Shown here piece by piece: positions 1-64,000 of a DNA stretch of 64,000 nt. Positions within the stretch are counted from its first letter, which is position 1; each line of letters begins with the position of its first letter. The notes under the pieces are model-generated. The model searched no databases, had not been told where the DNA came from, and saw only the letters and a program-made list of their open reading frames with translations. The position numbers and the translations under genes are program-made. Where the stretch lies: contig BEIE01000002.1 in NCBI GenBank assembly GCA_002898255.1, positions 248,001 to 312,000 on the forward strand. Reading direction: 5' to 3'. Source of the stretch: a bacterium HR28 (GTDB taxonomy: Bacteria; Chloroflexota; Chloroflexia; Thermomicrobiales; Thermomicrobiaceae).

Positions 1-867
1 GACGTCGTACCACTCCACTTGCTTCATCCGTCGCAGCCAAGTCAGCTGGTGTCGCGCGTACCGATGCGTGTCGTACTTGATTCGTGCGATCGCTTCTTCC
101 AACGTGAGCTTCCCCCTGAGATACAGCACTATTTGGCGGTACCCCAGCGCAGTCATCGCCGGCACGTCCGGCGGAACACCTTCCCTCAGCAACCGCCGCA
201 CCTCATCCACCAGGCCACGCGCAATCTGCCGTTCTACCCGTTCGTCAATCCGCCGGTAGAGCTCCTCGCGCGGCATCGTCAACCCAAGCCATAAGACCCG
301 CCATGGCGGAGACTCCTTCCCCTCGAGCTCGGTCATGCGTCGCCCGGTTGCGTGAAAGATCTCCAGCGCCCGGATCACCCGCCGTACGTTTTCCGGTGGG
401 ATCCGCGCCGCAGCCAGTGGGTCAACTCGTTCCAATTCACGATGCAGCACCTCTGGCCCTTCAACACGCGCTCGGAGTTCCAACTGCGCTCGGAGCTCCG
501 GGTTCGGCGGTGCCGGTGGGATCCGCCACCCTTCTAGCAAGGCTCGGAGATAGAGTGGTGTCCCACCGGCCACAATCGGTAACCTGCCACGGGCATGGAT
601 CGCCTCGATCGCCGCACGAGCATCCCGCTGGTAAAGCGCCAGCGAGTAGTCGTCACGCGGATCCACGATATCGATCAGATGGTGTGGCACACCCTTGCGC
701 TCCTCAAGCGAAGGCTTGTCTGTACCAATGTCCATTCCGCGGTATAAGTACCGCGAATCCGCCGAGACCACCTCGCCGCCAAACTCCAGCGCCAGCCGGA
801 TCGCCGTCGCCGTCTTCCCCACCGAAGTCGGCCCAACCAACGCGATCACCGGTTTCCGCTTGCCCAT
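1..867 (-). CDS. miaA: tRNA dimethylallyltransferase MiaA, C-terminus cut by window edge
   Basis: Transfers a dimethylallyl group to the N6 of A37 in tRNAs that read codons starting with U. Read on the minus strand, it begins MGKRKPVIALVGPTSVGKT, a P-loop. This is followed by the family motif SADSRYLYRGMDIGTDKP and later by VAGGTPLYLRALLEGW. The visible 289 residues are close to the usual length of about 300, and the last ones (KQVEWYDV) match the normal C-terminal region, so only a few residues are lost at the edge. The ATG at 867-865 is the first start that gives the P-loop at the proper position. It is divergent from mltG across a 75-nt gap. Confidence 0.95.
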   Translation of the reverse strand, partial: MGKRKPVIALVGPTSVGKTATAIRLALEFGGEVVSADSRYLYRGMDIGTDKPSLEERKGVPHHLIDIVDPRDDYSLALYQRDARAAIEAIHARGRLPIVAGGTPLYLRALLEGWRIPPAPPNPELRAQLELRARVEGPEVLHRELERVDPLAAARIPPENVRRVIRALEIFHATGRRMTELEGKESPPWRVLWLGLTMPREELYRRIDERVERQIARGLVDEVRRLLREGVPPDVPAMTALGYRQIVLYLRGKLTLEEAIARIKYDTHRYARHQLTWLRRMKQVEWYDV

Positions 868-942
868 CCCAATCGCCCCCTGGTAGACTCACCGCCGGTC
901 GCGCGCCCCGTTACGTCCAGCGCCGACGGGAGGCCACCGTTC

Positions 943-1995
943 GTGCTCCGGGTCATGGTACAGGCTCTGAAGCTCGCTGCCGTACTCGTTCTCGCCGCCG
1001 TTATCGTCATCGCGGCACAACGAGCTCTCGTCGCTCGGCTCGAAGCCACGAGCCAACCGGCAGGTACCCCTGTCGTCTTCCAAGTCCAGGAGGATGAGTC
1101 GATCGACTCAATTGCGGAGCGCCTCCACGAGGCTGGACTCATCCGTTCACCAACCTACTTCAAATTGCGAGTTCGCCTCAGCAACGCCGACACGCGCATC
1201 CGCGCCGGTCGCTTCACTCTCTACACCGGCATGTCGGTCGACCAGATTATTCGCACTTTGACGACCGCACCTGGTGTCCAGGTCGTCCGCGTCCGCTTCC
1301 AGGAAGGATGGCGTGCGGAACAGTACGCCGACGAACTCGTCCGAGTGGGGATCCTCTCCAGCCCTCAGCAATTCCTTGATGTTCTTCAGGCCAGCCGCTG
1401 GCAGACACGGTTTCCCTTCCTCGCCGACGTCCCCTCGACAGCAACCGTCGAGGGGTTCCTTTTCCCTGACACCTATGAGTTCCGCATCGATGCGACACCC
1501 GAAGAGATCGTCGAAGCACTTCTCCAAAACTTCGACCGCCGTGTGCCAGCGGAAGATCGCGCGCGTGCCCAGGAACTCGGTCGCACTTTCTACCAGGTGC
1601 TCATCATCGCGTCAATCGTCGAACGCGAGGCTGTTATTCCCGAAGAACGCCCGATCATCGCGTCCGTCTTTTACAATCGTCTGCGTGAGAACATGCCGCT
1701 CCAGGCCGATCCCACGGTGCAGTATGCTCTCGGTTCCGCACAAGATTGGTGGCCATCTCTCGACAATCTCCCCGATCTGGCAACCGTCGATAGCCTCTAC
1801 AACACCTATCGCTATGCAGGGTTCCCGCCTGGGCCAATCTGTAATCCGAGTCGTGCCTCGATCGAGGCAGCCCTCTCACCAGCTCAGACTGACTATCTCT
1901 ACTTCGTGACGCGTGGCGACGGCAGCGGCGCCCATGTCTTCGCTCGTACCTATGAGGAGCATGTTCGCAATATTCGGGAGCAGCACGGCGGATGA
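943..1995 (+). CDS. mltG: Endolytic murein transglycosylase MltG (YceG-like)
   Basis: Membrane-anchored lytic transglycosylase that cuts nascent glycan strands and so sets their length. One N-terminal membrane helix covers about residues 8-26. A LysM-like segment follows (residues 45-105), then the YceG catalytic domain. The catalytic glutamate is E227 in ASIVEREA; LQADPTVQYALG and the late motif NTYRYAGFPPGPICNPS are also typical. The 350-aa length is normal. The GTG start at 943 sits 9 nt after GGGAGG; a later ATG at 955 has no suitable ribosome site. The stop overlaps the aroE start, so the two genes are translationally coupled. In many bacteria mltG is found beside aroE or other cell-wall and replication genes. 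Confidence 0.95.
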   Translation: MLRVMVQALKLAAVLVLAAVIVIAAQRALVARLEATSQPAGTPVVFQVQEDESIDSIAERLHEAGLIRSPTYFKLRVRLSNADTRIRAGRFTLYTGMSVDQIIRTLTTAPGVQVVRVRFQEGWRAEQYADELVRVGILSSPQQFLDVLQASRWQTRFPFLADVPSTATVEGFLFPDTYEFRIDATPEEIVEALLQNFDRRVPAEDRARAQELGRTFYQVLIIASIVEREAVIPEERPIIASVFYNRLRENMPLQADPTVQYALGSAQDWWPSLDNLPDLATVDSLYNTYRYAGFPPGPICNPSRASIEAALSPAQTDYLYFVTRGDGSGAHVFARTYEEHVRNIREQHGG

Positions 1996-2831
1996 TGAAG
2001 CGCCTCGGACTCATCGGTTACCCGGTTGAGCACAGCCTCTCTCCTGCGTTCCAGCAGGCTGCCCTTGATGCCCTTGGCATTCCCGCCCACTACGAACTCT
2101 GGCCAACACCACCGGCGGAGCTCCCCACTCGCATCGCCACACTCCGAGAGCCCAACGTTGTTGGTGCCAACGTGACGGTCCCCCACAAGGAGGCCGTCAC
2201 CCGCTTCGTCGATTCTCTGGCTCCTCGCGCCCTTCGCGCCGGGGCGGTCAACACCATCGTGGTGCGCAGCACCGGTCTCCATGGTGACAACACCGACATC
2301 CCGGGTTTTCTCTTCCCGCTCACCCGCCGCGGTTTTCCCATTGGGGATCTTCGTGTCGTCTTGCTCGGAGCCGGTGGCGCAGCACGCGCAGTTGTCGTCG
2401 CTTTCGCTGATCACCGTTGCCGCTCACTAGTGATCGCCAACCGTTCTCTGGCCCGTGCCCAGGCCCTGGTCGCCGAGTTTGGCCTTGGTCGGGCATTGCC
2501 CCTTGGTACAGAACTGCTCCCAGAACTGGCCACTGCCGATCTCCTCGTCAATGCCACCAGCGTCGGTTGGGATGGCCACTCCTCCCCAATCCCGCTTGAG
2601 TGGCTCGACGTCTTACCCTCACACGCACTCGTCTACGACCTTACCTATCGCCAGACTCCTTTGCTTGCCGCCGCTCACGCCCGCGGCCTTGCAACGCTCG
2701 ACGGCCTCGAAATGCTTGTTGCCCAGGGAGCTGAGTCATTCCGCCTCTGGTTCCAGATGGATCCCCCATACGAACTCATGCTGCGCGCGGCCACAGACGC
2801 CCGCGCTCGCCGGTTCGGGACGAACGGGTGA
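1992..2831 (+). CDS. aroE: Shikimate dehydrogenase AroE
   Basis: NADP-dependent reduction of 3-dehydroshikimate to shikimate in the chorismate (aromatic amino acid) pathway. The substrate-binding motif GYPVEHSLSP lies at the N-terminus. NVTVPHKE carries the catalytic lysine, NTDIPGF the paired aspartate, and GAGGAARAV is the NADP dinucleotide fold. The 279-aa length is standard. The ATG at 1992 overlaps the mltG stop (ATGA arrangement). A second in-frame ATG at 1995 cannot be excluded as the true start. No other aro gene is present in the window, so the pathway genes are dispersed. Confidence 0.95.
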   Translation: MMKRLGLIGYPVEHSLSPAFQQAALDALGIPAHYELWPTPPAELPTRIATLREPNVVGANVTVPHKEAVTRFVDSLAPRALRAGAVNTIVVRSTGLHGDNTDIPGFLFPLTRRGFPIGDLRVVLLGAGGAARAVVVAFADHRCRSLVIANRSLARAQALVAEFGLGRALPLGTELLPELATADLLVNATSVGWDGHSSPIPLEWLDVLPSHALVYDLTYRQTPLLAAAHARGLATLDGLEMLVAQGAESFRLWFQMDPPYELMLRAATDARARRFGTNG

Positions 2832-2915
2832 GAGACGCTTCGGCTCCCGTCTGCTACTCTCCGTTGCGAAACAACGACGGGCGGGTTTTGGTCACCGGAC
2901 AGAGGGAATGCCCGG

Positions 2916-3644
2916 ATGTTCGATACGACCGTCGCTTTTCTTCCGATCGCTGCCGCCGTCGGATTCGCGCTCGGCGGCCTCATCGAACTCACAGCTCTGC
3001 GACTCCCCTCCGGGGAGCCCCTCCTCGGGCGACCGACCTGCCCAGCTTGTGGCGCACCAGCTTCCCACTGGGGCTGGCTCTTCCCTCGCCGTTGTGCCGC
3101 CTGCCGCTTCTTCCCTCGCTCACAGCTCGTGCTCCAGGTGTTGGCCGCTGGCACCCTCGCTGCTGCCTGGTTCCGTTTCCTCTCTGCGCCGCTCGATGCC
3201 TTCCGTGTCTCCCTCTTCACGCTCTTCCTCTGGCTCATCGCCCGCATCGACTGGGCACACCACCTCATCTATCTGGTGACCGTCGTTCCAACCTTACTGC
3301 TCGCCACCATCCTTGCACTCTTGGCATCGCCTCGTGCGCTCCTCCTGTCCCTTGCTGGGAGTACGGCCGCAACCCTGCTTTTCCTCATCTTCTACGGTCT
3401 CGGCCGGCTTCTCTATCGTCGCCCTGCCCTGGGAAGCGGTGACATCTTCCTCGCCGCACTCATCGGCGCAATGCTCGGCATCAATCGGTTCCTTCCGACC
3501 CTTTTGCTTGGTATGGCCGCTGCAGCTATCGCCGCACTGTGGCTCCTCGCCTACCGGAGCGCCAGCCGCCTTACCTATCTCCCGTACGGCTCATTCCTGG
3601 CTGCGGGTGCAGTAACCGGCCTCCTCCTCTGGGGACCTGCCTGA
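2916..3644 (+). CDS. Prepilin peptidase (type IV leader peptidase, A24 family)
   Basis: Integral-membrane aspartic protease that removes prepilin leaders and often methylates the new N-terminus. The N-terminal domain keeps two CxxC pairs (C42/C45 and C60/C63) for zinc. The two catalytic aspartates are D112 in RIDWAHHLI and D176 in GSGDIFL. About seven hydrophobic segments span the rest, and the 242-aa length is normal. Start: ATG at 2916, 8 nt after AGAGGGA. No pilin or pilus ATPase gene lies in the window, so its substrates are elsewhere. It is 84 nt downstream of aroE on the same strand and may share its transcript. Confidence 0.9.
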   Translation: MFDTTVAFLPIAAAVGFALGGLIELTALRLPSGEPLLGRPTCPACGAPASHWGWLFPRRCAACRFFPRSQLVLQVLAAGTLAAAWFRFLSAPLDAFRVSLFTLFLWLIARIDWAHHLIYLVTVVPTLLLATILALLASPRALLLSLAGSTAATLLFLIFYGLGRLLYRRPALGSGDIFLAALIGAMLGINRFLPTLLLGMAAAAIAALWLLAYRSASRLTYLPYGSFLAAGAVTGLLLWGPA

Positions 3645-4422
3645 TCCTCCGCATCCCCAGTACACAGCATGGGCCCTAAGCAGAACACACGGAGCCGCCC
3701 AGACGCCTGCGCTCCCTTTCCCCTTGCCCATGGGATCGAGGCTGCACTCCGCTCTCCCGACTCACCGGCAAGGTACAGCGATGAGCTTCCTGTCCGTGTG
3801 ATCGGCTGACCCGACGTTGCGCAGCAGCTACGGGACTACTCACCGCTCGGCAATGTCCGATGGCGCGCCAGTCTCGTGCTCACAACACCCAACTGCACCT
3901 GTACCCGTCCTTGGGTATCCCCTCGCGAGGAGGCGTCGGCAGTGGGCCCTACTCACACCTGTCCTCGGCTCACACACGCCAACGATCGGCCCACCAAGAC
4001 CTCACTCACGGGACGCGCTACGATGGAAGAGCACACGAGACGAATACCACACGACAGAGGCGGAAGATCCGGAACGCCCTCAACGACTCTGTTGCAATAC
4101 ACGTCCACTCCGTGCTACCTGGGCTCCTGAGACAGACGAACCCACCCATCCCTGAGAACGCAATGCAGCGTGTCCAAACTGCCAAACAGAGTCCCCCGAG
4201 CCTCGCTCACCACACATCCACGGGAAACTCGGAGCAGTACTTCGGAATCCTTCAGCACTCCCAGACGCTCCCTCAAGGATCCCTATCAGAATTCCGCCTT
4301 GTCATGCACTTCGCGGGGAAAGGAGCAGAGGGCATCTCGACAAACGTAACCGTCACGGCGGTGAAACAGCAATGCCTGCTCTACCTCACCGCCAACGACC
4401 CGGCGTTGACAGCACTCATCGT
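3645..4422. other. 778-nt spacer without a convincing gene
   Basis: This lies between two convergent units (prepilin peptidase and spoVR). Open frames exist on the plus strand, the longest about 198 codons, but their products are rich in His, Arg, Ser and Thr, lack hydrophobic cores, have no ribosome site and resemble no family I know. An imperfect stem (ATCCTTCAG with CTCAAGGAT, one mismatch) lies near 4249-4282. No U-run terminator is visible. Confidence 0.6.
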
Positions 4423-5793
4423 CTACCGCTGCTGCCGATGGCCTTCACGCGGGTGATAGCTCAGGATGAGAGGATCGGTGCCATCGTCCGAACGGGTCTC
4501 CAGCCAGACGCGCCGTCCCCACAACCGATACACGTTTTCCAGCGTCTTCTCCGCCCACGGCAGGTCGAGTTTCCGCCCGTCCCAGATATGCCGGAGATAG
4601 AGCTCGCGGTTCCCACGATAGTCGCCGTCCTCAACCACAATCACCGGAATATGGTTTCCGCCGAGCTCATTCGCCAATCGATCCCGAACTGCTTCCCAGT
4701 CCTTGTCAACCACCACGAGTTCGTCTCCACGCCGCTCGTAGAGATACAGATCCAGCCGCTCCACGAGTTCCTCGGTCAGGTAGTTCCGCACTAGTGAAAC
4801 GTCCGACTCAACTTCCCGCACCAGGAAGAGATGCTCTGTTCCGTACCGCCGCTCAATGTCGCAGAGTAACTCATACCCCAACGCATAGGGATTCAACCTT
4901 CGTCCCGCAGGCTGCAGCACGCTCGCGTGTAACCGCGCGAACTCGACATGTTCTTCGGGCGGGAGATCCAACGACCGCATGATCCGGGCGTGCCACAGCG
5001 TTGCCCATCCCTCATTTAGGACCTTGGTCTTGATCTGCGGCAAGAAATACAACATCTCCGTTCGCACGATCGCGACCACGTCCCGCTCCCAGTCCTCCAG
5101 GATCGGCGAGTGGTCGTGAATGAACAACAGCAGGTCACGGATCGGTTCGGCTGGCGTCGTCGCTGGCCGCCGTTCCTCCCCTCCGCTCTCATCCCTTCGG
5201 CCGCGTTCCTCGAGCCTCCAAAGGTCATCGTACGGCGTCGACGACCGTCGTCGTTGCTCAGGCCCCCGACGCGTCGACGTCTCCGAGGCAGCTGGATCGA
5301 CATGCTCCTGAATCGAGAGCACCGCATCCAGGAGCCGCTCGACCTCCTCTTTCCCATGGGTGAATTCGTACTTCTCGATCCGCTCGGCGTGTAGTGATGC
5401 AATGTCGACCATGTCTCGCCGCGTCTCAGCGAAATAGGCGTTGTTCGCGAAGAAGTCCGCATGTGCCATGACGTGTGCTGCAACGAGCGTGTTCTGCAAC
5501 AACGTGTTCGTCTCTAACAGGAAGGCATAGCATGGATCACTGTTGATCACCAATTCATAGATCTTGCTCAACCCATAGTCGTAGAGCGTCTTCTGTACCT
5601 GATACGCCTTCCCGTGCGTCCAGTGCGAGAATCGCCCTGGAAGGCCATATGCCCCTATCTCGTACATCACCGTCGCTGGCACTACCTCAAAGTGGACCGG
5701 AAGCGGCCGCAACCCGAGTCGTTCGCCCACCTCCCAGATCTCGCCGATACGGCGTTCCAACTCGGCGATTGCGTTTGGCATCCCCTCACGCAC
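4423..5793 (-). CDS. spoVR: SpoVR family protein
   Basis: Third gene of the conserved prkA/DUF444/spoVR set. The family is named for a Bacillus subtilis spore-cortex protein but is common in non-sporulating bacteria (E. coli YcgB); its biochemical role is not settled. Diagnostic stretches include GAYGLPGRFSHWTHGK, YDYGLSKIYELVINSDPCYAF, HVMAHADFFANN and LNEGWATLWHARIM. A charged, low-complexity insert (about residues 165-205, many Arg, Glu and Ser) interrupts the fold. Start: GTG at 5793 lies 5 nt after GGAGGT and overlaps the upstream gene by 8 nt; an ATG at 5781 is the alternative. Final length is 456 aa. Confidence 0.92.
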   Translation of the reverse strand: MREGMPNAIAELERRIGEIWEVGERLGLRPLPVHFEVVPATVMYEIGAYGLPGRFSHWTHGKAYQVQKTLYDYGLSKIYELVINSDPCYAFLLETNTLLQNTLVAAHVMAHADFFANNAYFAETRRDMVDIASLHAERIEKYEFTHGKEEVERLLDAVLSIQEHVDPAASETSTRRGPEQRRRSSTPYDDLWRLEERGRRDESGGEERRPATTPAEPIRDLLLFIHDHSPILEDWERDVVAIVRTEMLYFLPQIKTKVLNEGWATLWHARIMRSLDLPPEEHVEFARLHASVLQPAGRRLNPYALGYELLCDIERRYGTEHLFLVREVESDVSLVRNYLTEELVERLDLYLYERRGDELVVVDKDWEAVRDRLANELGGNHIPVIVVEDGDYRGNRELYLRHIWDGRKLDLPWAEKTLENVYRLWGRRVWLETRSDDGTDPLILSYHPREGHRQQR

Positions 5794-6946
5794 GGGCCAC
5801 CTCCCGCCCCACTTCTGGCCCAAAAAACCGCCGCAGTGCCTGGTAGACGTCCGCTTTCTCGCTGATCGTCACCGTCACAAGCTTCGGACTACCAATGCGC
5901 TGCAGCGTATGCATCAATGTACTGTGATAGGTGTAGCGACCCTGCCGGATCTCCCCGTATCCGAAGAGGTTCACGCAGCGCAAAAGTTCCTCTGCCAGCT
6001 CGCGGCACCGCTCATTGTCCGAAGGCCAGTTGTCACCGTCTGAAAAATGGAACGGATAAATGTTCCATGCATCCGGCGGATAGTACTCTCGAATCAGCTG
6101 GAGTGCCAATTCGTAGGCCGTACTCGCGCGCGTCCCACCACTTTCCCCACGAGTGAAGAACTCCTCCTCAGTGACCTCTTTCGCCTCCGCATGGTGCGCA
6201 ATAAATCGGATCTCTACGCGGTCATATTTCGTTCGCAAGAATCGCACCATCCAGTAATAGAACGCGCGCGAGATGTACTTCTCAAACGTTCCCATTGAAC
6301 CTGAAACATCCATCATTGCAATGACAACCGCGTTCGACTCCCGCTTGATGTCTCGCTCCCAGGTCTTGAAGCGCAGGTCCTCGTTGCTGAAATCACCAAT
6401 GCGCGCCCGCCCCCTCCACGCATTGCGCCGCAGGTTCTCGCGCAGCGTCCGCCGTTTATCGAGATTGGCAAACGGCCCATGCTTGCGTATGTCGGTGAAC
6501 CGCACCGCCTCCGACTCAAGTTCACGCAACCGCTTCTCTTCCAAATTGGGCAATTCCAGATCTTCGAAGATCAGTTCGCCGAGCTCGTCCACCGTGAGTT
6601 CAGCCTCGTAGTAGTCGATCCCTGGCTCATCGCCGGCTTGCGGCCCCACTCCCGGCCCTCGGCCACTCCCAACCCGCCCAATAACATCTCCAACGTTCGT
6701 TCCGCCACTGCCCTGCCCCACCTGCCGCCCCGCCTCGGGATCAAAGCGGAAGCGATACTCCTCCAGCACGCGGATCGGTACCCGCACGAGTCGCTTCCCA
6801 TCGGAGGTAATGATCGATTGCTCGCTGACGATATCCGCCAGGTTCCGCTTAATCGCCTCCTTCACCTTTTCCATGTGCCGCGCCTGGTCGATCGCTCCCT
6901 TCCGGTGCAGCGACCAGTCGTCACGTCGGATCGCCAGCGTGAACAT
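5786..6946 (-). CDS. DUF444 (YeaH/YhbH) von Willebrand-like protein
   Basis: Middle gene of the prkA module. Members accompany the PrkA kinase; E. coli YeaH works with YeaG under nitrogen starvation. The C-terminal half has a metal-ion-dependent adhesion site, MMDVSGSMG, then RFIAHHAEAKEV and HFSDGDNW, as in von Willebrand A folds. A Gly-rich segment around residues 85-115 looks disordered. I chose the ATG at 6946 (386 aa), where MFTLAIRRDDWSLHRKG matches the usual N-terminus and the gap to the prkA stop is 20 nt; GTG codons at 6949 and 6955 are alternatives. The stop lies inside the spoVR start region, which suggests coupling. Confidence 0.92.
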   Translation of the reverse strand: MFTLAIRRDDWSLHRKGAIDQARHMEKVKEAIKRNLADIVSEQSIITSDGKRLVRVPIRVLEEYRFRFDPEAGRQVGQGSGGTNVGDVIGRVGSGRGPGVGPQAGDEPGIDYYEAELTVDELGELIFEDLELPNLEEKRLRELESEAVRFTDIRKHGPFANLDKRRTLRENLRRNAWRGRARIGDFSNEDLRFKTWERDIKRESNAVVIAMMDVSGSMGTFEKYISRAFYYWMVRFLRTKYDRVEIRFIAHHAEAKEVTEEEFFTRGESGGTRASTAYELALQLIREYYPPDAWNIYPFHFSDGDNWPSDNERCRELAEELLRCVNLFGYGEIRQGRYTYHSTLMHTLQRIGSPKLVTVTISEKADVYQALRRFFGPEVGREVARA

Positions 6947-6966
6947 CACCTGCACCCCCAATTGGC

Positions 6967-8904
6967 TCAGCGACTCAACAAGGCCCCAACGTACTTCAGC
7001 AGTTCGTTCGCACAAACCGGGCAGTACCCGTGATGCTGCACCAGCCGGTCGACCACTTCGTTGATCCGGCGCAACTGCTCTGGATCCGGCGTCTTCGATG
7101 ACGTTGTGATCTTCACAACGTCCTTGAGATCAGCGAACAACTTCCGCTCAATTGCCTCCCGCAACCGGTCGTGCGATGTGTAGTCGAACTTCTGCCCTCG
7201 CCGTGCCATCGACGACATCTTGATCAGCAGTTCCTCCCGGAACTGCCGCTTCTGGCTCTCCGGAATCCCGATCTGTTCCTCAATCGACCGCATGAGTCGC
7301 TCATCTGGCTCGAGTTCCTCCTCGGTGATTGGATCGATCACCTTCGTCCGATGCACATACGCCTCGACATTGTCGAGATAGTTATTGAAGAGTGTCCGCG
7401 CCGACTCCTCGAACGAGTAGACGAACGCCCTCTGCACTTCTCGCTTTGCCCACTCGTCGTACTCTTTTCGTGCCTCAGCAATCAGGTTGAGCAGCCGCTC
7501 ACGCTCTTTGGGCGTGATGCTCGTATGCTGCTCCAGCCCGTCTTTCAGGCTTCGCAGGACATCGATCGCGTTGATGCAGCGCGTCCCCTCACGCACGATC
7601 GCCGCCGAGATCCGGTTGATCACGTACCGCGGCGAGACACCATCCATCCCTTCCCGTGTTGCTTCTTCCTGGAGTTCCTTTACGTCTTGCGGTGTGTACC
7701 CCTCAACCGTCTGCCCATCGTAGAGCTTCAGCTTCTTCATCAATGTCATGCCCGCTTTACGGCTTTCCTCCAGCCGAGACAGCACCGCAAAGGTCGCCGC
7801 TGTTTCCAGGGTTCCTGGCGCGATGTGGACATCACGAATGCCGCTCTGCTTTAAGAGCTTCTGGTAGATCTTCACCTCGTCCGATACGCGTAGGTTGTAC
7901 GGTACTTTCACCAAGATGATCCGGTCCTGCAGCGCCTCACTCCGCTTGTTCCCCACAAATGCGTTGTACTCGTGCTCATTGGTGTGGCTGATCACCACCT
8001 CGTCCGCGTAGATCATCGGGAAGCGGCCCGTCTTGATGCTCTGCTCCTGTGTCAACGTCAACAGCACATAGAGGAAACGCTCGTCCACTTTCAACATCTC
8101 GATGAACTCAACCAATCCGCGATTGGCAATGTTCAGTTCCCCATCAAACCGATATGCCCGCGGATCTGATTCCGCACCAACTTCCCCAATTGTTGAGAGA
8201 TCAATACTCCCTACCAGTTCCGAAATGTCCTGGCTCTTCGGATCGGACGGCGTGAACGTGCCGATTCCTACCCGGTGCTTCTCCGAGAAGACGATCCGCA
8301 CAACGGGGACATCCTCATGTCGCCCACTAAATGGCTGTCCGGGTCGGCTCCAGGGATGTGTCTCGTCTCGAGGTGCTTCTTCCAGGTGATATCGGCACCA
8401 CGGGCAGAGTTCGCCTTCGATATAGACACCGTATTCCCGGTATAAGTCTTCGCGTAGCGGTTCCGGCACGAGGTGCAGCGGTTCCTCGTGCATCGGACAA
8501 CCTTTGATCGCGTACACCGCTCCTCGTGCCGTCCGCGTGTACCGCTCCAGTCCCCGCTTCAGCTTCGCGACGATTGTCGATTTGCCTCCGCCTACCGGTC
8601 CCATCAGGAGCAAAATCCGTTTGCGGACTTCCAGGCGCTGTGCAGCCGAGCGGAAGTACTCCACAATCTGCTCGAGCGGCTTCTCGAGACCAAAAATCTC
8701 GTCGGCAAAGAAGTTGTACCGCACCCGTCCATCGGGTAGCTGCTCCACCCCGGCATCCATGATCATGTTGTAGATTCGGGCATGCGCCAGTTGTGCAATC
8801 TGCGGATTCTTCAGCACGAGCTCCAAGTAGTCACTAAACGTCCCTTCCCACTTGAGCTCGGCTTCCTCTGCACGATAGGCTTCCAGTCGCTCCAGAAGAT
8901 CCAT
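6967..8904 (-). CDS. prkA: PrkA family serine protein kinase / AAA+ protein
   Basis: First gene of the leftward module prkA, DUF444, spoVR. PrkA proteins combine an AAA-like ATPase region with a distant kinase-like domain; B. subtilis PrkA affects sporulation and E. coli YeaG the response to sustained nitrogen starvation. Walker A is GPVGGGKST (residues 102-110). Further marks are KGCPMHEEPLHL, ELCPWCRYHL with a CxxC pair, FSEKHRVGIGTFTPSDPKSQD and YADEVVISHTNEHEY. Length from the ATG at 8904 is 645 aa, as expected. An upstream extension is possible but has no homology-like content. A 130-360-nt region upstream is full of stem-loops and may be its leader. Confidence 0.95.
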   Translation of the reverse strand: MDLLERLEAYRAEEAELKWEGTFSDYLELVLKNPQIAQLAHARIYNMIMDAGVEQLPDGRVRYNFFADEIFGLEKPLEQIVEYFRSAAQRLEVRKRILLLMGPVGGGKSTIVAKLKRGLERYTRTARGAVYAIKGCPMHEEPLHLVPEPLREDLYREYGVYIEGELCPWCRYHLEEAPRDETHPWSRPGQPFSGRHEDVPVVRIVFSEKHRVGIGTFTPSDPKSQDISELVGSIDLSTIGEVGAESDPRAYRFDGELNIANRGLVEFIEMLKVDERFLYVLLTLTQEQSIKTGRFPMIYADEVVISHTNEHEYNAFVGNKRSEALQDRIILVKVPYNLRVSDEVKIYQKLLKQSGIRDVHIAPGTLETAATFAVLSRLEESRKAGMTLMKKLKLYDGQTVEGYTPQDVKELQEEATREGMDGVSPRYVINRISAAIVREGTRCINAIDVLRSLKDGLEQHTSITPKERERLLNLIAEARKEYDEWAKREVQRAFVYSFEESARTLFNNYLDNVEAYVHRTKVIDPITEEELEPDERLMRSIEEQIGIPESQKRQFREELLIKMSSMARRGQKFDYTSHDRLREAIERKLFADLKDVVKITTSSKTPDPEQLRRINEVVDRLVQHHGYCPVCANELLKYVGALLSR

Positions 8905-9035
8905 GACAGCTCGTCGCTCCTTCCCCTCGCATCCCGCAAGGCCGCGTTCTTCATGCATCGTTTCGCCATTGCCCCCTTCCGTGCCTGAGTGACAGCGACG
9001 CACTCCGCACAGCGCGCGAGCGCAGTTGAGAACCT

Positions 9036-9267
9036 ACCTTGGGAAAGGTGGAAGATCACCGCCCCACGTGGTCTCACGAGACGGTGGTCAGGCTCCAGAA
9101 GCCTGACAACACTACGTTCGACAGTGGCGCTCCCCCGGTGCGGCATCAACCGATACCGCCCAACTGGAACTCCACTGTCGAACGTGCGGAACCTCTGCAC
9201 TATTGTAAACGACGGAATGCCCGCTGTGGTTTCGCCGATCCGAGTACTGGGAGACAACCGGTACTCG
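9036..9267 (-). ncRNA. Stem-loop cluster upstream of prkA, possible structured leader
   Basis: Six inverted repeats follow one another: 9036-9049 (ACCTT, loop GGGA), 9071-9082 (GTCTC/GAGAC), 9087-9107 (8-bp GTCAGGCT/AGCCTGAC), 9114-9185 (14-bp perfect arms, ACGTTCGACAGTGG), a nested 9140-9159 stem, and 9241-9267 (10 bp with one wobble). On the minus strand all lie 130-360 nt upstream of the prkA start, so a regulatory leader is possible. They could equally be an unrelated hairpin element. I do not recognise a known RNA family, and the strand is inferred only from the neighbour. Confidence 0.4.
9114..9185. repeat. Long inverted-repeat element, 14-bp perfect arms, 44-nt interior
   Basis: The arm at 9114-9127 (ACGTTCGACAGTGG) is perfectly complementary to 9172-9185. 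Inside, CCGGT (9135-9139) can pair with ACTGG and GCGGCATC (9140-9147) with GATACCGC (9152-9159, one mismatch). The whole 72 nt can thus fold as one long interrupted hairpin. No target-site duplication flanks it. It resembles in architecture, not in sequence, the elements at 29784-29863, 40426-40514 and 62424-62499. Confidence 0.75.
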
Positions 9268-9455
9268 TTGGCTACTCACCCTGCCGTCATTTCGCAGCCG
9301 TGCCTCGCCCTCCTCCAGGCCAATCCCCCTTGACGCGCCGGTTCACCCCTGAGCGGCAGTCGAGCCACCTGATTTGTTCGCCTGACAGGGCTCCGGTGTA
9401 CACCCCCGGCATGCATGAAGCGTTCGTCGAGAACCACCACAAAGGAGGCATACGA

Positions 9456-9569
9456 ATGCAGCGGACCTTCATGGCGGTTGTTTTGACGGGAGCGCCCTGG
9501 CGGGGGACAAAATCAGGTTATTACCGCTGTTTCGCCACAGGATTCGAAGTCCGTGACCTCCATGGATAG
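9456..9569 (+). CDS. Possible 37-aa small protein or gene remnant
   Basis: A very strong ribosome site (AAAGGAGG, seven bases before the ATG at 9456) precedes a short frame beginning MQRTFMAVVLTG and ending at TAG in 9567-9569. The first dozen residues are mildly hydrophobic; the rest is basic and aromatic. There is no family match that I know. The ribosome site is better than that of most real genes here, so the frame may be a genuine small protein or the 5' end of a decayed gene. The remaining spacer up to 9724 shows nothing else. Confidence 0.3.
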   Translation: MQRTFMAVVLTGAPWRGTKSGYYRCFATGFEVRDLHG

Positions 9570-9724
9570 CCGAGTTGGTGTGAACCACCCATGACTTCGC
9601 GCTGCTCTCGGCAAGATGTCTCAAGAACCCGCTGCAGCCCCGGAAGCCCGGGAGCGCGCTTCCACGACAATCGCGGTCAGATTGTGGGCGAGAGGGTATC
9701 CTTGACGATCGCGAGGAGGTGTAG

Positions 9725-10855
9725 GTGCTCGCGCTCATTCGTGCAGTTGGTCTGCGCTTCTTGATCGTCAATCGCGTTCCGCTCCCCGCGATCGATTTCG
9801 CTCTCCGCTTGGCGAGCGCTGCTTTGCTCTCGCCAGCTGGACGCTACCGCTTCCTCCTCGCTGGCATCCATCCTCGTACGCTCAAAGCGACGCTACGCCG
9901 GATCCGTCGGCTCCAGGATTGGCCCCATGCGTGGGTTCGTGCCGCTCACTCCTACCTCCTGGCTGCGCACGAGCGAGCCGCTGCCGGCGAACTGCGCGCT
10001 GCGGCCGAACTGCAGCGTGTCGCCGCTCTCTGTTATCACTTCGGACACGTCATGGTACTCGACGATCTCGCCCGGCGCCGAGCCCTCTACACCGCAGCAG
10101 CCCGCTTATTCCGTACCGCTGCCCCCCACCTGGACCCTGCAATCCGGCCGATCGAAGTCCCCTGGCGCGGTTTCGCCCTCCCCGGCTACCTCTGTGTGCC
10201 GAGCGACCGTCCCTCCCCACTTGTCGTCTTCTTGAATGGTGCCAGCACCGCGAAGGAAGAAATGGTCACCTGGGCCGCCCCGTTCTTACGCCGTGGACTC
10301 GCCGTCCTCGCGCTCGACACGCCAGGTAGTGGCGAAGTCGCCGACCTTGTCCCAGCAGCACCTGGCCAGGAAGATGTCGGTTGGGCAATCATCGAGGCGG
10401 CACGTCATCTCCCCGAGGTTGATCCGAAGCGGATCGCCCTGCTGGGCATAAGCCTCCGAGGGGCCTACGCCGTTCAGCTCGCTCACACTGTCCCTGAGAT
10501 CGCTGCGGTGGTCTCGGTGACCGCGCCGTACGATCCACGCCCGTATCTCGACCTGCTTGGCGAGCTCGTCCGCCGCGACGTGGCGTTCGCCGCCGGTGTC
10601 ACCCCCGGCGACTTGGCCCGCCTCGCACCAGCGCTTGCGCTCGACACTATCGCACCGCACCTCCAAACACCGCTTCTCGTCGTCGGTGCAGGAAACGATC
10701 TCGTCGTCCCGCCACAGGAGTCAATTCGGCTCTACCGGGCTGCCGGTGGGCCGAAGCACCTTGCCTTCTACGAGCGGGCTAATCACGTCGCGTTTACGCA
10801 TCTCGAGCAGTGGACAGCACTGGCCGCGACCTGGCTCGCCGCTACCCTTATGTAA
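9725..10855 (+). CDS. Alpha/beta hydrolase (FrsA/DUF1100-like esterase)
   Basis: A 376-aa hydrolase with an all-helical N-terminal region of about 130 residues followed by the alpha/beta fold, as in FrsA-like and dihydropseudooxynicotine-hydrolase-like enzymes. The nucleophile elbow is GISLRG, with the serine as likely nucleophile. The acid is probably the Asp in GAGNDLVVP and the base the His in RANHVAF near the C-terminus. The oxyanion region is VVFLNGAST. The substrate cannot be read from sequence. Start: GTG at 9725, close behind GGAGGT. Its 3' end overlaps the convergent ftsH-like gene by 8 nt (10848-10855). Confidence 0.85.
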   Translation: MLALIRAVGLRFLIVNRVPLPAIDFALRLASAALLSPAGRYRFLLAGIHPRTLKATLRRIRRLQDWPHAWVRAAHSYLLAAHERAAAGELRAAAELQRVAALCYHFGHVMVLDDLARRRALYTAAARLFRTAAPHLDPAIRPIEVPWRGFALPGYLCVPSDRPSPLVVFLNGASTAKEEMVTWAAPFLRRGLAVLALDTPGSGEVADLVPAAPGQEDVGWAIIEAARHLPEVDPKRIALLGISLRGAYAVQLAHTVPEIAAVVSVTAPYDPRPYLDLLGELVRRDVAFAAGVTPGDLARLAPALALDTIAPHLQTPLLVVGAGNDLVVPPQESIRLYRAAGGPKHLAFYERANHVAFTHLEQWTALAATWLAATLM

Positions 10856-12737
10856 GATCCGGTCGCTGTTGCTCGCGCTCCGACGAATCACTCTCGCCGA
10901 TGAGCACCGGCTCGCTCCCCAGCGACTCGCTCGCTCCGTCAACCCCAGCCAGGATCGCCCGCTCCTGCGCCTGCCTCACCTCCAGCGGCTCCGGTGGTTC
11001 CTCCACTGGTGGCGGAACGACCAGCTGGAAACGAGACAAGATCTCCCGCAACTGCTGTTCGTTCAGCTCATCGCGCTCGAGCAGCCCCTGGGCGATCGCT
11101 TCCACCGCCTCGCGGTTTGCTTGCAAGAGTCGCTTCACATTTTCAAACTGTCGTTGCAGGAGCCGCTCGATACGCTGCTTGCGATAGAGATCTGGAACAA
11201 GCTGGTTGTAGGTCAATCCGCTGTAGAGCGATCCATCCATGCCCCACGCTGAGACCATCAGGTTCGCAAGATGTGTCGCTTGGGCCAGATCGCTCGTTGC
11301 CCCGGTCATTTGAGTACCGAGGAAGAGCTCCTCTGCCGCACGAGCGGCCAGCGCCACCTGAATATCTGCCAGGAGTTCCTCGCGCGTCTTTGTGAAGCGC
11401 TCCTCCGTCGGTTTCGTCGCCGAAAACCCGAGCGCTTCGCCGCGCCGGATGATCGAGACTTTCACCACACGTTCCTTGGGTTGGAGCAGGTACTGTGCCA
11501 GCGCATGGCCAGCTTCGTGATAAGCGATCCGCCGTCGTTCCTCGGCCGACATCGTGCGGATCGGTTGCCTCAACCCCAGTTCGTGCGTTTCTCGCGCGGC
11601 GGTGAAATCCTCGTACGTAATGTAGTTCCGTCCCTCGAAGTGTGCGTGGATAACTGCCTCGTTGATGACGTAGCGAATCGCCGCTGGCGTATACCCAATC
11701 GTGTCGTGCACCATGTAGTCGATCGGAATGTTGGGGTCATGCTTGACCTTGCTGAGGTAGTACTCGATGATCTCTCGGCGGCCGTCGGCACTCGGCAAAT
11801 CAACCACGATTTTCCGGTCAAATCGACCCGGCCGCAGCAGCGCCGGATCCAGCGCATCAGGCATGTTCGTCGCCGCAATCGTTAGAACCGGTGGAAGTTC
11901 TGCTCGTCCCCGCCGTAAGCCGAGGAGTCGCAAGATACGGCCAATGAGCGTCACTTCCTGTGGGGGCGGATCAAGCTGCAGCAGGAGCTCATTCAGCATC
12001 GCGTTGCCGCCCCACCCGAAGAGCGGCCCCAAAAATCCCTGGCCAGCGTATCGCCCGCCCCGTGCTTGGGCAATCGCGTCGATTTCGTCAATGAACAGAA
12101 TACAAGCCCCATACTTCTTCGCCAGCTTCCGTGCTTTGCGGTACAGCATCATGATCCGCAGGTTGCTCACGCCGAAAAACATGTTCTGAAACGAGGGCGC
12201 ACTCGCATACCCGAACGGGACGTTCGCCTCCGTCGAGATGCACTGCGCGAGATACGACTTCCCAGTCCCTGGCGGTCCAACCAGCAGCAGGCCACGGATC
12301 GCCTCACCACCCATCTCTTTGAATTCCTTGATCCCTTTCAGCAGAGTGACGATCCGCCGCGCGCTCTCCAGCACCTCTGGATTACCCTTGTAATCCGCGA
12401 AGCTGACCCCCGTTTCTCCCGGCTTGATCCAGTACGTGCGCCCCCGACCCAGGAACCAGAAGATCGCAGCAAACTGGATGATCACGAACACGATCGCGAA
12501 GGCAATCTGCAAGAGAGCAAAGAGAACCGTCAAAACAATCGGCCCCCACGCCGCTCGCGCCGGCCAGGCCCAGATGTAGAAGGCATACCCAAGCGCTGCC
12601 AGCGTCAGAAGCCCTCGAAAATGCGTTCGAATGAGGTCCGCAATCCCAACAATGGCGTCGTCAATCTGCTGCTCCAGGTCGTCCCAGTAGCGACGACGTT
12701 CGCGCGTCTTCGGGAGCGTCTGTGTTTGTCCGCTCAT
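10848..12737 (-). CDS. Divergent FtsH-like membrane AAA+ zinc metalloprotease
   Basis: Likely ATP-driven protease of the inner membrane. The first 40 residues are cytosolic. Two hydrophobic stretches (about 42-60 and 65-97) are joined by a very short loop, so the extracytoplasmic domain of ordinary FtsH is missing. Then come Walker A GPPGTGKS (154-161), the pore motif MFFG (187-190), Walker B LFIDEID (214-220), the arginine-finger region RPGRFDR (302-308), the zinc site HEAGH (407-411) and the third ligand in TGATSDLAQAT (D483). All catalytic residues are present. An insert of about 35 residues sits after Walker B. The acidic, Glu-rich tail is poorly conserved. The gene follows a membrane protein gene by 12 nt. 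Confidence 0.9.
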   Translation of the reverse strand: MSGQTQTLPKTRERRRYWDDLEQQIDDAIVGIADLIRTHFRGLLTLAALGYAFYIWAWPARAAWGPIVLTVLFALLQIAFAIVFVIIQFAAIFWFLGRGRTYWIKPGETGVSFADYKGNPEVLESARRIVTLLKGIKEFKEMGGEAIRGLLLVGPPGTGKSYLAQCISTEANVPFGYASAPSFQNMFFGVSNLRIMMLYRKARKLAKKYGACILFIDEIDAIAQARGGRYAGQGFLGPLFGWGGNAMLNELLLQLDPPPQEVTLIGRILRLLGLRRGRAELPPVLTIAATNMPDALDPALLRPGRFDRKIVVDLPSADGRREIIEYYLSKVKHDPNIPIDYMVHDTIGYTPAAIRYVINEAVIHAHFEGRNYITYEDFTAARETHELGLRQPIRTMSAEERRRIAYHEAGHALAQYLLQPKERVVKVSIIRRGEALGFSATKPTEERFTKTREELLADIQVALAARAAEELFLGTQMTGATSDLAQATHLANLMVSAWGMDGSLYSGLTYNQLVPDLYRKQRIERLLQRQFENVKRLLQANREAVEAIAQGLLERDELNEQQLREILSRFQLVVPPPVEEPPEPLEVRQAQERAILAGVDGASESLGSEPVLIGESDSSEREQQRPDLT

Positions 12738-12749
12738 GGCCGACCACCT

Positions 12750-13370
12750 TCACTGAAGCTGTGGTGTGTCGACGAGGAAGATCAGTCCGTCGCTATCGAC
12801 CCAGAAGATCTGGTAAACCATGCCACGCTGGTCGTTGGCGTTCCGCACCTCAGTGACATAGAAGTAGTAGGCCTGCCCATCCGGGAGCCGATAGCCGCCG
12901 ACATAGGTGCTGTCCTCAAAGCGAAAGCCCTGCTCTTGAAGAAGCTGAATTGACTGGCGGAATGTCGCCAAGCTCTCCCCACTCGCCAGTCGCCTCGCCT
13001 TCGCTTCTGGACTCAGTGTTTGCCACATCCGCTCCGCATCGAAATTCCGTTGTGCCTCCAGATACGCCCGCACGCTGGGCGGCGGCGCGATCACCGGTGC
13101 GGTGCGAACCGCTGGTTCATTCACTGATCCTCCCTGCTCCGGTATAAGCGCACGGTAGGCGTAGAAAGCGCCCAGCGCCACGAGGAGCACAACCAGCAGA
13201 TGCCGCCACGCAAACCGGATGGTGCGAATTGTCACCCACAACAGCTTTCGGAGAATGACCCGAAGGACCTGCACCACGGCAAGGAACGGCCACAATAGGA
13301 GACGCACACGACGCCGGTGCACAGGCCCAGGAAGCTGTGGAACCGTCGGAGCCGGGGCCGTTACAGTCAT
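12750..13370 (-). CDS. Single-pass membrane protein with NTF2-like extracytoplasmic domain
   Basis: Unrecognised family. Starting at the ATG at 13370 the protein has 206 residues: a short Pro-rich N-terminus, a basic amphipathic stretch, one membrane helix (HLLVVLLVALGAFYAYRAL), then a soluble domain of about 110 residues. That domain (YLEAQRNFDAERMWQTL, YYFYVTEVRN, VYQIFWVDSDGLIFLVD) has the pattern of NTF2/SnoaL-like folds. A longer version from 13430 has no better ribosome site. It ends 12 nt before the FtsH-like gene and is almost certainly co-transcribed, so it may be an adaptor or substrate-presenting partner of that protease; this role is inference. Confidence 0.7.
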   Translation of the reverse strand: MTVTAPAPTVPQLPGPVHRRRVRLLLWPFLAVVQVLRVILRKLLWVTIRTIRFAWRHLLVVLLVALGAFYAYRALIPEQGGSVNEPAVRTAPVIAPPPSVRAYLEAQRNFDAERMWQTLSPEAKARRLASGESLATFRQSIQLLQEQGFRFEDSTYVGGYRLPDGQAYYFYVTEVRNANDQRGMVYQIFWVDSDGLIFLVDTPQLQ

Positions 13371-13839
13371 AGAGAACGTCTCATCCTTGTGAACTCGTCC
13401 CAAACCCTTGCTCTTTGGAGAGTGTAGCACGTGCCTGGGGCTGCAGGAGAGCCGTGAGCGAGGTATCTTCGCACAGCCGGTACCGTAGGCCGTTCAAGTT
13501 TGATTCGACACCCCTTCGCTGCCACATCCTTCCCGAGCGAAGGTCCCTTCCAATTCACGTGCCATTGCCTCTGCAAGACGTCAAAGGGTTCAGTTCCATC
13601 AGGGGCGTCGGACCATTTCTCGCGGTGACACAGCATGAGTTCATTCGCTGTCACGCCCCAGGTGCATCGCCAGACGACTTGCACCGAGTGGACCCACGAG
13701 CCATTTCTCTGGCCCACGATGGGACACGAGGCACAACAAACTCACCTTTGCAGATCACCGACGCAGTCTTCGCACGAGTGCTACTGCCTCGACGGCCGGC
13801 CATGATCAGGTGAAGAGCTGCAGAGCTTCCGGCGATCCG
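13371..13839. other. 469-nt spacer with three stem-loops
   Basis: No credible gene. Three inverted repeats stand out: CCTTCGCT/AGCGAAGG (13513-13520 with 13536-13543), GTGACACAGC/GCTGTCAC with a 2-nt bulge (about 13625-13653), and GGTGCA/TGCACC (13661-13666 with 13680-13685). None is followed by a U-run. Confidence 0.6.
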
Positions 13840-15246
13840 TCAGTGCGCCGCGATGCGCTCCACCAGGCTCTTCCCGCTCGGCGGACGACCAGTCGACTCC
13901 GCAATCCGGTCGAGTCGCTCGTAGCCGATCTGCACGAAGCGAACTCCTAACCAGCGCAGTGGCTCCGGTTCCCACGGTCGCAGCCGATGTTGCGTCATCG
14001 GGAATCGGGTTAGCTCGCTGTCTCGTCCAGTGATGAGATCAGCCAAGATGCGTCCTGCCAGATTCGCGGTCGCAACACCCTGCCCAGTATAGCCACACGC
14101 CATGGCGATACCGGTCCGCGGATCGTACCGCATCGTCGGCATCCAGTCGCGCGGCACGCCGAGCGGGCCACCCCACGCATGGGTGAAACGGATCCCATGT
14201 AGGCGCAGCGCCGGGAACCATTCGTAGCACATTTGCCGCAACATCTCGTGTGTCGGACCATGCCGGTCGAACGCGTCGGCGATGCGTGACCCGAACCGGT
14301 ACGGCGCTCCGCGTCCGCCAAACATGATCCGTCCGTCAGCAGTGCGCTGCAGATAATCCACGGTCAGCCGCTGAGAGGAAAGGAGTTCACGGTTGCTCCA
14401 TCCGAGTTCGTTCCAGAGCTCATCCGGAATCGGCTCTGTGAGAACGATCAGTGAGTAGATCGGGATGAGCGCCCGATGTAACTGACGGAGCTGTGAAAGG
14501 TAGGCTTCTCCTGCCAGGACAAGCACCCGAGCCCGCACGTCCCCATACGGCGTTCGGAAGACTGGCCGGATGCCCCCACGGAACTCGATGACCGGCGTTT
14601 CCTCGAAGATCGTGGCACCGCGACGTTCGACAGCGCGGGCAAGCCCTCGTACCAGTCGACCCGGGTGGATCACTGCACCATGCGAAGAGTACAGCCCTGC
14701 TACCGCGTTCGTCACTCGAATCCGCTCACGCACGGCCTCCGCCGAAAGCCACTCGGCGTAGTCCGTGATGCCCAGTCGCTCCAAAGTCCGCGCTGTCTCC
14801 TCGAGTGCCGGGACCTGATGGATCCCCCTCGCCAGCCGTAGCACGCCCCCACGGTGGAAATGGGCGTCAATCCCCTCCTCGCGGAGTACCCGCTCCACCT
14901 CGTCGACGGTCGCCCGCATCGCATAGTGGATCGCTCGCGCCGTCTCGACACCGTACCGACTCGCCAGCTCTCCCAGAGATACCGGAAATCCCGGATAGAG
15001 CCACCCCCCGTTCCGTCCCGATGCACCGAAGCCGGCGATTTTCTGCTCAAGAATGACGACCTTGGCACTCGGCTCTCGCTGCAGAAGGTAATAGGCAGTC
15101 CAGAGCCCAGTGAAGCCGGCGCCAAGAATCGCGACATCAACGTCGATCGTCCCCTCCAGCCGCGGCCGGGGCGTCAAGTCGTCTCCGCAAGTCTCCAGCC
15201 AGAAGCTGTACTGCGCGTACACCGATCCGGCGGCCAGCTCTCCCAT
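13840..15246 (-). CDS. FAD-dependent amine/amino-acid oxidoreductase (DadA family)
   Basis: A 468-aa flavoprotein of the DAO fold that oxidises an amine or amino acid, closest in style to gamma-glutamylputrescine oxidoreductase (PuuB). The dinucleotide motif VAILGAGFTGLWTAYYL is followed by FGASGRNGGWLYPG, the characteristic second FAD contact. GIAMACGYTGQGVATANLAGRILADLITG marks the C-terminal FAD site. Start: ATG at 15246, a few bases after GGAGGAGG; frame extension upstream to 15498 lacks homology. It is divergent from a small unknown gene. The next gene on the same strand upstream is an aminotransferase, so amine or lysine catabolism is a reasonable context, but the substrate is unproven. 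Confidence 0.85.
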   Translation of the reverse strand: MGELAAGSVYAQYSFWLETCGDDLTPRPRLEGTIDVDVAILGAGFTGLWTAYYLLQREPSAKVVILEQKIAGFGASGRNGGWLYPGFPVSLGELASRYGVETARAIHYAMRATVDEVERVLREEGIDAHFHRGGVLRLARGIHQVPALEETARTLERLGITDYAEWLSAEAVRERIRVTNAVAGLYSSHGAVIHPGRLVRGLARAVERRGATIFEETPVIEFRGGIRPVFRTPYGDVRARVLVLAGEAYLSQLRQLHRALIPIYSLIVLTEPIPDELWNELGWSNRELLSSQRLTVDYLQRTADGRIMFGGRGAPYRFGSRIADAFDRHGPTHEMLRQMCYEWFPALRLHGIRFTHAWGGPLGVPRDWMPTMRYDPRTGIAMACGYTGQGVATANLAGRILADLITGRDSELTRFPMTQHRLRPWEPEPLRWLGVRFVQIGYERLDRIAESTGRPPSGKSLVERIAAH

Positions 15247-15367
15247 GGCGCCCTCCTCCCATGCCGACGGCAGTATAGCCCGGTTCGTCAACACGCGCCT
15301 GGTCGTGCGAGAACGCTTCTCGTACACTGGCGGTGATGGCACTCGCCTATTGTGCGAGGAGTTCGGT

Positions 15368-15895
15368 ATGAGCACGGCCGAGCCGACAATTGACCGCTCG
15401 TTCCTGCAGGCGGTGCGCAAGGCTGCAGGGTTCCGCGTCTCACCACGGCAGATCGCTCCAGTCATGGAGGCACTCGAGCGACGCCATCGGCCAATCACGC
15501 CGGAAACAGTGGCGGAGCTCGTGGTGGCTATCGAACAGGGGGAGCGGTCGGCTCGTCAGAGACGGAATGCCGACCTTTGGCGGCTGGTCGGTGCCTACCT
15601 CGCACTCGAAGGGAAGCCTGCTCACCCTGAGGCGCAACGGGCGCTGCTCGGACGGGTCCGCCGTATCCTTGGCGAACGACAACCAGACCGCGTCCTCTTA
15701 GAAGTCGCAGCAGCGCTTGGAGCCGCCGGGCATCCCCTCGAGGCAAGAACGATCGCGGACGCAGTGCGCTGGTTGGAGAGCCGGCTCGGTCCAGCTCTCA
15801 CTGCCGAAGTCATCCAGCCCTACCTCAAGCAAGCCGTCGAGGCAGTCGCGACGACGCCACCCAAAACCGCTCCGCGTCGTCAGCCGCGACGGTAA
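15368..15895 (+). CDS. Conserved-looking unknown helical protein, 175 aa
   Basis: I do not recognise this protein. It starts at the ATG at 15368 behind GAGGAG and reads MSTAEPTIDRSFLQAVRKAAG. It is predicted mostly helical, with no membrane segment or signal peptide, and contains two weakly similar helical units (around 30-90 and 90-160). The basic tail rich in Pro, Arg and Lys (TPPKTAPRRQPRR) suggests contact with nucleic acid or another acidic partner. It is divergent from the FAD oxidoreductase gene with 121 nt between the start codons. Codon use is like that of neighbouring genes, so it is probably real. Confidence 0.6.
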   Translation: MSTAEPTIDRSFLQAVRKAAGFRVSPRQIAPVMEALERRHRPITPETVAELVVAIEQGERSARQRRNADLWRLVGAYLALEGKPAHPEAQRALLGRVRRILGERQPDRVLLEVAAALGAAGHPLEARTIADAVRWLESRLGPALTAEVIQPYLKQAVEAVATTPPKTAPRRQPRR

Positions 15896-15976
15896 ACGCG
15901 TTACTTGCCAGCGTTCTGTATCGCCTCGGCCCCGCGGCGTCTCATAAGAAAGGGTCGGACACACCAGATTCACCGC

Positions 15977-15989
15977 GGCGCTTCGCGCC
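15977..15989. terminator. Tight hairpin between convergent genes
   Basis: GGCGC, loop TTC, GCGCC lies 80 nt past the unknown gene's stop and 30 nt past the aminotransferase stop on the other strand. It is a plausible bidirectional terminator, though the U-run is weak (GTTCTCT follows on the plus strand). Confidence 0.45.
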
Positions 15990-16018
15990 CGTTCTCTGCC
16001 TATTCGCAGCAAGCAGTA

Positions 16019-17236
16019 CTAGCGAGTTGCTGCGAGTTCCCCAGCAAGTGCTTGCCGTACGACTTCAGCGAGGCGTGCCACCCCTTCGTCGATCTGCTGC
16101 AAGGTCACTGCACTGTACGAGAGACGCAGGTGCCGATCGCCACCCCCGTCGCCATAGAAGGCCGGACCGGGGATGAAATCAACCCGGCGCTCGCGGCACG
16201 TGGCCAAGAGTTCGGTGGCGCTCAACCCTTCGGGCAGCGTTAGCCAGATGAAGAAGCCACCATTCGGGCGCGTCCAACTAACCCCCTCTGGCATCTCACG
16301 CTCAAGGGCAGCAAGCATTCGCTCGCACTTCTCCCGGTAGATCCGTCGGAGCTCTGCAAGATGCGCGTGATAGCGTCCAGTGCGTAGATACCAGTCAGCC
16401 AGCGCCGCTGTGAAACTGTTGCGCAGCGCATCGATTCGCGCTCGAGCCAGCGTCGCAACAATCGGAGCGGGACCAACGACATAGCCAAGACGCAGCCCAG
16501 CAGCGATCGTTTTCGACAGCGTCCCACAGTACAGCACGTTCCCCGGCTCAGCTAAGCTGAAGAGAGTCGGCGGATAGTCCCCTCGGAAGCGCAGCTCGTA
16601 ATAGGCGTCGTCCTCAATGATGAGAAGTCCCCGTTCGTCGGCAAGCCGAGCCAGGGCTCGCCGTCGCTCCAGCGAGAGCTCGACGCCCGCAGGATTCTGG
16701 AAGGTCGGCAAGGTATACAGGAACTTCGGTCGCCGCCCCTCACGCTCCAAGTGATCGAGTGCAGCCGCCACCGCATCGGGATCGATGCCATGCTCATCGA
16801 CGGGAATGCCGACGAGCTGCGCTCCGGCGAGCTTGAACATGCTCGTCGCACCCATCCAAGCCGGCGCATCGATGAGCACCACGTCGCCGGGATCCAGAAG
16901 TGCATCGCAGATGATGCCAAGCCCGTTGCTAGAACCGAGCGTCACCAAAATCTGTTCCGGTGAAACCTGCATCCCCTGGTCACGGGCCAACTTCTGTGCC
17001 AGCGACTCGTTCAGTTCATCCGGTCGGATCAGGTTCTGGTAGCCAAGCGCATCACGCCGCTGGTTTTCGGCTAGGAATTCTGCTGCCAGCGCCATGTCCT
17101 CGAGGGGAAGACTGTCCCAATCCGGATCCCCGTACACAAACGAGATCATGCCCTCCGGCGGAACTCGAGGAGGACGCTCGGCAGCAGCAGCGATCCGTCC
17201 ACGTCTCGACCACCTCGCGTGCCAACGCTCGTCCAT
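16019..17236 (-). CDS. PLP-dependent aminotransferase, class I/II (LysN / 2-aminoadipate type)
   Basis: Fold-type I aminotransferase of 405 aa. The PLP lysine is K242 in GTLSKTIAAGLRLGYVVGP; EDDAYYEL gives the ring-nitrogen aspartate, PTFQNPAG the usual substrate-side loop, and LRLSYS the C-terminal carboxylate arginine. The style (GDPD near the N-terminus, LGSSNGLGII) matches the MocR-less enzymes annotated as 2-aminoadipate transaminase or multi-substrate aminotransferase. Start: ATG at 17236, nine bases after AAGGAG. It is divergent from an unknown gene at 17346. The substrate is not determined by sequence alone. Confidence 0.88.
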   Translation of the reverse strand: MDERWHARWSRRGRIAAAAERPPRVPPEGMISFVYGDPDWDSLPLEDMALAAEFLAENQRRDALGYQNLIRPDELNESLAQKLARDQGMQVSPEQILVTLGSSNGLGIICDALLDPGDVVLIDAPAWMGATSMFKLAGAQLVGIPVDEHGIDPDAVAAALDHLEREGRRPKFLYTLPTFQNPAGVELSLERRRALARLADERGLLIIEDDAYYELRFRGDYPPTLFSLAEPGNVLYCGTLSKTIAAGLRLGYVVGPAPIVATLARARIDALRNSFTAALADWYLRTGRYHAHLAELRRIYREKCERMLAALEREMPEGVSWTRPNGGFFIWLTLPEGLSATELLATCRERRVDFIPGPAFYGDGGGDRHLRLSYSAVTLQQIDEGVARLAEVVRQALAGELAATR

Positions 17237-17345
17237 TACAACGGCTCCTTCCCTGCGCGTGGTATGCTGCGCGGCGGCGCACCGCCGTCCCAGTATAGCG
17301 GACGGCAACCCGATCACTGACGAGGGAATGGAGGAGGAGTTGGCG

Positions 17346-18233
17346 ATGAGCGTCGTGGCTGATCCGCAGCTCGTAATGGCTCTCCACCGCGCGATCGCCC
17401 ACTATCGGCATGTCGAACCACGGTCGATTCCAGTCGATCACCCACATGTGCCGGAGCTGGCGATGCCCGACCGCCTTGCCTACGCTGTCGGTTGGGTACT
17501 GGCTGCAGCGATCGTTGGCAGCCGTTACCGCACTTCGGCCATCGATGTACTGCCAGTCTATCACCCCGAGTACGGATGGGATCGTTTCCTTGTGACACGC
17601 CGGGTCACCTGTCGGCTGTACGCGACAGAACCGGCCGATAGCCTTGGTACGATCTGGCTCGGCGAAGAAGATGCGCCTGTCTTCACGGTTGGGCAGAGCG
17701 TCCGCCTCCCATTGGGCAAGTTGTGCCAGGAAGACCCGGCAGAAGCCATTCGCCGCCTGCTCTTCGCGGTTCCAGCCCCACGCCTGCGCCATGGCGAGCA
17801 TACACAGTGCGCGCACCAACGCGCCGAGCGCTATCCGACTATCTATCGGGTGACGGCCGAGTTAATTGCGGACTACCCTGGCCTCATTGTCGCGCGGGAG
17901 CTTTTCGTCGACGACCAGCCGATCGACGGTGCCTACCATCCACTCTACACTGCCTCCGGAGCCCGGCTAACTGGTTGGACCTACGACTACATCCAGTATC
18001 TCGCCGGAGAGCGAATCCTCTTCCTGGGAATCGATGGTCGACTCGCTACCTTCGAAATCGAACCGGGGATTTGGCGAACCGAGGAAGCCCCATCCCAAGA
18101 CGAGACGGCACTTCGCCGCTACCTTGAGGAGCGACTGGAACTCGGTGAACCAGGACGACCGATTATTGAGCTCGCGTCATTGCAGTCGGAGGAGAGCCGG
18201 AACACGCCAGACAACCAGGAGAGCGGCGAGTGA
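17346..18233 (+). CDS. Unknown soluble protein, 295 aa
   Basis: I do not recognise this family. The start is the ATG at 17346, preceded by GGAGGAG; the product opens MSVVADPQLVMALHRAIAHYRHVEP. There is no signal peptide and no membrane helix. Two short similar segments (RFLVTRRVTCRLYATEP and ERYPTIYRVTAELIADYPG) might mark repeated beta units. Several Tyr/His-rich stretches (DVLPVYHPEYGWDRF, DGAYHPLYT) could be binding loops. The acidic last 25 residues overlap, on the other strand, the coding end of the MFS gene by 57 nt. Codon use fits a real gene. Confidence 0.65.
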   Translation: MSVVADPQLVMALHRAIAHYRHVEPRSIPVDHPHVPELAMPDRLAYAVGWVLAAAIVGSRYRTSAIDVLPVYHPEYGWDRFLVTRRVTCRLYATEPADSLGTIWLGEEDAPVFTVGQSVRLPLGKLCQEDPAEAIRRLLFAVPAPRLRHGEHTQCAHQRAERYPTIYRVTAELIADYPGLIVARELFVDDQPIDGAYHPLYTASGARLTGWTYDYIQYLAGERILFLGIDGRLATFEIEPGIWRTEEAPSQDETALRRYLEERLELGEPGRPIIELASLQSEESRNTPDNQESGE

Positions 18234-19445
18234 GCTTGCCAGTGCACCGCTGAGGACAGCACCTGGCACACTGATCAGATCGCCGAGAGCCCCCATTGGC
18301 AAGGCGCCGAGGGGCATAAAACCCCACGTCACCATATACAGACCCATCACGCGCCCTCGCACCTCGTCGTCGACGGCGAGGTGAAGGAGCGCGTTATTCA
18401 GTGCCATGTAGCTCGCCCCGAGGAAGCCGCCCGCAAACAGACAACCGAGTGCCAAAGGAAGCCAGCGGGTGAGTGAAAAGACGGCGATCACGCCTCCATA
18501 GACGACAATGATCCCCACCATGAGTGCCCCACGGTAGCGTACCCGCCGCAAACTCGCAACGAACAGCGAGCCAGCGAGCGCTCCCGCACCCCCCACAGTG
18601 TAGAGAAGTCCAAGCCCTCCGGGGCCGAGATGCAGCACGTCGCGCGCAAAAACGGGTAGAAGGTGCAAGTAGGGAAAGACGAGAATCGTGGGAACGCTCG
18701 CCAGGAGGATCAATCCCAGAACAATCGGGACACGTCGGATGTACGCCAGACCTTCCGCCATGAGACGAATAAACGGGAGATTCGGCTGTTCGGTGGGCGG
18801 TGTAGTGGGCAAGCGTCCGGTATTTGCCAGTGCCAGCGCGAGGCAGGCCGACTGGAGGAGTAGTGTGCCCCCAACTCCAAGAGTAGCGACAAGCGGCCCA
18901 GCAAGCGAAGGCCCGAGGATACGTGTTGTGTTCATTCCAGCCGAGAGCAGTGCAACGGCGTTCTGGAGCGCTGAGCGCGGCACATAACTGGGGATGAGTG
19001 CCTGTCGCGTAGCATTGTTCGCGGCAAGGAGTGAACCGTTAAGGAACGTTGCCACCAGCAGAAGGAATGGGGTGACAAGCCCCGTTAACACCAATGTCGC
19101 CAAAGCGGTGCTCACGAGCAGCGCACCGGCCTGGCAGACGAGCAAGATGAAGCGTCGGTCGAAGCGCTCCGCCAGCGCCCCAGCCGGTGCCGCGACGAGG
19201 AGGAAGGGGACACCACTCGCGAATCCCAACATCCCGACCCACAAAGCTGAATCGGTAAGCTGGAGCATTGCCCAGCCGGTCGCGACCTGCAGCATCCACT
19301 GCCCGATCTGGGTCAAAACGCTCGATGTCCAGAGGAGCCGATAGGCTCGATACCGGAGTAGGGCGTCGAGAAGACGCCCCGTCGCTGTCTCGATCACCGG
19401 TGCCGACCGTCGGGAGAGTGTCTCTGGTGTCTGATGCTCTCCCAT
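18177..19445 (-). CDS. MFS transporter (MFS_3 / EntS-like exporter)
   Basis: Twelve-helix major facilitator of 422 aa, of the group that includes enterobactin exporter EntS and macrolide-efflux-like proteins. The signature loop between helices 2 and 3 is GALAERFDRRFILL. The N-terminal LLRYRAYRLLWTSSVLTQIGQWM and later NNATRQALIPSYVP and EVRGRVMGLYMVTWG are typical of this group. The cargo is unknown. The 3' end overlaps the convergent unknown gene by 57 nt. The ATG at 19445 is the only sensible start. No transporter partner or regulator is adjacent. Confidence 0.85.
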   Translation of the reverse strand: MGEHQTPETLSRRSAPVIETATGRLLDALLRYRAYRLLWTSSVLTQIGQWMLQVATGWAMLQLTDSALWVGMLGFASGVPFLLVAAPAGALAERFDRRFILLVCQAGALLVSTALATLVLTGLVTPFLLLVATFLNGSLLAANNATRQALIPSYVPRSALQNAVALLSAGMNTTRILGPSLAGPLVATLGVGGTLLLQSACLALALANTGRLPTTPPTEQPNLPFIRLMAEGLAYIRRVPIVLGLILLASVPTILVFPYLHLLPVFARDVLHLGPGGLGLLYTVGGAGALAGSLFVASLRRVRYRGALMVGIIVVYGGVIAVFSLTRWLPLALGCLFAGGFLGASYMALNNALLHLAVDDEVRGRVMGLYMVTWGFMPLGALPMGALGDLISVPGAVLSGALASSLAALLVVWRVPALLRLQ

Positions 19446-19877
19446 CCTGTCCCCTAGGCAACCCTACTGCTGGGCAGTCAGACGTGCAACAGGCGTTCTC
19501 TGTGATTGCCAGAATGTGCGCGTTAATCCGACGAACTTCGCATCGCTGATCGGTCTCCACTACCCGTGTATGTCGGCAAGAGCTCGACGGAACAGCATTA
19601 GAGCTAACGCTACAGCTGATCTTCCCGCACGCAGCACCATCGCACAACAAATCGAGGGATGAACACGACCATGTGTGCTGTGAGCCACGTCCTCCTCTAC
19701 AGTCGGGGGACCAGTTGTAGGCTCGCGTCTAATGCCGGACCACTGACCTCGACACTCGCATCGGGTATGCCCGGTGCTGCAGAGTGCCTCTCGGAGCTCA
19801 TCCACCTGGGTGGAGCGACATGTTAGGGTATGCCTGCTACGATTGCTCTGGTCGCTCGTATCCGAAGGGGGATACAG
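19446..19877. other. 432-nt spacer, promoters of divergent genes
   Basis: It separates the divergent MFS and deacetylase genes and must hold both promoters, but I find no clean -35/-10 pair. No gene is supported; small inverted repeats of 5 bp only. Confidence 0.5.
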
Positions 19878-20735
19878 ATGGGGCGCTGGAAGGACGGAGC
19901 GCAGTGTGCCGTCATGTTGACATTTGATGTCGACGCAGAAACACTCTGGCTGGCCGGATCCTTAGAACACAGCGACCGGATCGGACTTCTCTCGCAGGGT
20001 ACATACGGTGCACGGGTCGGTGTGCCACTCGTGCTCCACGTCCTGCGACGATTCGATCTCCGGGCAACGTTCTTCGTCCCAGGATGGGTTGCCGAGCATC
20101 ATCCCGACATTGTTGCGGCCATCGTCGACCAGGGACACGAAATTGGTCACCATGGGTACCTTCATGAAGCAACCATTGATCTTTCTGAGGACGAAGAACG
20201 ACAGGTGCTCGAGCGGGGCATCGAAGCACTTCGACGAGTGATCGGCCGTACGCCGCTCGGGTACCGGTCACCGTCCTGGGAACTGACCGGCCGGACACTT
20301 CGCCTTCTCGAGCAGTACGGCTTCCGCTACTCCTCAAATCTGATGAGCCATTTTCTCCCCTGGCAACATCCAGATACCCACCTTATCGAGCTTCCGGTGC
20401 AGTGGCTGCTCGACGACGCACCGTTCTTCTTGTTCCGGCCCGGCCCTGGCTCACGGCCAATTCAGCCAGCCCAGCATGCCTTCCAAGCATGGGTCGAGGA
20501 GTTTCAAGGTATCTACCGTTTCGGGGGGCTCTTCAACCTGACCATGCATCCGCAGTTGATCGGCCGTCCAGGGCGGATCCTCATGTTGGAACGGCTGATC
20601 GAGCACATCTTGTCATACCCCCACGTCTGGATCGCGACAGGCCTCGAGGTAGCGGACTATTGGGCAGCACACATTGCTGCCAATCCAGAGGAATGGCGGC
20701 AAGGGCTCGTCTACGATCCGCTCACTCACCGCTGA
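19878..20735 (+). CDS. Polysaccharide deacetylase family protein (PuuE/NodB-like)
   Basis: Metal-dependent carbohydrate-esterase-4 fold of 285 aa, in the PuuE/allantoinase-like branch. The metal aspartates are in TFDVDAE, the histidine motif is EIGHHGYLHE (HHxxxxH type), GYRSPSWE is the third motif, and the late MHPQLIGRPGR supplies the catalytic His. Such proteins act on N-acetyl sugars or on cyclic amides; the branch with SPSWE often hydrolyses non-polysaccharide substrates. Start: ATG at 19878 after AAGGGGG; an upstream ATG at 19830 lacks a ribosome site. The 3' end overlaps cofH by 14 nt, tail to tail. Confidence 0.85.
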   Translation: MGRWKDGAQCAVMLTFDVDAETLWLAGSLEHSDRIGLLSQGTYGARVGVPLVLHVLRRFDLRATFFVPGWVAEHHPDIVAAIVDQGHEIGHHGYLHEATIDLSEDEERQVLERGIEALRRVIGRTPLGYRSPSWELTGRTLRLLEQYGFRYSSNLMSHFLPWQHPDTHLIELPVQWLLDDAPFFLFRPGPGSRPIQPAQHAFQAWVEEFQGIYRFGGLFNLTMHPQLIGRPGRILMLERLIEHILSYPHVWIATGLEVADYWAAHIAANPEEWRQGLVYDPLTHR

Positions 20736-22062
20736 CGCTTGGCCTTGCCTCCGCGATGCGCGACACTGCGCTCGCCTGTTGCAACACGATCCGATAGTGC
20801 TTCCGGAAGGAGAAACGCTCGTCCCGGATCAGCTCAAAGTAGGAGCCGAACCGCTCAGGGTGCGCAGCCGCCTCGTCAAGCGGATGCGGTGGATCATCAT
20901 CGGTGAGGGGTGTGCGCAGCTCGTACAACGTTGTCCGCTCCGCTGGGATACGACCAGCATCGCGGATCCACCGGCGGAGCTCCCGCGGTGGTACAAGCTG
21001 CCCGTATGTCGCTCCAGCAGCGGTAGAAATGCTTTCGTTAATCAACGTTCCACCGAGATCATTCGCCCCCGCATGGAGGCACCACTGCGCCAGCTTCGGT
21101 CCCTCTTTCACCCACGAGACTTGAATGTTCCGGATATACGGATGCAACATGATCCGCGCAATGGCGTGCATCTTCACAACCTCTTCGCCAGTGGCACCAG
21201 GCCGGAGGTCGGGCAGAAGACGCTTGCGATACATCGGTGCCTCGCTGTGGACGAGACTCAGTGGGACGAACTCGGTGAAACCGCCCGTCTCCTTCTGAAT
21301 ACTGCGAATGAGCGCCAGATGCGCTGCCCGATGGCGGTTCGTCTCGATATGCCCATACATGATGGTGGCCGTCGTCGGGATACCTAGACGATGTGCGGTG
21401 GTAATCACTTCGATCCACTGCGCGGTCGAGATACGACCAGGCGAGATTCGTCGCCGCACCTCGTCGTCAAGAATCTCTGCTGATGTCCCTGGAAGAGAAC
21501 CGACCCCAGCCTCCCTTAGACGCTGTAGATACTCGGCGATCGAGCAGCGAGCTCGCAGGGCACCATAAACGACTTCCTCGGGCGAGAAACCGTGGATGTG
21601 GATACCAGGGAGTTCCGCCTTGATGGCGCGGCAAATCGTCGGATAGAGGTCGGGGTCCATCTTTGGGGGCAAGCCAGCTTGGATACAGACCTCCGTTGCA
21701 CCAAGCTCCCAGGCTTCTCGGGCGCGACGGACGATCTCCTCCAGCGGCAGGAAGTATCCCTGTTCTTCGCGGTGGCCACGAGAGAAGGCGCAGAAGCCGC
21801 AGCGCTTGATGCAGACGTTGGTGAAATTGATGTTGCGGTTTACCACGTAGGTGACAACATCACCTACGGCACGCCGTCGCAGTTCGTCAGCGACAAGCGT
21901 AACCAGGAACAGATCCCGACCGTGCGTCTCAAACAACCGCTCACCCTCGTCGACCGTTACTTCGTGTCCGGCGAGGACACGATCGAGGATACGAGCCACA
22001 TCCGGCGAGGCAAGCGCGAGCAGCCGATCAAGCGTGTCTCGGAGCGCTGCGACTTCTTCCAT
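20722..22062 (-). CDS. cofH: FO synthase subunit 2, CofH (radical SAM)
   Basis: Radical SAM enzyme that condenses tyrosine with 5-amino-6-ribitylaminouracil, making the precursor that CofG closes to FO, the chromophore of coenzyme F420. The cluster motif is CIKRCGFC (C84, C88, C91). NRNINFTNVC before it and GGFTEFVPLSLVH and NDLGGTLINESIS after it are diagnostic. Length is 446 aa from the ATG at 22062, which lies 8 nt after AAGGAG and shares its A with the cofG stop (TGATG). GTG codons at 22065 and 22068 are alternatives. Together with cofG it implies an F420-producing organism. Confidence 0.95.
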   Translation of the reverse strand: MEEVAALRDTLDRLLALASPDVARILDRVLAGHEVTVDEGERLFETHGRDLFLVTLVADELRRRAVGDVVTYVVNRNINFTNVCIKRCGFCAFSRGHREEQGYFLPLEEIVRRAREAWELGATEVCIQAGLPPKMDPDLYPTICRAIKAELPGIHIHGFSPEEVVYGALRARCSIAEYLQRLREAGVGSLPGTSAEILDDEVRRRISPGRISTAQWIEVITTAHRLGIPTTATIMYGHIETNRHRAAHLALIRSIQKETGGFTEFVPLSLVHSEAPMYRKRLLPDLRPGATGEEVVKMHAIARIMLHPYIRNIQVSWVKEGPKLAQWCLHAGANDLGGTLINESISTAAGATYGQLVPPRELRRWIRDAGRIPAERTTLYELRTPLTDDDPPHPLDEAAAHPERFGSYFELIRDERFSFRKHYRIVLQQASAVSRIAEARPSVSGE

Positions 22063-23276
22063 CACCACAACTCCTTTTCTGGAGGAACTAATCCACCCGG
22101 GTCGACGAGCACTCTCACGCGCGCCAACACGGCTGGATCGAGAAACTCGTCACCACGCAGGATGTAGTCTGGATAAACCGCGAGGCGCTCCCGCAACTGG
22201 AAACCGAGTTGTGCGGTCCGCTCTTTCACTTCCTGAAGGTGCGGCCAGGCTCGCTCGGGATTAATGAAATCCCGCGTCACCGGTGAGATGCCGCCCCAAT
22301 CGTCAAGTCCAGCCAGCAGATAGACCTCATAGCCATCGGGCATGAGGTTTGGTGGCGCCTGCACCGCGGTCGTTGTCCCGAGGATTAGACGAGCGACCGC
22401 AATGGTCCGCAACATCTCCAAGAGCGTCGGTTCCGGCCAATCACGCATCCGGATATCCGGTTTACGCCGGAAGTTCTGCACGATCACCTCTTGGATGTGC
22501 CCATACCGATCCTGCAGTGTGCGGATCGCATAGAGGGCATCAACGCGTTCTTCCGGCGTTTCCCCGATTCCGATGAGAATCCCTGTGGTGAAGGGAACAC
22601 GCAGTCGCCCGGCCGCCTCCAGCGTGGCCAGTCGGACAGCCGGCACCTTGTCTGGGCAACCCCGATGTGCACCACCGCGCTCAAGGAGACGCTCGCTTGT
22701 CGACTCCAACATCAACCCCATGCTCGCCGTGACCGGCCGAAGTAGCGCAATATCATCCTCACTCATCACTCCAGGATTGGCATGGGGCAGCAGTCCCGTA
22801 CGTTCCAGGACAAGTGCACACATGTCACGGAGATACTCGATCGTCCGCGCATACCCCCGCTCCGCCAACCAACGGCGGTACGCGGCGTAGCGGAGCTCCG
22901 GCTTGTCCCCAAGACTGAACAGCGCCTCCTTGCAGCCGGCGGCACTCCCGGCCTCGGCGACCGCCAGCACCTCTTCTGGTGTCATCGTGTGGGCCAGCGG
23001 ATCGCTGGGTCGTCGTACAAACGTGCAGTACGCGCACTGATCGCGGCAGAGGTTTGTGAGTGGAATGAAAACCTTTCGCGAGTAGGTCACTGTCCGGCCC
23101 GACCGACGCTCTCGCACCAGGCTCGCTGCCTCAAGCAAGTGGAGCAGGAGCGCACCATCGGCGCGGATGAGACGCGCCGCTGCCGCCGGATCCAAGGCAC
23201 CCGTGTCTACGGCATCGGCAAGCTCACGCAATAGCCCTGGGTCGGCGGTTGTCGCAGTGCGGAACCCGATCGACAC
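22062..23276 (-). CDS. cofG: FO synthase subunit 1, CofG (radical SAM)
   Basis: Radical SAM partner of CofH; completes the deazaflavin ring of FO. The cluster motif is CRDQCAYC (C77, C81, C84), preceded by SRKVFIPLTNL. GLLPHANPGVM, MGLMLESTSERL and QAPPNLMP are family marks. Length is 404 aa from the GTG at 23276, about 9 nt after GGGAGG; longer starts lack a ribosome site. The genes are separate here, not fused as in the FbiC of actinobacteria. The order cofG then cofH with overlapping stop and start suggests equimolar production. Confidence 0.95.
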   Translation of the reverse strand: MSIGFRTATTADPGLLRELADAVDTGALDPAAAARLIRADGALLLHLLEAASLVRERRSGRTVTYSRKVFIPLTNLCRDQCAYCTFVRRPSDPLAHTMTPEEVLAVAEAGSAAGCKEALFSLGDKPELRYAAYRRWLAERGYARTIEYLRDMCALVLERTGLLPHANPGVMSEDDIALLRPVTASMGLMLESTSERLLERGGAHRGCPDKVPAVRLATLEAAGRLRVPFTTGILIGIGETPEERVDALYAIRTLQDRYGHIQEVIVQNFRRKPDIRMRDWPEPTLLEMLRTIAVARLILGTTTAVQAPPNLMPDGYEVYLLAGLDDWGGISPVTRDFINPERAWPHLQEVKERTAQLGFQLRERLAVYPDYILRGDEFLDPAVLARVRVLVDPGGLVPPEKELW

Positions 23277-23399
23277 CGAGAGTCGCCTCCCTTCCGTCCC
23301 CTCTCGGACGAAGCTGAGTATGGCGCAGATCGTCATCCCTCGCCAGCTTCCCCGTGCATCACTGAACCCGCTATCCTAACGGCAGGTCATGGGGGGCGG

Positions 23400-24713
23400 A
23401 TGACACCCGACGAGACAACACTCGCATACCTATGGCAAGAACAGGCCCTCACCACCGATCTCCGTACGACCGACGGCCGTCGGCTGAGGGTGATCTATCG
23501 TGGCGTGTGGACACATCGTCGGGGACCCGATTTTGCCGGAGCGCTCCTCGATCTCGACGGGAAGCTCGTCTCCGGTGACGTCGAACTCCACGTTCGGGCC
23601 TCAGACTGGTACGCGCATGGGCATCACGAGGATCCGGCCTACGACCGCGTCGTGCTCCACGCAGCCTGGGAAGATGATCTCCATCACGCTGTCCGCCGCC
23701 GTGACGGCACACCTGTTCCGACCCTTGAACTCGCCCGTTTCCTGGCAACGACACCTGACCAACTCCCATCAGTCTCTCTGCGACCACTGGGTGCCCTCGG
23801 TTTCGCCCACTGTGCGCCTGAGATCGCAGCTGCCCAGCCCGAGATCCTCCATCGTCTTTTCGAAAACGCAGGTGACAACCGATTGCGCGAGAAGGTCGCT
23901 CGCATTCAGGCCCGACTCAGCGGTGAGTCGCCGGCGCAGACACTGTTTTGGCTCCTCGCCGATGCCCTCGGCTACCACCAGAACCGTGAAGGGATGCGTG
24001 CTATCGCCGAAGGACTCCCGCTCATGCACCTGGAGGTTCGACTCTATGCGCTTGCACCGGAAAAGCGCTTTCCGATGGCAGCCGCGCTCTTGCTCGGCAC
24101 CGCTGGCTTCCTTCCGCTATCCGACGCTGAGCGGGGACTGGTCAAGCTTCCTGCGAGAATATGGCAAGAAATCGAGGCCATCTGGAATGCACTAGAAATG
24201 CCAGTTGGGCCTGCAAGGACACTTTGGCGACTTGGCGGTGTCCGCCCGACGAACCATCCAGTACGAAGGTTGCTGAACCTCGCTGGTCTCCTTGCCACAA
24301 CTCACAGCGGGCTCCTTGCTGACGTCCTCGAGCTGCTGGTAACGGTACGACCTCATCGGCAGCTCTTCGCATGGCTCAGGGCAGGTCCTGTACCACTTGG
24401 CCACGACCGGGCACACGAAGTCATTGTCAACGTCATCATTCCCTTCGCGCTGGGCTACGCCGATTGGATCGCCGACGACAGGATCCGCGAGGCAGCCGCC
24501 CAACTCTGGCTAGAACTCCCAGCCGGGCGTGGCAATCAGCTCGTGCGGGCGACACTCGAGCAGGTCTGCGGGCCAACACCGATCCGTCTTCGCAGTGCGC
24601 GCGCCGAGCAGGGGCTCTTGCACCTGTACCACTGGGGTTGTCGCGAACGACGCTGCTGGGAGTGCCCTGTCGCTCACCTTGTCCTATCTCGGAGTTCCTC
24701 CCCTTCTGCCTGA
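23400..24713 (+). CDS. DUF2851 family protein
   Basis: Uncharacterised family found mainly in Bacteroidota and Chloroflexota. Conserved-looking stretches include FAGALLDLDGKLVSGDVELHV, WYAHGHHEDPAYDRVVLHA, NRLREKVARIQ, and a C-terminal Cys cluster (HWGCRERRCWECPVAH) that could bind metal. The aspartate/glutamate pattern of the N-terminal half (GDVELHVRASDW) is reminiscent of nuclease-like folds, but I cannot assign an activity. Length is 437 aa, normal for the family. The ATG at 23400 directly follows GGGGGCGG. It is divergent from cofG across 123 nt. Confidence 0.8.
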   Translation: MTPDETTLAYLWQEQALTTDLRTTDGRRLRVIYRGVWTHRRGPDFAGALLDLDGKLVSGDVELHVRASDWYAHGHHEDPAYDRVVLHAAWEDDLHHAVRRRDGTPVPTLELARFLATTPDQLPSVSLRPLGALGFAHCAPEIAAAQPEILHRLFENAGDNRLREKVARIQARLSGESPAQTLFWLLADALGYHQNREGMRAIAEGLPLMHLEVRLYALAPEKRFPMAAALLLGTAGFLPLSDAERGLVKLPARIWQEIEAIWNALEMPVGPARTLWRLGGVRPTNHPVRRLLNLAGLLATTHSGLLADVLELLVTVRPHRQLFAWLRAGPVPLGHDRAHEVIVNVIIPFALGYADWIADDRIREAAAQLWLELPAGRGNQLVRATLEQVCGPTPIRLRSARAEQGLLHLYHWGCRERRCWECPVAHLVLSRSSSPSA

Positions 24714-24937
24714 GGCAGCCCGTACCCGCAGGGAATGGTCGAACTCGTAAGCCCGTGCCGCGTCGTCTACGATTCGAGGCCAATAGACTGCCGGAGCTCT
24801 CGTTGCTGTGCCTTCCTCACCGGGAAAGGCTGTTGTGTGTCGTCGTGGTCTTCAACGTTTTGACAGCGGGAGCAGCGGCTTCTACAATCCCGAGCGAAAC
24901 AAGCCCGCCGTTGAGGTATGCCGACGAGTGGTGCAGG

Positions 24938-25606
24938 ATGTCGCTAAACCAACAAACGCCACGACCAGACCTGATGGAGGAATCCGCTCGGCAGGCGCTC
25001 CGTGCGGTCGAACTTCGCCGCTATGCGTATCCAGAGGGCTTCTGCGGGTTCACCGCTCGCTTCTTCGCACGCGACGGAACTCTTCGAGTGCAAGGCAGCG
25101 TGCGAGTGTCTGATCCGGCGACGATTGAGCTGGTATCGGAGAAGCCATCACCCCTCATGGGGTGGGTACGGGAGATCCTCTCTTCAGAAGTTGCACACCG
25201 CATGCCGCGGTCAGCCACTGACCGGGGGCATCTCCGGCTCATCCAACTTGATGATCCCCTAGGAGACATGCTCGAGTTCCTCGACGACCCGATGCGATCG
25301 CGATATCGGGTAGCAGAGGGCGTGATCACAGTGGTCGACCGTGTCGTCGGGGCCGAGGGCTTCACGATTGTCGTCCTCGATCACTGGGAACTCCCAGATG
25401 GACGGATACTCCCGCGGCACTACGCCGTCGGGTTCCGCGAAGCTGCCTCAGGGAATCTGCAGCGGTTGGAGTTGCATACGGCAGAATACACCACTGTGAA
25501 CGATGTCTGGCTCCTCACCCGTCACCGGACTATCACACTCCACCCCGGTGGACAGATCGACGCTCGAGAACTGGAGCTCACTGGGCACCAGCTCGTGACA
25601 CGGTGA
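24938..25606 (+). CDS. DUF3386-like protein
   Basis: A 222-aa protein that resembles cyanobacterial DUF3386 proteins in its opening pattern (ARQALRAVELRRYAYPEGFCGFTARF) and its alternating beta strands (GVITVVDRVVGAEGFTIVVLDHWELPDGRILPRHYAVGF). No signal peptide or membrane helix is evident with the ATG at 24938. The frame is open further upstream, but the codons there overlap DUF2851 in another frame and look non-coding. The ribosome site is poor (GTGCAGG), so the start is uncertain. It lies 224 nt downstream of the DUF2851 gene on the same strand. Function unknown. Confidence 0.6.
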   Translation: MSLNQQTPRPDLMEESARQALRAVELRRYAYPEGFCGFTARFFARDGTLRVQGSVRVSDPATIELVSEKPSPLMGWVREILSSEVAHRMPRSATDRGHLRLIQLDDPLGDMLEFLDDPMRSRYRVAEGVITVVDRVVGAEGFTIVVLDHWELPDGRILPRHYAVGFREAASGNLQRLELHTAEYTTVNDVWLLTRHRTITLHPGGQIDARELELTGHQLVTR

Positions 25607-26062
25607 AAGACGAGACGGCGCACTACCGAACCAGGGGCAAAGAGGGGAAGCCCTCAGCCCGCTGTCGCTCTCCAGCGGGCGTGGTCAAGCACGACCATGG
25701 TTGCTGACGAAGCTTGAGCAAGGCTGACCACAAGCATCGGCCAAAGATAAGCCCTCCAGGAGTGCCCTCCCGTTGTCCACCGAAGCGCCTCTGGCCCAAG
25801 CTACCCACGCCTGCGCCACCATGCCGACGCGTTCCCCAAGCTGCACCACAGGTTACCAACCTGGTACGCTTGGCGACGATCTTGAGAAACCCCACAGAGT
25901 CGGGAAGCACAAGCGGATTCCTTGAGCGCCTCACGAGAGGGCCAAGTCGATCTCCCTACAACCGCCACGAGCTATGCCATAAGCCGGGTCGGTTCGACCG
26001 GTGCAACGGTCAGTGAAGTCACACAACTCAGGGCACGGTAACAATGAGGAAACGCCACCTGC
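25607..26062. other. 456-nt spacer with stem-loops past the DUF3386-like gene
   Basis: GCCCGCTG/CAGCGGGC (25657-25664 with 25673-25680) is immediately followed by GTGGTCA (25681-25687), which pairs with TGACCAC (25725-25731). CAGGTT/AACCTG forms a tight stem near 25849. The first is a possible terminator lacking a U-run. No gene seen. Confidence 0.55.
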
Positions 26063-26818
26063 TTAGCGTCGCTGGTTGACCAGTGGTAGACCAAAGCGTC
26101 CGAATGACCCGGCCAACTGAAAGAGAAGCTCGAAGAGTTCCTGCATTGAACTCGCCTTGCAAAAACTCCTGCTCCCGTCTGGCAACTCTAGCCGTACTTG
26201 AATTGGTGACGATGGACGATACACCCACCACCACGAGCGGCGAGCGAGCACCCGCTGTAGCGCATCAGCAATAGCACGATGCGCCCGCTCCAGGGGCAGT
26301 GATTCCGCCCGGTCCGGTGCAAGCGCCCGCTTCACTGTGACCGTCGCTGTCTGGTCCGTCCATTCCTCGGCTTCTGAGGTCAATCCCCGGTCTCCCGTCA
26401 CAAGAAGAAGCGGGATCCCGAGTTCGCCGAGCCACCGACTCGCCAGCGCCAGCTCTCCTGCTTCACGATCCTCCCAAAACAGCTGAAGACCAGGCATCAA
26501 GGTGCGGGATGCAAACGCATCTCGCTGTCCTGCGCGGGCATGGAAACCGAGAAGAACCGCCACGCGAGGCCGCTGCTCTAGCAGCAGCTCGTCAGGCGTC
26601 ATCACCTCGGGAAACAGGTCCAACGGGAGCAGACGCTGGTGCCAATCCAGAATGCGCACCGCGCCAAGGCCCCAAGCTCGGGCTGCTTCCGCAACAGCGT
26701 CGACTTCCGCGCGGTACGCTGCGAGCGCCTCCGAATACTCTGCGTGGGCCGGGAAACAGATTTCCCAACGAGAGATGCTCGACATTCCCTCGAGATCCGC
26801 GATCACTAGTAGCTCCAC
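26063..26818 (-). CDS. M55 family D-aminopeptidase-like metalloprotein (DppA-like)
   Basis: Zinc peptidase of the DppA family (D-amino-acid dipeptide hydrolases) or a close relative. With the GTG start at 26818 the presumed metal ligands fall at D8 and E10 (IADLEG), H60 (ILDWH), H93 (GFHARAG) and E122 (GELALAS); the first three match DppA numbering exactly, which supports this start, as does GGGAAGGT eight bases upstream. LLLVTGDRGLTSEAEEW is the usual late motif. Length is 251 aa, slightly short of DppA. No peptide transporter gene lies beside it, unlike the Bacillus dpp operon. Confidence 0.85.
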   Translation of the reverse strand: MELLVIADLEGMSSISRWEICFPAHAEYSEALAAYRAEVDAVAEAARAWGLGAVRILDWHQRLLPLDLFPEVMTPDELLLEQRPRVAVLLGFHARAGQRDAFASRTLMPGLQLFWEDREAGELALASRWLGELGIPLLLVTGDRGLTSEAEEWTDQTATVTVKRALAPDRAESLPLERAHRAIADALQRVLARRSWWWVYRPSSPIQVRLELPDGSRSFCKASSMQELFELLFQLAGSFGRFGLPLVNQRR

Positions 26819-27763
26819 TTGTTCCGACCTTCCCAGGATCCACGACCCGACAAGGATACCGCACGCCTGGCCGTCCCACTCGCTGAGTTGTGCACTGCGC
26901 CAGGAGCACAATCAGCGGTTGGTTGACACGGTCGTGCACCCTAGCTACAGCGATCGACGCGGTGACAAGCCCCCCAGAACGCAGTAACCGCCGCGCGGTA
27001 ACAAGGCATCACATAACAAGACAGCACAATAGGTACTGCCCAACGGCCCATTGACCGAACTAGTACGGCGGTCCGACCGGCGTACACAGCATCGGGTCGG
27101 CCGGCTCCTCTGAACACAGGCTCCAGCGGCACAGAGAGGCGCAGGTGGCGGAGGCAGACTTGCGTCACACCCACAGAGACGATCGCTGAGAGCTGTGACC
27201 TCACGCAATTCCGCCGGAGAAGCCATGCGAGTTTTGCCAACGCACCGTTGCCTCTCGCACCAGCCTCTTCCCCAAACTCGATGACATTCCTGCATTACGT
27301 GGCTTCTAGTCAGCCACGCGACACGGACAAAGACGACCCCCTGGAGTGGGTTGAGAGTCGCAATCCCTAGCTGATTAGACGCCACCCCGCGCCCCGAAGA
27401 AACGGAACGGCGGGGTCCAGAGCCAAACACAGCGTCCAACCGGGGACTTATCCACCCCAGACACTACAGCCCATCATGGAGTGCTGACGCCATGCCGAAT
27501 TTCGCAAATCATCACGATCACACCGGCAGTCCGCACTGTACACCGCCGACCGCAGGCCACCGCGGGCACTTATCATGAAGCGCGCTGCACGGCGTAAGCG
27601 ATGAATCCAGTTCTGGATAGGAAGTTCACGGCCGATAGGCGCCTCACCGTGTGAAGGTGAACACTCACACTGCAACCTCGGCAAACGTCTATGTCCGCGC
27701 ATAGAAAGACGTGCCCCGGGGGTGGAACCCGGGGCACTGAGCGATCACCCTCAGAAACGAATC
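26819..27763. other. 945-nt spacer, several stem-loops, no gene
   Basis: No frame has a ribosome site and protein-like composition. Inverted repeats include CCGACC/GGTCGG near 27075-27105, CGTGGCT/AGCCACG with a 7-nt loop (27298-27318), ACCCCGC/GCGGGGT (27384-27390 with 27410-27416) and GTGTGA/TCACAC near 27648-27670. The last 50 nt carry the terminator listed separately. Confidence 0.6.
27711..27737 (-). terminator. Terminator of the substrate-binding protein gene
   Basis: Perfect 10-bp stem GTGCCCCGGG/CCCGGGGCAC with a 7-nt loop, 27 nt past the stop of the ABC lipoprotein gene. On the minus strand it is followed by GTCTTTCTAT, a partial U-tract. Confidence 0.8.
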
Positions 27764-29074
27764 TCAGAAAGAGAGGTCGTCGATATTCGGATACTCGTCG
27801 AGGACCACGTTGCCGAGAGTCCCATCGGGGAGCTTTTCGACACGCCGAATGAGAACCGTCGTGATGACGCCCTGAGCCTCGGGATGGAATCGCACTTCGT
27901 TCATCGGGCCTTGGAAGCGGACGTTCTTGATGGCCTGGACGAATGCCTCCTTATTCGAGGTATCGCCTTTCACTGCCTCCAGTGCGTGAGCCAAAATCAT
28001 GATCGTGATGTACCCCCAGTACTCGAGGTGGCCTGGTAGGCGGTTGAACTTCTGCTGGAACTTTTGGACGAACTCGCGATTCTGCGGGCGTTCGTAGCGG
28101 GCAGCGTAATTGATGGCGCTGACGATACCGAGTGCCGCCTCGCCGACCTCGGGCAAGTAGGGATCATCTCCGATCTCAGCGCCGCCGAGCAGTGGGAACT
28201 GGTCCTTGAGGCCGAACTCCTGGTACTGCGTCATAAAGCGAATGGCATCGGCTCCGATAAACCACGCCCAGACTGCGTCAGCGTTGGCAGCGTTCTGCAG
28301 AATCCGCTGCAGATAGGGTCCGAAATCCTGAGTGTCGAGCGGCGGATAGACCTCCGCGGCAATCTGCCCGCCGGACTTTTGGAAGTAATTCTTGAATATT
28401 TCAGCAACCGTGCGCCCAGTCTGATAATCCGGAGCCATTAGTGCGATATTCCGATAGCCGCCCTTCTCATAGGCCCACTTGGCTTGAATAAATTCGTATT
28501 GCCCCTGGCAGAAAGAGGAACGGAAGATATAGGGGCTGCGAACCTTGGGATCACGAGTGAGTGGTGGCCAACCGGCAATAGAGACGATTGTGACCTGCTT
28601 CTGCTCGTGCAGGTAGTCACGGACAGCAGTCAGCTCAGGAGTAATCGTGAACCCGGTGATGACATCGACTTTCTCACTCTCCACGAGACGACGGACGTGT
28701 GTGAGGGACTGTTCAGGGTTGCCAGCAGAGTCGGCAGGAATGAGCTCGAGTTGCCGTCCGGCGGCGGTGTTGTCAAGCTCATCAAGTGCAAGCTGCATGC
28801 CCTCAATATGCCGTCGCCCCGACGATGCCAGGTTGCCAGTCTGCGCGACTACCACGCCGATCTTGAAGGGCGTTGCTGGCCGAGCAACCGTTGGCGTGGC
28901 AGCGGCCTGCGGAGTCGGCGTGGCAGCAGGGGCTGGTGTTGGTGAGGCTGCCGGGGCCGACGTCGGCGTTGGTGCTGAAGCCGGTGTCGGCGTGGCGCCA
29001 CCGCCAGCGCAGGCAGCCAAGAGCGCGCTAGCAACTGCTGAGGCGGAAACGACGAGGAACCGGCGACGATTCAT
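27764..29074 (-). CDS. ABC transporter substrate-binding lipoprotein, branched-chain amino acid type
   Basis: Periplasmic-binding-protein-like lipoprotein of the LivJ/HAAT class (436 aa). Twin basic start MNRRRFLVVSASAVASALLAAC gives a lipobox cysteine at C22. A Thr-Pro-Ala linker of about 45 residues follows, typical of Chloroflexota surface lipoproteins. The mature domain has FKIGVVVAQTGNLASSG, GFTITPELTAVRDYL, NIALMAPDYQTGRTVAE and PGHLEYWGYITIMILAHAL. AGGGGAGGAG precedes the ATG. The permeases and ATPases that should accompany it are absent from the window, so it is an orphan receptor here. The ligand is unknown. Confidence 0.9.
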   Translation of the reverse strand: MNRRRFLVVSASAVASALLAACAGGGATPTPASAPTPTSAPAASPTPAPAATPTPQAAATPTVARPATPFKIGVVVAQTGNLASSGRRHIEGMQLALDELDNTAAGRQLELIPADSAGNPEQSLTHVRRLVESEKVDVITGFTITPELTAVRDYLHEQKQVTIVSIAGWPPLTRDPKVRSPYIFRSSFCQGQYEFIQAKWAYEKGGYRNIALMAPDYQTGRTVAEIFKNYFQKSGGQIAAEVYPPLDTQDFGPYLQRILQNAANADAVWAWFIGADAIRFMTQYQEFGLKDQFPLLGGAEIGDDPYLPEVGEAALGIVSAINYAARYERPQNREFVQKFQQKFNRLPGHLEYWGYITIMILAHALEAVKGDTSNKEAFVQAIKNVRFQGPMNEVRFHPEAQGVITTVLIRRVEKLPDGTLGNVVLDEYPNIDDLSF

Positions 29075-29311
29075 GACTTCTCCTCCCCTCCTTGACTGAC
29101 GTCTCTCGTCACCGCGTTTCCCGCGATACTCGATGAACTGCGTATCGGCATCTGATGTCTAGTGAAGGCGGACGCCGAATGCGAATCCTTTAGCCCTCTT
29201 CGGACCGGTATGGTGCTGCCCACCAGTGGCGGGACCGCGCGAGTATTGGTTCTGACTTCCCGCCTCAATCGCCTGGTCTGATGTAGACCGGGCGAACACG
29301 ATATCGCAGTC

Positions 29312-29340
29312 ACTTTAACCATATAACACTGGGCTGTCAA
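29312..29340 (-). promoter_or_regulatory. Sigma-70-type promoter for the substrate-binding protein gene
   Basis: On the minus strand: TTGACA (29340-29335), 17-nt spacer, TAAAGT (29317-29312). The predicted transcript start near 29304 leaves a 5' leader of about 230 nt before the ATG at 29074. Confidence 0.6.
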
Positions 29341-29503
29341 GCTTTCCCCTTGCACTAGCCGATCGCAATTCCACGCCCCTCACATGGCTAGCCCTCGTAC
29401 GGGTTACGCGCCAGAACCAACGCGCGAACAGAGAACCCATGAAGTCCAGCCCGAACCGAGATGTTGACGTCTCTTCGGAGGCAGAGTATCCTAACAACAG
29501 GAC

Positions 29504-29520
29504 ATACCCCTCGGGGGTAT
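29504..29520. promoter_or_regulatory. CsoR-like copper operator
   Basis: ATACCCC TCG GGGGTAT: 7-bp perfect arms around a 3-nt centre. It matches the known TACCCC...GGGGTA style of CsoR-family operators that control copper export and chaperone genes, and it sits 34 nt upstream of a copper chaperone start. No csoR gene is visible in the window. Confidence 0.65.
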
Positions 29521-29554
29521 TGTGGCTAAACAGAAGTCGAAGGAGAGGGCCAAG

Positions 29555-29761
29555 ATGGTGACGCGGGTCTACACCGTACCGGACGTGAGCTGCCAGCACT
29601 GCGTACGAGCCATCACCGAGGAGTTGCGGAAGATCGCTGGCGTACAAGCGGTGGAGGTCGATCTCACCTCCAAGACAGTGCGCGTCGTGACCGAGGACGG
29701 AGTGCCGGAGGAGCTCGTACGCCGGGGGATTGAGGCGGCAGGCTACTCCATCGCCGCGTGA
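29555..29761 (+). CDS. copZ: Heavy-metal-associated (CopZ-like) copper chaperone
   Basis: A 68-aa single HMA domain. The metal site is DVSCQHCVRAI (CxxC); REGIEAAGYS-type ending (RRGIEAAGYSIAA) is normal for the fold. Such proteins carry Cu(I) to P-type ATPases. The ATG at 29555 lies 9 nt after AAGGAG; a GTG at 29522 would start one base after the operator and is less likely. The CsoR-like operator upstream supports copper control. No copper ATPase gene is next to it, so the partner must be encoded elsewhere. A long inverted repeat begins 23 nt after the stop. Confidence 0.9.
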   Translation: MVTRVYTVPDVSCQHCVRAITEELRKIAGVQAVEVDLTSKTVRVVTEDGVPEELVRRGIEAAGYSIAA

Positions 29762-29783
29762 CCGTTCCCGTCGCATCAGCCAG

Positions 29784-29863
29784 GTCCAGGACGCGCTGGA
29801 TCGCTGTGAGAGGAGGTGCTTTGCAGGGCACCGTTACATCAACATCGATCCCGCGTCCTGGAC
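29784..29863. repeat. Long inverted-repeat element, 12 + 6 bp stem
   Basis: GTCCAGGACGCG (29784-29795) is perfectly complementary to CGCGTCCTGGAC (29852-29863). Past a 2-nt bulge, GGATCG (29798-29803) pairs with CGATCC (29846-29851), giving 18 bp. A small GGTGC/GCACC stem sits in the interior. It starts 23 nt after copZ. There is no U-run, so it is not a normal terminator. The rest of the spacer to 30403 (about 540 nt) shows no gene. Confidence 0.75.
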
Positions 29864-30263
29864 GAGTACTCCTCTGTGTCAGTCACAGTTGGGCCTGTGA
29901 GACACATCTGGTGGTGCCTCTGCTTCTCTTCCGCTCCTTCCCTCAGCGTCGCGCCAATTCCCCAGCGGGCAGGGCAAGTCGTCGCCTTTCTGCCTTTCCC
30001 AGCACCGCGTGATTCTTTCTCCCGGCCCCACGCGCGCACGCATGCACCCCGCTGGGACAGAGTGCGGTTCCAGCCGATCATTGTCTCGCATACGGATATC
30101 AGACCGGTTCATCAGGATTGCGCTTGATCCAACAGGAGAACTTGCTCGCCTTGCTGCTTCGCAACGGGCAGCGGGGCTGGGAATACGTCGATGCGCATCA
30201 GCCTCCATCCAAAGTTGGTGAAATCCGGTGCGATTGGCTTACCAGTAGTCGTAGGACCCCCAT

Positions 30264-30307
30264 CCTAGCCTTGGCTAGGCGAGTGGCCTGACGGGAAGAG
30301 GGCTAGG
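30264..30307. promoter_or_regulatory. Palindrome CCTAGCC-TT-GGCTAGG plus a third half-site
   Basis: CCTAGCC (30264-30270) and GGCTAGG (30273-30279) form a 16-bp palindrome, and a further GGCTAGG occurs at 30301-30307. This arrangement about 100-140 nt upstream of the receiver-protein gene looks like an operator with an extra half-site. The binding factor is unknown. Confidence 0.4.
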
Positions 30308-30403
30308 AGTCGCAGGAGAACCGGGACGAAGGGGTCTCTGGGAAAGGGGCAAGCGTGCCGAAGTGTCACTGCGTGCGAGGGCGGTGTCTTCTCGAGGTGC
30401 GAC

Positions 30404-30901
30404 GTGGAGAAGCGATGGCGAATCCTTATCATTGACGACGACCACTCGTTTCGGTTCAGCATCGCCTGTGTCCTCGAACACTGGGCCAGCGTGCGAGTGG
30501 TTGAAGACATCGAGTCGGCACGGAACCTGCTCACGAGCTGGCAACCGCACGCCGTCATCCTTGATCCCGTACTCCGCGCCGGTGACAGCATCGATCTCCT
30601 CTACCGCATCGCAGGAGAAGGACAGCGGATCATCTTCTGCTCCCTCTCCCGACGCGCCGATTTCCCGCCGGCGTATCGCAGCGATACTGTTGTGTACGTG
30701 CCGCGCGAATGGTCCGCAAGCGTTCTCGGTCTCTTCATCCAGCGACGAATTAGGGAAGCGTTCACAGAGGTGGGGAACGCTTCACAACCCCCTGTAGCGT
30801 GGGGCAATGGCCTAGGTTCTGATGGTTCGAGCGACACCGTGGTCTTCATGGGAAATGGAAAGCTGTTGGGGAGTGCAAGGCGCACCGTGAACGCGAGCTA
30901 G
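30404..30901 (+). CDS. Stand-alone, degenerate response-regulator receiver protein
   Basis: A 165-aa protein with a CheY-like N-terminal domain. The acidic pocket is IIDDDHS (D11-D13) and the phospho-acceptor is probably D54 in VILDPVL. The usual conserved lysine near residue 102 is replaced: the segment reads VVYVPREWS. The switch Ser/Thr would be S80. About 45 residues after the receiver are low complexity and hold no output domain. No histidine kinase is adjacent. Start: GTG at 30404, four bases after GAGGTG. The missing lysine suggests altered or no phosphorylation control. Confidence 0.75.
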   Translation: MEKRWRILIIDDDHSFRFSIACVLEHWASVRVVEDIESARNLLTSWQPHAVILDPVLRAGDSIDLLYRIAGEGQRIIFCSLSRRADFPPAYRSDTVVYVPREWSASVLGLFIQRRIREAFTEVGNASQPPVAWGNGLGSDGSSDTVVFMGNGKLLGSARRTVNAS

Positions 30902-30953
30902 GATCGCCGTGGCTGAGCGTGAAAGCGGGAGAGGAGAGCAGTACGACAGCGTC

Positions 30954-31748
30954 CTATCCCAGGAGACGATGACGAGACGGGAGTTCTGCAGGTAGAGGTA
31001 CAGGAACACGGTTGTCCCCAGCACGCGCTAGGAGCCGAGGGACGAGGTACCACGCGGAGACAGCGAGCACAGTTCCGGCGAGGCAGTCAAGCACGTAGTG
31101 ATTTCCTGTGCCGATGACGGCGAAGGTCATCAGCAGCACATGTCCGAGCCCCAGCGAGCGCAGGAGCCAACTCTGTGAGAGCCGGAACAGCCCGACACAG
31201 ACGAAGACGGAGAAAGCGACGTGCAAACTCGGCATAGCGGCGAAGGGATTGTAGAGCGTTGCAATACCAGGATGGTCATAGTTGACCCCCCGGGAAAGAG
31301 CAAGGGTATCGACGAAGCCGCGCCAAGGGAAGAAACGGGGAGGAGCGAGAGGGAACAACGTGTACGAGAGCAGGCCGACTCCGAGAATAGCAAGAAACGT
31401 GGCCCGGACTTCACGATACCGCTCCGGCACGAAGAAGAACGTCCAAACCCCGAACAAAACCACAGTCCAGAGGTGCGTATACGTGTAGACGGTGTTCAAC
31501 ACTGTGGTGACGATGGGATTTGCAAGCACGAAGGCTTGCACTGCCTGCTCGACATCCAGGCCGAGCGCTTGTTCGATCCGCATAACCAAGAAGGCGTTTT
31601 GGAAGGCGTCATAGGCTCGACCGGCGGCGATTCCCCGCGTGACATAGTACAAGCCAAAGAGGCTAGCCATGAGCCCGAACTCCAAGAGCGCAACACGAAT
31701 TCGAGGCTGCATGGCTTCCAGCGACCTGCTTTGGGGCCACTGGTGCAT
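30954..31748 (-). CDS. PAP2-superfamily membrane phosphatase / phosphotransferase
   Basis: Six-helix membrane protein of 264 aa, of the branch that includes inositolphosphorylceramide-synthase-like PAP2 proteins (PAP2_3). The catalytic motifs are PSLHVAF (C2-type histidine) and GTGNHYVLDCLAG (C3-type histidine and aspartate); the usual KxxxxxxRP of motif C1 is absent, which is normal in this branch. It probably moves or removes phosphate on a lipid. Start: ATG at 31748, five bases behind AAGGGAG. It is convergent with the receiver-protein gene across 52 nt. Confidence 0.8.
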   Translation of the reverse strand: MHQWPQSRSLEAMQPRIRVALLEFGLMASLFGLYYVTRGIAAGRAYDAFQNAFLVMRIEQALGLDVEQAVQAFVLANPIVTTVLNTVYTYTHLWTVVLFGVWTFFFVPERYREVRATFLAILGVGLLSYTLFPLAPPRFFPWRGFVDTLALSRGVNYDHPGIATLYNPFAAMPSLHVAFSVFVCVGLFRLSQSWLLRSLGLGHVLLMTFAVIGTGNHYVLDCLAGTVLAVSAWYLVPRLLARAGDNRVPVPLPAELPSRHRLLG

Positions 31749-31867
31749 CGCAACTCCCTTCGCGCTCACGGAGAGCTCGCGAACCCGGTCACTGGACAGG
31801 GCACGGGTTCGCGGCTAGTCTTACCATCGTCGCGGGCCGGCCGTCCAGTCCGCGAGGGCGAGGAGCC

Positions 31868-31896
31868 GTGACGATAGTGCGTTCGTACGCTATACT
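31868..31896 (+). promoter_or_regulatory. Promoter of the tyrosine recombinase gene, short leader
   Basis: GTGACG (31868-31873), 17-nt spacer, TATACT (31891-31896). The expected start near 31903 gives a leader of about 20 nt that contains the ribosome site GGGGAGG. CTCCCCG/CGGGGAG (31895-31901 with 31907-31913) is an inverted repeat that overlaps both -10 and ribosome site. Confidence 0.6.
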
Positions 31897-31921
31897 CCCC
31901 GTGTGACGGGGAGGAATTGGC

Positions 31922-32929
31922 GTGAAAGCGACGATCGAAGAAGCTGTCGCGCGTTTCTTAGCGGATCTACGCCTGTCACCGCGGAGCCGTGCGACTTATG
32001 GAATCGCGCTGCGCAAGTTCCTGCGTCACCTGACAGAGATTCAGGGCGTTGATCCGGCGGCCCCGATCGACCAACTCCGCGAGGATCATGCGATTGCGTT
32101 CTTGCGCGACCTCGTACCGGAAGACATTCGGACTCCGGAGCAAGTCTCGCGGATGCGGACGGCACAGACGACCTTCGCGGCAGTACGGAAGTTCTTCGGG
32201 TATTTGGTCTCGTTCGACTTACATCCGGGCTTGTCGACTGAGAAGTTACGTGTTCGCGCGGCGACGGTACTCCCACGGTTCACCCCGCCGCCGCCTGATG
32301 TACGGACAGATGATCTGGAACGGATTGTTGCGCACGTTCGGAGCTTGCCGGCAGAGACTGATCCGAGCCGGGAACTGCGTCGTCTTAAGATCCGGGCGTT
32401 GATTTTGTTCCTTTTCCGGACCGGCGTACGCGTCTCTGAGCTCTGCGCCTTGCGCCGACAAGACATCGATTTGGAGACGGGAACGGCGCGAATCTACCGG
32501 GCAAAAGGAGGGAAGAGCCGGACGGTGCACTTCGATAGCGAAACTGCCGAAGCACTCGCAGCATACTGGAGGGCCCGCGGGGACAGTGGGCGTGGGGTCG
32601 GGTTATACCCCGCCTTCAGTGGACGCGATCGTCCGGGCCAGCCTGGCAAGGCAATCGCGCCTCGTACCGTCCAGGCGCTCGTCAGTCGTCTCTGTGAGGA
32701 GGCGGGCGTCGAGTATGCGGTCACACCGCACTCCTTCCGGCATGGGCTAGCCACCGAACTCGTGCGTCGTCGCGTGCGCGAGTCGACCGTCCAAGCGATC
32801 CTGGGGCACGCTTCGCCGGTGACAACGCGAATCTATGTGCACTTGACGGCCCAAGAGGCGGCTGAGGAGTATCAAGCGGCGTTCGGGCCGTATCGCCGTC
32901 CCGGGTCTCGACAGGTGGTTGACCGATGA
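31922..32929 (+). CDS. Tyrosine recombinase / integrase (XerC/D family)
   Basis: Site-specific recombinase of 335 aa. An N-terminal SAM-like DNA-binding domain (residues 1-100) precedes the catalytic domain. The catalytic set is complete: R170 (TGVRVSEL), K198 (KGGKSR), H270 and R273 (HSFRHG), H296 (GHAS), and nucleophile Y305 (RIYVH). Length and layout fit Xer proteins; nothing around it looks like an integrated element, no att repeats or phage genes are visible, so a housekeeping Xer role or an old integrase are both possible. GTG start at 31922 after GGGGAGG. Its stop overlaps the next gene (ATGA). Confidence 0.92.
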   Translation: MKATIEEAVARFLADLRLSPRSRATYGIALRKFLRHLTEIQGVDPAAPIDQLREDHAIAFLRDLVPEDIRTPEQVSRMRTAQTTFAAVRKFFGYLVSFDLHPGLSTEKLRVRAATVLPRFTPPPPDVRTDDLERIVAHVRSLPAETDPSRELRRLKIRALILFLFRTGVRVSELCALRRQDIDLETGTARIYRAKGGKSRTVHFDSETAEALAAYWRARGDSGRGVGLYPAFSGRDRPGQPGKAIAPRTVQALVSRLCEEAGVEYAVTPHSFRHGLATELVRRRVRESTVQAILGHASPVTTRIYVHLTAQEAAEEYQAAFGPYRRPGSRQVVDR

Positions 32930-34116
32930 GCGTGCGATACCTGCCACTTTTGCTCATCGGTCTACTCGTCGTCGGTTGCAGCGGGGCAGCACCGAGACGA
33001 CAAGCAGCGTTGTCAACGCCGACACCGCAGCCTATCAGCGTGTTGACCCCCGACACAGCAGAAGTCCGCTATCGTCCTGAGCCGATTATCGGGCAACTTG
33101 TTTTGGCCACAACAATCGGACAAGACGAAGCCCCAAAGGACGAAGCGAGCACGATTCCCGCTAACACGCGTCAGATCTATCTTGTTGTGCGAGCGACCGA
33201 CCTTCCAGCCGGGACACGGTTGAGCGCGGTCTGGCTTCGAGGGACGAGTGAGATCGGACGCTCGGAACGACAACTCGCCGATGCAGCGTCTGGTCCGCGC
33301 TGGATCGCGCTCCTGCTCCAGTCAGACACGCCACTGGTGGGCGGGGAATACAGTGTCCGCCTTTATCTGAATGACCGCTTTATCGACTCGCTCGTCTTCA
33401 CGGTCGGGGGACGCCGTGGGGCGATCAGCGAGCAAGCAACGGTCGTCTTCGCGGGGGAACGACCAAGTGGTACAGGGCCGATCGACGCACAGAGCGTGTT
33501 TCCGCCCGGGACCACGCGGGTAGTTGCCATCCTGGCAAATGTGCCACCGGACGTGGGCGGTGATTTATGGAGCCGCTGGACAGTCGATGGCAGCATCTTG
33601 ACGGAAATAGGTGCCGACGATCTCACACTCGCATTCGTACGGACCTTCACGCTCCAACGCGACGAGCCACTGCCACCCGGGAATTACACTGTTCAGATCT
33701 TCGCCGATCAGCAGGAGATCGCGCAAGGGAGCTTCACAGTTGCCGGCGCAACGCCAACGCCAGAGCCAAGCCAGGCGGTCGTAGAGGACGTTCGGATCGT
33801 ACGGACTATCGAGCCGAGCACCGGACTGCCGGTCGGGGCCAGAGTGCGGGAAATCCAGGCACCGGCGCGTGTCTACGTGGCGATCCTGGTGCGTGATCTT
33901 CAGCCGGCAGACGAGCTCCGTGTGGTCTGGGAACGAGCAGGCAACCTTGTGAGTCAGCAGCCGCTCAGCGGACTCTCACATCCCGCAAACTGGATCTCGT
34001 TACCATTCGACATCCCAGCAGAGGAGGGACCCGAACCGGTGCTCTATCGGGTCACGGTCTGGCTCAACGGGAACCCAGCCGGTGAGACGACGATCGTCGT
34101 TTATCCGAGTTCCTGA
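32926..34116 (+). CDS. Surface lipoprotein with three repeated beta domains
   Basis: Unrecognised lipoprotein of 396 aa. A signal peptide ends in LLVVGC (lipobox), then a Thr-Pro linker. Three similar units of about 100 residues follow; each has a strand like YLVVRATDLPAG, VVAILANVPPD or YVAILVRDLQPAD, then a Trp-containing strand and a final EYSVRLYLND / NYTVQIFADQ / LYRVTVWLNG strand. The pattern resembles Ig-like folds. A second TPTPE linker separates units two and three. It starts inside the stop of the recombinase gene (ATGA), so the two are translationally coupled. Its role is unknown. Confidence 0.75.
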   Translation: MSVRYLPLLLIGLLVVGCSGAAPRRQAALSTPTPQPISVLTPDTAEVRYRPEPIIGQLVLATTIGQDEAPKDEASTIPANTRQIYLVVRATDLPAGTRLSAVWLRGTSEIGRSERQLADAASGPRWIALLLQSDTPLVGGEYSVRLYLNDRFIDSLVFTVGGRRGAISEQATVVFAGERPSGTGPIDAQSVFPPGTTRVVAILANVPPDVGGDLWSRWTVDGSILTEIGADDLTLAFVRTFTLQRDEPLPPGNYTVQIFADQQEIAQGSFTVAGATPTPEPSQAVVEDVRIVRTIEPSTGLPVGARVREIQAPARVYVAILVRDLQPADELRVVWERAGNLVSQQPLSGLSHPANWISLPFDIPAEEGPEPVLYRVTVWLNGNPAGETTIVVYPSS

Positions 34117-34217
34117 GGAACAACGAGCAAACAAGCAGCATTGGTTCCGCGTGGCTGTACAGCCTCTGGCAATGAGAGCTCTCACCGGTTGCTGGACCAC
34201 AGGGCCGAGTTCGCTTC

Positions 34218-35168
34218 TCAGGCGGTCCTAAGTTCCTCAACAATATGACGAGCCGCGGTCAACCAGCGCTCATCAGTCTCATCGGGAACGGAGCAGCCAT
34301 TGGCGAGGATGAATTTCCGACCGCCCGTTTGCTGAAGTGCATCGAGTGCCTCGGCCCGGATCGCCTCGACGGGTCCAGATGCTAGGGCGCCGAACTCGTC
34401 CCAGCCACCCATAAGACACTTCTCGGTACGCTGCCGCGCCTCGCGCAGAGAGGGACCAGCACGCCGGTCGCTCCAACTGAGGGCATGAACTGGATAGTCG
34501 AGCACGTCGTCGAAGAACAGCTCGCGATCACCGTGCACATGGAGGATGTTAAGCCAGCCATCGGCGGCACCAGCGAGCGCGAGAAGATCGTACGGCCGAC
34601 CGAACTCACGGTAGCGCTCAACTGGCATCATCGCTGCCGTACAGCCCTGGAGAGCAAAGAAGATGCCGTCCGCACCAGCAGCCAACACAAGTTCCAAGTG
34701 AGCGCGGATATTCTCGGCCAGTAGAGCCAACACCTGGTGCAGCAGTGCGGGATGCTCGGCTGCATGCTCCAGCACTAACTCGGGGCGCGCGGCGGCATAC
34801 ATGGCCTGCGTCAGTGGGCTGAAGACTGTGACGACAATCGGGACGTCGGGACCGACGAGCTCACGAAGATGACGCACTGCACGAACCCATTCCTGCGCAT
34901 AGCGTGAGCGGCGCATGTCGATCGCATCGATGAGGTACCAGTCATCAAGCTCAACCACAGCACGCCGGGGGAAGGGATAGCGCAGGTCAGGCATCAGCTT
35001 CACGATATCGAGATCGAAACGGCGGACAAAGAAGTCGTACGTCAGCTCCGCCAGCCGGTGTCCGGAGCCATGGGGACGGAAGTGGTGCCAGAAACAGACC
35101 GGTGGACGGTCGACCACTTCGCCGCGGAGCGCTGCCTGCACACGCTCGCGCTTGGTCAATGTTGCCAC
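34218..35168 (-). CDS. Uroporphyrinogen decarboxylase (URO-D) superfamily protein
   Basis: TIM-barrel protein of 316 aa, of the URO-D/methyltransferase superfamily rather than true HemE. Family-like stretches are TKRERVQAALRGEVVDRPPVCFWHHF, VTVFSPLTQA, HVHGDRELFFDDVLDYPVHALSW and GGRKFILANGCSVPDET. The HemE N-terminal Arg-rich active-site motif is lacking. Members include corrinoid methyltransferases of methylated-compound use and enzymes of unknown substrate. It starts 13 nt after the propeller gene, in the same leftward operon; corrinoid-binding partner genes are not seen. Confidence 0.75.
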   Translation of the reverse strand: MATLTKRERVQAALRGEVVDRPPVCFWHHFRPHGSGHRLAELTYDFFVRRFDLDIVKLMPDLRYPFPRRAVVELDDWYLIDAIDMRRSRYAQEWVRAVRHLRELVGPDVPIVVTVFSPLTQAMYAAARPELVLEHAAEHPALLHQVLALLAENIRAHLELVLAAGADGIFFALQGCTAAMMPVERYREFGRPYDLLALAGAADGWLNILHVHGDRELFFDDVLDYPVHALSWSDRRAGPSLREARQRTEKCLMGGWDEFGALASGPVEAIRAEALDALQQTGGRKFILANGCSVPDETDERWLTAARHIVEELRTA

Positions 35169-35181
35169 GCGTCCCCTCCTC

Positions 35182-36858
35182 TCAGTCCTGCAGTACTTCG
35201 CTGATGCGTTCCGGTACAGTGACGATCAGCCTCGGTTCAGTGTTGTCAAGAACGACGAGGCGATCTCCACTCGACCCCTCAGCGATAGCGACAACCGTGC
35301 CGTCGGACGCGACCACAACGCCGCGGACGAGCCATCCTGGCAAGAGATGCTCGACGGGATCCAGTGTCGCGGTCTCGTAAACCCAGATGCCATCTCCGAG
35401 ATCGTCTGTCGATGGGAAGACGGTATAGAGCAGACGGCCATCTGGAGAAAGTGCGGCGTGGAGTGACAACGGCGATGCGGCTTGCACATCCGGCAACAAC
35501 AGGCCTGAGAAGCGCCGCCACAAGGTAGTCGTCTCATTTTCAGAAGCTGGTCGAGTTGCCTCGCGGCGCTCTCCGGTGTCAGCATCGAGAGCGACCACGC
35601 GGCGCAAGCGTGTCTCGACGAGAAACAGCCAGCGACCGTCATGCGACGGCAGGAGCACCGTCGTCGTGGGATCTGCGACAATCCGCGCGATCGTCTGACC
35701 TGTAACGAGATCCCAGAGACCCAGCCAGCTGCTTGACGAATCCCTGCACCAGGAGAACCAGCGTGGCTGAGTTGTGCTCAGAGCTCCACCGTCGATCGTC
35801 GGGTTCGCAAGGCAGTCAGTATCGGCGAATGCAGCAGCGTCGAACGACCAGCGACGGGACATTCGGACTTCGAGCGTCTCGGCGTCTAGGATCGAGACTC
35901 GCGCCTCCCCGGAGGCGTCCAGCGAGAGGAGGCGTTCGAACACAACCAGCTGGCTTCCCGATGTCACAGCAACGCGTGGCAGGAGCTGTGTTCCCCGCAA
36001 CGCACCAGGCAGCACTTGGCGTGCTCTGACTTCGCCGGAACGACTGTCGATCGCGATGATTTCTGCGAGCCAGCTCTGGCCTAGGCGAGCAGCACGATAG
36101 ACAAGGATCACCGGCTTATCCGAGGCGCCGGCCACAGCCATGGTCATCGCTGGAGTGGAGGTCGAACCAGGCTGGAGCGAGGCACGGACAGGATCGAGAT
36201 CAATGCGCAGTTCCTGTCCAGAATGCACATCCGTGAGCACAAGGCTCAGCTGCCAAAGGCCACCGTAGAGTCGACTGATGGTGCCGACTGGGAAAGAGGA
36301 ACGACGGACAACGTAGGTCATACCACCAGCCTCGACAGCCGTCTCACCGAGCAACCGTACAATGCTCCCAGTGCGTGGATCGAAGCGGAGGGCTGTTACC
36401 CAGGAACTCGCACGGAGAAGAAGCGGGGCATCGCTTGGAAGAGGTGCCGCAAGGCGGGGAGAGACCTCGAGAAGGCTACTGGATACGGCCGAAGCGATTC
36501 CGTCAGTTGCTTCGATATCGAGCCGCCACCGTCCGGGCTCATTCAAAGGAACTCCCAACTCGTATATGCCAGGAGCAATCTCGCGTGCAGAACGAACCTC
36601 AGCGATGGGCGTCGCTGCGCCGTCAGAGCTCCCAACGACGGGGAGAACCAGAACACGACCTTGGAGCCCACTTACTGGTGTCTCCTGGAGGCCGACGACC
36701 TGGAAACGGACTGTTACGACATCTCCTGCAACTGGAGCTGTCGGCTCGACTGTGACCTGCGCGATGCGCAACGCTGGCCCCTCTGCGGCACCTGGTGCAG
36801 GAACCGGTACAAGGAAGGAGCTGGTGAGGACGAGGAGAATGACCAGTGCCTGTCGCAT
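35182..36858 (-). CDS. Secreted beta-propeller-like protein
   Basis: A 558-aa secreted protein. The signal peptide (MRQALVILLVLTSSFLVPVPAPG) is followed by an immunoglobulin-like domain (residues 35-130; VTVEPTAPVAGDVVTVRFQV, YELGVPLNEPGRWRLDI) that recalls FixH/YtkA domains. After a linker come six or seven repeated strands of propeller type, such as WLAEIIAIDSRSGEVRARQVL, VSILDAETLEVRMSRRW, GLWDLVTGQTIARIV and LFLVETRLRRVVALDADTG. No lipobox. I chose M10 of the longest frame as the start because the signal peptide begins there. Function unknown; likely extracytoplasmic binding. Confidence 0.75.
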   Translation of the reverse strand: MRQALVILLVLTSSFLVPVPAPGAAEGPALRIAQVTVEPTAPVAGDVVTVRFQVVGLQETPVSGLQGRVLVLPVVGSSDGAATPIAEVRSAREIAPGIYELGVPLNEPGRWRLDIEATDGIASAVSSSLLEVSPRLAAPLPSDAPLLLRASSWVTALRFDPRTGSIVRLLGETAVEAGGMTYVVRRSSFPVGTISRLYGGLWQLSLVLTDVHSGQELRIDLDPVRASLQPGSTSTPAMTMAVAGASDKPVILVYRAARLGQSWLAEIIAIDSRSGEVRARQVLPGALRGTQLLPRVAVTSGSQLVVFERLLSLDASGEARVSILDAETLEVRMSRRWSFDAAAFADTDCLANPTIDGGALSTTQPRWFSWCRDSSSSWLGLWDLVTGQTIARIVADPTTTVLLPSHDGRWLFLVETRLRRVVALDADTGERREATRPASENETTTLWRRFSGLLLPDVQAASPLSLHAALSPDGRLLYTVFPSTDDLGDGIWVYETATLDPVEHLLPGWLVRGVVVASDGTVVAIAEGSSGDRLVVLDNTEPRLIVTVPERISEVLQD

Positions 36859-36897
36859 GCGCAGGTCCCGGCACGACGAGGGCACCTTGCTGGTGCC

Positions 36898-37956
36898 TCA
36901 CCACGCATAGGGCTGGTATGAACGCTCGTGGGCCTCGGCGAGATAACGGACGAGAAGCTCGACCGCCCCTGCGATATCCGCAACGTGGGCCATTTCGTTC
37001 ACGGTATGGACATACCGGGTGGGGATGGAAAGAGTGACCGCTGGAACACCGGCACGCGTGCGCTGCAGGGCACCGGCGTCAGTTCCTCCGCGAGGCAGGA
37101 GTTCGAGCTGGTAGCGAATGCCGTGACGCTCGGCAATCTCGCGCAGATGTTGCACAAGTGGACGGCTGGGCAGATGGGAGGTATCGAAGACCTTAATCGC
37201 TACTCCCTCACCGAGGCGCGTGACGCGATCGTGCGCGTCAATCCCGGGGACATCACCTGCAATGGTGACGTCGAGGGCGATACCGACATCGGGTTCGAGA
37301 CCAAAGGCAGCTGTCTGCGCCCCACGGAGTCCGACCTCCTCTTGGACAGTAGCGACCGCAAGGATCTCCACCTCGTGCTGCTCGAGATGCCGGAGTGCTT
37401 CCAGCATAACGAAGACGCCGACACGATCATCGAGCGCCTTGCTCAGGACAGTCGGACCGAGGCGCGCAAAGTCACGCGCGAGAGTCACCATATCACCCAA
37501 CTCGACGCGCGCTCGCACTTCGTCCGGTGGCAGGCCAAGATCAACATAGAGATCTTCGAGCGCTGGGGTCTTCCGTTCCTCACTCGTCAAGAGATGGATC
37601 GGCTTGGTTGCGAGTTGTAGAGCACCGAGCAGCGGCTCACCCTGACGCGGCCAGACATAGACACGCTGCGCAACGAGGACACGGGGATCGAAGCCGCCGA
37701 CGGGTTGGAGCCGGAGGAAGCCCTGGTCGTCGATGTAGCGGACCAGGAAGCCGATCTCGTCCATATGCGCGGCGAGCATGATCCGCCGATCAGCACGGCC
37801 GCGGCGGATGCCGATGAGGTTTCCCATTGCATCGCTACGGAGTTCATCAACGAGCGGCTGGAGGGCCGAGTGAACGATCGCCGCGACGCGCTCCTCGTGG
37901 CCCGGTACGCCAGGGGCTTCGCACAAGCGCTGAAGCAGCTGCCAATCGAGTTCCAT
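36898..37956 (-). CDS. M42 family zinc aminopeptidase
   Basis: Cytosolic tetrahedral aminopeptidase of the M42 family (352 aa), removing N-terminal residues from peptides. Ligands and catalytic residues are in AAHMDEIGF (His and general Asp), SKALDDRVG (bridging Asp), VQEEVGLRGAQ (catalytic Glu and ligand Glu), ALDVTIAGDVPG and YVHTVNE (final His). The complete set makes an active enzyme likely. The ATG at 37956 is the natural N-terminus (MELDWQLLQRLCEAPGVPGHE). It heads a leftward operon with the propeller and URO-D-like genes, gaps 39 and 13 nt. Confidence 0.92.
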   Translation of the reverse strand: MELDWQLLQRLCEAPGVPGHEERVAAIVHSALQPLVDELRSDAMGNLIGIRRGRADRRIMLAAHMDEIGFLVRYIDDQGFLRLQPVGGFDPRVLVAQRVYVWPRQGEPLLGALQLATKPIHLLTSEERKTPALEDLYVDLGLPPDEVRARVELGDMVTLARDFARLGPTVLSKALDDRVGVFVMLEALRHLEQHEVEILAVATVQEEVGLRGAQTAAFGLEPDVGIALDVTIAGDVPGIDAHDRVTRLGEGVAIKVFDTSHLPSRPLVQHLREIAERHGIRYQLELLPRGGTDAGALQRTRAGVPAVTLSIPTRYVHTVNEMAHVADIAGAVELLVRYLAEAHERSYQPYAW

Positions 37957-38514
37957 CGCCCCACCGTCCCTGTACAGAGTCGACCTTCCACTGCCGCACT
38001 GATCCTAGCATCGAGTGTTGCCCAGCCCAAGTGGCCGGTGGGGAGATATGTCAGCCGAGCAGCAACTCCCTCAACCGCTGGGACAGAAGGGAGCAGGACG
38101 GAGGGCAAAGCCACGAGTGTTGGAGGCAATACCCTCAGGACATGTCGGTTGTCACCCGCAGGTTCGCTCCCTCGTCGAATGCAGGAGCCACCCAAACGGC
38201 TCGTGTCTCGTACTGACCAGGATCCCTCGAGCGAGCAGGGCCTGCTCTGTCAGCTGGCTCGATCTTGTACCAGAAGGCCCCTTGCTCCAAACAAGTACAC
38301 AGCGGTCTGCCCTGCGGAGGGTCCTCCACCCACAGCAGTAGAGGGAATGACACACGCATCGCCTCAGCGCCGACGTTGTCGCTGCTTGCTGTCTCATAAC
38401 GAGGAGTACTCACGCGTCTTGCCCTTCGACTTGCGGGGCGGAGCAGGCGTCCACTGGGTAGCACACCAAGGTAGGATGTCTCGGTAGCAGCGACACTGGT
38501 AGAGGAGGTTCACG
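37957..38514. other. 558-nt spacer between divergent M42 and pepF genes
   Basis: No convincing gene. GAGCAG GGC CTGCTC is a tight palindrome at 38233-38247. Both flanking promoters should lie here, but I cannot name -35/-10 boxes with confidence. Confidence 0.5.
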
Positions 38515-40332
38515 GTGGTCCAACAGTTAACACGCGAGCAGGTTCCGATCGAGGAGACATGGAATTTGGAAGACCTCTTTCCGAATCCCGAGGCCTGGGA
38601 GGTGGAGCGTGAGTCGATCCTACGCGACCTTGGAGCACTCGAGCAGTTGCGGGGGACCCTTAGTCAGGGAGCGTCGCAGGTACTGCGGGTTCTCCAACTT
38701 GCGGACGAGCTGGATCAGCGGGTGAGCAAACTCTATGCCTACGCACTCTTGGCACGTGATCAGGACACGCGTGACACCGCCGCAGCGGAGCGGTATGAGC
38801 GTGCGGTTTACGTTGGGACACTTGCCGGACGCGCTTCTGCCTGGATTGCTCCGGAACTCTTGGCAACGTACGACGACACGGCATTGCTCGAGATGGTGGA
38901 GCGTGAGCCGGGCCTGGCTCCGTTCCGGCGGCTACTCGAACGGCTGGTGCGGGAGCGGCCGCACGTGCGTTCGGCCGAGGTCGAGGAACTCCTCGCTGAG
39001 ACAACACCGCTCGCGCAAGCACCCAGCACGGCCTTCACACTTTTGGACAACGCCGATATCCGATACGGCACAGTTACCGACGTGGACGGCAGCACGGTCG
39101 AGCTGACGAAAGGTCGTTATCAGCTGCTTTTAGAACGACGGGACCGGCGCGTGCGACAGCAGGCCTACGAGGTCTTCAACGCGCCGTATATCGCGCACCG
39201 GCACACGCTCGCTGCGCTCTTGAGCGCTGCGAACCAGCGTGACGCCTTCTATGCACGAGCCCGACGATACGACTCCGCGTTGCACGCCGCCCTTCACCCG
39301 GACAACATCCCGGTCGAGGTATATACGACGCTGATCGAGCTGGTGCGCCAGCATGCACATCTTCTCCAGCGATATCTGGCGTTGCGGAAGCGGGTACTGG
39401 GTCTAGAACGCCTACGGACATTCGATCTCTACGTGCCACTAGTGGAGCGACCGGAACGCTCGTACACGTACCAGGAAGCACGCGAGCTCGTGCTCGAAGC
39501 GCTGCGTCCGCTTGGTGCAGACTACGTCGAGCCGCTGCGAGCCGGGCTTGCCAACCGTTGGGTCGATGTGCACGAAACCGTGGGGAAGCGATCAGGAGGC
39601 TACAGCCTCGGCGTGTATGGTGTCCACCCGTACATCCTGCTGAACTGGAACGGAACATTGCGCGAAGTGTTCACGTTGGCCCATGAACTCGGGCACGCGA
39701 TGCACTCCTACTTCAGTTCCCGGACCCAGCCACATCCGACCGCGGAGTACACAATCTTCGTGGCCGAAGTGGCTTCGACCTTCAACGAGCGGCTGCTCAC
39801 GCACTATCTTCTTGAGACGACGACTGACCCGCGCGAGCGAGCCGCACTGGTAAACGACGCGCTCGACACGTTCCGGATCGCGTTGTATCGCCAGACACTC
39901 TTCGCCGAGTTCGAGCTCCTGACGCACCAAGCCGTGGAGCGCGGGGAAGGGCTGAGCGCGGATGGGCTGTGCACACTCTATGGCCGACTGATCAGCGAGT
40001 ACTACGGCCCGGATCTTGAACTCGACGACGAAGTACGTCACGAGTGGAGCCGGGTACCCCACTTTTATCGGGCGTTCTATGTGTACCAGTACGCGACCGG
40101 CCTGGTGGCTGCGACAGCCTTGGCTCGCGCCGTGCTCGAAGGGGACGAGGTGGCACGGCAGCGTTATCTCGCATTCCTCGCGGCAGGATCCTCCAAGGAT
40201 TCGTTGGAACTCTTGCGGGATGCGGGTGTTGACTTGACGACGGCGGAGCCATATCAAGCAGCCTTTGCGACGATGGAACAGGATCTGGCGACGTTGGAGT
40301 CAGCACTCGTGGAACTTGGCATGTTGGGGTGA
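38515..40332 (+). CDS. pepF: Oligoendopeptidase F (M3B)
   Basis: Zinc endopeptidase of 605 aa that cleaves medium-length peptides in the cytosol. The active site is HELGH at residues 390-394, with the third ligand in IFVAEVASTFNE. An N-terminal helical lobe (EETWNLEDLFPNPEAWE onward) and the downstream YGRLISEYYGPDLELDDEVRHEWSRVPHFYR region are typical; in the latter the Tyr/His residues contact substrate. GTG start at 38515 behind GAGGAGG. It stands alone; the next gene on the other side is convergent, with a long inverted-repeat element between them. Confidence 0.95.
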   Translation: MVQQLTREQVPIEETWNLEDLFPNPEAWEVERESILRDLGALEQLRGTLSQGASQVLRVLQLADELDQRVSKLYAYALLARDQDTRDTAAAERYERAVYVGTLAGRASAWIAPELLATYDDTALLEMVEREPGLAPFRRLLERLVRERPHVRSAEVEELLAETTPLAQAPSTAFTLLDNADIRYGTVTDVDGSTVELTKGRYQLLLERRDRRVRQQAYEVFNAPYIAHRHTLAALLSAANQRDAFYARARRYDSALHAALHPDNIPVEVYTTLIELVRQHAHLLQRYLALRKRVLGLERLRTFDLYVPLVERPERSYTYQEARELVLEALRPLGADYVEPLRAGLANRWVDVHETVGKRSGGYSLGVYGVHPYILLNWNGTLREVFTLAHELGHAMHSYFSSRTQPHPTAEYTIFVAEVASTFNERLLTHYLLETTTDPRERAALVNDALDTFRIALYRQTLFAEFELLTHQAVERGEGLSADGLCTLYGRLISEYYGPDLELDDEVRHEWSRVPHFYRAFYVYQYATGLVAATALARAVLEGDEVARQRYLAFLAAGSSKDSLELLRDAGVDLTTAEPYQAAFATMEQDLATLESALVELGMLG

Positions 40333-40425
40333 GTGAGGGGAAAACCGTCAGCGCAGCCCGGGAGCGGATTCTGCCACAGACAGAAGAACTGATAGGGGGC
40401 CGAGCAAACGAACCCCTGGGGTCGG

Positions 40426-40514
40426 GCGGACACCGCAGGAATAAGGTTCATGCTCGCGGAGAACGGCACGCCATCGACCGCACATCCGCGGCCGCAGCAT
40501 CCTGCGGTGTCCGC
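40426..40514. repeat. Long inverted-repeat element, 15-bp perfect arms, nested stems
   Basis: GCGGACACCGCAGGA (40426-40440) is perfectly complementary to 40500-40514. Inside, TGCT (40451-40454) plus CGCGGA (40455-40460) pair with TCCGCG (40485-40490) and AGCA (40496-40499), with a 5-nt bulge. It lies in the 362-nt gap between convergent pepF and ubiE. There is no U-run. Nothing else is seen in this gap. Confidence 0.8.
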
Positions 40515-40694
40515 GGTGGGCCCAAACGGAAGAGATCGTGCTCCTGACTCACGATGTGGACTCGCACTGCAAGCTGCGCAGGCTCGGACATGTCGGTCAC
40601 TAGCTGACCGAAGCGTATGGAATACCCACCAATGGCCCAACCGTGCCCGATCGGGCATTGGAAACTGCTCTTCGTACGGTAGAGACGAAGAGTC

Positions 40695-41489
40695 TCACGT
40701 TAGGGGGAACGTGGGTACACCCTGAGCGGTCGCACACGGTGTGTGCTGCACGGCGACCGTGGGCTCTCGCAACGGTGAGGAAGAAGCACGCTCAGCGATA
40801 TGGAGAGCAACAGTGCCGAGCATGAACGTGCGGTATCGGACTGCAGGGAAGCCACTGCTACGCAGGAGCGCGGCGAGCTCGTGCGGCGTCGGGAACGCGG
40901 CGGTCGAGCGGGGTAGGTACCGGTAGGCCTCGCGATCACCGCTGACGAGCCCACCAAGCCAAGGGACGAAGCCATCGAAGTAGAGCCGGAGTAGGGGGGC
41001 AAGCAGGCCACGAGCAGGGGTTGTCTCCAGGATGACGAGACGTCCGCCGGGCCGCAAGACCCGCGCGAACTCACCGATGGCTGCGGCATAGTCGGGGAGG
41101 TTACGGAGGCCGAAGGCGATCGTGCAGACATCAACCGAACTATCGCGGAGTGGCAGGCGCATGGCATCACCGCAGAGGAGCGCAACGCGCTGCGCACGCG
41201 TTGCAGCACGCTTGCGGGCGGCAAGGCGGAGCATCTCGAAGCTGAAATCCAGGGCGAGTACACGGCAAGCACCCCGAGCAGCGAGCTCCAGCGCAAGATC
41301 ACCGGTGCCGGTGGCCACATCGAGGATGACGGAAGGAGCAACCTCGAGAGCAGCCTGGGCAGCAGCCCGACGCCAGGCGACGTCGCGACCAAAGGACATC
41401 AAGCGGTTCATGAGATCATAGCGACGGGCTATGCGATCGAACATCTGACGGATCTCGCTGGGTGGTCGAAGGGCACCACGGCCGCTCAT
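40695..41489 (-). CDS. menG: Demethylmenaquinone methyltransferase (UbiE/MenG)
   Basis: SAM-dependent methyltransferase of the last menaquinone step. The N-terminal signature FDRIARRYDLMNRLMSFGRDVAWRR is followed by the SAM motif ILDVATGTGDLALELA, then DAMRLPLRDSSVDVCTIAFGLRNLPD and YRYLPRSTAAFPTPHELAALL. Length is 264 aa, about 25 more than usual; the extra tail (Ala, Thr and Pro rich) has no known role. It implies a menaquinone-based respiratory chain. It follows the PEBP-like gene by 38 nt on the same strand and may share its transcript. Confidence 0.93.
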   Translation of the reverse strand: MSGRGALRPPSEIRQMFDRIARRYDLMNRLMSFGRDVAWRRAAAQAALEVAPSVILDVATGTGDLALELAARGACRVLALDFSFEMLRLAARKRAATRAQRVALLCGDAMRLPLRDSSVDVCTIAFGLRNLPDYAAAIGEFARVLRPGGRLVILETTPARGLLAPLLRLYFDGFVPWLGGLVSGDREAYRYLPRSTAAFPTPHELAALLRSSGFPAVRYRTFMLGTVALHIAERASSSPLREPTVAVQHTPCATAQGVPTFPLT

Positions 41490-41527
41490 GATCGCTCCTT
41501 TCTCCGGTTGGAATCGTAGCGCAGAGC

Positions 41528-42091
41528 TCAGCGGCCGTAGATACCGACGAGCTCACCGGTGGCGAGAATGTGCCCTTCGATGGCCCGCAGGAATTGGTCA
41601 CGCGTGGCACCAGGCGCAAGGCCGGTTGGGCGGTCGAGTGCATAGAGGCGGAAGACGTAGCGATGTGAGCGACCGGGCGGTGGGCACGGCCCGCGGTAGC
41701 CAAGTGTCCCGAAGTCGTTACGACCTTGACGCGCACCGTCAGGGAGCGTGTCCAGCGGTGGAATACCCGCGGCTACCGACCGTGTGTGGGCAGGAAGCTC
41801 GTACAGAAGCCAGTGGATGAAGGTGCCTCCTGGTGCGTCGGGATCCTCAACGAGTAGGGCTAGCGACGCGGTGCCAGGTGGCGGCTCACTCCAGGCAAGC
41901 GGCGGTGAGCGGTCAGCACCATCGCAGGTGTGCTCGACCGGAATCGTCGCCCCCGGGGTGAAGGCGGAGCTGGTCAATGCGAGCTGAGCAGTGAGAGGGC
42001 TGGGGCTTGGTGTGGAGGTCGGGACACCACATGCCCAAAGGAGCGACAGCGACGCGAGCCACAGCCAGCGGAACGATCCGCCTAAACGCAT
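41528..42091 (-). CDS. YbhB/YbcL (Raf-kinase-inhibitor-like, PEBP) lipoprotein
   Basis: PEBP-fold protein of 187 aa with a lipoprotein signal ending SLLWAC. The fold motifs are clear: LALLVEDPDAPGGTFIHWLLYELP, then GRNDFGTLGYRGPCPPPGRSHRYVFRLYALD. In other organisms these bind anions or phospholipids; the cellular role in bacteria is uncertain. A short Thr-Pro-Ser linker follows the lipobox, like other lipoproteins here. It is upstream of menG on the minus strand. Start: ATG at 42091. Confidence 0.9.
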   Translation of the reverse strand: MRLGGSFRWLWLASLSLLWACGVPTSTPSPSPLTAQLALTSSAFTPGATIPVEHTCDGADRSPPLAWSEPPPGTASLALLVEDPDAPGGTFIHWLLYELPAHTRSVAAGIPPLDTLPDGARQGRNDFGTLGYRGPCPPPGRSHRYVFRLYALDRPTGLAPGATRDQFLRAIEGHILATGELVGIYGR

Positions 42092-42527
42092 GAGACTTCC
42101 CCGAACTCCTCATGCGATGCCCTTCCGGGACACCCCATGATCTTACAGGGTAGCGTAGCGTAGAAACTCGCTCGATGGGAGAGACTTTGTGCCAACGCAT
42201 CCGTGGTCTCCGTCAGGGCAAGACGCAAGCTGGCAGCGACTCCTCGTTCCGAGCAGGAGCTCCTGACTCGTCCCAAGAACCTGTCGCGAGGAAAACGAAG
42301 GAGACAGAGGACCAGGCGAGAGCCCATTTCGTGAGCGCTGCGGCACACGCGGGATACTTGACGAGGCATCGATGCGCCTCCAACCGCCCGTCACACTGGC
42401 TCACTGAGAAAGCAGCGACCGAGGGCAGACTGGTGAACAGAACGGTGTTACGCATGCGGAAAGAGAGCAATGTGCTACACTGGCGTGTCCTGCTTGTTGA
42501 TTCTCTGAGGAGTGAGGGGAAGTGAGG
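42092..42527. other. 436-nt spacer between divergent genes
   Basis: No gene. A 12-bp dyad CAGGAGCTCCTG lies at 42254-42265 and GCATCGATGC near 42365. TACACT at 42476-42481 could be the -10 of the following flavoprotein gene, but its -35 is poor. Confidence 0.5.
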
Positions 42528-43118
42528 ATGGAACCGACACACGGCCCGCGCAGCACCATCCGGCGGCATCCAGAGCGAGCGGTACCAGACGAAGTGAAGG
42601 AGATCTTGGCTGCTGGGCTAGTGGCTCACGTCGGCTTTTGTGAAGACGGACAGCCATTCGTCATCCCGATGTCGTACCACTACAGCCCGACAAGACCCAA
42701 CCGGCTATACCTGCACGGATCGCGCGACAGCAGGCTAATGCGGCTGCTGGCCAGTGGGGCAGCAGTGAGCATTGCCGTGACGCTTGTCGATGGACTGGTC
42801 TACTCGCGGACAGCTTTCAATCACTCGATGAACTATCAGAGTGTCGTCTGCTTTGGGCGAGCGCGGGTCGTCGAGGACGAAGTGGAGCAACGGAGACATT
42901 TCGAGGAGATGACCGCGCGATACTTTCCGGGACGAACTCTCGGGAAAGACTACGCGCCAGCAACAGCGCAGCAGCTTGCGGCCACGCTGTTGGTCGAGGT
43001 CGAGATCGAAGAATGGAGCGCGAAGGCGCGTCGCGGCGGGCCACGCGGGCCTTACGACGACGATCCGGATGCACGGGGAAGTGCCGGACTGGTGCCACTC
43101 GAGCCACCTCGCACATGA
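42528..43118 (+). CDS. Pyridoxamine 5'-phosphate oxidase-like flavoprotein (NimA-like)
   Basis: Split-barrel flavin-binding protein of 196 aa, of the group that includes nitroimidazole-resistance protein NimA. The features are RRHPERAVPDEVKEILAAGLVAHVGF, QPFVIPMSYHYS, LYLHGSRDSRLMRLLASG and SFN-type FNHSMNYQSVVCFGRARVV. Such proteins bind FMN, haem or possibly F420; since the organism makes F420, that cofactor is worth considering. Start: ATG at 42528, preceded by AGGGGA at good distance. The C-terminal 30 residues are charged and Gly/Pro rich. Confidence 0.82.
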   Translation: MEPTHGPRSTIRRHPERAVPDEVKEILAAGLVAHVGFCEDGQPFVIPMSYHYSPTRPNRLYLHGSRDSRLMRLLASGAAVSIAVTLVDGLVYSRTAFNHSMNYQSVVCFGRARVVEDEVEQRRHFEEMTARYFPGRTLGKDYAPATAQQLAATLLVEVEIEEWSAKARRGGPRGPYDDDPDARGSAGLVPLEPPRT

Positions 43119-43275
43119 GTCGGTACTGAGACGCAGTCTTGTTTGACAGAACATTTGCAATGACGGACTGGGGTCCGATCCGGTGCCCTGGGCGAGATGA
43201 GGGGCGGTCATAGGGGGCGGACGCTTGCTCACGTCCAGTCTCACGAACTGCGAGTGTGACGACGACTCGTACTCT

Positions 43276-43680
43276 TCAACTCTCCAGCGGTTGGCGTCCC
43301 CGAAAGCCGGCATCACGCTCGTGCCAGTAAGCGACAGTGGGCTCGTCCACCTTCCAACAGAGGTAGACCTCGCGGCCATCACGGAGACTTGGGAAGTCGA
43401 CAAGACCCATATCGAGGTCCTTGACCTCGACGCCGAGGTCGTGAATCTGGCGCACCTTTTCGCGGATCGCTCGGGCCAGTTCAGCGACGCGCATCTCATG
43501 GGCCTGAAATCGTGCGCCGTGGCCATTCAGGAAAGCGAGGGGAGCGAGTCGACGGAGTTCGGCGAGCTCACGGTCGAGCTCGCGTTTTTCGGCTTGGAGC
43601 GCAGTCAGGAGACCACGGAGACGCGGGACAAGCATGCGTGCTTCTTCGACTGTGAAGTACCGCCGCTGGGAGCGTTCCAT
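43276..43680 (-). CDS. DUF2203 family protein
   Basis: A 134-aa uncharacterised protein. The family pattern is clear: RRYFTVEEARMLVPRLRGLL at the start, a coiled-coil-like middle rich in Glu and Arg, then GVEVKDLDMGLVDFPSLRDGREVYLCWKVDEP and YWHERDAGFRGRQPL at the end. No membrane helix or signal peptide. Start: ATG at 43680; a longer frame upstream reads non-family residues. It is divergent from an EamA transporter gene 178 nt away. Function unknown. Confidence 0.85.
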   Translation of the reverse strand: MERSQRRYFTVEEARMLVPRLRGLLTALQAEKRELDRELAELRRLAPLAFLNGHGARFQAHEMRVAELARAIREKVRQIHDLGVEVKDLDMGLVDFPSLRDGREVYLCWKVDEPTVAYWHERDAGFRGRQPLES

Positions 43681-43858
43681 GACTGCCCGCCTCGAACCGA
43701 GTCGCTTGAATACCCCTCCGACCGTCGGTCGAGTGCCGCAAGGCAGAGCCACCACTGGGATGACCAGCGACGGCGAGCTGGCGCGATCGAACCGCCTCGC
43801 CGTTCGACCAGGCAGAGTTTACCATCGAGCGGGCATCACGGCGCTTTGAGGAGGGCGG

Positions 43859-44776
43859 ATGGAACGGGAAGCTGTAGCAAAGAGAATAGGAGAGCGTGGA
43901 CAGATTCTTGGACACGTGTTGCTTGCGACAACGGCGATCCTATGGGGGTCATCGTATATCAGCACACGGCTGACCGTTGGGGAAGTACCGCCACTTTTGC
44001 TGGGTATGCTTCGAGGGCTGCTCGGTACGCTCGTGGTGGGGATAGCAGCATGGTGGGCAGGTGAGCCACTGCGCGTCCCACCTCGTGTGTGGCTACCGCT
44101 TGCTGGTCTGGGCGCACTTGGCGTCGGCTACTTCTACCTGGGGCTGAATCTTGCGTTGCAGTGGACGACTGCGACGACTGCCTCGCTGCTGAGCTTGCCG
44201 TACCCAGCGTTGACGGCACTAGGCAGTTGGCTCTTCCTCAAGGAGCGCTTACGTCCCACGCAGGCCGCTGGCATTGGGCTGGCGGCTGTTGGCGCAACCT
44301 GGTTGACGTTGGCGACAGCTCAGGAGGGGGTCGGTGGCGCGTGGTTTGGCAACCTGCTCGCTCTTTCGATCACCGTGGCGTGGACGATCTACACGTTGCT
44401 TGGACGGCGAATTTTGCCGCACCTCTCGGCATTGACCGCAACATTCCACATGATGCTCGCCGGGACGCTTTTGCTCGCACTAGGAGCTGGGGTGGAATTC
44501 CTGCGCGGGGCACGCCCCCATTGGACGGTTGAGACGATCCTGGTGACGCTCTATCTTGGCGCAGTGTGTACTGGCCTGGGGTATGCATTCTGGAACCGTG
44601 GTCTGAGCCTCGTGCCTGCAGCTGCAGCAAGCACGTACCTTTACTTGCAGCCAGTCACGGTACTGGCGCTGGCGATCCCGATGTTGGGTGAACGACCGTC
44701 ACTCGGAACCATCGCTGCTGGCGTGCTGGTCATCGCCGGGACAGCGCTTGCGGCACGCCCGACGGGAGGGGATTGA
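43859..44776 (+). CDS. EamA/DMT superfamily transporter
   Basis: Ten-helix drug/metabolite-type exporter of 305 aa with two EamA repeats. The first repeat opens with LLATTAILWGSSYISTRLTVGEVPPLLL and ends at FLKERLRPTQAAGIGLAAVG; the second opens WFGNLLALSITVAWTIYTLLG and ends with PMLGERPSLGTIAAGVLVIAG. These repeated endings are the family signature. The substrate (amino acid, sugar or other metabolite) cannot be judged. The ATG at 43859 begins a short charged N-terminus. It is followed 93 nt later by gmd. Confidence 0.88.
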   Translation: MEREAVAKRIGERGQILGHVLLATTAILWGSSYISTRLTVGEVPPLLLGMLRGLLGTLVVGIAAWWAGEPLRVPPRVWLPLAGLGALGVGYFYLGLNLALQWTTATTASLLSLPYPALTALGSWLFLKERLRPTQAAGIGLAAVGATWLTLATAQEGVGGAWFGNLLALSITVAWTIYTLLGRRILPHLSALTATFHMMLAGTLLLALGAGVEFLRGARPHWTVETILVTLYLGAVCTGLGYAFWNRGLSLVPAAAASTYLYLQPVTVLALAIPMLGERPSLGTIAAGVLVIAGTALAARPTGGD

Positions 44777-44839
44777 AAGATTCCGGTACACTGGCAGCCG
44801 ACCGCTCGGAGGGCAGGCACAATCGCGGAGCGGTCCTAG

Positions 44840-45877
<1,038 letters not shown>

Positions 45878-45904
45878 GTGCGCAACGCCCAGAACAGACC
45901 ACGG

Positions 45905-45934
45905 GGGCGGGAGCGAGAGTCTCCCGCCCTTTTT
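45905..45934 (+). terminator. Rho-independent terminator of gmd
   Basis: GGGCGGGAG/CTCCCGCCC stem, 7-nt loop, followed by TTTTT, 28 nt past the gmd stop. It is the clearest terminator in the window. The rest of the 355-nt gap to 46232 holds no gene. Confidence 0.95.
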
Positions 45935-46232
45935 GTGCAGTCTGTTTGTTGCAGGACATACCTGAGGTTGCTTGGCGATGCAGCTGAGTTCCCACCGCCT
46001 GGTGCGGCCCGGGGGGTGCGCGTGGTAGTGCCTCGGCTGCTGGTCAAGCATGCAAGATCAGGCTCGACGGGTTTGATGAACTCCACGCGGCTATCAGCCC
46101 AAAGAAGCGTCTTCGTTTGATGCGAGGGCACTGCATCTGTGTGCTCGGCGAGCTGCGGTACCTCTCGATGAGAGTGTCTTTCGCGGGGAAAATGATCCCA
46201 ATCGTGCCGTTGCAGTCCGAGGAGGAACGCTC

Positions 46233-47156
46233 GTGAGTCAAGCTGAGGGCCCGTTGCGGATACAGATGCGGCTGGCGCGACTCGCCGCAGCGTACTTGCC
46301 GCTGGGGATCGCTAACTGGTTGATAGAGGCGGGCGCGCGGCGCGTCATGCTCCCTCCTGACATCAAGCGGGAGGAAATCCGCATCGACAGTCTCCGCTGT
46401 ATCTGGCTCGTCCCTGAGAGGAGCCGAAGCGATCGGGTGTTGCTGTACCTCCACGGTGGGGGATTCGTGTTCGGGTTGAGCGGGCAGCACCTTCGAATGG
46501 TCGCGGAACTCGCGCGACGATCCGAACTCCGGGCTCTTCTTGTCGATTATCGGCTGGCTCCGCGTCATCCGTGGCCAGCAGCACTGGAAGACTGCCTGGC
46601 AGCGTATCGCTGGCTCCTTGAGCAAGGATTTGCGCCGCAGCACATTGTGGTGGCCGGAGACTCAGCGGGTGGAAACCTTGCGATCACGATGGTGATGGCG
46701 CTACGCGATGCCGGAATCCCGCTCCCCGCGGCCGTCGCTTGCCTGTCCCCGGTCGGCGATCTCGCACGGCGCGAAGGGGAAGGCCGGCTGGTCGGTGACG
46801 CGGTGTTGCATCCGCGGGCGATCCGGCGGTTCAACCGGTCGTACATTGCTGGCCACGACCCACGCCATCCGTTGATCTCGCCGCTGTATGGAGACTGGCA
46901 TGGACTGCCGCCGCTCCTCATCCATGCTGGTGAGGAGGAACTCCTGCGGGAAGACGCCGAGCGAATCGCAGCTACAGCCCGGGCAGCAGGGGTGGAAGTA
47001 GAACTCACGATTTTCCCTCGGATGTGGCATGTCTGGCAGCTCAACTTGGAACTCCCGGAGGCGAAGGAGTCGCTTCACGCCATCGCACGCTGGCTTGTGG
47101 AGCAACTCAAGAGAGCGGAAGAGCGTGGAGCAGCGCCCGCATACCATAGGGACTGA
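46233..47156 (+). CDS. HSL-type (bacterial family IV) carboxylesterase, copy 1
   Basis: Alpha/beta hydrolase of 307 aa in the hormone-sensitive-lipase group. The oxyanion-hole motif is YLHGGGFVFG, the nucleophile GDSAGGN, the acid is the Asp or Glu region of HAGEEELLREDAER, and the histidine is in RMWHVWQL. VDYRLAPRHPWPAALED is typical of the family. GTG start at 46233 behind GAGGA. A paralogue lies next to it (47649-48545); the last 90 residues of both are strikingly alike. Such enzymes hydrolyse short acyl esters; the natural substrate is unknown. Confidence 0.92.
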   Translation: MSQAEGPLRIQMRLARLAAAYLPLGIANWLIEAGARRVMLPPDIKREEIRIDSLRCIWLVPERSRSDRVLLYLHGGGFVFGLSGQHLRMVAELARRSELRALLVDYRLAPRHPWPAALEDCLAAYRWLLEQGFAPQHIVVAGDSAGGNLAITMVMALRDAGIPLPAAVACLSPVGDLARREGEGRLVGDAVLHPRAIRRFNRSYIAGHDPRHPLISPLYGDWHGLPPLLIHAGEEELLREDAERIAATARAAGVEVELTIFPRMWHVWQLNLELPEAKESLHAIARWLVEQLKRAEERGAAPAYHRD

Positions 47157-47648
47157 CGCCTGCACGACAGTGAACTTTCGGTTGCGCTGCCTGTTTTGAG
47201 TCGATGGCCACGCGGCGCCCGATCATCGACGATGGCCCGCGAGAATGTGGCGAACCCCGTGACGAACCAGGATGATCGCCGGCGAGGCGCTTCGCGTCCT
47301 ACAGTCTTGACTTACCGCTTGCGATCGTCACCAGGCCGACGCATGGGTTGCGTGCTCGACTGAAAACAACGGGCAGGAAGGATTGCATCAACGTTGCCGG
47401 TTCAACTCGGTCAGAGTTGAGCGGAAGCGGTCTAGCGCGGAACGGCTCATTCAAGAATCCATCGTATCACCAGCTGTGTAGCATATCGTGTCATTTCTGC
47501 GAATTGAGAGCAATCTCCCTCCTTGTGCCTGCTGATCACTCAGCCGGCCCTGCAGATGTGCACACAGACAGTGTCACACCACTGTCACGACTTCATGCTG
47601 CTTGTAGTGCAGGATCAGGCCGGGGCCTCGAGTGAGAGGAGGGCCGCG
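47157..47648. other. 492-nt spacer between the esterase paralogues, three hairpins
   Basis: Stem-loops: a nested GCCAC...GTGGC fold near 47209-47265, TCAACTC GGTCA GAGTTGA at 47402-47420, and GACAGTG TCACAC CACTGTC at 47567-47586, the last 63 nt before the second esterase start. No gene seen; no U-run. Confidence 0.6.
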
Positions 47649-48545
47649 ATGAGGGGTAACACCTCGCTGACTGTTCCACGAAGTCCTCGTTCTATTGTCG
47701 AACTCCTGGGCACGGAACTTTCGCTACCAGAGGCGCGCTCCATGATTGAGCGGGCACGGCGGATTAGCCGATTACCTCCGGGAACTCGACGCGAGGTATG
47801 GAATGTCGGGGGTGTCCGCTGCGAATGGTTATTACCCGAGCAAGCCGATTCTTCCTGGGTACTCGTGTATCTCCATGGTGGTGGCTTTGTTCTCGGGCGG
47901 ACGGCGCTGCATGTTGGGCTCGCTGCGACATTGGGGCATCTTTGCGCAGCGCGTGTACTGCTTATCGATTATCGACTTGCGCCCGAACACCCGTATCCGG
48001 CGGCGCTCGAAGATGTGACGCTGGTGTACCGGGCATTGCTTGCAGCCGGTTGGGCGCCGCACCGCATCGCAATAGCGGGAGATTCCGCTGGCGGTAACTT
48101 GACACTCGCGACGCTGCTAAGCCTGCGCGACGCTGGTCATCCGCTGCCGGCCGCGGCAGCGTGTCTCTCCCCAGTTGTCGACCTTGCTGATTCAGAGGAG
48201 CGCAGCCGGAGGGGGCGCGACAGGTGGCTTCGGCCAGAAGTGGTGACACTGTTTAATGAGGCCTACCTGAACGGCCAAGATCCGCGTCACCCGCTCATCT
48301 CTCCGGTGTACGGGGACCTACGCGGACTCCCACCATTGGTTATTCACGCCGGCGGCGAGGAGCTGTTGCGGGAAGATGCCGAGCGGCTGGCAACCGCGGC
48401 CTGGGCGGCAGGCGTTCAGGTGGAGCTGGCGATCTACCCTGGGATGTGGCATGTCTGGCAGCTGAGCTTGGAACTCCCGGAGGCACAGGAGTCACTGAGG
48501 AGGATCGCGCGGTTCTTACGGCAGCACGTGTGGGCAGAGGTGTAA
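47649..48545 (+). CDS. HSL-type carboxylesterase, copy 2
   Basis: Alpha/beta hydrolase of 298 aa, paralogue of the preceding esterase. Motifs: YLHGGGFVLGRTALHVG, IDYRLAPEHPYPAALED, GDSAGGNLTLATLL, DPRHPLISPVYGDLRGLPPLVIHAG, GMWHVWQLSLELPEAQESL. The order and spacing match copy 1, so it arose by tandem duplication followed by divergence of the N-terminal lid region. Start: ATG at 47649 close behind GAGAGGAGGG; longer frame upstream runs through a hairpin spacer and is not protein-like. Its terminator lies inside the end of the convergent helicase gene. Confidence 0.92.
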   Translation: MRGNTSLTVPRSPRSIVELLGTELSLPEARSMIERARRISRLPPGTRREVWNVGGVRCEWLLPEQADSSWVLVYLHGGGFVLGRTALHVGLAATLGHLCAARVLLIDYRLAPEHPYPAALEDVTLVYRALLAAGWAPHRIAIAGDSAGGNLTLATLLSLRDAGHPLPAAAACLSPVVDLADSEERSRRGRDRWLRPEVVTLFNEAYLNGQDPRHPLISPVYGDLRGLPPLVIHAGGEELLREDAERLATAAWAAGVQVELAIYPGMWHVWQLSLELPEAQESLRRIARFLRQHVWAEV

Positions 48546-48596
48546 GGCGCACGGAGCTCCTTCCGGTTGACGCGGTCAGGAACGCAGGGGCAAACC

Positions 48597-50771
48597 TCAG
48601 AATGCCAACACCGGCGCCGCTGGATCACCCGCAGCGGCGCCGTTTTCCCACGTGGTCTTCTGCCATTCGGGCGCCTCAAACCCGGCCAGGAGAGGGCTCG
48701 TTCCCTCGGCCGGCCGGAGCACGACAAGTGCACGGATTGCGCGCGTCATGGCGACGTAGGCAGCGCGGCGCCAGAGGGCCACGACTTCGCGAATCTCATC
48801 AGTCTCAATGTCAGACCAGCCGACCGGCGGCGGCTGCCAATCAGGCATCAGGACAACAACGAGCGGGAACTCGAGACCCTTTGCGTTGTGCCAGGTCAAG
48901 ACTTTGACGGAGGGGCTGGCAGAGAGCGATTGTCCGCGCGTGACAACCTCGCTGGGGAACCCAGCGGTACCGAGGGCAGAAGCAACCTCTTGAGCAAGGT
49001 CGTTCGTCGGGACAAGAATCGCAGCATGGCTTGGTGTGAGTCGCAGCACAGCGAGCTGCTCGGCAAGCACCTTTGGGAGGGCCTGGCCCCACGCATCCCA
49101 TACGGGGAGAAGGACGACTAACGGCTGCCTCCGTGCGGCCTGCTTGCGGTGGTCGAGAGGTGGATGATGGTCAGCTGTGCCACGCATCGGAATAGCCTGG
49201 AGGTAGGCCTTGGCTGCGGCGAAAATTTCTGGGGTTGACCGTTGATTCGTTGAGAGGGAGATCTGTTGGCAGTTGGGCAACTCGTCGCGCAGGAGCTCCC
49301 AGCGAGCTCCACGGAGGTAGACAGACTGACCGACATCACCGACGAAAACGAGAGCACCCGGATCACGGCAGAGCTCGCGCACGAGGCGCAATGCGACCAG
49401 ACTCAGGTCATGGACTTCGTCAACGATGACAGCATCGTACCGTTGATGGTCCGGGTTCTGGCGCAGGATATCCAATGCCAGCTGCCGGCGCTCCTCGAGG
49501 AGGTAAAGCTCTTGCTCACGGAGCAGGTCACTGAGCGCTTCGTAGACACGCCAGACCGCCTCACGTTGGGTCGCATTCAACCCGACCTGTCGTCCGGTGC
49601 GATCAGCCTTCAGATAGTCTTCGAGGGAAGCGAGCCCACGGCCGAGGATCACTTCATCAATTTCTGTGCGGAGATAGAGATCAGTGATGCGTCGGAGTAA
49701 GGAAGCGAGCGCTCGGTCACGCCGCGGATCCGGAGAGAGCGGACGGTCGAAGGCACGTGATCGGGCTTGCCGGAGCAAGATGCGGACTTGCTCATCGCGG
49801 GCCATCTCGACGTCCGGTGTCAGGTCAGCGACGAGTCGGTCGAGTGTGTCCACGGTGAGCGAGAGGCGATCGGCGGGTGGGAGGTGGCGCTCGGCGAGAC
49901 GCGTCAATGTCTGGGCGAGCGTGCGAGTAAAAGTGACGAAGAGCACGCGTGGGTCTTCATGACCGCTCGCTTGAGCACGTTCTCGTAGGGCCGAGACGGC
50001 GAGGAGTGCAAGGACTGTCTTCCCGGTACCGGGAGCTCCAGTGATGAGATACGGGCCCGGGCTGGAGCGGATACGCTCGAGCGCCTTTTCCTGGCTCTGG
50101 TCGAGGAGATAACAGAGCTGCGTGTTCCCCTGCAAGAGATCAGGCAGGGAAAGATCTGGCCCGAGGACATAGACCGGGTCGTCCAGTGTGTCGTCGAGTG
50201 TCTTGCCACAGGCGAGATCGATAAGTCGTTCAGCCAAGCTGGGAGGGAAAGTTTGCAGGAGTTCCAGCAGTTGCTCCTCGGTCTGGCAGGACAGGAGTGC
50301 AGGCCATCGCTCGCGGGGCACGTTGAGGCGCGCGAGGTCTGGTTCCGTCAGCAGTCGGGCAAGTGGGCGCGTGGAAGAGATCTCGGGCGAGCCTTGGTCG
50401 AACGAGGGGAAGGGCTCGTTCTGTCCGGTTGCGGAGGGAAGTAAATCTCCTGGATCCGGTTCGATGATCAGGGTTAGAGGATCGTCAAAGGCGAGTGACT
50501 CCTGCCGGTAGGCATCTTTCCGATGCTCGACACCGAGGAGGACAACGACGCAATCGTCCCGGATGCGGTAGAAGACACGATAATTGCCAACCCGCAGACG
50601 GTACACGTCGTGGTACTTCTCGAGACGCCGCTTGTGATCTGTCCCATCCGGATGGGGATCAGCGCGGAGTTCCGGGAGCTTCCGGATGAGGCGTTCTTGA
50701 TTTGCGCGTGAGAGGACGGTGAAGGAATTCAAGAACGTCTGTGAGGCTGCGAGCGTGTACTCGGAGCACAT
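48597..50771 (-). CDS. RelE/ParE-like domain fused to a UvrD/Rep superfamily 1 helicase
   Basis: A 724-aa protein. Residues 1-92 look like a RelE/ParE toxin fold (KLPELRADPH, YRLRVGNYRVFYRIRDDCVVVLLGVEHRKDAYR). After a linker comes a superfamily 1A helicase: Walker A GAPGTGKT (245-252), FVTFTRTLAQ (Ia), Walker B VIVDEVHDL (449-456), FVGDVGQSVY (III), NQRSTPEIF, VLTWHNAKGLEFPLVVV (626-640) and YVAMTRA (672-678). All ATPase motifs are intact. No antitoxin gene is adjacent, so the RelE part is probably not a free toxin. Possible role: RNA or DNA surveillance coupled to the ribosome; unproven. Confidence 0.9.
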   Translation of the reverse strand: MCSEYTLAASQTFLNSFTVLSRANQERLIRKLPELRADPHPDGTDHKRRLEKYHDVYRLRVGNYRVFYRIRDDCVVVLLGVEHRKDAYRQESLAFDDPLTLIIEPDPGDLLPSATGQNEPFPSFDQGSPEISSTRPLARLLTEPDLARLNVPRERWPALLSCQTEEQLLELLQTFPPSLAERLIDLACGKTLDDTLDDPVYVLGPDLSLPDLLQGNTQLCYLLDQSQEKALERIRSSPGPYLITGAPGTGKTVLALLAVSALRERAQASGHEDPRVLFVTFTRTLAQTLTRLAERHLPPADRLSLTVDTLDRLVADLTPDVEMARDEQVRILLRQARSRAFDRPLSPDPRRDRALASLLRRITDLYLRTEIDEVILGRGLASLEDYLKADRTGRQVGLNATQREAVWRVYEALSDLLREQELYLLEERRQLALDILRQNPDHQRYDAVIVDEVHDLSLVALRLVRELCRDPGALVFVGDVGQSVYLRGARWELLRDELPNCQQISLSTNQRSTPEIFAAAKAYLQAIPMRGTADHHPPLDHRKQAARRQPLVVLLPVWDAWGQALPKVLAEQLAVLRLTPSHAAILVPTNDLAQEVASALGTAGFPSEVVTRGQSLSASPSVKVLTWHNAKGLEFPLVVVLMPDWQPPPVGWSDIETDEIREVVALWRRAAYVAMTRAIRALVVLRPAEGTSPLLAGFEAPEWQKTTWENGAAAGDPAAPVLAF
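48612..48646 (+). terminator. Strong terminator of esterase copy 2, inside the helicase gene
   Basis: Perfect 11-bp stem CGGCGCCGCTG/CAGCGGCGCCG with a 9-nt loop and TTTT, 66 nt past the esterase stop. The same bases code, on the minus strand, for the Ala/Gly/Pro-rich last residues of the helicase. Confidence 0.85.
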
Positions 50772-50854
50772 GGCACGCCCCCAGGGGATAGAATCTCAGG
50801 TCGTTGGTCGGAGTTTTGTCACTCGCCGTCAAGTTGTCAACTGTACGGACAGAG

Positions 50855-50887
50855 CAGCCCGTCCCGCGTGCAACACGGGACGGGCTG
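50855..50887 (-). terminator. Hairpin downstream of aldehyde dehydrogenase
   Basis: Perfect 11-bp stem CAGCCCGTCCC/GGGACGGGCTG (50855-50865 with 50877-50887), 32 nt past the aldehyde dehydrogenase stop on the minus strand. The following CTCTGTCC is a weak U-tract. It separates this gene from the downstream helicase. Confidence 0.7.
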
Positions 50888-50918
50888 GACAGGGCCGGAG
50901 CAAGTCCGGCACGGGTAC

Positions 50919-52391
50919 TCAGGCTGGTGGAAGGTCGAAGTACACCGTTTTGGTCTGGGTGAAAAATTCTAGGGCGGCCCGCCCTTGCTCACGCGAATAG
51001 GAACTTGAGGCCTTCATACCCCCGAAGGGGACGTGTGGCTCGGCACCGGCCGTCTCCGAGTTGATATGGACGACACCAGCCTGAATCGCTCGGGCGAACT
51101 GGAAGGCTCGGCGGATATCTCGCGTCACGATAGAGGCGGAGAGACCATAGGGGACGCCATTCGCAATCTCGATCGCCTCGTCGAGACTGCGAGCCCGGAT
51201 GATTCCGACGACCGGGCCGAAAATTTCCTCTTGGGCAATGCGCATTCCTGGCTCGACGTCGGCGAAGACCGTGGGAGCGACAAAATAGCCGTAGCGTAGG
51301 TCACCCTCGGCGAGCTCGTGGCCGCCGGTAAGCAATCGAGCGCCTTCCTGCTCGCCGATCTCGATGTAGCCGAGCACGCGCTGGCGCTGCTCCTCTGAAA
51401 CCAGCGGCCCCATGTAGACCGTGGGATCGATGCCGGGGCCGACCTTGAGTGAGCGAGCGCGCTCGACCAGCTTCTGGGTGAAGTCACGCAGCAGGGGCTC
51501 GAGCACAATCACGCGCGAGGTCGCAGTGCATTTTTGACCGGTCGACCGGAAAGCGCCCGACGTCGTCAGCTCTACAGCGAAGTCGAGGTCGGCATCCTCG
51601 GCGACGATGACCGGGTTTTTGCCGCCGAGCTCGAGCTGCACCTTGGCACCACGCTCACTGGCGATCTGGTACAGGTGACGACCGACGGCGTTCGAGCCGG
51701 TGAAGGTGATCGCGTTCACCTTGGGGTGCCGGGCGATCGCCTCGCCGACGACCGAGCCGGGGCCGTGGACGAGGTTGAGCACGCCAGGCGGTAATCCGGC
51801 CTCGATGAAGACTTCGACGATGAGGTGAGCGGTAAGAGGCGTGAGTTCGGCAGGCTTGAAGACGGCGGTATTCCCAAAGGCGAGGCAAGGGGCAAGCTTC
51901 CAAAGGGGAATGGCGACAGGAAAATTCCAAGGAGTGATCACCCCGACGACTCCGAGCGGAACGCGCTCGGTATACAGGAAGGTATCAGGATTCGTGGCTG
52001 AGTAGACCTCACCGAGAGCTCGGAGCGGCTCGCCAGCGAAGTAGCGAAGGATGGCGACGCCGCGGAGGACTTCGCCGACGCCTTCGCCAATGGTCTTCCC
52101 CTCCTCGCGAGTGAGGGCCTCGCCGATCTCCTGCGCACGTGCCTCCAGGATATTGGCTGCTTTGTGCAAGATTGCGGCACGCTGGGGGCCAGAGAGACGG
52201 CTCCAGGCCGGGAAGGCAGCCACTGCGGCCTCGACTGCACGATCGACGTCAGCAGCGGTGGAACGCGGGAACTCGCCCAGCACAACTCGCGTATCGGCTG
52301 GGTCGATATCCGGGCGATACTCGCCGCTGCTCGGCTCAACCCACTCACCGCCTATGTAGTTGCGGTGGCGGCGCACCGCACTGGTGGTCAT
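50919..52391 (-). CDS. NAD(P)-dependent aldehyde dehydrogenase
   Basis: ALDH superfamily enzyme of 490 aa. Catalytic Cys is in TGQKCTATSR, general base Glu in VQLELGGKNP, and ITPWNFPVAIPLWKLAPCLAFGNTAVFKPA is the cofactor loop. The sequence style is that of alpha-ketoglutaric semialdehyde (2,5-dioxopentanoate) or succinate-semialdehyde-type dehydrogenases, but the substrate is not certain. Its ATG (52391-52389) overlaps the stop of the AI-2E-family gene by 4 nt, so the two are translationally coupled. There is no sugar-acid dehydratase gene nearby that would confirm a pentose or uronate route. Confidence 0.92.
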   Translation of the reverse strand: MTTSAVRRHRNYIGGEWVEPSSGEYRPDIDPADTRVVLGEFPRSTAADVDRAVEAAVAAFPAWSRLSGPQRAAILHKAANILEARAQEIGEALTREEGKTIGEGVGEVLRGVAILRYFAGEPLRALGEVYSATNPDTFLYTERVPLGVVGVITPWNFPVAIPLWKLAPCLAFGNTAVFKPAELTPLTAHLIVEVFIEAGLPPGVLNLVHGPGSVVGEAIARHPKVNAITFTGSNAVGRHLYQIASERGAKVQLELGGKNPVIVAEDADLDFAVELTTSGAFRSTGQKCTATSRVIVLEPLLRDFTQKLVERARSLKVGPGIDPTVYMGPLVSEEQRQRVLGYIEIGEQEGARLLTGGHELAEGDLRYGYFVAPTVFADVEPGMRIAQEEIFGPVVGIIRARSLDEAIEIANGVPYGLSASIVTRDIRRAFQFARAIQAGVVHINSETAGAEPHVPFGGMKASSSYSREQGRAALEFFTQTKTVYFDLPPA

Positions 52392-53839
52392 GGGACACCC
52401 CCTTTTCCGTCTGGCCGTCGCTCAACAGCGCTTGTTGGCAGACTCTCGTGAAGCGGGTGTTCGTCTGGCACAGCACGTGCAAACTCAACGACGAGTTCCG
52501 CCTCGGCACCCCAGCCGCTAGGCAGTTGAGTCACCACTGGCAAGCCAACCGCCGTGGCCAGGCTGCCAGCGACCGGATCGGGTGTCACGACGAGGACTTC
52601 GACATCGTGCTCCAGAGCGTTGCGGCTCAGCGTTTGGAGAGCGGGCAGATCGTCCCACGTGAGGGTACCGTGCGGGATGAGCAGGAGGACGTCGCGGCGC
52701 GCCGGTGCAGTGATCCACTCGGCAAGACGAGGCAAGAGCGTGCGGTCACGCAAGGTGACGATCTGCCGCGGTGGGGGATGACGGAGCTCCTCAAGTACTG
52801 TCAGGAGGATGATCTTCAGTGCTGCCAGAACGGGCACAGCAAGCAGCAAGCCCAGGATTCCTGCCACGCTTGCACCGGCCAGCACCCCAAAGAGAACGAC
52901 AACCGGATGCAACCGCACAAAATGCCCGACCAGTTGAGGGATAACAAAATGGTCTTCCAGCACGCGGAGGACGAGATAGACGAGTGCCACCACAACCGCA
53001 AGCTGGAGCGACGACCAACCGAACGGTGCACTCCCTTGGGTCAGTGCCACGCTGACCGCGATGGAGCCAGCTGTCCAAGGGCCCACGAAGGGAATCAACT
53101 CAAGGAGACCAGTGGCGATGGCGAGGGCGAGCCGGTATTTCACCTGCAAGATGGTGAGGGCGATGTAGGTGGCCGTGGCCATGACGAGGAACAGCACAAG
53201 CTGGGCGCGGACGTAGGCACGGAAGGTTGCGTCAACCTGACCGAGAATGCGACCGACCGTTCGTTGGTGACGACGCGGAGCCAGTGCACGCAGCCGTGCG
53301 ACCAGTGTGCGACCCTGGAGGAGACCATAGAAGCTGACAAGGAAAAAGACAAAGGATTTGATCAGTGCCTCGACCGTAGCGAGGACGAGTGGGACCGCTT
53401 CTTGGCTGAAGCGCTCAGTAAGGGACTGGGCTGCAGTGTCGAGTCGGGAGACGAGGGCGCGTGTGTCAATCACGAGCTCACCGATGCGTAGTTCGGGCGT
53501 GCTGACAAGTCGGCGATCAATTGCTTCGATCACCTCGGGGACGGTACGGACGAGGGCATGGAGTTGCTGACCGAGTGAGGGGGCAATGAGCATCCCACCG
53601 ACGACGAGTGCAGTTCCGAGGAGCGCATAGAGCGCCAGCACGACGACGACACGCGGGAGATGCGTCCGGCTCTCAGCCCAGTCGACGAGGGGATGGACGA
53701 GATAGGCGAAGACAGCCGCGACAACGAATGGGGTCAGGATGTGGGCGAGATGTAGCAGCGTATAGCCCGAAACGAGCGCAAGGAGCGCAGTGAGGACGAG
53801 AAGTTCACGGGACTGACGGATTCGATCGAGAAGATGCAT
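52388..53839 (-). CDS. AI-2E/PerM family membrane protein with extra C-terminal domain
   Basis: Polytopic membrane protein of 483 aa. The family core (residues 1-340) has seven or eight helices, with the usual GLLELIPFVGPWTAG and LEDHFVIPQLVGHFVRLHPVVVLFGVLAGASVAGILGLLLAVP stretches (short parts quoted: LIPFVGPWTAG, PQLVGHFVRLHPVVVL). Family members act as exporters or Na+/H+ antiporters. About 120 further residues form a cytosolic domain with alternating strands (RDVLLLIPHGTLTWDDLPAL, DVEVLVVTPDPVAG) not normal for the family. Start: ATG at 53839. Stop overlaps the aldehyde dehydrogenase start. Confidence 0.82.
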   Translation of the reverse strand: MHLLDRIRQSRELLVLTALLALVSGYTLLHLAHILTPFVVAAVFAYLVHPLVDWAESRTHLPRVVVVLALYALLGTALVVGGMLIAPSLGQQLHALVRTVPEVIEAIDRRLVSTPELRIGELVIDTRALVSRLDTAAQSLTERFSQEAVPLVLATVEALIKSFVFFLVSFYGLLQGRTLVARLRALAPRRHQRTVGRILGQVDATFRAYVRAQLVLFLVMATATYIALTILQVKYRLALAIATGLLELIPFVGPWTAGSIAVSVALTQGSAPFGWSSLQLAVVVALVYLVLRVLEDHFVIPQLVGHFVRLHPVVVLFGVLAGASVAGILGLLLAVPVLAALKIILLTVLEELRHPPPRQIVTLRDRTLLPRLAEWITAPARRDVLLLIPHGTLTWDDLPALQTLSRNALEHDVEVLVVTPDPVAGSLATAVGLPVVTQLPSGWGAEAELVVEFARAVPDEHPLHESLPTSAVERRPDGKGGVP

Positions 53840-54124
53840 ACCGTTCGTCTCGCCCCGTTCACGCGTGACACTGCGTCCATCCGCTCGCCGGTGGCGGAAG
53901 TCCGCTCTTGAGGATTCTACCAGGCCTTGCGCGCTTCTTATCCCTCGTTCCGTGTCGGCGGGCAATGGGCAACGCCGCAGCATACAAGTTCGCAGCCGTA
54001 GCGCCGAGAGATCCAGAGACGGTACCGTGTGTCGCCTAGGACGATGCGGCAGTATCGAAACTCTCGCGGAGAAGCAAGGGACAAATCAAGCACGTGGCAG
54101 AGGCAGGAAGACACCAGTTGCTGT

Positions 54125-55477
54125 TCACCGAGCGACGGGGCGCGGCCGAGGCAGAAGGCCGCTCGTGGCGAGCGCAAGAAGCGTGAGCACAAGCGAGAGG
54201 AGAAAGACCGCCGCGAAGCCGAAACGGTCGACGACAACACCGCCGAGCATCGGGACGAGCGCAACGATTCCCAGGATGGAGTTCGTGACTCCGACAAGTG
54301 TCGGACGCTCATCTGGCCGAGCAAGTTCCAAGACAGCGGTAAAGTTGGCGAGCATCTGCGCCGAGAGTGTGACGCCGTAGGCGACGAAGACCACGGCGAA
54401 GGCGAGGAAAATCACCCGCTCGGGATCACCGACACGGGAAGCGATGCGTTCCCAGGTTGCAAGGGGGTGCACTCCGAGCGCGATGAGCGGCATCAAGAGT
54501 CGAACGAGGGTAGCGAGCTGAAGGAGTTGGCGATTGCCCCACCGCTGGACGACCCATCCCCACAGCGGGTTCGTGGCCACGCGTGCGATCGCCGAGAGAG
54601 CGAGGTAGAGGCCAACCGTCGCGGCCGGGACACCGAGGATACCCTGGGCGTAGACGATGAAGAAGGGATCAGCGATGGTAGAGAGAGCGAGCAGGGAGCG
54701 GAAGAGCAAGAAGCGGCGGACAGAACGGCGAGCGAGAAGCTTCGGGAGGCCTTCAAGCCACTCCCGCAGGGGGCGTGCGCGTTGGGGCGTCGGGCGCTCC
54801 GCAATCCAGAGTGTCGTGTAGGCAGCCAGAGCGAGCGCGGCGAAGGAGCTGGCAAAGAGGACAGCAAAGCCGCTCACGTCGGCAGCGAGGGCACGCTGGA
54901 CGATGAGTCCGGCGAGCAAGGCGAGGAGTGAGCCCCACAAGTTGCGCTGGCTGAAGAAAAACCCGCGGCGATCAGCGGGGATAGCGCGGGCAGAGAGCTC
55001 CACGAGTGGCACGAAAGCGAAGCCGGCAGCCAGGTTGTAGGCTGCATAGCAGAGGAAGAAGACAAGGAGGAGGCGCCCACTTGGCTCGATCCCACCGGCC
55101 AGCACAGCGGCGGCGAGGATGCCGATGGCCAGAGCGCGGGCGACGCCGCCCCATGCCGCCCAGGGCAGCTGCCGGTGGCGCCCTTCGACGAGTGCTGCGG
55201 CGAGTGCCTGCGGCAGAAACCACAGGCCGACACTGAGTGCTGGAACGAGACCAATGAGGACCGCGTTATTGGTCAAGCGAGCGACGAAGAGCGTGAGGAC
55301 GAGCACCGGATGGATGAGCGCATCGCCGAAGAGGAGCAGCCCGCCATTTGCGACACCGAAGAGAAAGCTCTGGCGAACCCGCCGTTGCTCACGAGGAGTG
55401 AGTGGTCGTATAGCGAGCTCATTGGGCAGAGCGGGTTGTGGTGCCGTTGTCTTGGCCATAGCCGGGATGGACTCCAT
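54125..55477 (-). CDS. MFS transporter, unknown cargo
   Basis: Twelve-helix major facilitator of 450 aa. It begins with a cytosolic stretch (PNELAIRPLTPREQRRVRQSF), then FLFGVANGGLLLFGDALIHPVLVLTLFVARLT. The loop between helices 2 and 3 (ALVEGRHRQLPWAAW) lacks the ordinary GxxxDRxGRR motif, whereas AIPADRRGFFFSQRNLWGSLLALLAG matches a subgroup seen in Chloroflexota and other environmental bacteria. The last helix is followed by a basic PRPRPVAR tail. The ATG at 55477 is used; M7 (55459) is possible. It stands alone, 285 nt before the AI-2E-family gene on the same strand. Confidence 0.82.
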   Translation of the reverse strand: MESIPAMAKTTAPQPALPNELAIRPLTPREQRRVRQSFLFGVANGGLLLFGDALIHPVLVLTLFVARLTNNAVLIGLVPALSVGLWFLPQALAAALVEGRHRQLPWAAWGGVARALAIGILAAAVLAGGIEPSGRLLLVFFLCYAAYNLAAGFAFVPLVELSARAIPADRRGFFFSQRNLWGSLLALLAGLIVQRALAADVSGFAVLFASSFAALALAAYTTLWIAERPTPQRARPLREWLEGLPKLLARRSVRRFLLFRSLLALSTIADPFFIVYAQGILGVPAATVGLYLALSAIARVATNPLWGWVVQRWGNRQLLQLATLVRLLMPLIALGVHPLATWERIASRVGDPERVIFLAFAVVFVAYGVTLSAQMLANFTAVLELARPDERPTLVGVTNSILGIVALVPMLGGVVVDRFGFAAVFLLSLVLTLLALATSGLLPRPRPVAR

Positions 55478-56577
55478 TGCTCCATCAGCGAGCCGCTCAC
55501 GGGCTCATCCTACCGCACGTTCACTGGCCAGGCGAGCATGGGATGGTGAAGAAACCGAACCCCACTCCTCGTTTTGTGAGCAGCTGTTCCTTCTTGGTTC
55601 AAGGTTCGCACCTGGCTCTGGCGGCTGATATATCGCAAAGGGCTCTCTGTGACAATGCAGCAAAGAAAGATTACAACACCGATGTTGCACCCTGAAAGAT
55701 GCAATGTTAGACTTGGTGTTGGGTGGTCATGATGATCGCTTATGAGCGCTTCTCTACTTTGAGTAGGAACCCTATTCGCGGATAACGGTTGTCCTTGCAC
55801 CAGAAGCGGCTGACGCGCTTGAGCTTTTGCGACAAGGTTGCCAAGCCACGAGGACGTTGTGAGCACAGATGAACGCTGGTGTGTGCCGGTCTCCGGCATC
55901 CCGCTCGCACCGGAGCACCTCTACGTTTTCGCGGGTGCACCCCTGGTGAACAGGACTAAGGTGCCGGACGAAGCACCGAGGAGATGATCCCTGATCATCA
56001 CACAGTCGCAGCCGGTGTCCTCACGCCTTCCAGGGTACTTCACCTGCAGTTTGGCCTGCCATACGATACTGCTTATGGCAGGTTCTTCGCAGACACCAAC
56101 CTACTCTTCCAGCCGACTATTTGGGCATTTCCGAGGATGCGCGGGTTGCGTCGACTGAAGACTCTGGTGAGGGCAGTTCTATCCAGTCACCGCCACAACG
56201 ATCCCTCTACACCACCAGTGCACGCCCGACTTGAGATCGAACCATACAATAGGCAGTGGGAAGAGTCACGGGGCGACAACACGCACACGTGTTTCCCCTT
56301 CCCAAGCCGAAAGAATTCAACGCGGTCCAGGAGACAATGCTGGGTTGACTCTACGGATCTCCTGTTGCGTGCGCACACCAGGAGAGACGTTCCACACGTG
56401 GCACTCCAGGACTTGCCAGACCTACAGAAGTGACACTTGAGTCAGCCAGACTAGGAATAACCCTACTTCTCAACCAGTGGTACATAGGGGCGTACACGAC
56501 GTTCTGCACTCCGGCTGTGTCAGCAACTATGCTGGGAAGCGAAGTGGTGAGGGAAGACTTCAGCGGAAGGAGTAGAC
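55478..56577. other. 1.1-kb spacer with several stem-loops, upstream of pdxH
   Basis: No gene supported. Structures: CAACACC/GGTGTTG (55674-55680 with 55715-55721) enclosing TTGCA/TGCAA; TGCCGG TCT CCGGCA (55884-55898) competing with CTCCGG/CCGGAG (55891-55915); GATGATC CCT GATCATC (55983-55999); CCTGCCATA/TATGGCAGG (56055-56082); and CAGGAGA/TCTCCTG alternatives (56328-56385). The last ones lie 190-250 nt upstream of pdxH on its strand. Confidence 0.55.
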
Positions 56578-57216
56578 GTGCTCAGAGCGCTGCATCGCTG
56601 GGAACATGAGGATCGCCCGCTGCACCGCCGCGATTTGGCTCCTGACCCGCTCGAACAGTTCTTGCGCTGGTATCGAGAAGCGGAGGAGGCTGGTTTGCGA
56701 TACCCCAATGCGATGGCACTGGCGACAGCGACACGCGACGGTCGGCCGTCGGTGCGGATGGTTCTGTTGCGCGGAGCTGACGAGCAGGGCTTTGTCTTCT
56801 ACACCAATCTTGAGAGCCGAAAGGGACAAGAACTCGCGGAGAATCCTCGCGCGGCCTTGCTCTTCTACTGGGAACCACTGGAACGACAAGTACGCATCGA
56901 AGGGCATGTCGAACTAGTCAGCGACGCGGAGGCGGATGAGTACTTCGCTACGCGCCCATACGGTTCTCAGATCAGTGCCTGGGCATCCGCGCAAAGCCAG
57001 CCGATTGCCTCGCGCGAGGAGCTCGAGCAGCGCCACCGCGCTTTCGCCGAGCGGTTTCCAGAGGGCGCCGTCCCACGACCACCGTTTTGGGGCGGCTTTC
57101 GCGTCCGGCCAGTGGTGTACGAGTTCTGGCAGGGCCGACCCGATCGGCTCCACGATCGTTTCCGGTACGAGCGACAACCAGATGGAAGCTGGTCGATTGA
57201 GCGGCTGCAACCGTGA
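56578..57216 (+). CDS. pdxH: Pyridoxamine 5'-phosphate oxidase PdxH
   Basis: FMN enzyme that oxidises pyridoxine or pyridoxamine 5'-phosphate to PLP. Length 212 aa is normal. Motifs: [55 protein letters not shown] (FMN site), [34 protein letters not shown], and the terminal [27 protein letters not shown] start at 56578, six bases after GGAAGGAG. It is followed by a HIT gene 9 nt later, so they form a unit. Possible regulation by hairpins in the long leader. Confidence 0.95.
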
Positions 57217-57225
57217 GGGACACAG

Positions 57226-57648
57226 GTGAAGGACTGCACGTTCTGCCGGATCAGCAGTGGAGAAGTCACAGCCGTCCGCGTCTACGAGGATGCGCAGGTG
57301 CTCGCTTTTCTTGACCACCGCCCTCTTTTCCCCGGCCATACGCTGGTTATCCCACGGGCTCACGTGCCGACGCTCGCTGAGCTGCCCGACGATCTCCTTG
57401 TGCCCGTTTGGAGTCTGGTGCGCAGTCTCACGCGCGCCATCCCGCAAGCCTTGGGGGCAGAGGGGACCTTCGTGGGCATCAATAACCGGGTAAGCCAGAG
57501 CGTGCCGCATCTCCACGTGCATGTGGTGCCACGGCGCCGCGGCGATGGTCTGCGGGGTTTTTTCTGGCCTCGACAACGCTACCCGAGCGCTGAGGCGATG
57601 GAAGAGGTGGCAGCCCGCATCCGGGCAGCACTCGCAGACCTCATCTGA
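57226..57648 (+). CDS. HIT family nucleotide hydrolase
   Basis: Histidine-triad protein of 140 aa. The catalytic triad motif is HLHVHVVPR near residue 95-103; the N-terminal CTFCRISSGEV has the two cysteines common to HIT proteins that bind zinc. It probably hydrolyses nucleoside phosphoramidates or AMP/ADP adducts. GTG start at 57226. Co-transcribed with pdxH; no functional link is known to me. The C-terminal helix (EAMEEVAARIRAAL) is typical. Confidence 0.92.
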   Translation: MKDCTFCRISSGEVTAVRVYEDAQVLAFLDHRPLFPGHTLVIPRAHVPTLAELPDDLLVPVWSLVRSLTRAIPQALGAEGTFVGINNRVSQSVPHLHVHVVPRRRGDGLRGFFWPRQRYPSAEAMEEVAARIRAALADLI

Positions 57649-57867
57649 GGGGCAGACAGCTCAGTCGCTCCTTTGGCCAACGAGTGAGCTGCGGAGCTCG
57701 CGAGTCCGACGTTCGCGAGTTCTTCACCCTCGCCAGCGTGAGGCCCTGATTTCCCCAGGCGGTGAGCACAGCAGGGGGCAGCAATCGCGTCAGCAGTCCT
57801 TGACAGAACAGCGGTCCACTGGTAAGAGATCGCCGGAGACCGGTGGGCGAGGTTGTGGAGGTGGGTG

Positions 57868-58425
57868 ATGAAGTCAGCGGTACTTGTCATCGATATGCTG
57901 AACGACTTCGTGACAGGGAAGCTGGGGAACGAACGGGTGCGCACCGTCATCGAGCCGATTCGGCGGTTACTCGAGCGAGCTCGCGCTGCTGGTGTGCCGG
58001 TGATCTACGTCGGCGATGCACATCTTCCGAGTGATCCGGAGATGGCTGTCTGGGGTCCTCATGCGATGAAGGGGACCAAAGAGGCAGAGACGATCCCGGA
58101 ACTGGCGCCCCAGCCTGGCGATGTGGTGCTCGAAAAGCGAACCTACAGCGCCTTCTACGAGACCGGCCTTGACCTGTTACTACGTTCGCTTGGCGTTGAC
58201 ACGGTGGTCATCACCGGGTTGCACACGAACATCTGCTGCCGTCACACCGCCGCTGACGCGTTTACCCATGGATACCGGATTGTCGTGCCAGAGGACTGCG
58301 TCAACGCGTTCACCGAGGAGGAGCACAAGGAGGGAATCGCCTATCTCAAGCGCGTCTATGGAGCGCAGATCACAACGAGTGAGGAACTCGCGCGAGAGTG
58401 GGCCACCGAGCGGCAGAGCACCTGA
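57868..58425 (+). CDS. Cysteine hydrolase (isochorismatase/nicotinamidase family)
   Basis: A 185-aa isochorismatase-fold amidase. The catalytic triad is D in VIDMLNDFV, K in VLEKRTYSAF and C in TGLHTNICCRHTAADAF; the metal-binding Asp/His of nicotinamidase appears in YVGDAHLPSDPE. A cis-peptide-like VITGLHT precedes the nucleophile. It may be a nicotinamidase but could as well act on ureido or carbamoyl compounds. Start: ATG at 57868 behind GGAGGTG; an upstream GTG at 57853 is less well placed. A long hairpin begins 20 nt after the stop. Confidence 0.88.
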   Translation: MKSAVLVIDMLNDFVTGKLGNERVRTVIEPIRRLLERARAAGVPVIYVGDAHLPSDPEMAVWGPHAMKGTKEAETIPELAPQPGDVVLEKRTYSAFYETGLDLLLRSLGVDTVVITGLHTNICCRHTAADAFTHGYRIVVPEDCVNAFTEEEHKEGIAYLKRVYGAQITTSEELAREWATERQST

Positions 58426-58444
58426 GGATCGCGAGATGCCCAGG

Positions 58445-58481
58445 GCAGGCACAGGTATGAGCGAACATCCCTGTGCCTTGC
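58445..58481. repeat. 11-bp hairpin downstream of the cysteine hydrolase
   Basis: GCAGGCACAGG (58445-58455) pairs with CCTGTGCCTTGC (58470-58481) with one bulged T; outer GCCC/GGGC can extend it. It may end the transcript, but no U-run follows. Confidence 0.6.
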
Positions 58482-59650
58482 AGCATCGGGCTCATCGCAA
58501 GCAACCATCCAGCCGGCTCGCAAAGCGATGAAGGCGTAGAGCGCCACCATCGCACTCTGCCGTCGCAAGTACGCTATTCGCGTCTGACGATGTCACGACT
58601 GGACGACTCGACAGGTGTGGAGGCTCTGCACGGTGGGGCGAGCTCCCTGCCGATGCGTCCGCTCGCTGGGACGACGTCAGAATCAGCAATCTCTTCCACG
58701 ACGCTGAACTCGCGCACTCCTTTCAGCCTGCGGCCTACGTGTGAGCAAGAGCGGTCATTACCCGAGGTAGACCAACTCCACGTGCTCTGGTGGCGCGCTA
58801 CCCCGTTCCGGCATCGGCGCACGCAATTTCGTAGGGCGTCTCGCGAGGGCACGACACGTCCCCGCATCCAGACTCACTGGCTCCCGGCATGACTGCGACG
58901 GCTCCGTGACATGTCACTACTAACAGGCCGAGTCGCGCTTCGGCAGAACAGTAGGTCGGCGCAATGCCATCCACAGTGTCCGCGAGTGGGCCACGCCTGG
59001 GGGACCAAGGTGTGATGAACCGACTTGAGGCGCCAGGGCCTGTGATGTATACGACCAGAAGACCATCGGCAAGTGCTCTCAGCAGGCAGACTGTTGGCAG
59101 TGAAGGTCACGCGCAGGTATCAAGAGCCAGCGCTCCACCCCCAAGGCACGCTCCGATAGAGTGCGATCAGGGTTGGCAAAGACCGCGGACTTGCACCAGA
59201 AGGATCGCACACGTCCAGAATCGAGTCGCAACTGGTCATATTGCGCTCCGTGACACCACTGTGCGCACCAGTGCGACGTATCGGCGCGGTCTTCAGGGCC
59301 CTGCCGGGGCCGGAGTGTTCCGCCAGAGCAACGACGAGACGGCCACCTTTTGGTCGGCGCAGGACAGATGTGCGGGAGCCGAGCGAGCGCATCAGAGAAG
59401 AGCACACCTGGTTTGTGCACAGTGCTGCCACGAGAGTGAAGTCCTCCAAGGCTTGGCATCCACGGCAGGAGATCGTTCACGCGGGCGAGGATGGCCGTGC
59501 ATCAAAGCCCTGTGTCGGTAGGCTCCCAGGGCGTGGGACCGTAGTGCAGCCAATCCTTCAAATGTGAGCAGGTCGATCCAAGAGACGCCACTCCTCTTGC
59601 CATCCGGGCCTTGCTCCTTGATGCTGCAGTGGTGACTGAAGGAGGTCACG
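58482..59650. other. 1.2-kb spacer with one nested hairpin element
   Basis: The largest gap in the window. Frames on both strands are Arg/Ser/Thr-rich without ribosome sites. At 59225-59277, GTCGCA-A-CTGGT pairs with ACCAG-TGCGAC (11 bp, one bulge) around a 30-nt interior. AAGGAGGT at the very end serves the next gene. No promoter boxes that I trust. Confidence 0.6.
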
Positions 59651-61003
59651 ATGGGACAAGAGCCGACCCTGCGAGATGTTGTCGAGAAAATCTGCGCCCA
59701 GAGAGGAGTCCCGGGGATGGCGGTCGGCCTGCTCACCGAAGCCGGCCGCGAAATCGTCACGTACGGTGTGGCGAGCGTAGAGACGCGATGTCCGGTGCGA
59801 CGTGATACGCTGTTCCAGATCGGTTCGATCACCAAAGTATTCCTCGCCACCGTGGCCATGCAGCTGGTGGAGCAGGGCCTGGTCGCGCTGGACGAACCGG
59901 TGGCCGCCTCTGTGCCTGAGTTTCAGCTGGCCGATCCACGAGCACGAGACACGATCACGCTGCGGCACCTGCTCACACACACGAGTGGCATCGAAGGGGA
60001 TCGTTTCGACGACTACGGTTACGGAGACGATGCGCTTAGCCGGTACGTTGCGAGCCTGGCGAACGCGCGCCAGATCCACGCGCCAGGGCAGCACTGGAGC
60101 TACTGCAACAGCGGCTTTTCTGTAGCGGGACGTCTCATTGAGATCAAGACGGGGCAGACATTTGAGACCGCGATGCGCGAGCGGCTGTTCCAGCGGCTAG
60201 GGCTGGAGCGGAGTTTCTTCTTTGCGCAGGACGTTCTCGGGTATCCGTTCGCCTGCGGGCACCGGACAAGTGAGAACGGAACGGTCGAGGTGGTACGTGA
60301 CTTCGCACTACCGCGGACTGTGCATCCAGCAGGTGGAATCTGGGCAACGATCGACGATCTCTTGAGCTTCGCCGCCTTCCATCTCGGGCTGCTTCGCCTG
60401 TCGGATCCACCGCTCTCGCCAGAGGGCGTGGAGCTGATGCAGAAACCGCAGGTAGCAGCTGGTTACTGGGCCGACGCCTATGGGTTCGGCTGGGCAATCT
60501 GGTCGGTGGGAGACACACGACTCATCGGGCACGGTGGCTCAACGAACGGTTTCCAGGCACATGTGGTTCTCTTGCCAGAACAGCGTGTCGCGATCGCCAG
60601 CCTAACCAATCACGAGTCAGGAAGTGCAGCAATTTACGAGCTCGAGACCTGGATCCTCGCGGAGCGCTTCGGGATACAGGTACCGAACCCACGGAGCGTC
60701 ACGGTGGGTGAGGCCGAACTCGCGCGTCTCGCCGGGACATATGAGTACCCATTGGCACGTGTGACGGTCCGTCCCGCAGCGGGTGGGCTCTGGCTGGAGA
60801 CGGTCCAGACGCGAGGACTGAGCCGGGAACAGCACGAGCGACAACTTCCACCGCTGTTCCTTCGGCCAATTGGGCGGAGTGTGTTCACCGCGGGGCCAGC
60901 GCGTGTGGTACCGAATCGTGTCGACTTTGTGTTCGACGGAGACAGCGAGCGACCGCGTTGGATTCGTGTGTTCGGGCGACTGGCCGAGCGCGTGGAGAGG
61001 TGA
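59651..61003 (+). CDS. Serine hydrolase of the beta-lactamase/DD-peptidase (class C) fold
   Basis: A 450-aa cytosolic serine hydrolase. The S-x-x-K motif is SITK (residues 58-61), Y-x-N is YCNSGF, and the third motif region is GHGGST. No signal peptide, so it is not a secreted beta-lactamase; relatives include D-aminopeptidase, esterase EstB and CubicO-type proteins. A C-terminal beta domain (from about 350; LARLAGTYEYPLARVTVRPA) is like the lipocalin-type tail of such enzymes. Start: ATG at 59651 with a perfect GAAGGAGGT. Substrate unknown. Confidence 0.88.
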   Translation: MGQEPTLRDVVEKICAQRGVPGMAVGLLTEAGREIVTYGVASVETRCPVRRDTLFQIGSITKVFLATVAMQLVEQGLVALDEPVAASVPEFQLADPRARDTITLRHLLTHTSGIEGDRFDDYGYGDDALSRYVASLANARQIHAPGQHWSYCNSGFSVAGRLIEIKTGQTFETAMRERLFQRLGLERSFFFAQDVLGYPFACGHRTSENGTVEVVRDFALPRTVHPAGGIWATIDDLLSFAAFHLGLLRLSDPPLSPEGVELMQKPQVAAGYWADAYGFGWAIWSVGDTRLIGHGGSTNGFQAHVVLLPEQRVAIASLTNHESGSAAIYELETWILAERFGIQVPNPRSVTVGEAELARLAGTYEYPLARVTVRPAAGGLWLETVQTRGLSREQHERQLPPLFLRPIGRSVFTAGPARVVPNRVDFVFDGDSERPRWIRVFGRLAERVER

Positions 61004-61119
61004 GGTAGAACAGCAGCCACAGGACATGTCCTTCTAGGACATGCGTGAGGCAAGAGGGCAACCAGACATGCGGAGTTCCCGACCGAGCGATGGTGGAGGC
61101 AAGCTTCCACGTCCCAGGC

Positions 61120-61899
61120 CTACCAGGCCGTCCAACCACCGTCTACGGGTAGGGTTACCCCGGTAATCATGCTGGCAGCGTCGGAGGCGAGGAAGACTAC
61201 AGCTGCCGCGACCTCCTCAGGTGAGCCGAGGCGTCCCAGGGGAATACGGCGCAGCACTTCCTCCCGAAAACCAGGGATACGCTCGAAATAGGGGCGGGTG
61301 AGTGGTGTCTCGACGAAGGTTGGCGCAACGGCATTGACGGTCACGTTGTACGGGGCCCACTCGATGGCGAGCACTTTGGTGAGCTGGGAAACCGCCCCTT
61401 TGCTCGCACAGTAGGCGGCGCGATCGACCATCCCGACGAGTCCCATCGTGGAGCCGATATTGACAATGCGACCATAACGCTGGGCGACCATGTATCGGCC
61501 GACCGCTTGGCAACAGAAGAAGAGTCCCTTGGCATTGGTATCCATGATGGTGTCCCAAGCCTCTTCCGTTACCTCTAGGGCCGGTTGCGGGATATTGAGC
61601 CCAGCACTGTTGACGAGGATATCGATCCGTCCGAAGCGCTCGAAGGCTGCATCGGCCATGCGGCGAACCTGAGCGAGATCGCGAACGTCGACTGCCAGCG
61701 GGAACGCATGTCTCCCGCGCGCTTCGACAGCACGACAGATGTCGGCCAAACGCTCCAGCGAGCGACCCGCCACCACCAGATCAGCACCAGCTTCGGCAAG
61801 TGCGAGCGCGCTCGCGTAACCAAGGCCGCTCGAAGCACCGGTCACAAGCGCCACGCGGCCATCGAGACGAATATCGAGCCACATGCGCTGTTCATCCAT
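61120..61899 (-). CDS. Short-chain dehydrogenase/reductase
   Basis: Classical SDR of 259 aa. Cofactor motif TGASSGLGYASALALAEAG, NAG motif VNSAGLN, catalytic Ser in NIGSTMG and YxxxK in YCASKG; the end GVTLPVDGGWTAW is typical. Closest in style to gluconate 5-dehydrogenase or 3-oxoacyl-ACP reductase (FabG-like) proteins; the substrate is undetermined. ATG at 61899; an internal M6 is possible. It lies on the minus strand, far (about 0.9 kb) behind the 3-hydroxyisobutyrate dehydrogenase-like gene, with hairpin elements between. Confidence 0.9.
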   Translation of the reverse strand: MDEQRMWLDIRLDGRVALVTGASSGLGYASALALAEAGADLVVAGRSLERLADICRAVEARGRHAFPLAVDVRDLAQVRRMADAAFERFGRIDILVNSAGLNIPQPALEVTEEAWDTIMDTNAKGLFFCCQAVGRYMVAQRYGRIVNIGSTMGLVGMVDRAAYCASKGAVSQLTKVLAIEWAPYNVTVNAVAPTFVETPLTRPYFERIPGFREEVLRRIPLGRLGSPEEVAAAVVFLASDAASMITGVTLPVDGGWTAW

Positions 61900-62423
61900 T
61901 GTCTACCTCCCTGCGGTCCCGCTCTCAGCTCTAGTCTGTGGAGGCAGGGTCGAACGGGCAAGAGAAGAGTACGACGTGGGGGAGCATAAGCTGGGATCTT
62001 GGGCGAACTCGAAGCGCTTCAGCAGGCTGAACAATGGTCTCCGGGCATTCCCACGGACAGGCGGCCATCGCACGTGGTCTGCCACGACTGCCATCGTGCT
62101 GTGTCCAGACGCTTGTGGTGTCCAACAAGCCCGCACTCTGGCCACCGTGGAATGCAGGCTCGGCAGCACAGCGTGCCGGACGACGGCCGAAGCAGCCTTC
62201 TGCTTCTCGGCGTGTCGTGTCGCCATCACGGCGCGGGGCATGCGGACGGCGTTGTCATGGAGACAATAGGCGGAGACTCCAGGAAGCGACAGCACCAGTA
62301 TCACCAGGGAGGTGGCGAGTGCCCGCTTCTCAGCCCAGGTCGGATGCCCGGTGGCAAAGAACTGTTGCGATTTTGTAATGTTCCCCTCTTGCATTCACTC
62401 ACTGGACGAGTATCCTGAAGCTA

Positions 62424-62499
62424 GGCCCCGACGATTCGAGGCCGGGAATCTGAAACCCGAAAGGGGAGTAAGAGACCCGAACCAAGGATCGTCGGGGCC
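62424..62499. repeat. Long inverted-repeat element with internal GAAA tetraloop stem
   Basis: GGCCCCGACGAT (62424-62435) is perfectly complementary to ATCGTCGGGGCC (62488-62499). The 52-nt interior can form GG..CGGG/CCCG..CC and, inside that, CCC-GAAA-GGG, a GNRA-type hairpin on the plus strand. I do not recognise a known riboswitch or RNA family. Confidence 0.75.
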
Positions 62500-62758
62500 C
62501 TGTCTTTTGGCCGAATATCGGGAACTCTTGGCACATCGGCACCTGCGGCGGCCTCCCAACCGCTCTCTGCCCGAAGGCCATGACGATTGGAGCTCCGTGC
62601 TGGCAGGGAACGTGGCATCGGCACCAGTACAGACCGGCAGGAGAAAGGCACACATCGAGGAACACAGACAAACCCGTCCTTTTTCCAGTTCACTCGTGGC
62701 AGCTGGACACGCTGCGAGAAGCACGAGGCCTCGCCTGCACGGCGAAGGGAGAACGCAG

Positions 62759-62797
62759 GTCGATTGGCGCCGGCTTCCTCACCTTGCGCCAATCGAC
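62759..62797 (-). terminator. 12-bp hairpin 40 nt downstream of the HIBADH-like gene
   Basis: GTCGATTGGCGC (62759-62770) pairs perfectly with GCGCCAATCGAC (62786-62797), 15-nt loop. Position suggests it ends the minus-strand gene that stops at 62838, but no U-run follows (CTGCGTTCTC). Confidence 0.55.
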
Positions 62798-62837
62798 GGG
62801 TACGTCCAGGCAGAGACCACAGGATGGCGATACGGCC

Positions 62838-63713
62838 TCAGCTCAGTCCTGCGTGGGCCTCCACGACGCGGAGGAGCGTCGCAAAATCGCGCTCGCCTTG
62901 ACCATGCGCCATGGCCTCGAGCGCATGCTGCCGCACGAGATCAGCGATGGGGAGCGGCGTATGGGTCGACTCAGCGAGATCGAGCGCGAGACGGATGTCC
63001 TTGAGGCCAAGTGCGAGGCGGAAGCCCGGCGGATCGAAGCGCCGCTCGAGGAGTGTGCGGCCATATCGGTCGACAAGAGGTGAGGAGAAGACCGCGCCCG
63101 CTACCTCGAAGAACCGATCACGGGGAACACCGGCCTTCTCGGCGAGGACCATTGCCTCGCTCAGGAGCTCGACGAGCGAGAGGATAAGGAAGTTGCCAGC
63201 GAGCTTCACCGCGTGGGCACGCTCAGGGTGCTCGTCGATGACGAACTGCTGCGGGCCGAGCGCCGTGAGCAGCGGCCGGACCCGCTCGATCGCGCCCTGC
63301 GGCCCGGCGACAACTAAGCGCAATGCGCCCTGCGCGGCAGCGTCCGGTCGACCGAACACTGGCGCGGCGACATAGTGCTGGCCACGCGTGCGGTGCCGTT
63401 CAGCGAGCTCCGCCGAATAGCGCACGCTGAGCGTGCTCGAGGCCACGTGGATACCGTCGCGCGGGAGACCGGCAAGGATTCCGTGGGGACCGGCGATGAC
63501 CGCTTCGGTGGCCGCGTCATCGGCGAGCATGGTAAAGACGACGCCGACCTCGGCTGCTTCAAAGGGTGTGGCCGCGCGCACAGCGCCGAGCGCGACAACC
63601 TCGTCCACCCGTTCTGGCGTGCGGTTCCATACCACGACGCGATGACCAGCGCGGAGCAACGTCTGCACCATACCCCGCCCCATGTTGCCGAGTCCGACGA
63701 ATCCGACGTCCAT
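62838..63713 (-). CDS. 3-hydroxyisobutyrate dehydrogenase-like NAD(P) oxidoreductase
   Basis: Beta-hydroxyacid dehydrogenase of 291 aa. Cofactor motif MDVGFVGLGNMGRGM, substrate motif VAAPVFGRPDAAAQGAL (GxPxxAxxG variant) and catalytic lysine in HAVKLAGNFL; FRLALGLKDIRLAL closes the fold. This pattern suits glyoxylate/succinic-semialdehyde-reductase or 3-hydroxyisobutyrate dehydrogenase relatives (GLYR group). Start: ATG at 63713, six bases behind GGAAGG; a frame extension to 63857 is not family-like. The last 287 nt of the window (63714-64000) show no further gene. Confidence 0.9.
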   Translation of the reverse strand: MDVGFVGLGNMGRGMVQTLLRAGHRVVVWNRTPERVDEVVALGAVRAATPFEAAEVGVVFTMLADDAATEAVIAGPHGILAGLPRDGIHVASSTLSVRYSAELAERHRTRGQHYVAAPVFGRPDAAAQGALRLVVAGPQGAIERVRPLLTALGPQQFVIDEHPERAHAVKLAGNFLILSLVELLSEAMVLAEKAGVPRDRFFEVAGAVFSSPLVDRYGRTLLERRFDPPGFRLALGLKDIRLALDLAESTHTPLPIADLVRQHALEAMAHGQGERDFATLLRVVEAHAGLS

Positions 63714-64000
63714 GTCCCACCTTCCAACTTGCTCGACGCCTGACTGCACGGGAACGAGCGTAGCGAACCGGTGCGTTTCTGGCGAGTACGAAGACTCCGC
63801 CCACGGTGCACGATCACTGACGTGGCACGGTCGCGCCTCCCCTGGAGAACGCACCACCCGACCATCCTACCGTGTGAGAACCGACACGGTACGAATGCAA
63901 AAGGCGCAGTTCGTGCTGCTCTCACTCTGCGAGGATCAGGGGTGATCCTTCGGCGCTCTCCCACCTTCCGGCAAGACCCGGCGCACCTCTTGTCCTACTC

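Follow-up and report, generated by a model that had tools for sequence, protein, structure and literature searches.

Hairpins in the intergenic spacers of the window

Four long hairpins with perfect terminal arms lie in the 64,000-nucleotide stretch of DNA analysed here (the window), at positions 9114-9185 (arms of 14 bp, interior of 44 nt), 29784-29863 (12 bp, 56 nt), 40426-40514 (15 bp, 59 nt) and 62424-62499 (12 bp, 52 nt). The arms, interiors and nested stems described in the original prediction were confirmed at exactly these coordinates, and each element folds as a nested hairpin with a z-score between -5.1 and -9.3 against shuffles of its own sequence. Our own simple gene caller places all four in gene-free positions. 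The first lies ahead of prkA (6967-8904, minus strand), which encodes the PrkA AAA and C-terminal domains and has downstream of it yhbH (5786-6955) and spoVR (4423-5793), both named after the matching T. roseum genes. The 29784 hairpin begins 22 nt past the stop codon of a gene for an HMA-domain (copper-chaperone-like) protein, and the 40426 hairpin is situated between convergent genes for an M3 peptidase and a UbiE-type methyltransferase.

Such repeats had been judged improbable by chance, and the counts agree: with arms of at least 12 bp and loops of 40-70 nt, there are four such repeats in the 14.2 kb of spacer that the window contains, against a mean of 0.03 and a maximum of 1 in 300 dinucleotide shuffles. 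The proposed comparison of inverted-repeat density with shuffled spacers, carried out on the window, thus puts the spacer count far above that of shuffled sequence. No further repeats of that size were found in the 91.6 kb of spacer within a 464-kb stretch of C2, and the spacers of C1 hold twelve, ten of them belonging, as judged by eye, to a single GC-rich repeat family. Repeats of the same size also occur inside genes (three in C1, two in C2), so that the proposed confinement to spacers describes these four hairpins, which lie outside called genes, but is not a rule of the genome. When single hairpins with a span of 55-100 nt were instead selected for a folding energy of at most -38 kcal/mol (three shuffles, spacers longer than 3 kb excluded), there was no excess in C2 (163 versus 171, 161 and 144) or in C1 (173 versus 185, 177 and 175); with branched structures included, there was a slight excess in C2 (417 versus 384, 385 and 389) and none in C1 (439 versus 427, 404 and 448).

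These near-shuffle fold-energy counts, together with the divergent fate of the four elements in related genomes described below, led us to reject the single recurrent class that had been envisaged. A mobile palindromic repeat of the REP/MITE type was likewise rejected, since many dispersed copies would be expected and the genome contains two copies of the 62424 element and one of the 9114 hairpin; a 396-base query that includes the 29784 hairpin gave one match. The four are jointly not copies of one mobile element, as had been stated; a paralogue of 62424 is nevertheless present at another place in this genome.

A candidate leader hairpin ahead of prkA

Judged from sequence comparison, 9114-9185 is a conserved RNA hairpin on the minus strand, the first (H1) of three before the prkA-yhbH-spoVR stress-kinase operon. 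Its fold is stronger on this strand (-52.1 kcal/mol versus -40.3 kcal/mol on the plus strand), and it is followed in the same direction by H2 (9087-9107), H3 (9057-9086) and UUCCACCUUUCC (9042-9053). A promoter-like element, GTCGTTTACAATAG, with the -10 hexamer TACAAT, lies at 9200-9213 on the minus strand, 12-14 nt ahead of the CACG of H1; TTTACAATAG is present in all seven Thermomicrobium loci found and in none of twelve prkA loci outside the genus. Wherever the locus was found, in seven members of the genus, H1 is retained while its interior letters are replaced: the outer arms are nearly invariant, the inner stem is compensated and the letters of the apex are replaced. Pairs 12-14 vary (T-A, C-G, G-C and others), with pairing retained in 7, 7 and 6 of the 7 genomes, and the 261-nt prkA leader as a whole folds with a z-score of -4.9.

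The three tandem hairpins would open the prkA-yhbH-spoVR transcript, and H1 would most likely serve the operon as a stabiliser of the 5' end or as an attenuator. It resembles such elements in being a strong hairpin at the beginning of a leader, in its tandem arrangement and in the U-run that follows it in some species. A terminator-like U-run behind H1 is present in four of the seven genomes (G001, G002, G006 and T. roseum), in which H1 may yield a terminated short RNA. Taken with the promoter-like box just ahead of the hairpin, this U-run would fit an independent small RNA consisting of promoter, hairpin and terminator, of which 9114-9185 would be a part. We regard this as possible yet the less probable assignment, as the U-run is absent in the remaining three genomes (G000, G003 and G005, including the genome under study), and H2, H3 and a pyrimidine stretch succeed H1 in the same direction ahead of prkA. 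A permissive search of the region against Rfam gave nothing convincing, no further copies of the promoter box or arms were found in the spacers of an 864-kb sample within the mismatches allowed, and among the matches listed for literature on prkA, spoVR, yeaG and leader RNAs there is no publication about a prkA leader. The covarying leader offers an RNA entry point into the stress-kinase operon.

Architecture of the 62424 locus

The hairpin at 62424-62499 forms the body of a putative small RNA on the plus strand, for which alignments and covariation indicate a 14-pair closing stem, purine-rich internal loops and a GNRA tetraloop. The modelled unit (62419-62505) scores 105.1 bits on the plus strand versus 29.5 bits on the minus strand, and its plus strand is devoid of ATG, GTG and TTG start codons. 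A -10-like TATCCT at 62411-62416 predicts a start at about 62422-62424. The corresponding TAnnnT is found at a fixed position in 17 of the 20 copies examined, lies 2 nt farther upstream in T. roseum and is absent at the copies of G015 and G020. A -35-like TTGCAT (62389-62394) is located 16 nt ahead of the -10 element, and all seven copies of group g3 carry TTGACA 17 nt ahead of theirs.

Farther upstream, a direct repeat, CTGTTGC-GATT-TTGTAAT (7+4+7; 62362-62379, plus strand), constitutes a candidate activator site of the OmpR/PhoB type. PhoB/PhoP-type operators of the OmpR family consist of 7-nt direct repeats with a 4-nt spacer, and the candidate shares with them its site upstream of or overlapping the -35 element; its letters, YTGTTGC-N4-TTGTNAY, differ from the textbook Pho box. 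The repeat accompanies all eleven Thermomicrobium copies, its distance being -57 to -59 or -47, and was matched outside the genus in G015 (-37, with another at -68) and G020 (-68), while it is absent from all seven g3 copies. The distances of -57/-58/-59, -47 and -37 differ in steps of about one helical turn, where copies of equal distance may reflect a single ancestral indel. A strict search of the 864-kb sample returned three hits, two of them in spacers, one of which is the 62424 RNA. Control of this RNA by a response regulator through the candidate operator appears most likely.

Contrary to the statement that the elements lack a U-run, CTGTCTTTTGGC directly adjoins the 62424 hairpin on the RNA strand (62500-62511, plus). 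As in intrinsic terminators, the stem runs straight into a U-rich stretch; it differs from them in being an interrupted stem of 76 nt with a conserved interior, and the hairpin makes up the entire RNA and not its tail. All 20 copies have 5-8 T among the 12 bases past the stem, not always as a run, and the tail of G001b contains no run of three or more. A promoter-like element at a fixed place and a terminator-like 3' end are thus both present at the level of sequence, and the neighbouring genes vary among the copies, none being constant. These features support an independent small RNA gene of about 85-95 nt, and we infer from them that the locus is transcribed and where its transcript begins and ends. 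A sigma-70-type promoter, in Thermomicrobium with the direct-repeat activator site upstream, would place the transcription start at the 5' arm or slightly ahead of it; the RNA (62419-62510, plus strand) would fold as a single long rod with its ends paired together, and the same closing stem with the U-rich stretch would terminate transcription.

Homologues and distribution of the 62424 RNA

Searches of 61 genomes of the order identified 19 copies in 12 genomes, seven of which have two copies each. Over 88 nt the element is 91% identical to its counterpart in G001, whereas the flanking genes reach 78-80%. In the alignment of the 19 copies, one row of which has an internal gap, standard pairs occupy 99.4% of 361 pair cells. 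Changes on both sides occur at six pairs (shuffled mean 3.5, reached in 11 of 500 shuffles), and the covariation score is 0.313, compared with 0.182 for shuffles and at most 0.087 for slid alignments, in a test whose structure was derived from the same sequences; the number of further pair types did not exceed that of shuffles (273 of 500). A GNRA tetraloop caps all 19 copies in five different letter sets, and the T. roseum copy, left out of the model, scored 93.5 bits. The compensatory changes, the conserved loop and the promoter-like and U-rich elements at fixed places can be read from the alignment itself. The inner pairs 25-61, 27-59 and 31-55 are broken in 7, 8 and 7 of 17 rows, and as the inner short helices are only partly paired in g3, the fold between closing stem and cap is uncertain.

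The RNA was not detected by the model search in the near-complete relatives G007, G010, G012 and G014, and G009 gave just 21.5 bits; it is therefore not universal in the family. Since the model search scored 73 or 143 of about 400-4,300 candidates per genome, some copies were possibly missed. None of the counts includes the weak hits in G011 (30-31 bits), G024 (24-27 bits) and G009 or four short DNA matches (G019, G026, G039 and G043). Across the phylum, with 11 candidates scored per genome, 6 of 400 genomes matched, all belonging to g1 or g3. A pattern built from the family's copies, searched over the GTDB species genomes with an exact match required, which diverged relatives would escape, found 15 stretches, all from Thermomicrobiaceae; HR26, HR27 and a 'Sphaerobacter' MAG were assigned to this family because their sequences are identical to those of its members G018, G006 and G015. 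The pattern was not found in viral contigs. As far as searched, the RNA is confined to Thermomicrobium and relatives of this genus.

Relation to known RNAs and possible function

No part of the window reached the gathering threshold of any Rfam 15 family, and a search of 62330-62560 at E≤10 yielded nothing convincing (best match mir-9223, 16 bits versus a cut-off of 53), leaving the 62424 RNA outside every Rfam 15 family at these thresholds. Bacterial small SRP RNA is likewise a single hairpin of about 100 nt with a GNRA-type cap, but RF00169 is missing among the matches at 62330-62560, and the SRP RNA of this genome is a separate gene (C5:98030-98129, 78.8 bits). A Y RNA was rejected because the Ro/TROVE protein (PF05731) is absent in all seven g1 genomes and in G008 of g3. 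The accessible parts of the literature on small or noncoding RNAs of Thermomicrobium and Thermomicrobia, 6S RNA in Chloroflexi and Sphaerobacter sRNAs contain no description of the RNA, nor does the accessible part of PMC2864571. For T. roseum, a table in the genome paper (PMC2615216) gives one unnamed small RNA gene per replicon, and these genes may be the 62424 RNA.

A further comparison is with 6S RNA (RF00013), another stand-alone, rod-shaped small RNA present in the same bacterial family. 6S RNA has a large central bubble and exists in two copies in some bacteria. RF00013 was not found in seven of seven g1 genomes (among which are two with completeness of 54% and 62%), four of four g3 genomes or the one g4 genome, with no match in the genome studied here at E≤0.001, and Rfam finds none at the usual site before holA in seven such loci; 6S is retained in g2 (3/3) and g5 (5/5, all under Rfam's cut-off), and it is in g1 and g3 that the 62424 RNA is strongest. 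This distribution initially looked complementary, as if the 62424 RNA were a highly diverged 6S RNA or had succeeded to its function after loss in Thermomicrobium, but G015 and G020 carry both RNAs. Moreover, the family's 6S RNA is twice as long (153-161 nt versus a body of 76 nt), the 62424 fold lacks the large central bubble, no 6S match was obtained at 62330-62560 even at E≤10, and the apparent loss may be a failure of the 6S model. We therefore hold this derivation to be very improbable, and give as little credence to the broader proposal of a new global-regulator RNA of Thermomicrobiaceae that would act on RNA polymerase or the ribosome via its loop motifs and replace 6S in the branch without it.

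By elimination, the 62424 RNA most likely acts in trans as a stable RNA, with a protein bound at the GNRA cap and the conserved purine-rich internal loops, since there is no conserved single-stranded antisense seed of sufficient length, no start codon and no constant neighbour gene. With its compensatory changes and no above-threshold match in Rfam 15, with a second copy in 7 of the 12 genomes and with a candidate activator site in helical phase, the family lends itself to tests of RNA regulation in a thermophilic lineage; its role is worth testing because 6S has apparently been lost in the same branch.

Lineage-specific palindromes and hairpins behind stop codons

Neither the 29784 nor the 40426 hairpin is retained in G003, the closest of the relatives examined, where the corresponding stretches fold at or near chance (z-scores of 0.3 and -2.0 on the plus strand, 0.1 and -0.3 on the minus strand). 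Covariation across relatives, which had been suggested as a check, is seen for 62424 and 9114. Among the explanations originally offered, stable processed small RNAs fit 62424 by sequence and possibly 9114, and recombination-born palindromes, or else hairpins under no constraint, fit 29784 and 40426. The arms of the 29784 repeat match perfectly here but not in G003 or G005; the 5' arm of this genome agrees with that of G005, and G003 may therefore be the altered one. At 40426 the 3' arm differs from G003 by a 9-nt indel, the nine additional bases of this genome lengthening its match to the 5' arm, and G001 is too diverged to polarise the change.

We consider it probable that the window contains a mixture: a small RNA gene (62424), a prkA leader hairpin (9114), lineage-specific palindromes for which we see no evidence of selection (29784 and 40426) and ordinary 3'-end hairpins. 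The state of the arms at 29784 and 40426 would also follow if all elements were palindromes produced by replication template switching and retained by chance; this leaves the covarying arms at 9114 and the homologue family of 62424 unexplained, and we think it unlikely. Equally unlikely, in our estimate, is that all four are termination signals, halting transcription or marking 3' ends without strong U-runs. The positions of 29784 behind a stop codon and of 40426 between convergent genes agree with such a role, as does the terminator-like stem and tail of 62424, and short hairpins of this genome do cluster after stops (28 of 39 within 80 nt). Yet 29784 and 40426 are not retained in G003, and 9114 and 62424 do not lie behind a gene in the relevant direction, possess promoter-like elements of their own and are conserved or covarying in their interiors beyond what a terminator needs.

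The weaker cases that had been listed as related are at 58445-58481, 59225-59277 and 62759-62797. That at 59225 is weak (z-scores of -3.6 and -2.5). The short ones resemble ordinary hairpins behind stop codons: 58445-58481 (plus strand) lies about 20 nt past the stop of an isochorismatase-like gene and is weaker in G003, and 62759-62797 (minus strand) lies 40 nt past the stop of the gene at 62838-63713 (minus strand) and is kept in G003.

Abundance and conservation of the spacer hairpins

The source genome belongs to the Thermomicrobium group (3.12 Mb; the window corresponds to C2:248001-312000, C1 and C2 being contigs), and parts of the window are matched by the T. roseum megaplasmid. Genes were called with our own script over 864 kb, comprising the window and further stretches and amounting to 28% of the genome. 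The close relatives compared were Thermomicrobium sp. CFH 73360 (G003), G005, G001, G002, G006 and the megaplasmid record of T. roseum DSM 5159; gene order is mostly common to the window, G003, G001 and G005, the last represented by one 37-kb contig covering window positions 1-31 kb.

All four predicted elements were recovered exactly at 9114-9185, 29784-29863, 40426-40514 and 62424-62499, and a chance origin is unlikely, as the window spacers contain four perfect repeats with arms of at least 12 bp and a 40-70 nt interior against 0.03 expected. Relative to shuffled sequence, spacers are enriched in perfect inverted repeats with loops of up to 70 nt, but not, on C2, in those with loops of 71-120 nt; an energy-only count of long single hairpins likewise gave no enrichment in spacers. 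Apart from a GC-rich family on C1, most spacer repeats are short hairpins 3' of genes. In spacers of 30 nt to 3 kb outside C1 140-180 kb we counted 39 of these (arms of at least 10, loops 3-20). A stop codon flanks 36 of the 39 on one or both sides and is at most 80 nt away in 28; the ten bases that follow contain 3.6 T on average. The short hairpins near stops are an ordinary terminator-like population. The C1 family, dispersed over C1:146348-176850, consists of the units CCCTCACCCCC and CCCCCTCTCCCGC, which form very stable hairpins, and several hairpins also lie within 16 kb without called genes at C1:311.4-327.5 kb.

The original prediction of one recurrent class of four rested on a real observation, but comparison with relatives, the test that separates the elements, dissolves the class: a new family of small RNAs and a covarying leader are set apart from the remainder, which is ordinary or unconstrained. 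The arms of 29784-29863 and 40426-40514 are broken in G003, and their plus-strand fold energies relative to shuffles of the same stretch fall from z = -6.8 to 0.3 and from -5.1 to -2.0, respectively, in the orthologous stretches. The 3' arm of the latter differs from G003 by nine bases that lengthen the palindrome in the source genome, which fits a templated insertion there or a deletion in G003. Among the weaker cases, the hairpin at 58445-58481 is weaker in G003 (z = -1.7 on the plus and -3.2 on the minus strand); that at 62759-62797 is kept (z = -4.6).

A putative small RNA family of the Thermomicrobiaceae

The element at 62424-62499 is 91% identical to its G001 counterpart over 88 nt, the flanking genes being 78-80% identical. 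A DNA search found it in the source genome, G001, G002, G003, G005, G006 and four genomes of a sister genus, g3 (from a raw tally of 14 genomes, four of them short chance-like matches), and a covariance model search added G015 (genus g2) and G020 (genus g5), two weak hits not being counted. This gives 19 copies in 12 of the 61 genomes of the order, with two copies each in seven of the 12. A twentieth lies at 12681-12770 of the T. roseum megaplasmid, where the PLSDB table, which holds no RNA genes at all, lists no feature. Among GTDB species genomes, 15 stretches fitted an exact degenerate pattern; as far as titles and relatedness show, all come from Thermomicrobiaceae, Thermalbibacter longus and a MAG titled Sphaerobacter among them. 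The paralogue in the source genome, C1:448377-448463 (minus strand), lies 3' of a glutamyl-tRNA-synthetase-like gene (named by eye) and has an operator and promoter of the same type.

Since letters change while pairing is kept, the structure is supported: six pairs have both partners altered, standard pairs fill 99.4% of pair cells, and covariation is 0.313 versus 0.182 in shuffles, one of the five measures used being no higher than in shuffles. All 19 aligned copies have a GNRA tetraloop, in five variants. G-U pairs kept on the plus strand and model scores of 105.1 bits (plus) versus 29.5 (minus) identify the plus strand as the RNA strand.

No start codon was found on this strand in 62419-62505. 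The nearest downstream same-strand called gene is about 4.5 kb away and neighbouring genes vary among copies and genera, so that the RNA is not a leader here. SRP RNA is present separately in the genome. As to 6S RNA, it was not detected with RF00013 in the genomes of Thermomicrobium, the sister genus and genus g4 examined, nor by Rfam search at its usual site before holA in seven loci from these genera; it was detected in genus g2 and, below the Rfam cut-off, in g5. Simple replacement of 6S is nevertheless unlikely, because G015 and G020 carry both RNAs. No conserved unpaired stretch suited to antisense pairing is present, whereas the closing stem, the purine-rich internal loops and the GNRA cap are conserved; our best guess is therefore that the RNA acts with a protein partner. 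The internal loop GA-A/GAGUA presumably resembles a bulged-G (loop E) motif.

Putative expression signals of the small RNA

TAnnnT is placed identically in 17 of 20 copies; in T. roseum it is shifted by 2 nt. All seven sister-genus copies carry TTGACA 17 nt upstream, whereas the 11 Thermomicrobium copies, without exception, have a weaker or no -35 together with a direct repeat, YTGTTGC-N4-TTGTNAY. This repeat lies at -57 to -59 or at -47, a difference of about one helical turn, although copies with equal distance may share one ancestral change, leaving few independent events; it lies at -37 in G015 and -68 in G020. Regulated activation predicts just such a contrast: one genus with a consensus promoter lacking the operator, the other with a weak promoter and a phased operator. 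A T-rich tail, not always a run, follows all 20 copies. From these motifs we read the element as a putative activator-dependent small RNA, a rod whose 3' end would serve as its own terminator.

A second spacer copy of the repeat, TTGTAGC-N4-TTGTAAC, lies at C2:314881, about 2.9 kb past the window end, beside an hsp20-like gene with a TTGACA/TATATA promoter (both assigned by eye), and is possibly bound by the same regulator. A looser repeat, TGTCAC-N5-TGTCAC, is found at 47571 (C2:295571, plus strand), 170 nt upstream of gene 47742-48545. Cross-matches in G003 point to this gene and 46233-47156 being a duplicated pair: 46851-47074 and 48275-48496 each also match the other's G003 counterpart at about 72%.

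A probable covarying leader upstream of prkA

The hairpin at 9114-9185 lies on the minus strand between the promoter-like box TTTACAATAG and prkA; the window genes match the T. roseum order prkA, yhbH, spoVR. The box is present in all seven Thermomicrobium loci found, which do not include G004 (54% complete, no match for the locus). Twelve prkA loci from outside the genus all lack the box. The outer arms are almost invariant and the apex differs among lineages; pairs 12-14 vary with pairing intact in seven, seven and six of seven genomes. A U-run directly follows the hairpin in G001, G002, G006 and T. roseum and is absent in the other three genomes; downstream lie two more hairpins, whose letters are likewise replaced in T. 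roseum, and then a pyrimidine stretch. The element is best read as a leader stabilising or attenuating the prkA operon, a separate short RNA being possible. Within this leader, CCACCUUUCC at 9042-9053 (minus strand) is complementary, by eye, to a purine-rich stretch before the prkA start, and could mask the prkA ribosome site.

Follow-up and report, generated by a model that had tools for sequence, protein, structure and literature searches.

A gene that joins a toxin-like domain to a DNA helicase, and that has no antitoxin gene beside it, raises the question of what its product does and with which partners it works. We have addressed this question for a gene of bacterium HR28 (Thermomicrobiaceae, Chloroflexota) that lies in a 64,000-nucleotide stretch of contig BEIE01000002.1 (positions 248,001 to 312,000), hereafter the window. 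A first-pass annotation, made from the sequence alone, had described a RelE/ParE-like fold fused to a complete UvrD-type helicase, and had considered the domain to be probably repurposed, with ribosome rescue, RNA decay or anti-phage defence as possible roles. The analysis presented here confirms that observation and partly supports its interpretation.

The RelE-UvrD gene and its surroundings

The RelE-UvrD gene occupies positions 296,597-298,771 of contig C2, and its features are collected in Table 1. Its neighbours, as read from the ORFs, are genes for an aldehyde dehydrogenase, esterases and membrane or transport proteins. Upstream, 147 bp separate it from the aldehyde dehydrogenase gene, and downstream there are 51 bp before a convergent esterase gene. 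Neither of these gaps holds a plausible ORF for an antitoxin, in agreement with the first-pass annotation, and a free toxin with a hidden antitoxin was therefore rejected. A scan for consensus promoters found none upstream of the gene, and the inverted repeat of the upstream gap is not followed by a T-run.

Table 1. Features of the RelE-UvrD gene and of its upstream gap, in window coordinates
Feature	Coordinates	Strand	Basis
RelE-UvrD helicase (ArmD-like), complete gene, 724 aa	48597..50771	(-)	ORF, ATG start, Pfam, full-length alignment with ArmD of E. coli ARMADA Type II
RelE domain, residues 1-92; active-site positions R58, R60, R65, R84, Y88	50496..50771	(-)	Pfam, AF2 model, Foldseek, conservation
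Conserved helical linker, residues about 140-196, L-x-x-L-x-VP ... LL-x-x-x-TE-x-x-LL motif	50184..50354	(-)	Alignment consensus, full-length model
UvrD-type SF1 helicase N-terminal half, residues 227-494; Walker A K251, Walker B D451/E452	49290..50093	(-)	Pfam, alignment
UvrD helicase C-terminal half, residues 616-684, AKGLEF and TRA motifs	48720..48926	(-)	Pfam, motifs
15-bp inverted repeat between aldehyde dehydrogenase gene and RelE-UvrD gene	50855..50887	(.)	Sequence scan

Just downstream of the RelE-UvrD gene, the window carries two tandem alpha/beta-hydrolase (esterase-like) genes (46233-47156 and 47523-48545, both on the + strand), which share about 55% identity with each other's orthologues and represent a local duplication.

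A RelE-type domain fused to a UvrD-type helicase

The Pfam model ParE_toxin, which represents the RelE/ParE superfamily, matches residues 25-88 (E 3e-9, above the cut-off). An AlphaFold2 model of residues 1-104 (mean pLDDT 86.9, pTM 0.80) shows a strand, two helices and further strands, i.e., the element order of RelE; two rows from the plasmid collection were left out of the alignments used for structure modelling. When this model was compared with the PDB using Foldseek, the top match was the RelE of Thermus thermophilus (2khe, E 2e-5), and the runners-up were 9g12, 1wmi, 3bpq and 3g5o, with RelE1/RelE2 of Mycobacterium tuberculosis and archaeal RelE among them. RelE structures appeared at E 2e-5 to 1e-4 and ParE structures at E 0.025 or worse, and a profile search with the domain reached 1wmi at E 2e-11. 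Thus, of the two families named in the first-pass annotation, RelE provides the best structural kin, whereas the far weaker ParE matches give no support to identity as a ParE toxin or gyrase inhibitor. A RelE rather than a ParE fold makes an action on gyrase unlikely.

The remainder of the protein is an intact SF1 helicase of the UvrD type, as had been noticed. Its two halves are matched by the Pfam models UvrD-helicase (E 8e-15) and UvrD_C (E 1e-11) over the residues given in Table 1, and its motifs are intact (GAPGTGKT at 245, VDEVHD at 450, GDVGQSVY at 478, AKGLEF and TRA). The full-length model (pLDDT 79, poorly supported at residues 105-132 and 198-220) matches UvrD/PcrA/Rep and places the linker helices at residues 143-187. 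An ordinary UvrD/PcrA/Rep repair helicase was rejected, because the corresponding NCBIfam equivalog models scored 43-69 bits against cut-offs above 900. The best PADLOC model was GajB (E 1e-23), and the GajB models span only the helicase part. GajB is also a UvrD-like SF1A helicase, and its role in Gabija is phage defence; however, it works with the nuclease GajA, and no GajA-type gene was recognised by eye among the ORFs neighbouring the window gene.

The type II RelE toxins of E. coli, T. thermophilus, archaea and M. tuberculosis (RelE1/2) share with the window protein the fold and the five active-site positions, but in the window protein the domain continues into a helicase of about 630 residues, linker included, and no antitoxin gene is adjacent. 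Pairing of a RelE-like fold with another module is known from other defence proteins. One of them is Cami1, which is not known to contain a helicase. Its structures (PDB 8phb/8phj) are in the Foldseek list of the window domain and, according to the title of 8phj, Cami1 binds cyclic tetra-adenylate. Another is CnuH of the CoCoNuT systems, which carries a RelE-like RTL domain and differs from the window protein in its helicase and in the order of its domains (eLife 2024, PMC11090510).

Full-length homology to ArmD of the ARMADA system

The ARMADA Type II system consists of four genes, encoding ArmD together with ArmA, ArmB and ArmC, whereas Type I has been described without ArmD (Bell et al. 2025 preprint, PMC12458937). 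In E. coli, ARMADA confers a non-abortive protection against phages that is abolished by deletion of any of the four genes; the ArmD mutation K266A also abolishes it and D454N reduces it, both mutations being in the helicase (PMC12458937). We have found the same four-gene order in the E. coli plasmid NZ_AP027623.1, in whose ArmD the numbering of K266 and D454 agrees with the preprint. The window protein aligns with this ArmD from end to end, linker included (24% identity over 730 positions, E 2e-29; hhalign probability 100%), and the two mutated residues, of Walker A and Walker B, fall on K251 and D451. Both proteins consist over their full length of a RelE-like N-terminal domain, a linker and a UvrD/GajB-like helicase, and thus the RelE-UvrD architecture is one already known as ArmD. 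By its sequence, the window gene encodes an ArmD-family protein, i.e., an SF1A (UvrD/GajB-like) helicase with an N-terminal RelE-type domain. It differs from the E. coli protein in its low identity (only the 24% given above), in its placement in a separate clade and in a fuller RelE active site (R/R/R/R/Y versus S/R/R/H/Y).

It differs as well in location. Whereas armD follows armA-armB-armC in one operon, the window gene is sited among metabolic genes and is unlinked from an ARMADA operon. Such an operon is nevertheless present in the same genome (G000). A search for the MZB domain revealed a 1688-aa YprA-family helicase (ArmC) at about 613.3-618.4 kb of C2, and upstream of it, on the same strand, there are a short conserved ORF, a 1413-aa DrmMI/PglX-like methyltransferase (ArmB) and a 962-aa Snf2-like helicase (ArmA). 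This armA-armB-armC operon spans about 613-628 kb of C2, about 315 kb from the window gene, and no armD neighbours it. The nearest kin of its ArmC is found in operons laid out as in Type I, the type that has been described without ArmD and that the Chloroflexota ARMADA operons resemble. This arrangement, an unlinked RelE-UvrD gene in a genome that carries the ARMADA helicase, was found in Thermomicrobium, to which the genome of the window belongs, and in Chloroflexus. DISARM was rejected for the genome of the window, because no DrmA match was found in it.

The ORF between armB and armC (about 619.0-619.9 kb of C2 in G000; L075:14995-15852, minus strand) has no Pfam match, and its C-terminal 190 residues, approximately, are 63% identical in genome G166. 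It is possibly a small extra ARMADA component of Thermomicrobium.

Relatives of the window gene in defence operons

The neighbours of the relatives were identified by PADLOC, Pfam and clustering. In Chloroflexota, several relatives reside in class-1 DISARM operons (DrmD, DrmMI, DrmA, DrmB, DrmC), next to drmMI and overlapping drmA, although the window gene itself is not in such an operon. The order in L041 is DrmD, DrmMI, RelE-UvrD, a 312-aa ORF, DrmA and DrmB. In L037, DrmMI precedes the RelE-UvrD gene and an overlapping DrmA follows it; in L046, the gene lies between DrmMI (before) and DrmA (after); and in L055 and L057, it is followed by DrmA, DrmB and DrmC. An ARMADA-like set has the YprA helicase directly downstream of the RelE-UvrD gene in L049, L034 and L081, and downstream with small ORFs in between in L053. 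In L064-L067, type-III-like Res and Mod genes lie upstream and the RelE-UvrD gene comes after mod (the family scans were run on L065). Lastly, on a plasmid of Deinococcus sp. NW-56 (L096:9004-11025), the gene belongs to a BREX locus, in which brxC and pglX flank it; an HNH nuclease gene and a DarT-type gene come next. An adenine methyltransferase gene, adjacent or nearly so, recurs in these operons, and several other RelE-UvrD copies have no adjacent defence gene.

Among the roles that had been proposed, anti-phage defence is therefore supported by the siting of relatives in DISARM, ARMADA, BREX and restriction-modification loci, as well as by ArmD being a defence protein (PMC12458937), whereas ribosome rescue and general RNA decay received no specific support. 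We found no mention of a RelE-UvrD subunit in the DISARM or BREX literature, a coverage that is incomplete and leaves novelty unproven. As far as the literature was searched, the presence of this subunit in class-1 DISARM and BREX operons, and the unlinked arrangement with co-occurrence described below, are new.

Distribution, locus and phylogeny

A survey of 301 Chloroflexota genomes gave 43 with matches at E <= 1e-20. In 31 the match reached about E 1e-40 or better, and these were counted as subgroup A, with a pseudogene in G182 and a split gene in G124 included. The same fusion is found in Chloroflexota, Cyanobacteriota, Deinococcota and Pseudomonadota, with full-length relatives on plasmids of Pseudanabaena, Qipengyuania, Deinococcus and E. 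coli. The RelE domain, linker and helicase occur together across the whole family, and conservation of the complete architecture in dozens of genomes indicates that this is not a chance fusion. Matches in phage records cover only the RelE part or a short stretch of the helicase; some Gordonia phages carry RelE/RelB pairs whose RelE is 34-39% identical to the window domain over 87-138 residues. These pairs, together with the fold and sequence of the domain, are what could be said for a free type II toxin gene that became fused to a helicase by accident and has its antitoxin encoded elsewhere. Given a fusion conserved across four phyla and no antitoxin gene adjacent to it, we regard this explanation as very improbable.

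The locus of the window gene is shared by L002 and L036, and in both Chloroflexus and Thermomicrobium the gene sits at a fixed locus, which is unusual for defence genes. The protein diverges rapidly: it is 49% identical to its orthologue in G166, where the syntenic flanking proteins are 72-97% identical. In G182, another Thermomicrobium genome, several stops make the orthologue (L061, on C5) a pseudogene, whereas ArmC of this genome is intact. The orthologue of T. roseum (L033, plasmid NC_011961.1) appears to be frameshifted inside the RelE domain; it is annotated from a non-standard start. Either the sequence contains an error, or the RelE domain is broken and the helicase intact.

The fixed locus with conserved neighbours would fit a housekeeping function, close to the ribosome rescue or RNA decay of the first-pass annotation, in which a DNA-repair helicase, or one dealing with conflicts between transcription and translation, would dock through its RelE domain on stalled ribosomes and clear the mRNA from collided complexes. 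RNA polymerase is a site of action for UvrD, PcrA and motors of the HelD type, and the purifying selection described below, strongest on the RelE part, is also in line with such a function. A patchy distribution (43/301 genomes at the looser threshold), pseudogenes within a genus and the repeated siting inside defence operons are not, and a housekeeping function is in our opinion improbable.

In the tree of the family, stand-alone copies are scattered among operon-linked ones. The label of stand-alone copy requires at least 7 changes on well-supported branches, and the DISARM-linked copies require at least 4 label changes, and thus gain or loss of linkage has occurred more than once. The Thermomicrobium copies fall together in a single long-stemmed clade and E. 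coli ArmD groups with subgroup B, the deep placement being unsure because of the long branches.

The RelE active site and its conservation

The active site was mapped by sequence alignment to E. coli RelE, with a two-residue indel placed in a beta-turn. The residues K52, K54, R61, R81 and Y87, which we take to be the active-site residues of E. coli RelE, correspond to R58, R60, R65, R84 and Y88 of the window protein. The first two positions have changed from K to R, so all five remain basic or Tyr. Among 29 sequences of subgroup A, R58, R65 and R84 are kept in all 29, R60 in 28/29 and Y88 in 27/29. Most of subgroup B, like E. coli ArmD, has S, R, R, H and Y at these positions. When the window gene was compared with its 93%-identical copy in L002, the RelE part had a dN/dS of 0.13, as against 0.20 in the helicase and 0.37 in the linker, and thus the RelE part is not decaying in this pair.

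The first-pass annotation had considered the domain as probably repurposed. The retention of basic and Tyr residues at the five aligned positions gives no indication that the original RelE activity would have been lost. The modelled RelE fold suggests that the domain may act as an RNase; in the literature examined, we found no report of RNase activity or of RelE point mutants of ArmD. There is a considerable probability, somewhat short of even, that the domain cuts no RNA and serves instead to position the helicase, as a module that binds nucleic acid or docks on a protein. E. coli ArmD and most of subgroup B have S where the first basic residue would stand and H at the position of RelE R81, which is consistent with this function, as is the fact that both reported ArmD mutants are in the helicase. 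In contrast, the five positions hardly vary in subgroup A, to which the window protein belongs, and dN/dS within the protein is lowest in the RelE part. Moreover, YoeB, an active relative of RelE, also uses His at the position equivalent to R81.

Co-occurrence with ArmC and DrmA

A strong match to ArmC or DrmA was present in 27/31 genomes with the fusion and in 36/270 without it (p 4e-17, uncorrected for phylogeny, which confounds the test, and with score limits for ArmC and DrmA chosen after the score lists had been seen). Part of this association is trivial, because in some genomes the genes share an operon. After collapsing to genera, the match was found in 11/14 genera (p 6e-6), and in 5/8 (p 0.009) when only genera whose gene is not beside ArmC/DrmA, or has an unknown context, were counted. 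HsdR, which served as control for defence-rich genomes and as the only control for genome size, was not enriched (19/31 versus 128/270, p 0.18). In genus g12 (G206 and G312), the RelE-UvrD gene occurs without an ArmC match, and in G206 also without DrmA.

The g12 genomes, together with the several copies that have no adjacent defence gene, would fit a stand-alone defence, in which the protein alone senses DNA ends or single strands arising in phage replication and releases its own RelE RNase, with no ARMADA partner, in a manner that resembles GajB of Gabija or HamB of Hachiman. GajB being the best PADLOC model, and a Thermomicrobium protein that diverges much faster than its neighbours, also favour it. 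However, a YprA-type defence helicase is present in 27/31 carrier genomes, and since E. coli needs all four ARMADA genes, ArmD alone is not protective there (PMC12458937). We therefore consider a stand-alone defence rather unlikely, and a non-cutting RelE module would be compatible either with it or with a function in trans.

Proposed function in trans

The explanation that we favour, with about an even chance, is that the window protein is an unlinked ArmD-type subunit that works in trans with the ARMADA operon to block phage replication. Its proposed partners would be ArmA, a Snf2-like helicase, ArmB, a PglX/DrmMI-like N6-adenine methyltransferase, and ArmC, a YprA-family helicase. These three would detect incoming DNA without the ArmB mark and open it. 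The UvrD motor would then load on the exposed single strand and translocate. On phage DNA undergoing transcription and translation, the RelE domain tethered to the motor would cut the phage mRNA as it is made, the ribosomal A site being the probable place of cleavage. Cleavage by a tethered domain would keep toxicity local and could make an antitoxin unnecessary.

In favour of this explanation are the full-length homology to E. coli ArmD, the relatives sited in defence operons, the ARMADA operon of the same genome, the co-occurrence with ArmC or DrmA, the conserved RelE active site and the rapid divergence of the protein. Several observations argue against this partnership in trans, i.e., the location outside the ARMADA operon among metabolic neighbours, the fixed locus, the apparent frameshift in T. 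roseum, the g12 genomes without ArmC and the resemblance of the Chloroflexota operons to Type I, described without ArmD. In addition, the G182 pseudogene, in a genome whose armC is intact, argues against a strict dependence of the partners on each other.

More tentatively, the defence contexts taken together could reflect a shared effector module, recruited in cis or in trans by ARMADA, class-1 DISARM, BREX and type-III-like restriction-modification systems, in which a DNA-tracking motor would deliver a ribosome-dependent RNase to phage transcripts, and tethering would take the role of an antitoxin in confining the toxin. If so, ArmD would not be specific to ARMADA Type II, and one RelE-helicase subunit would be exchanged among DNA-marking defence systems. 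Such a subunit could be encoded far from its partners, and would then be missed by operon-based defence finders, and RNA cleavage would be tied to systems that are thought to act on DNA.

One more gene context was seen in genus g52 (L038, L039, L070 and L071), where a gene encoding an HhH-GPD DNA-glycosylase domain (scanned in L038) directly follows the RelE-UvrD gene. It belongs to the same cluster in the 4/4 loci of this genus, which might point to a link with base excision.
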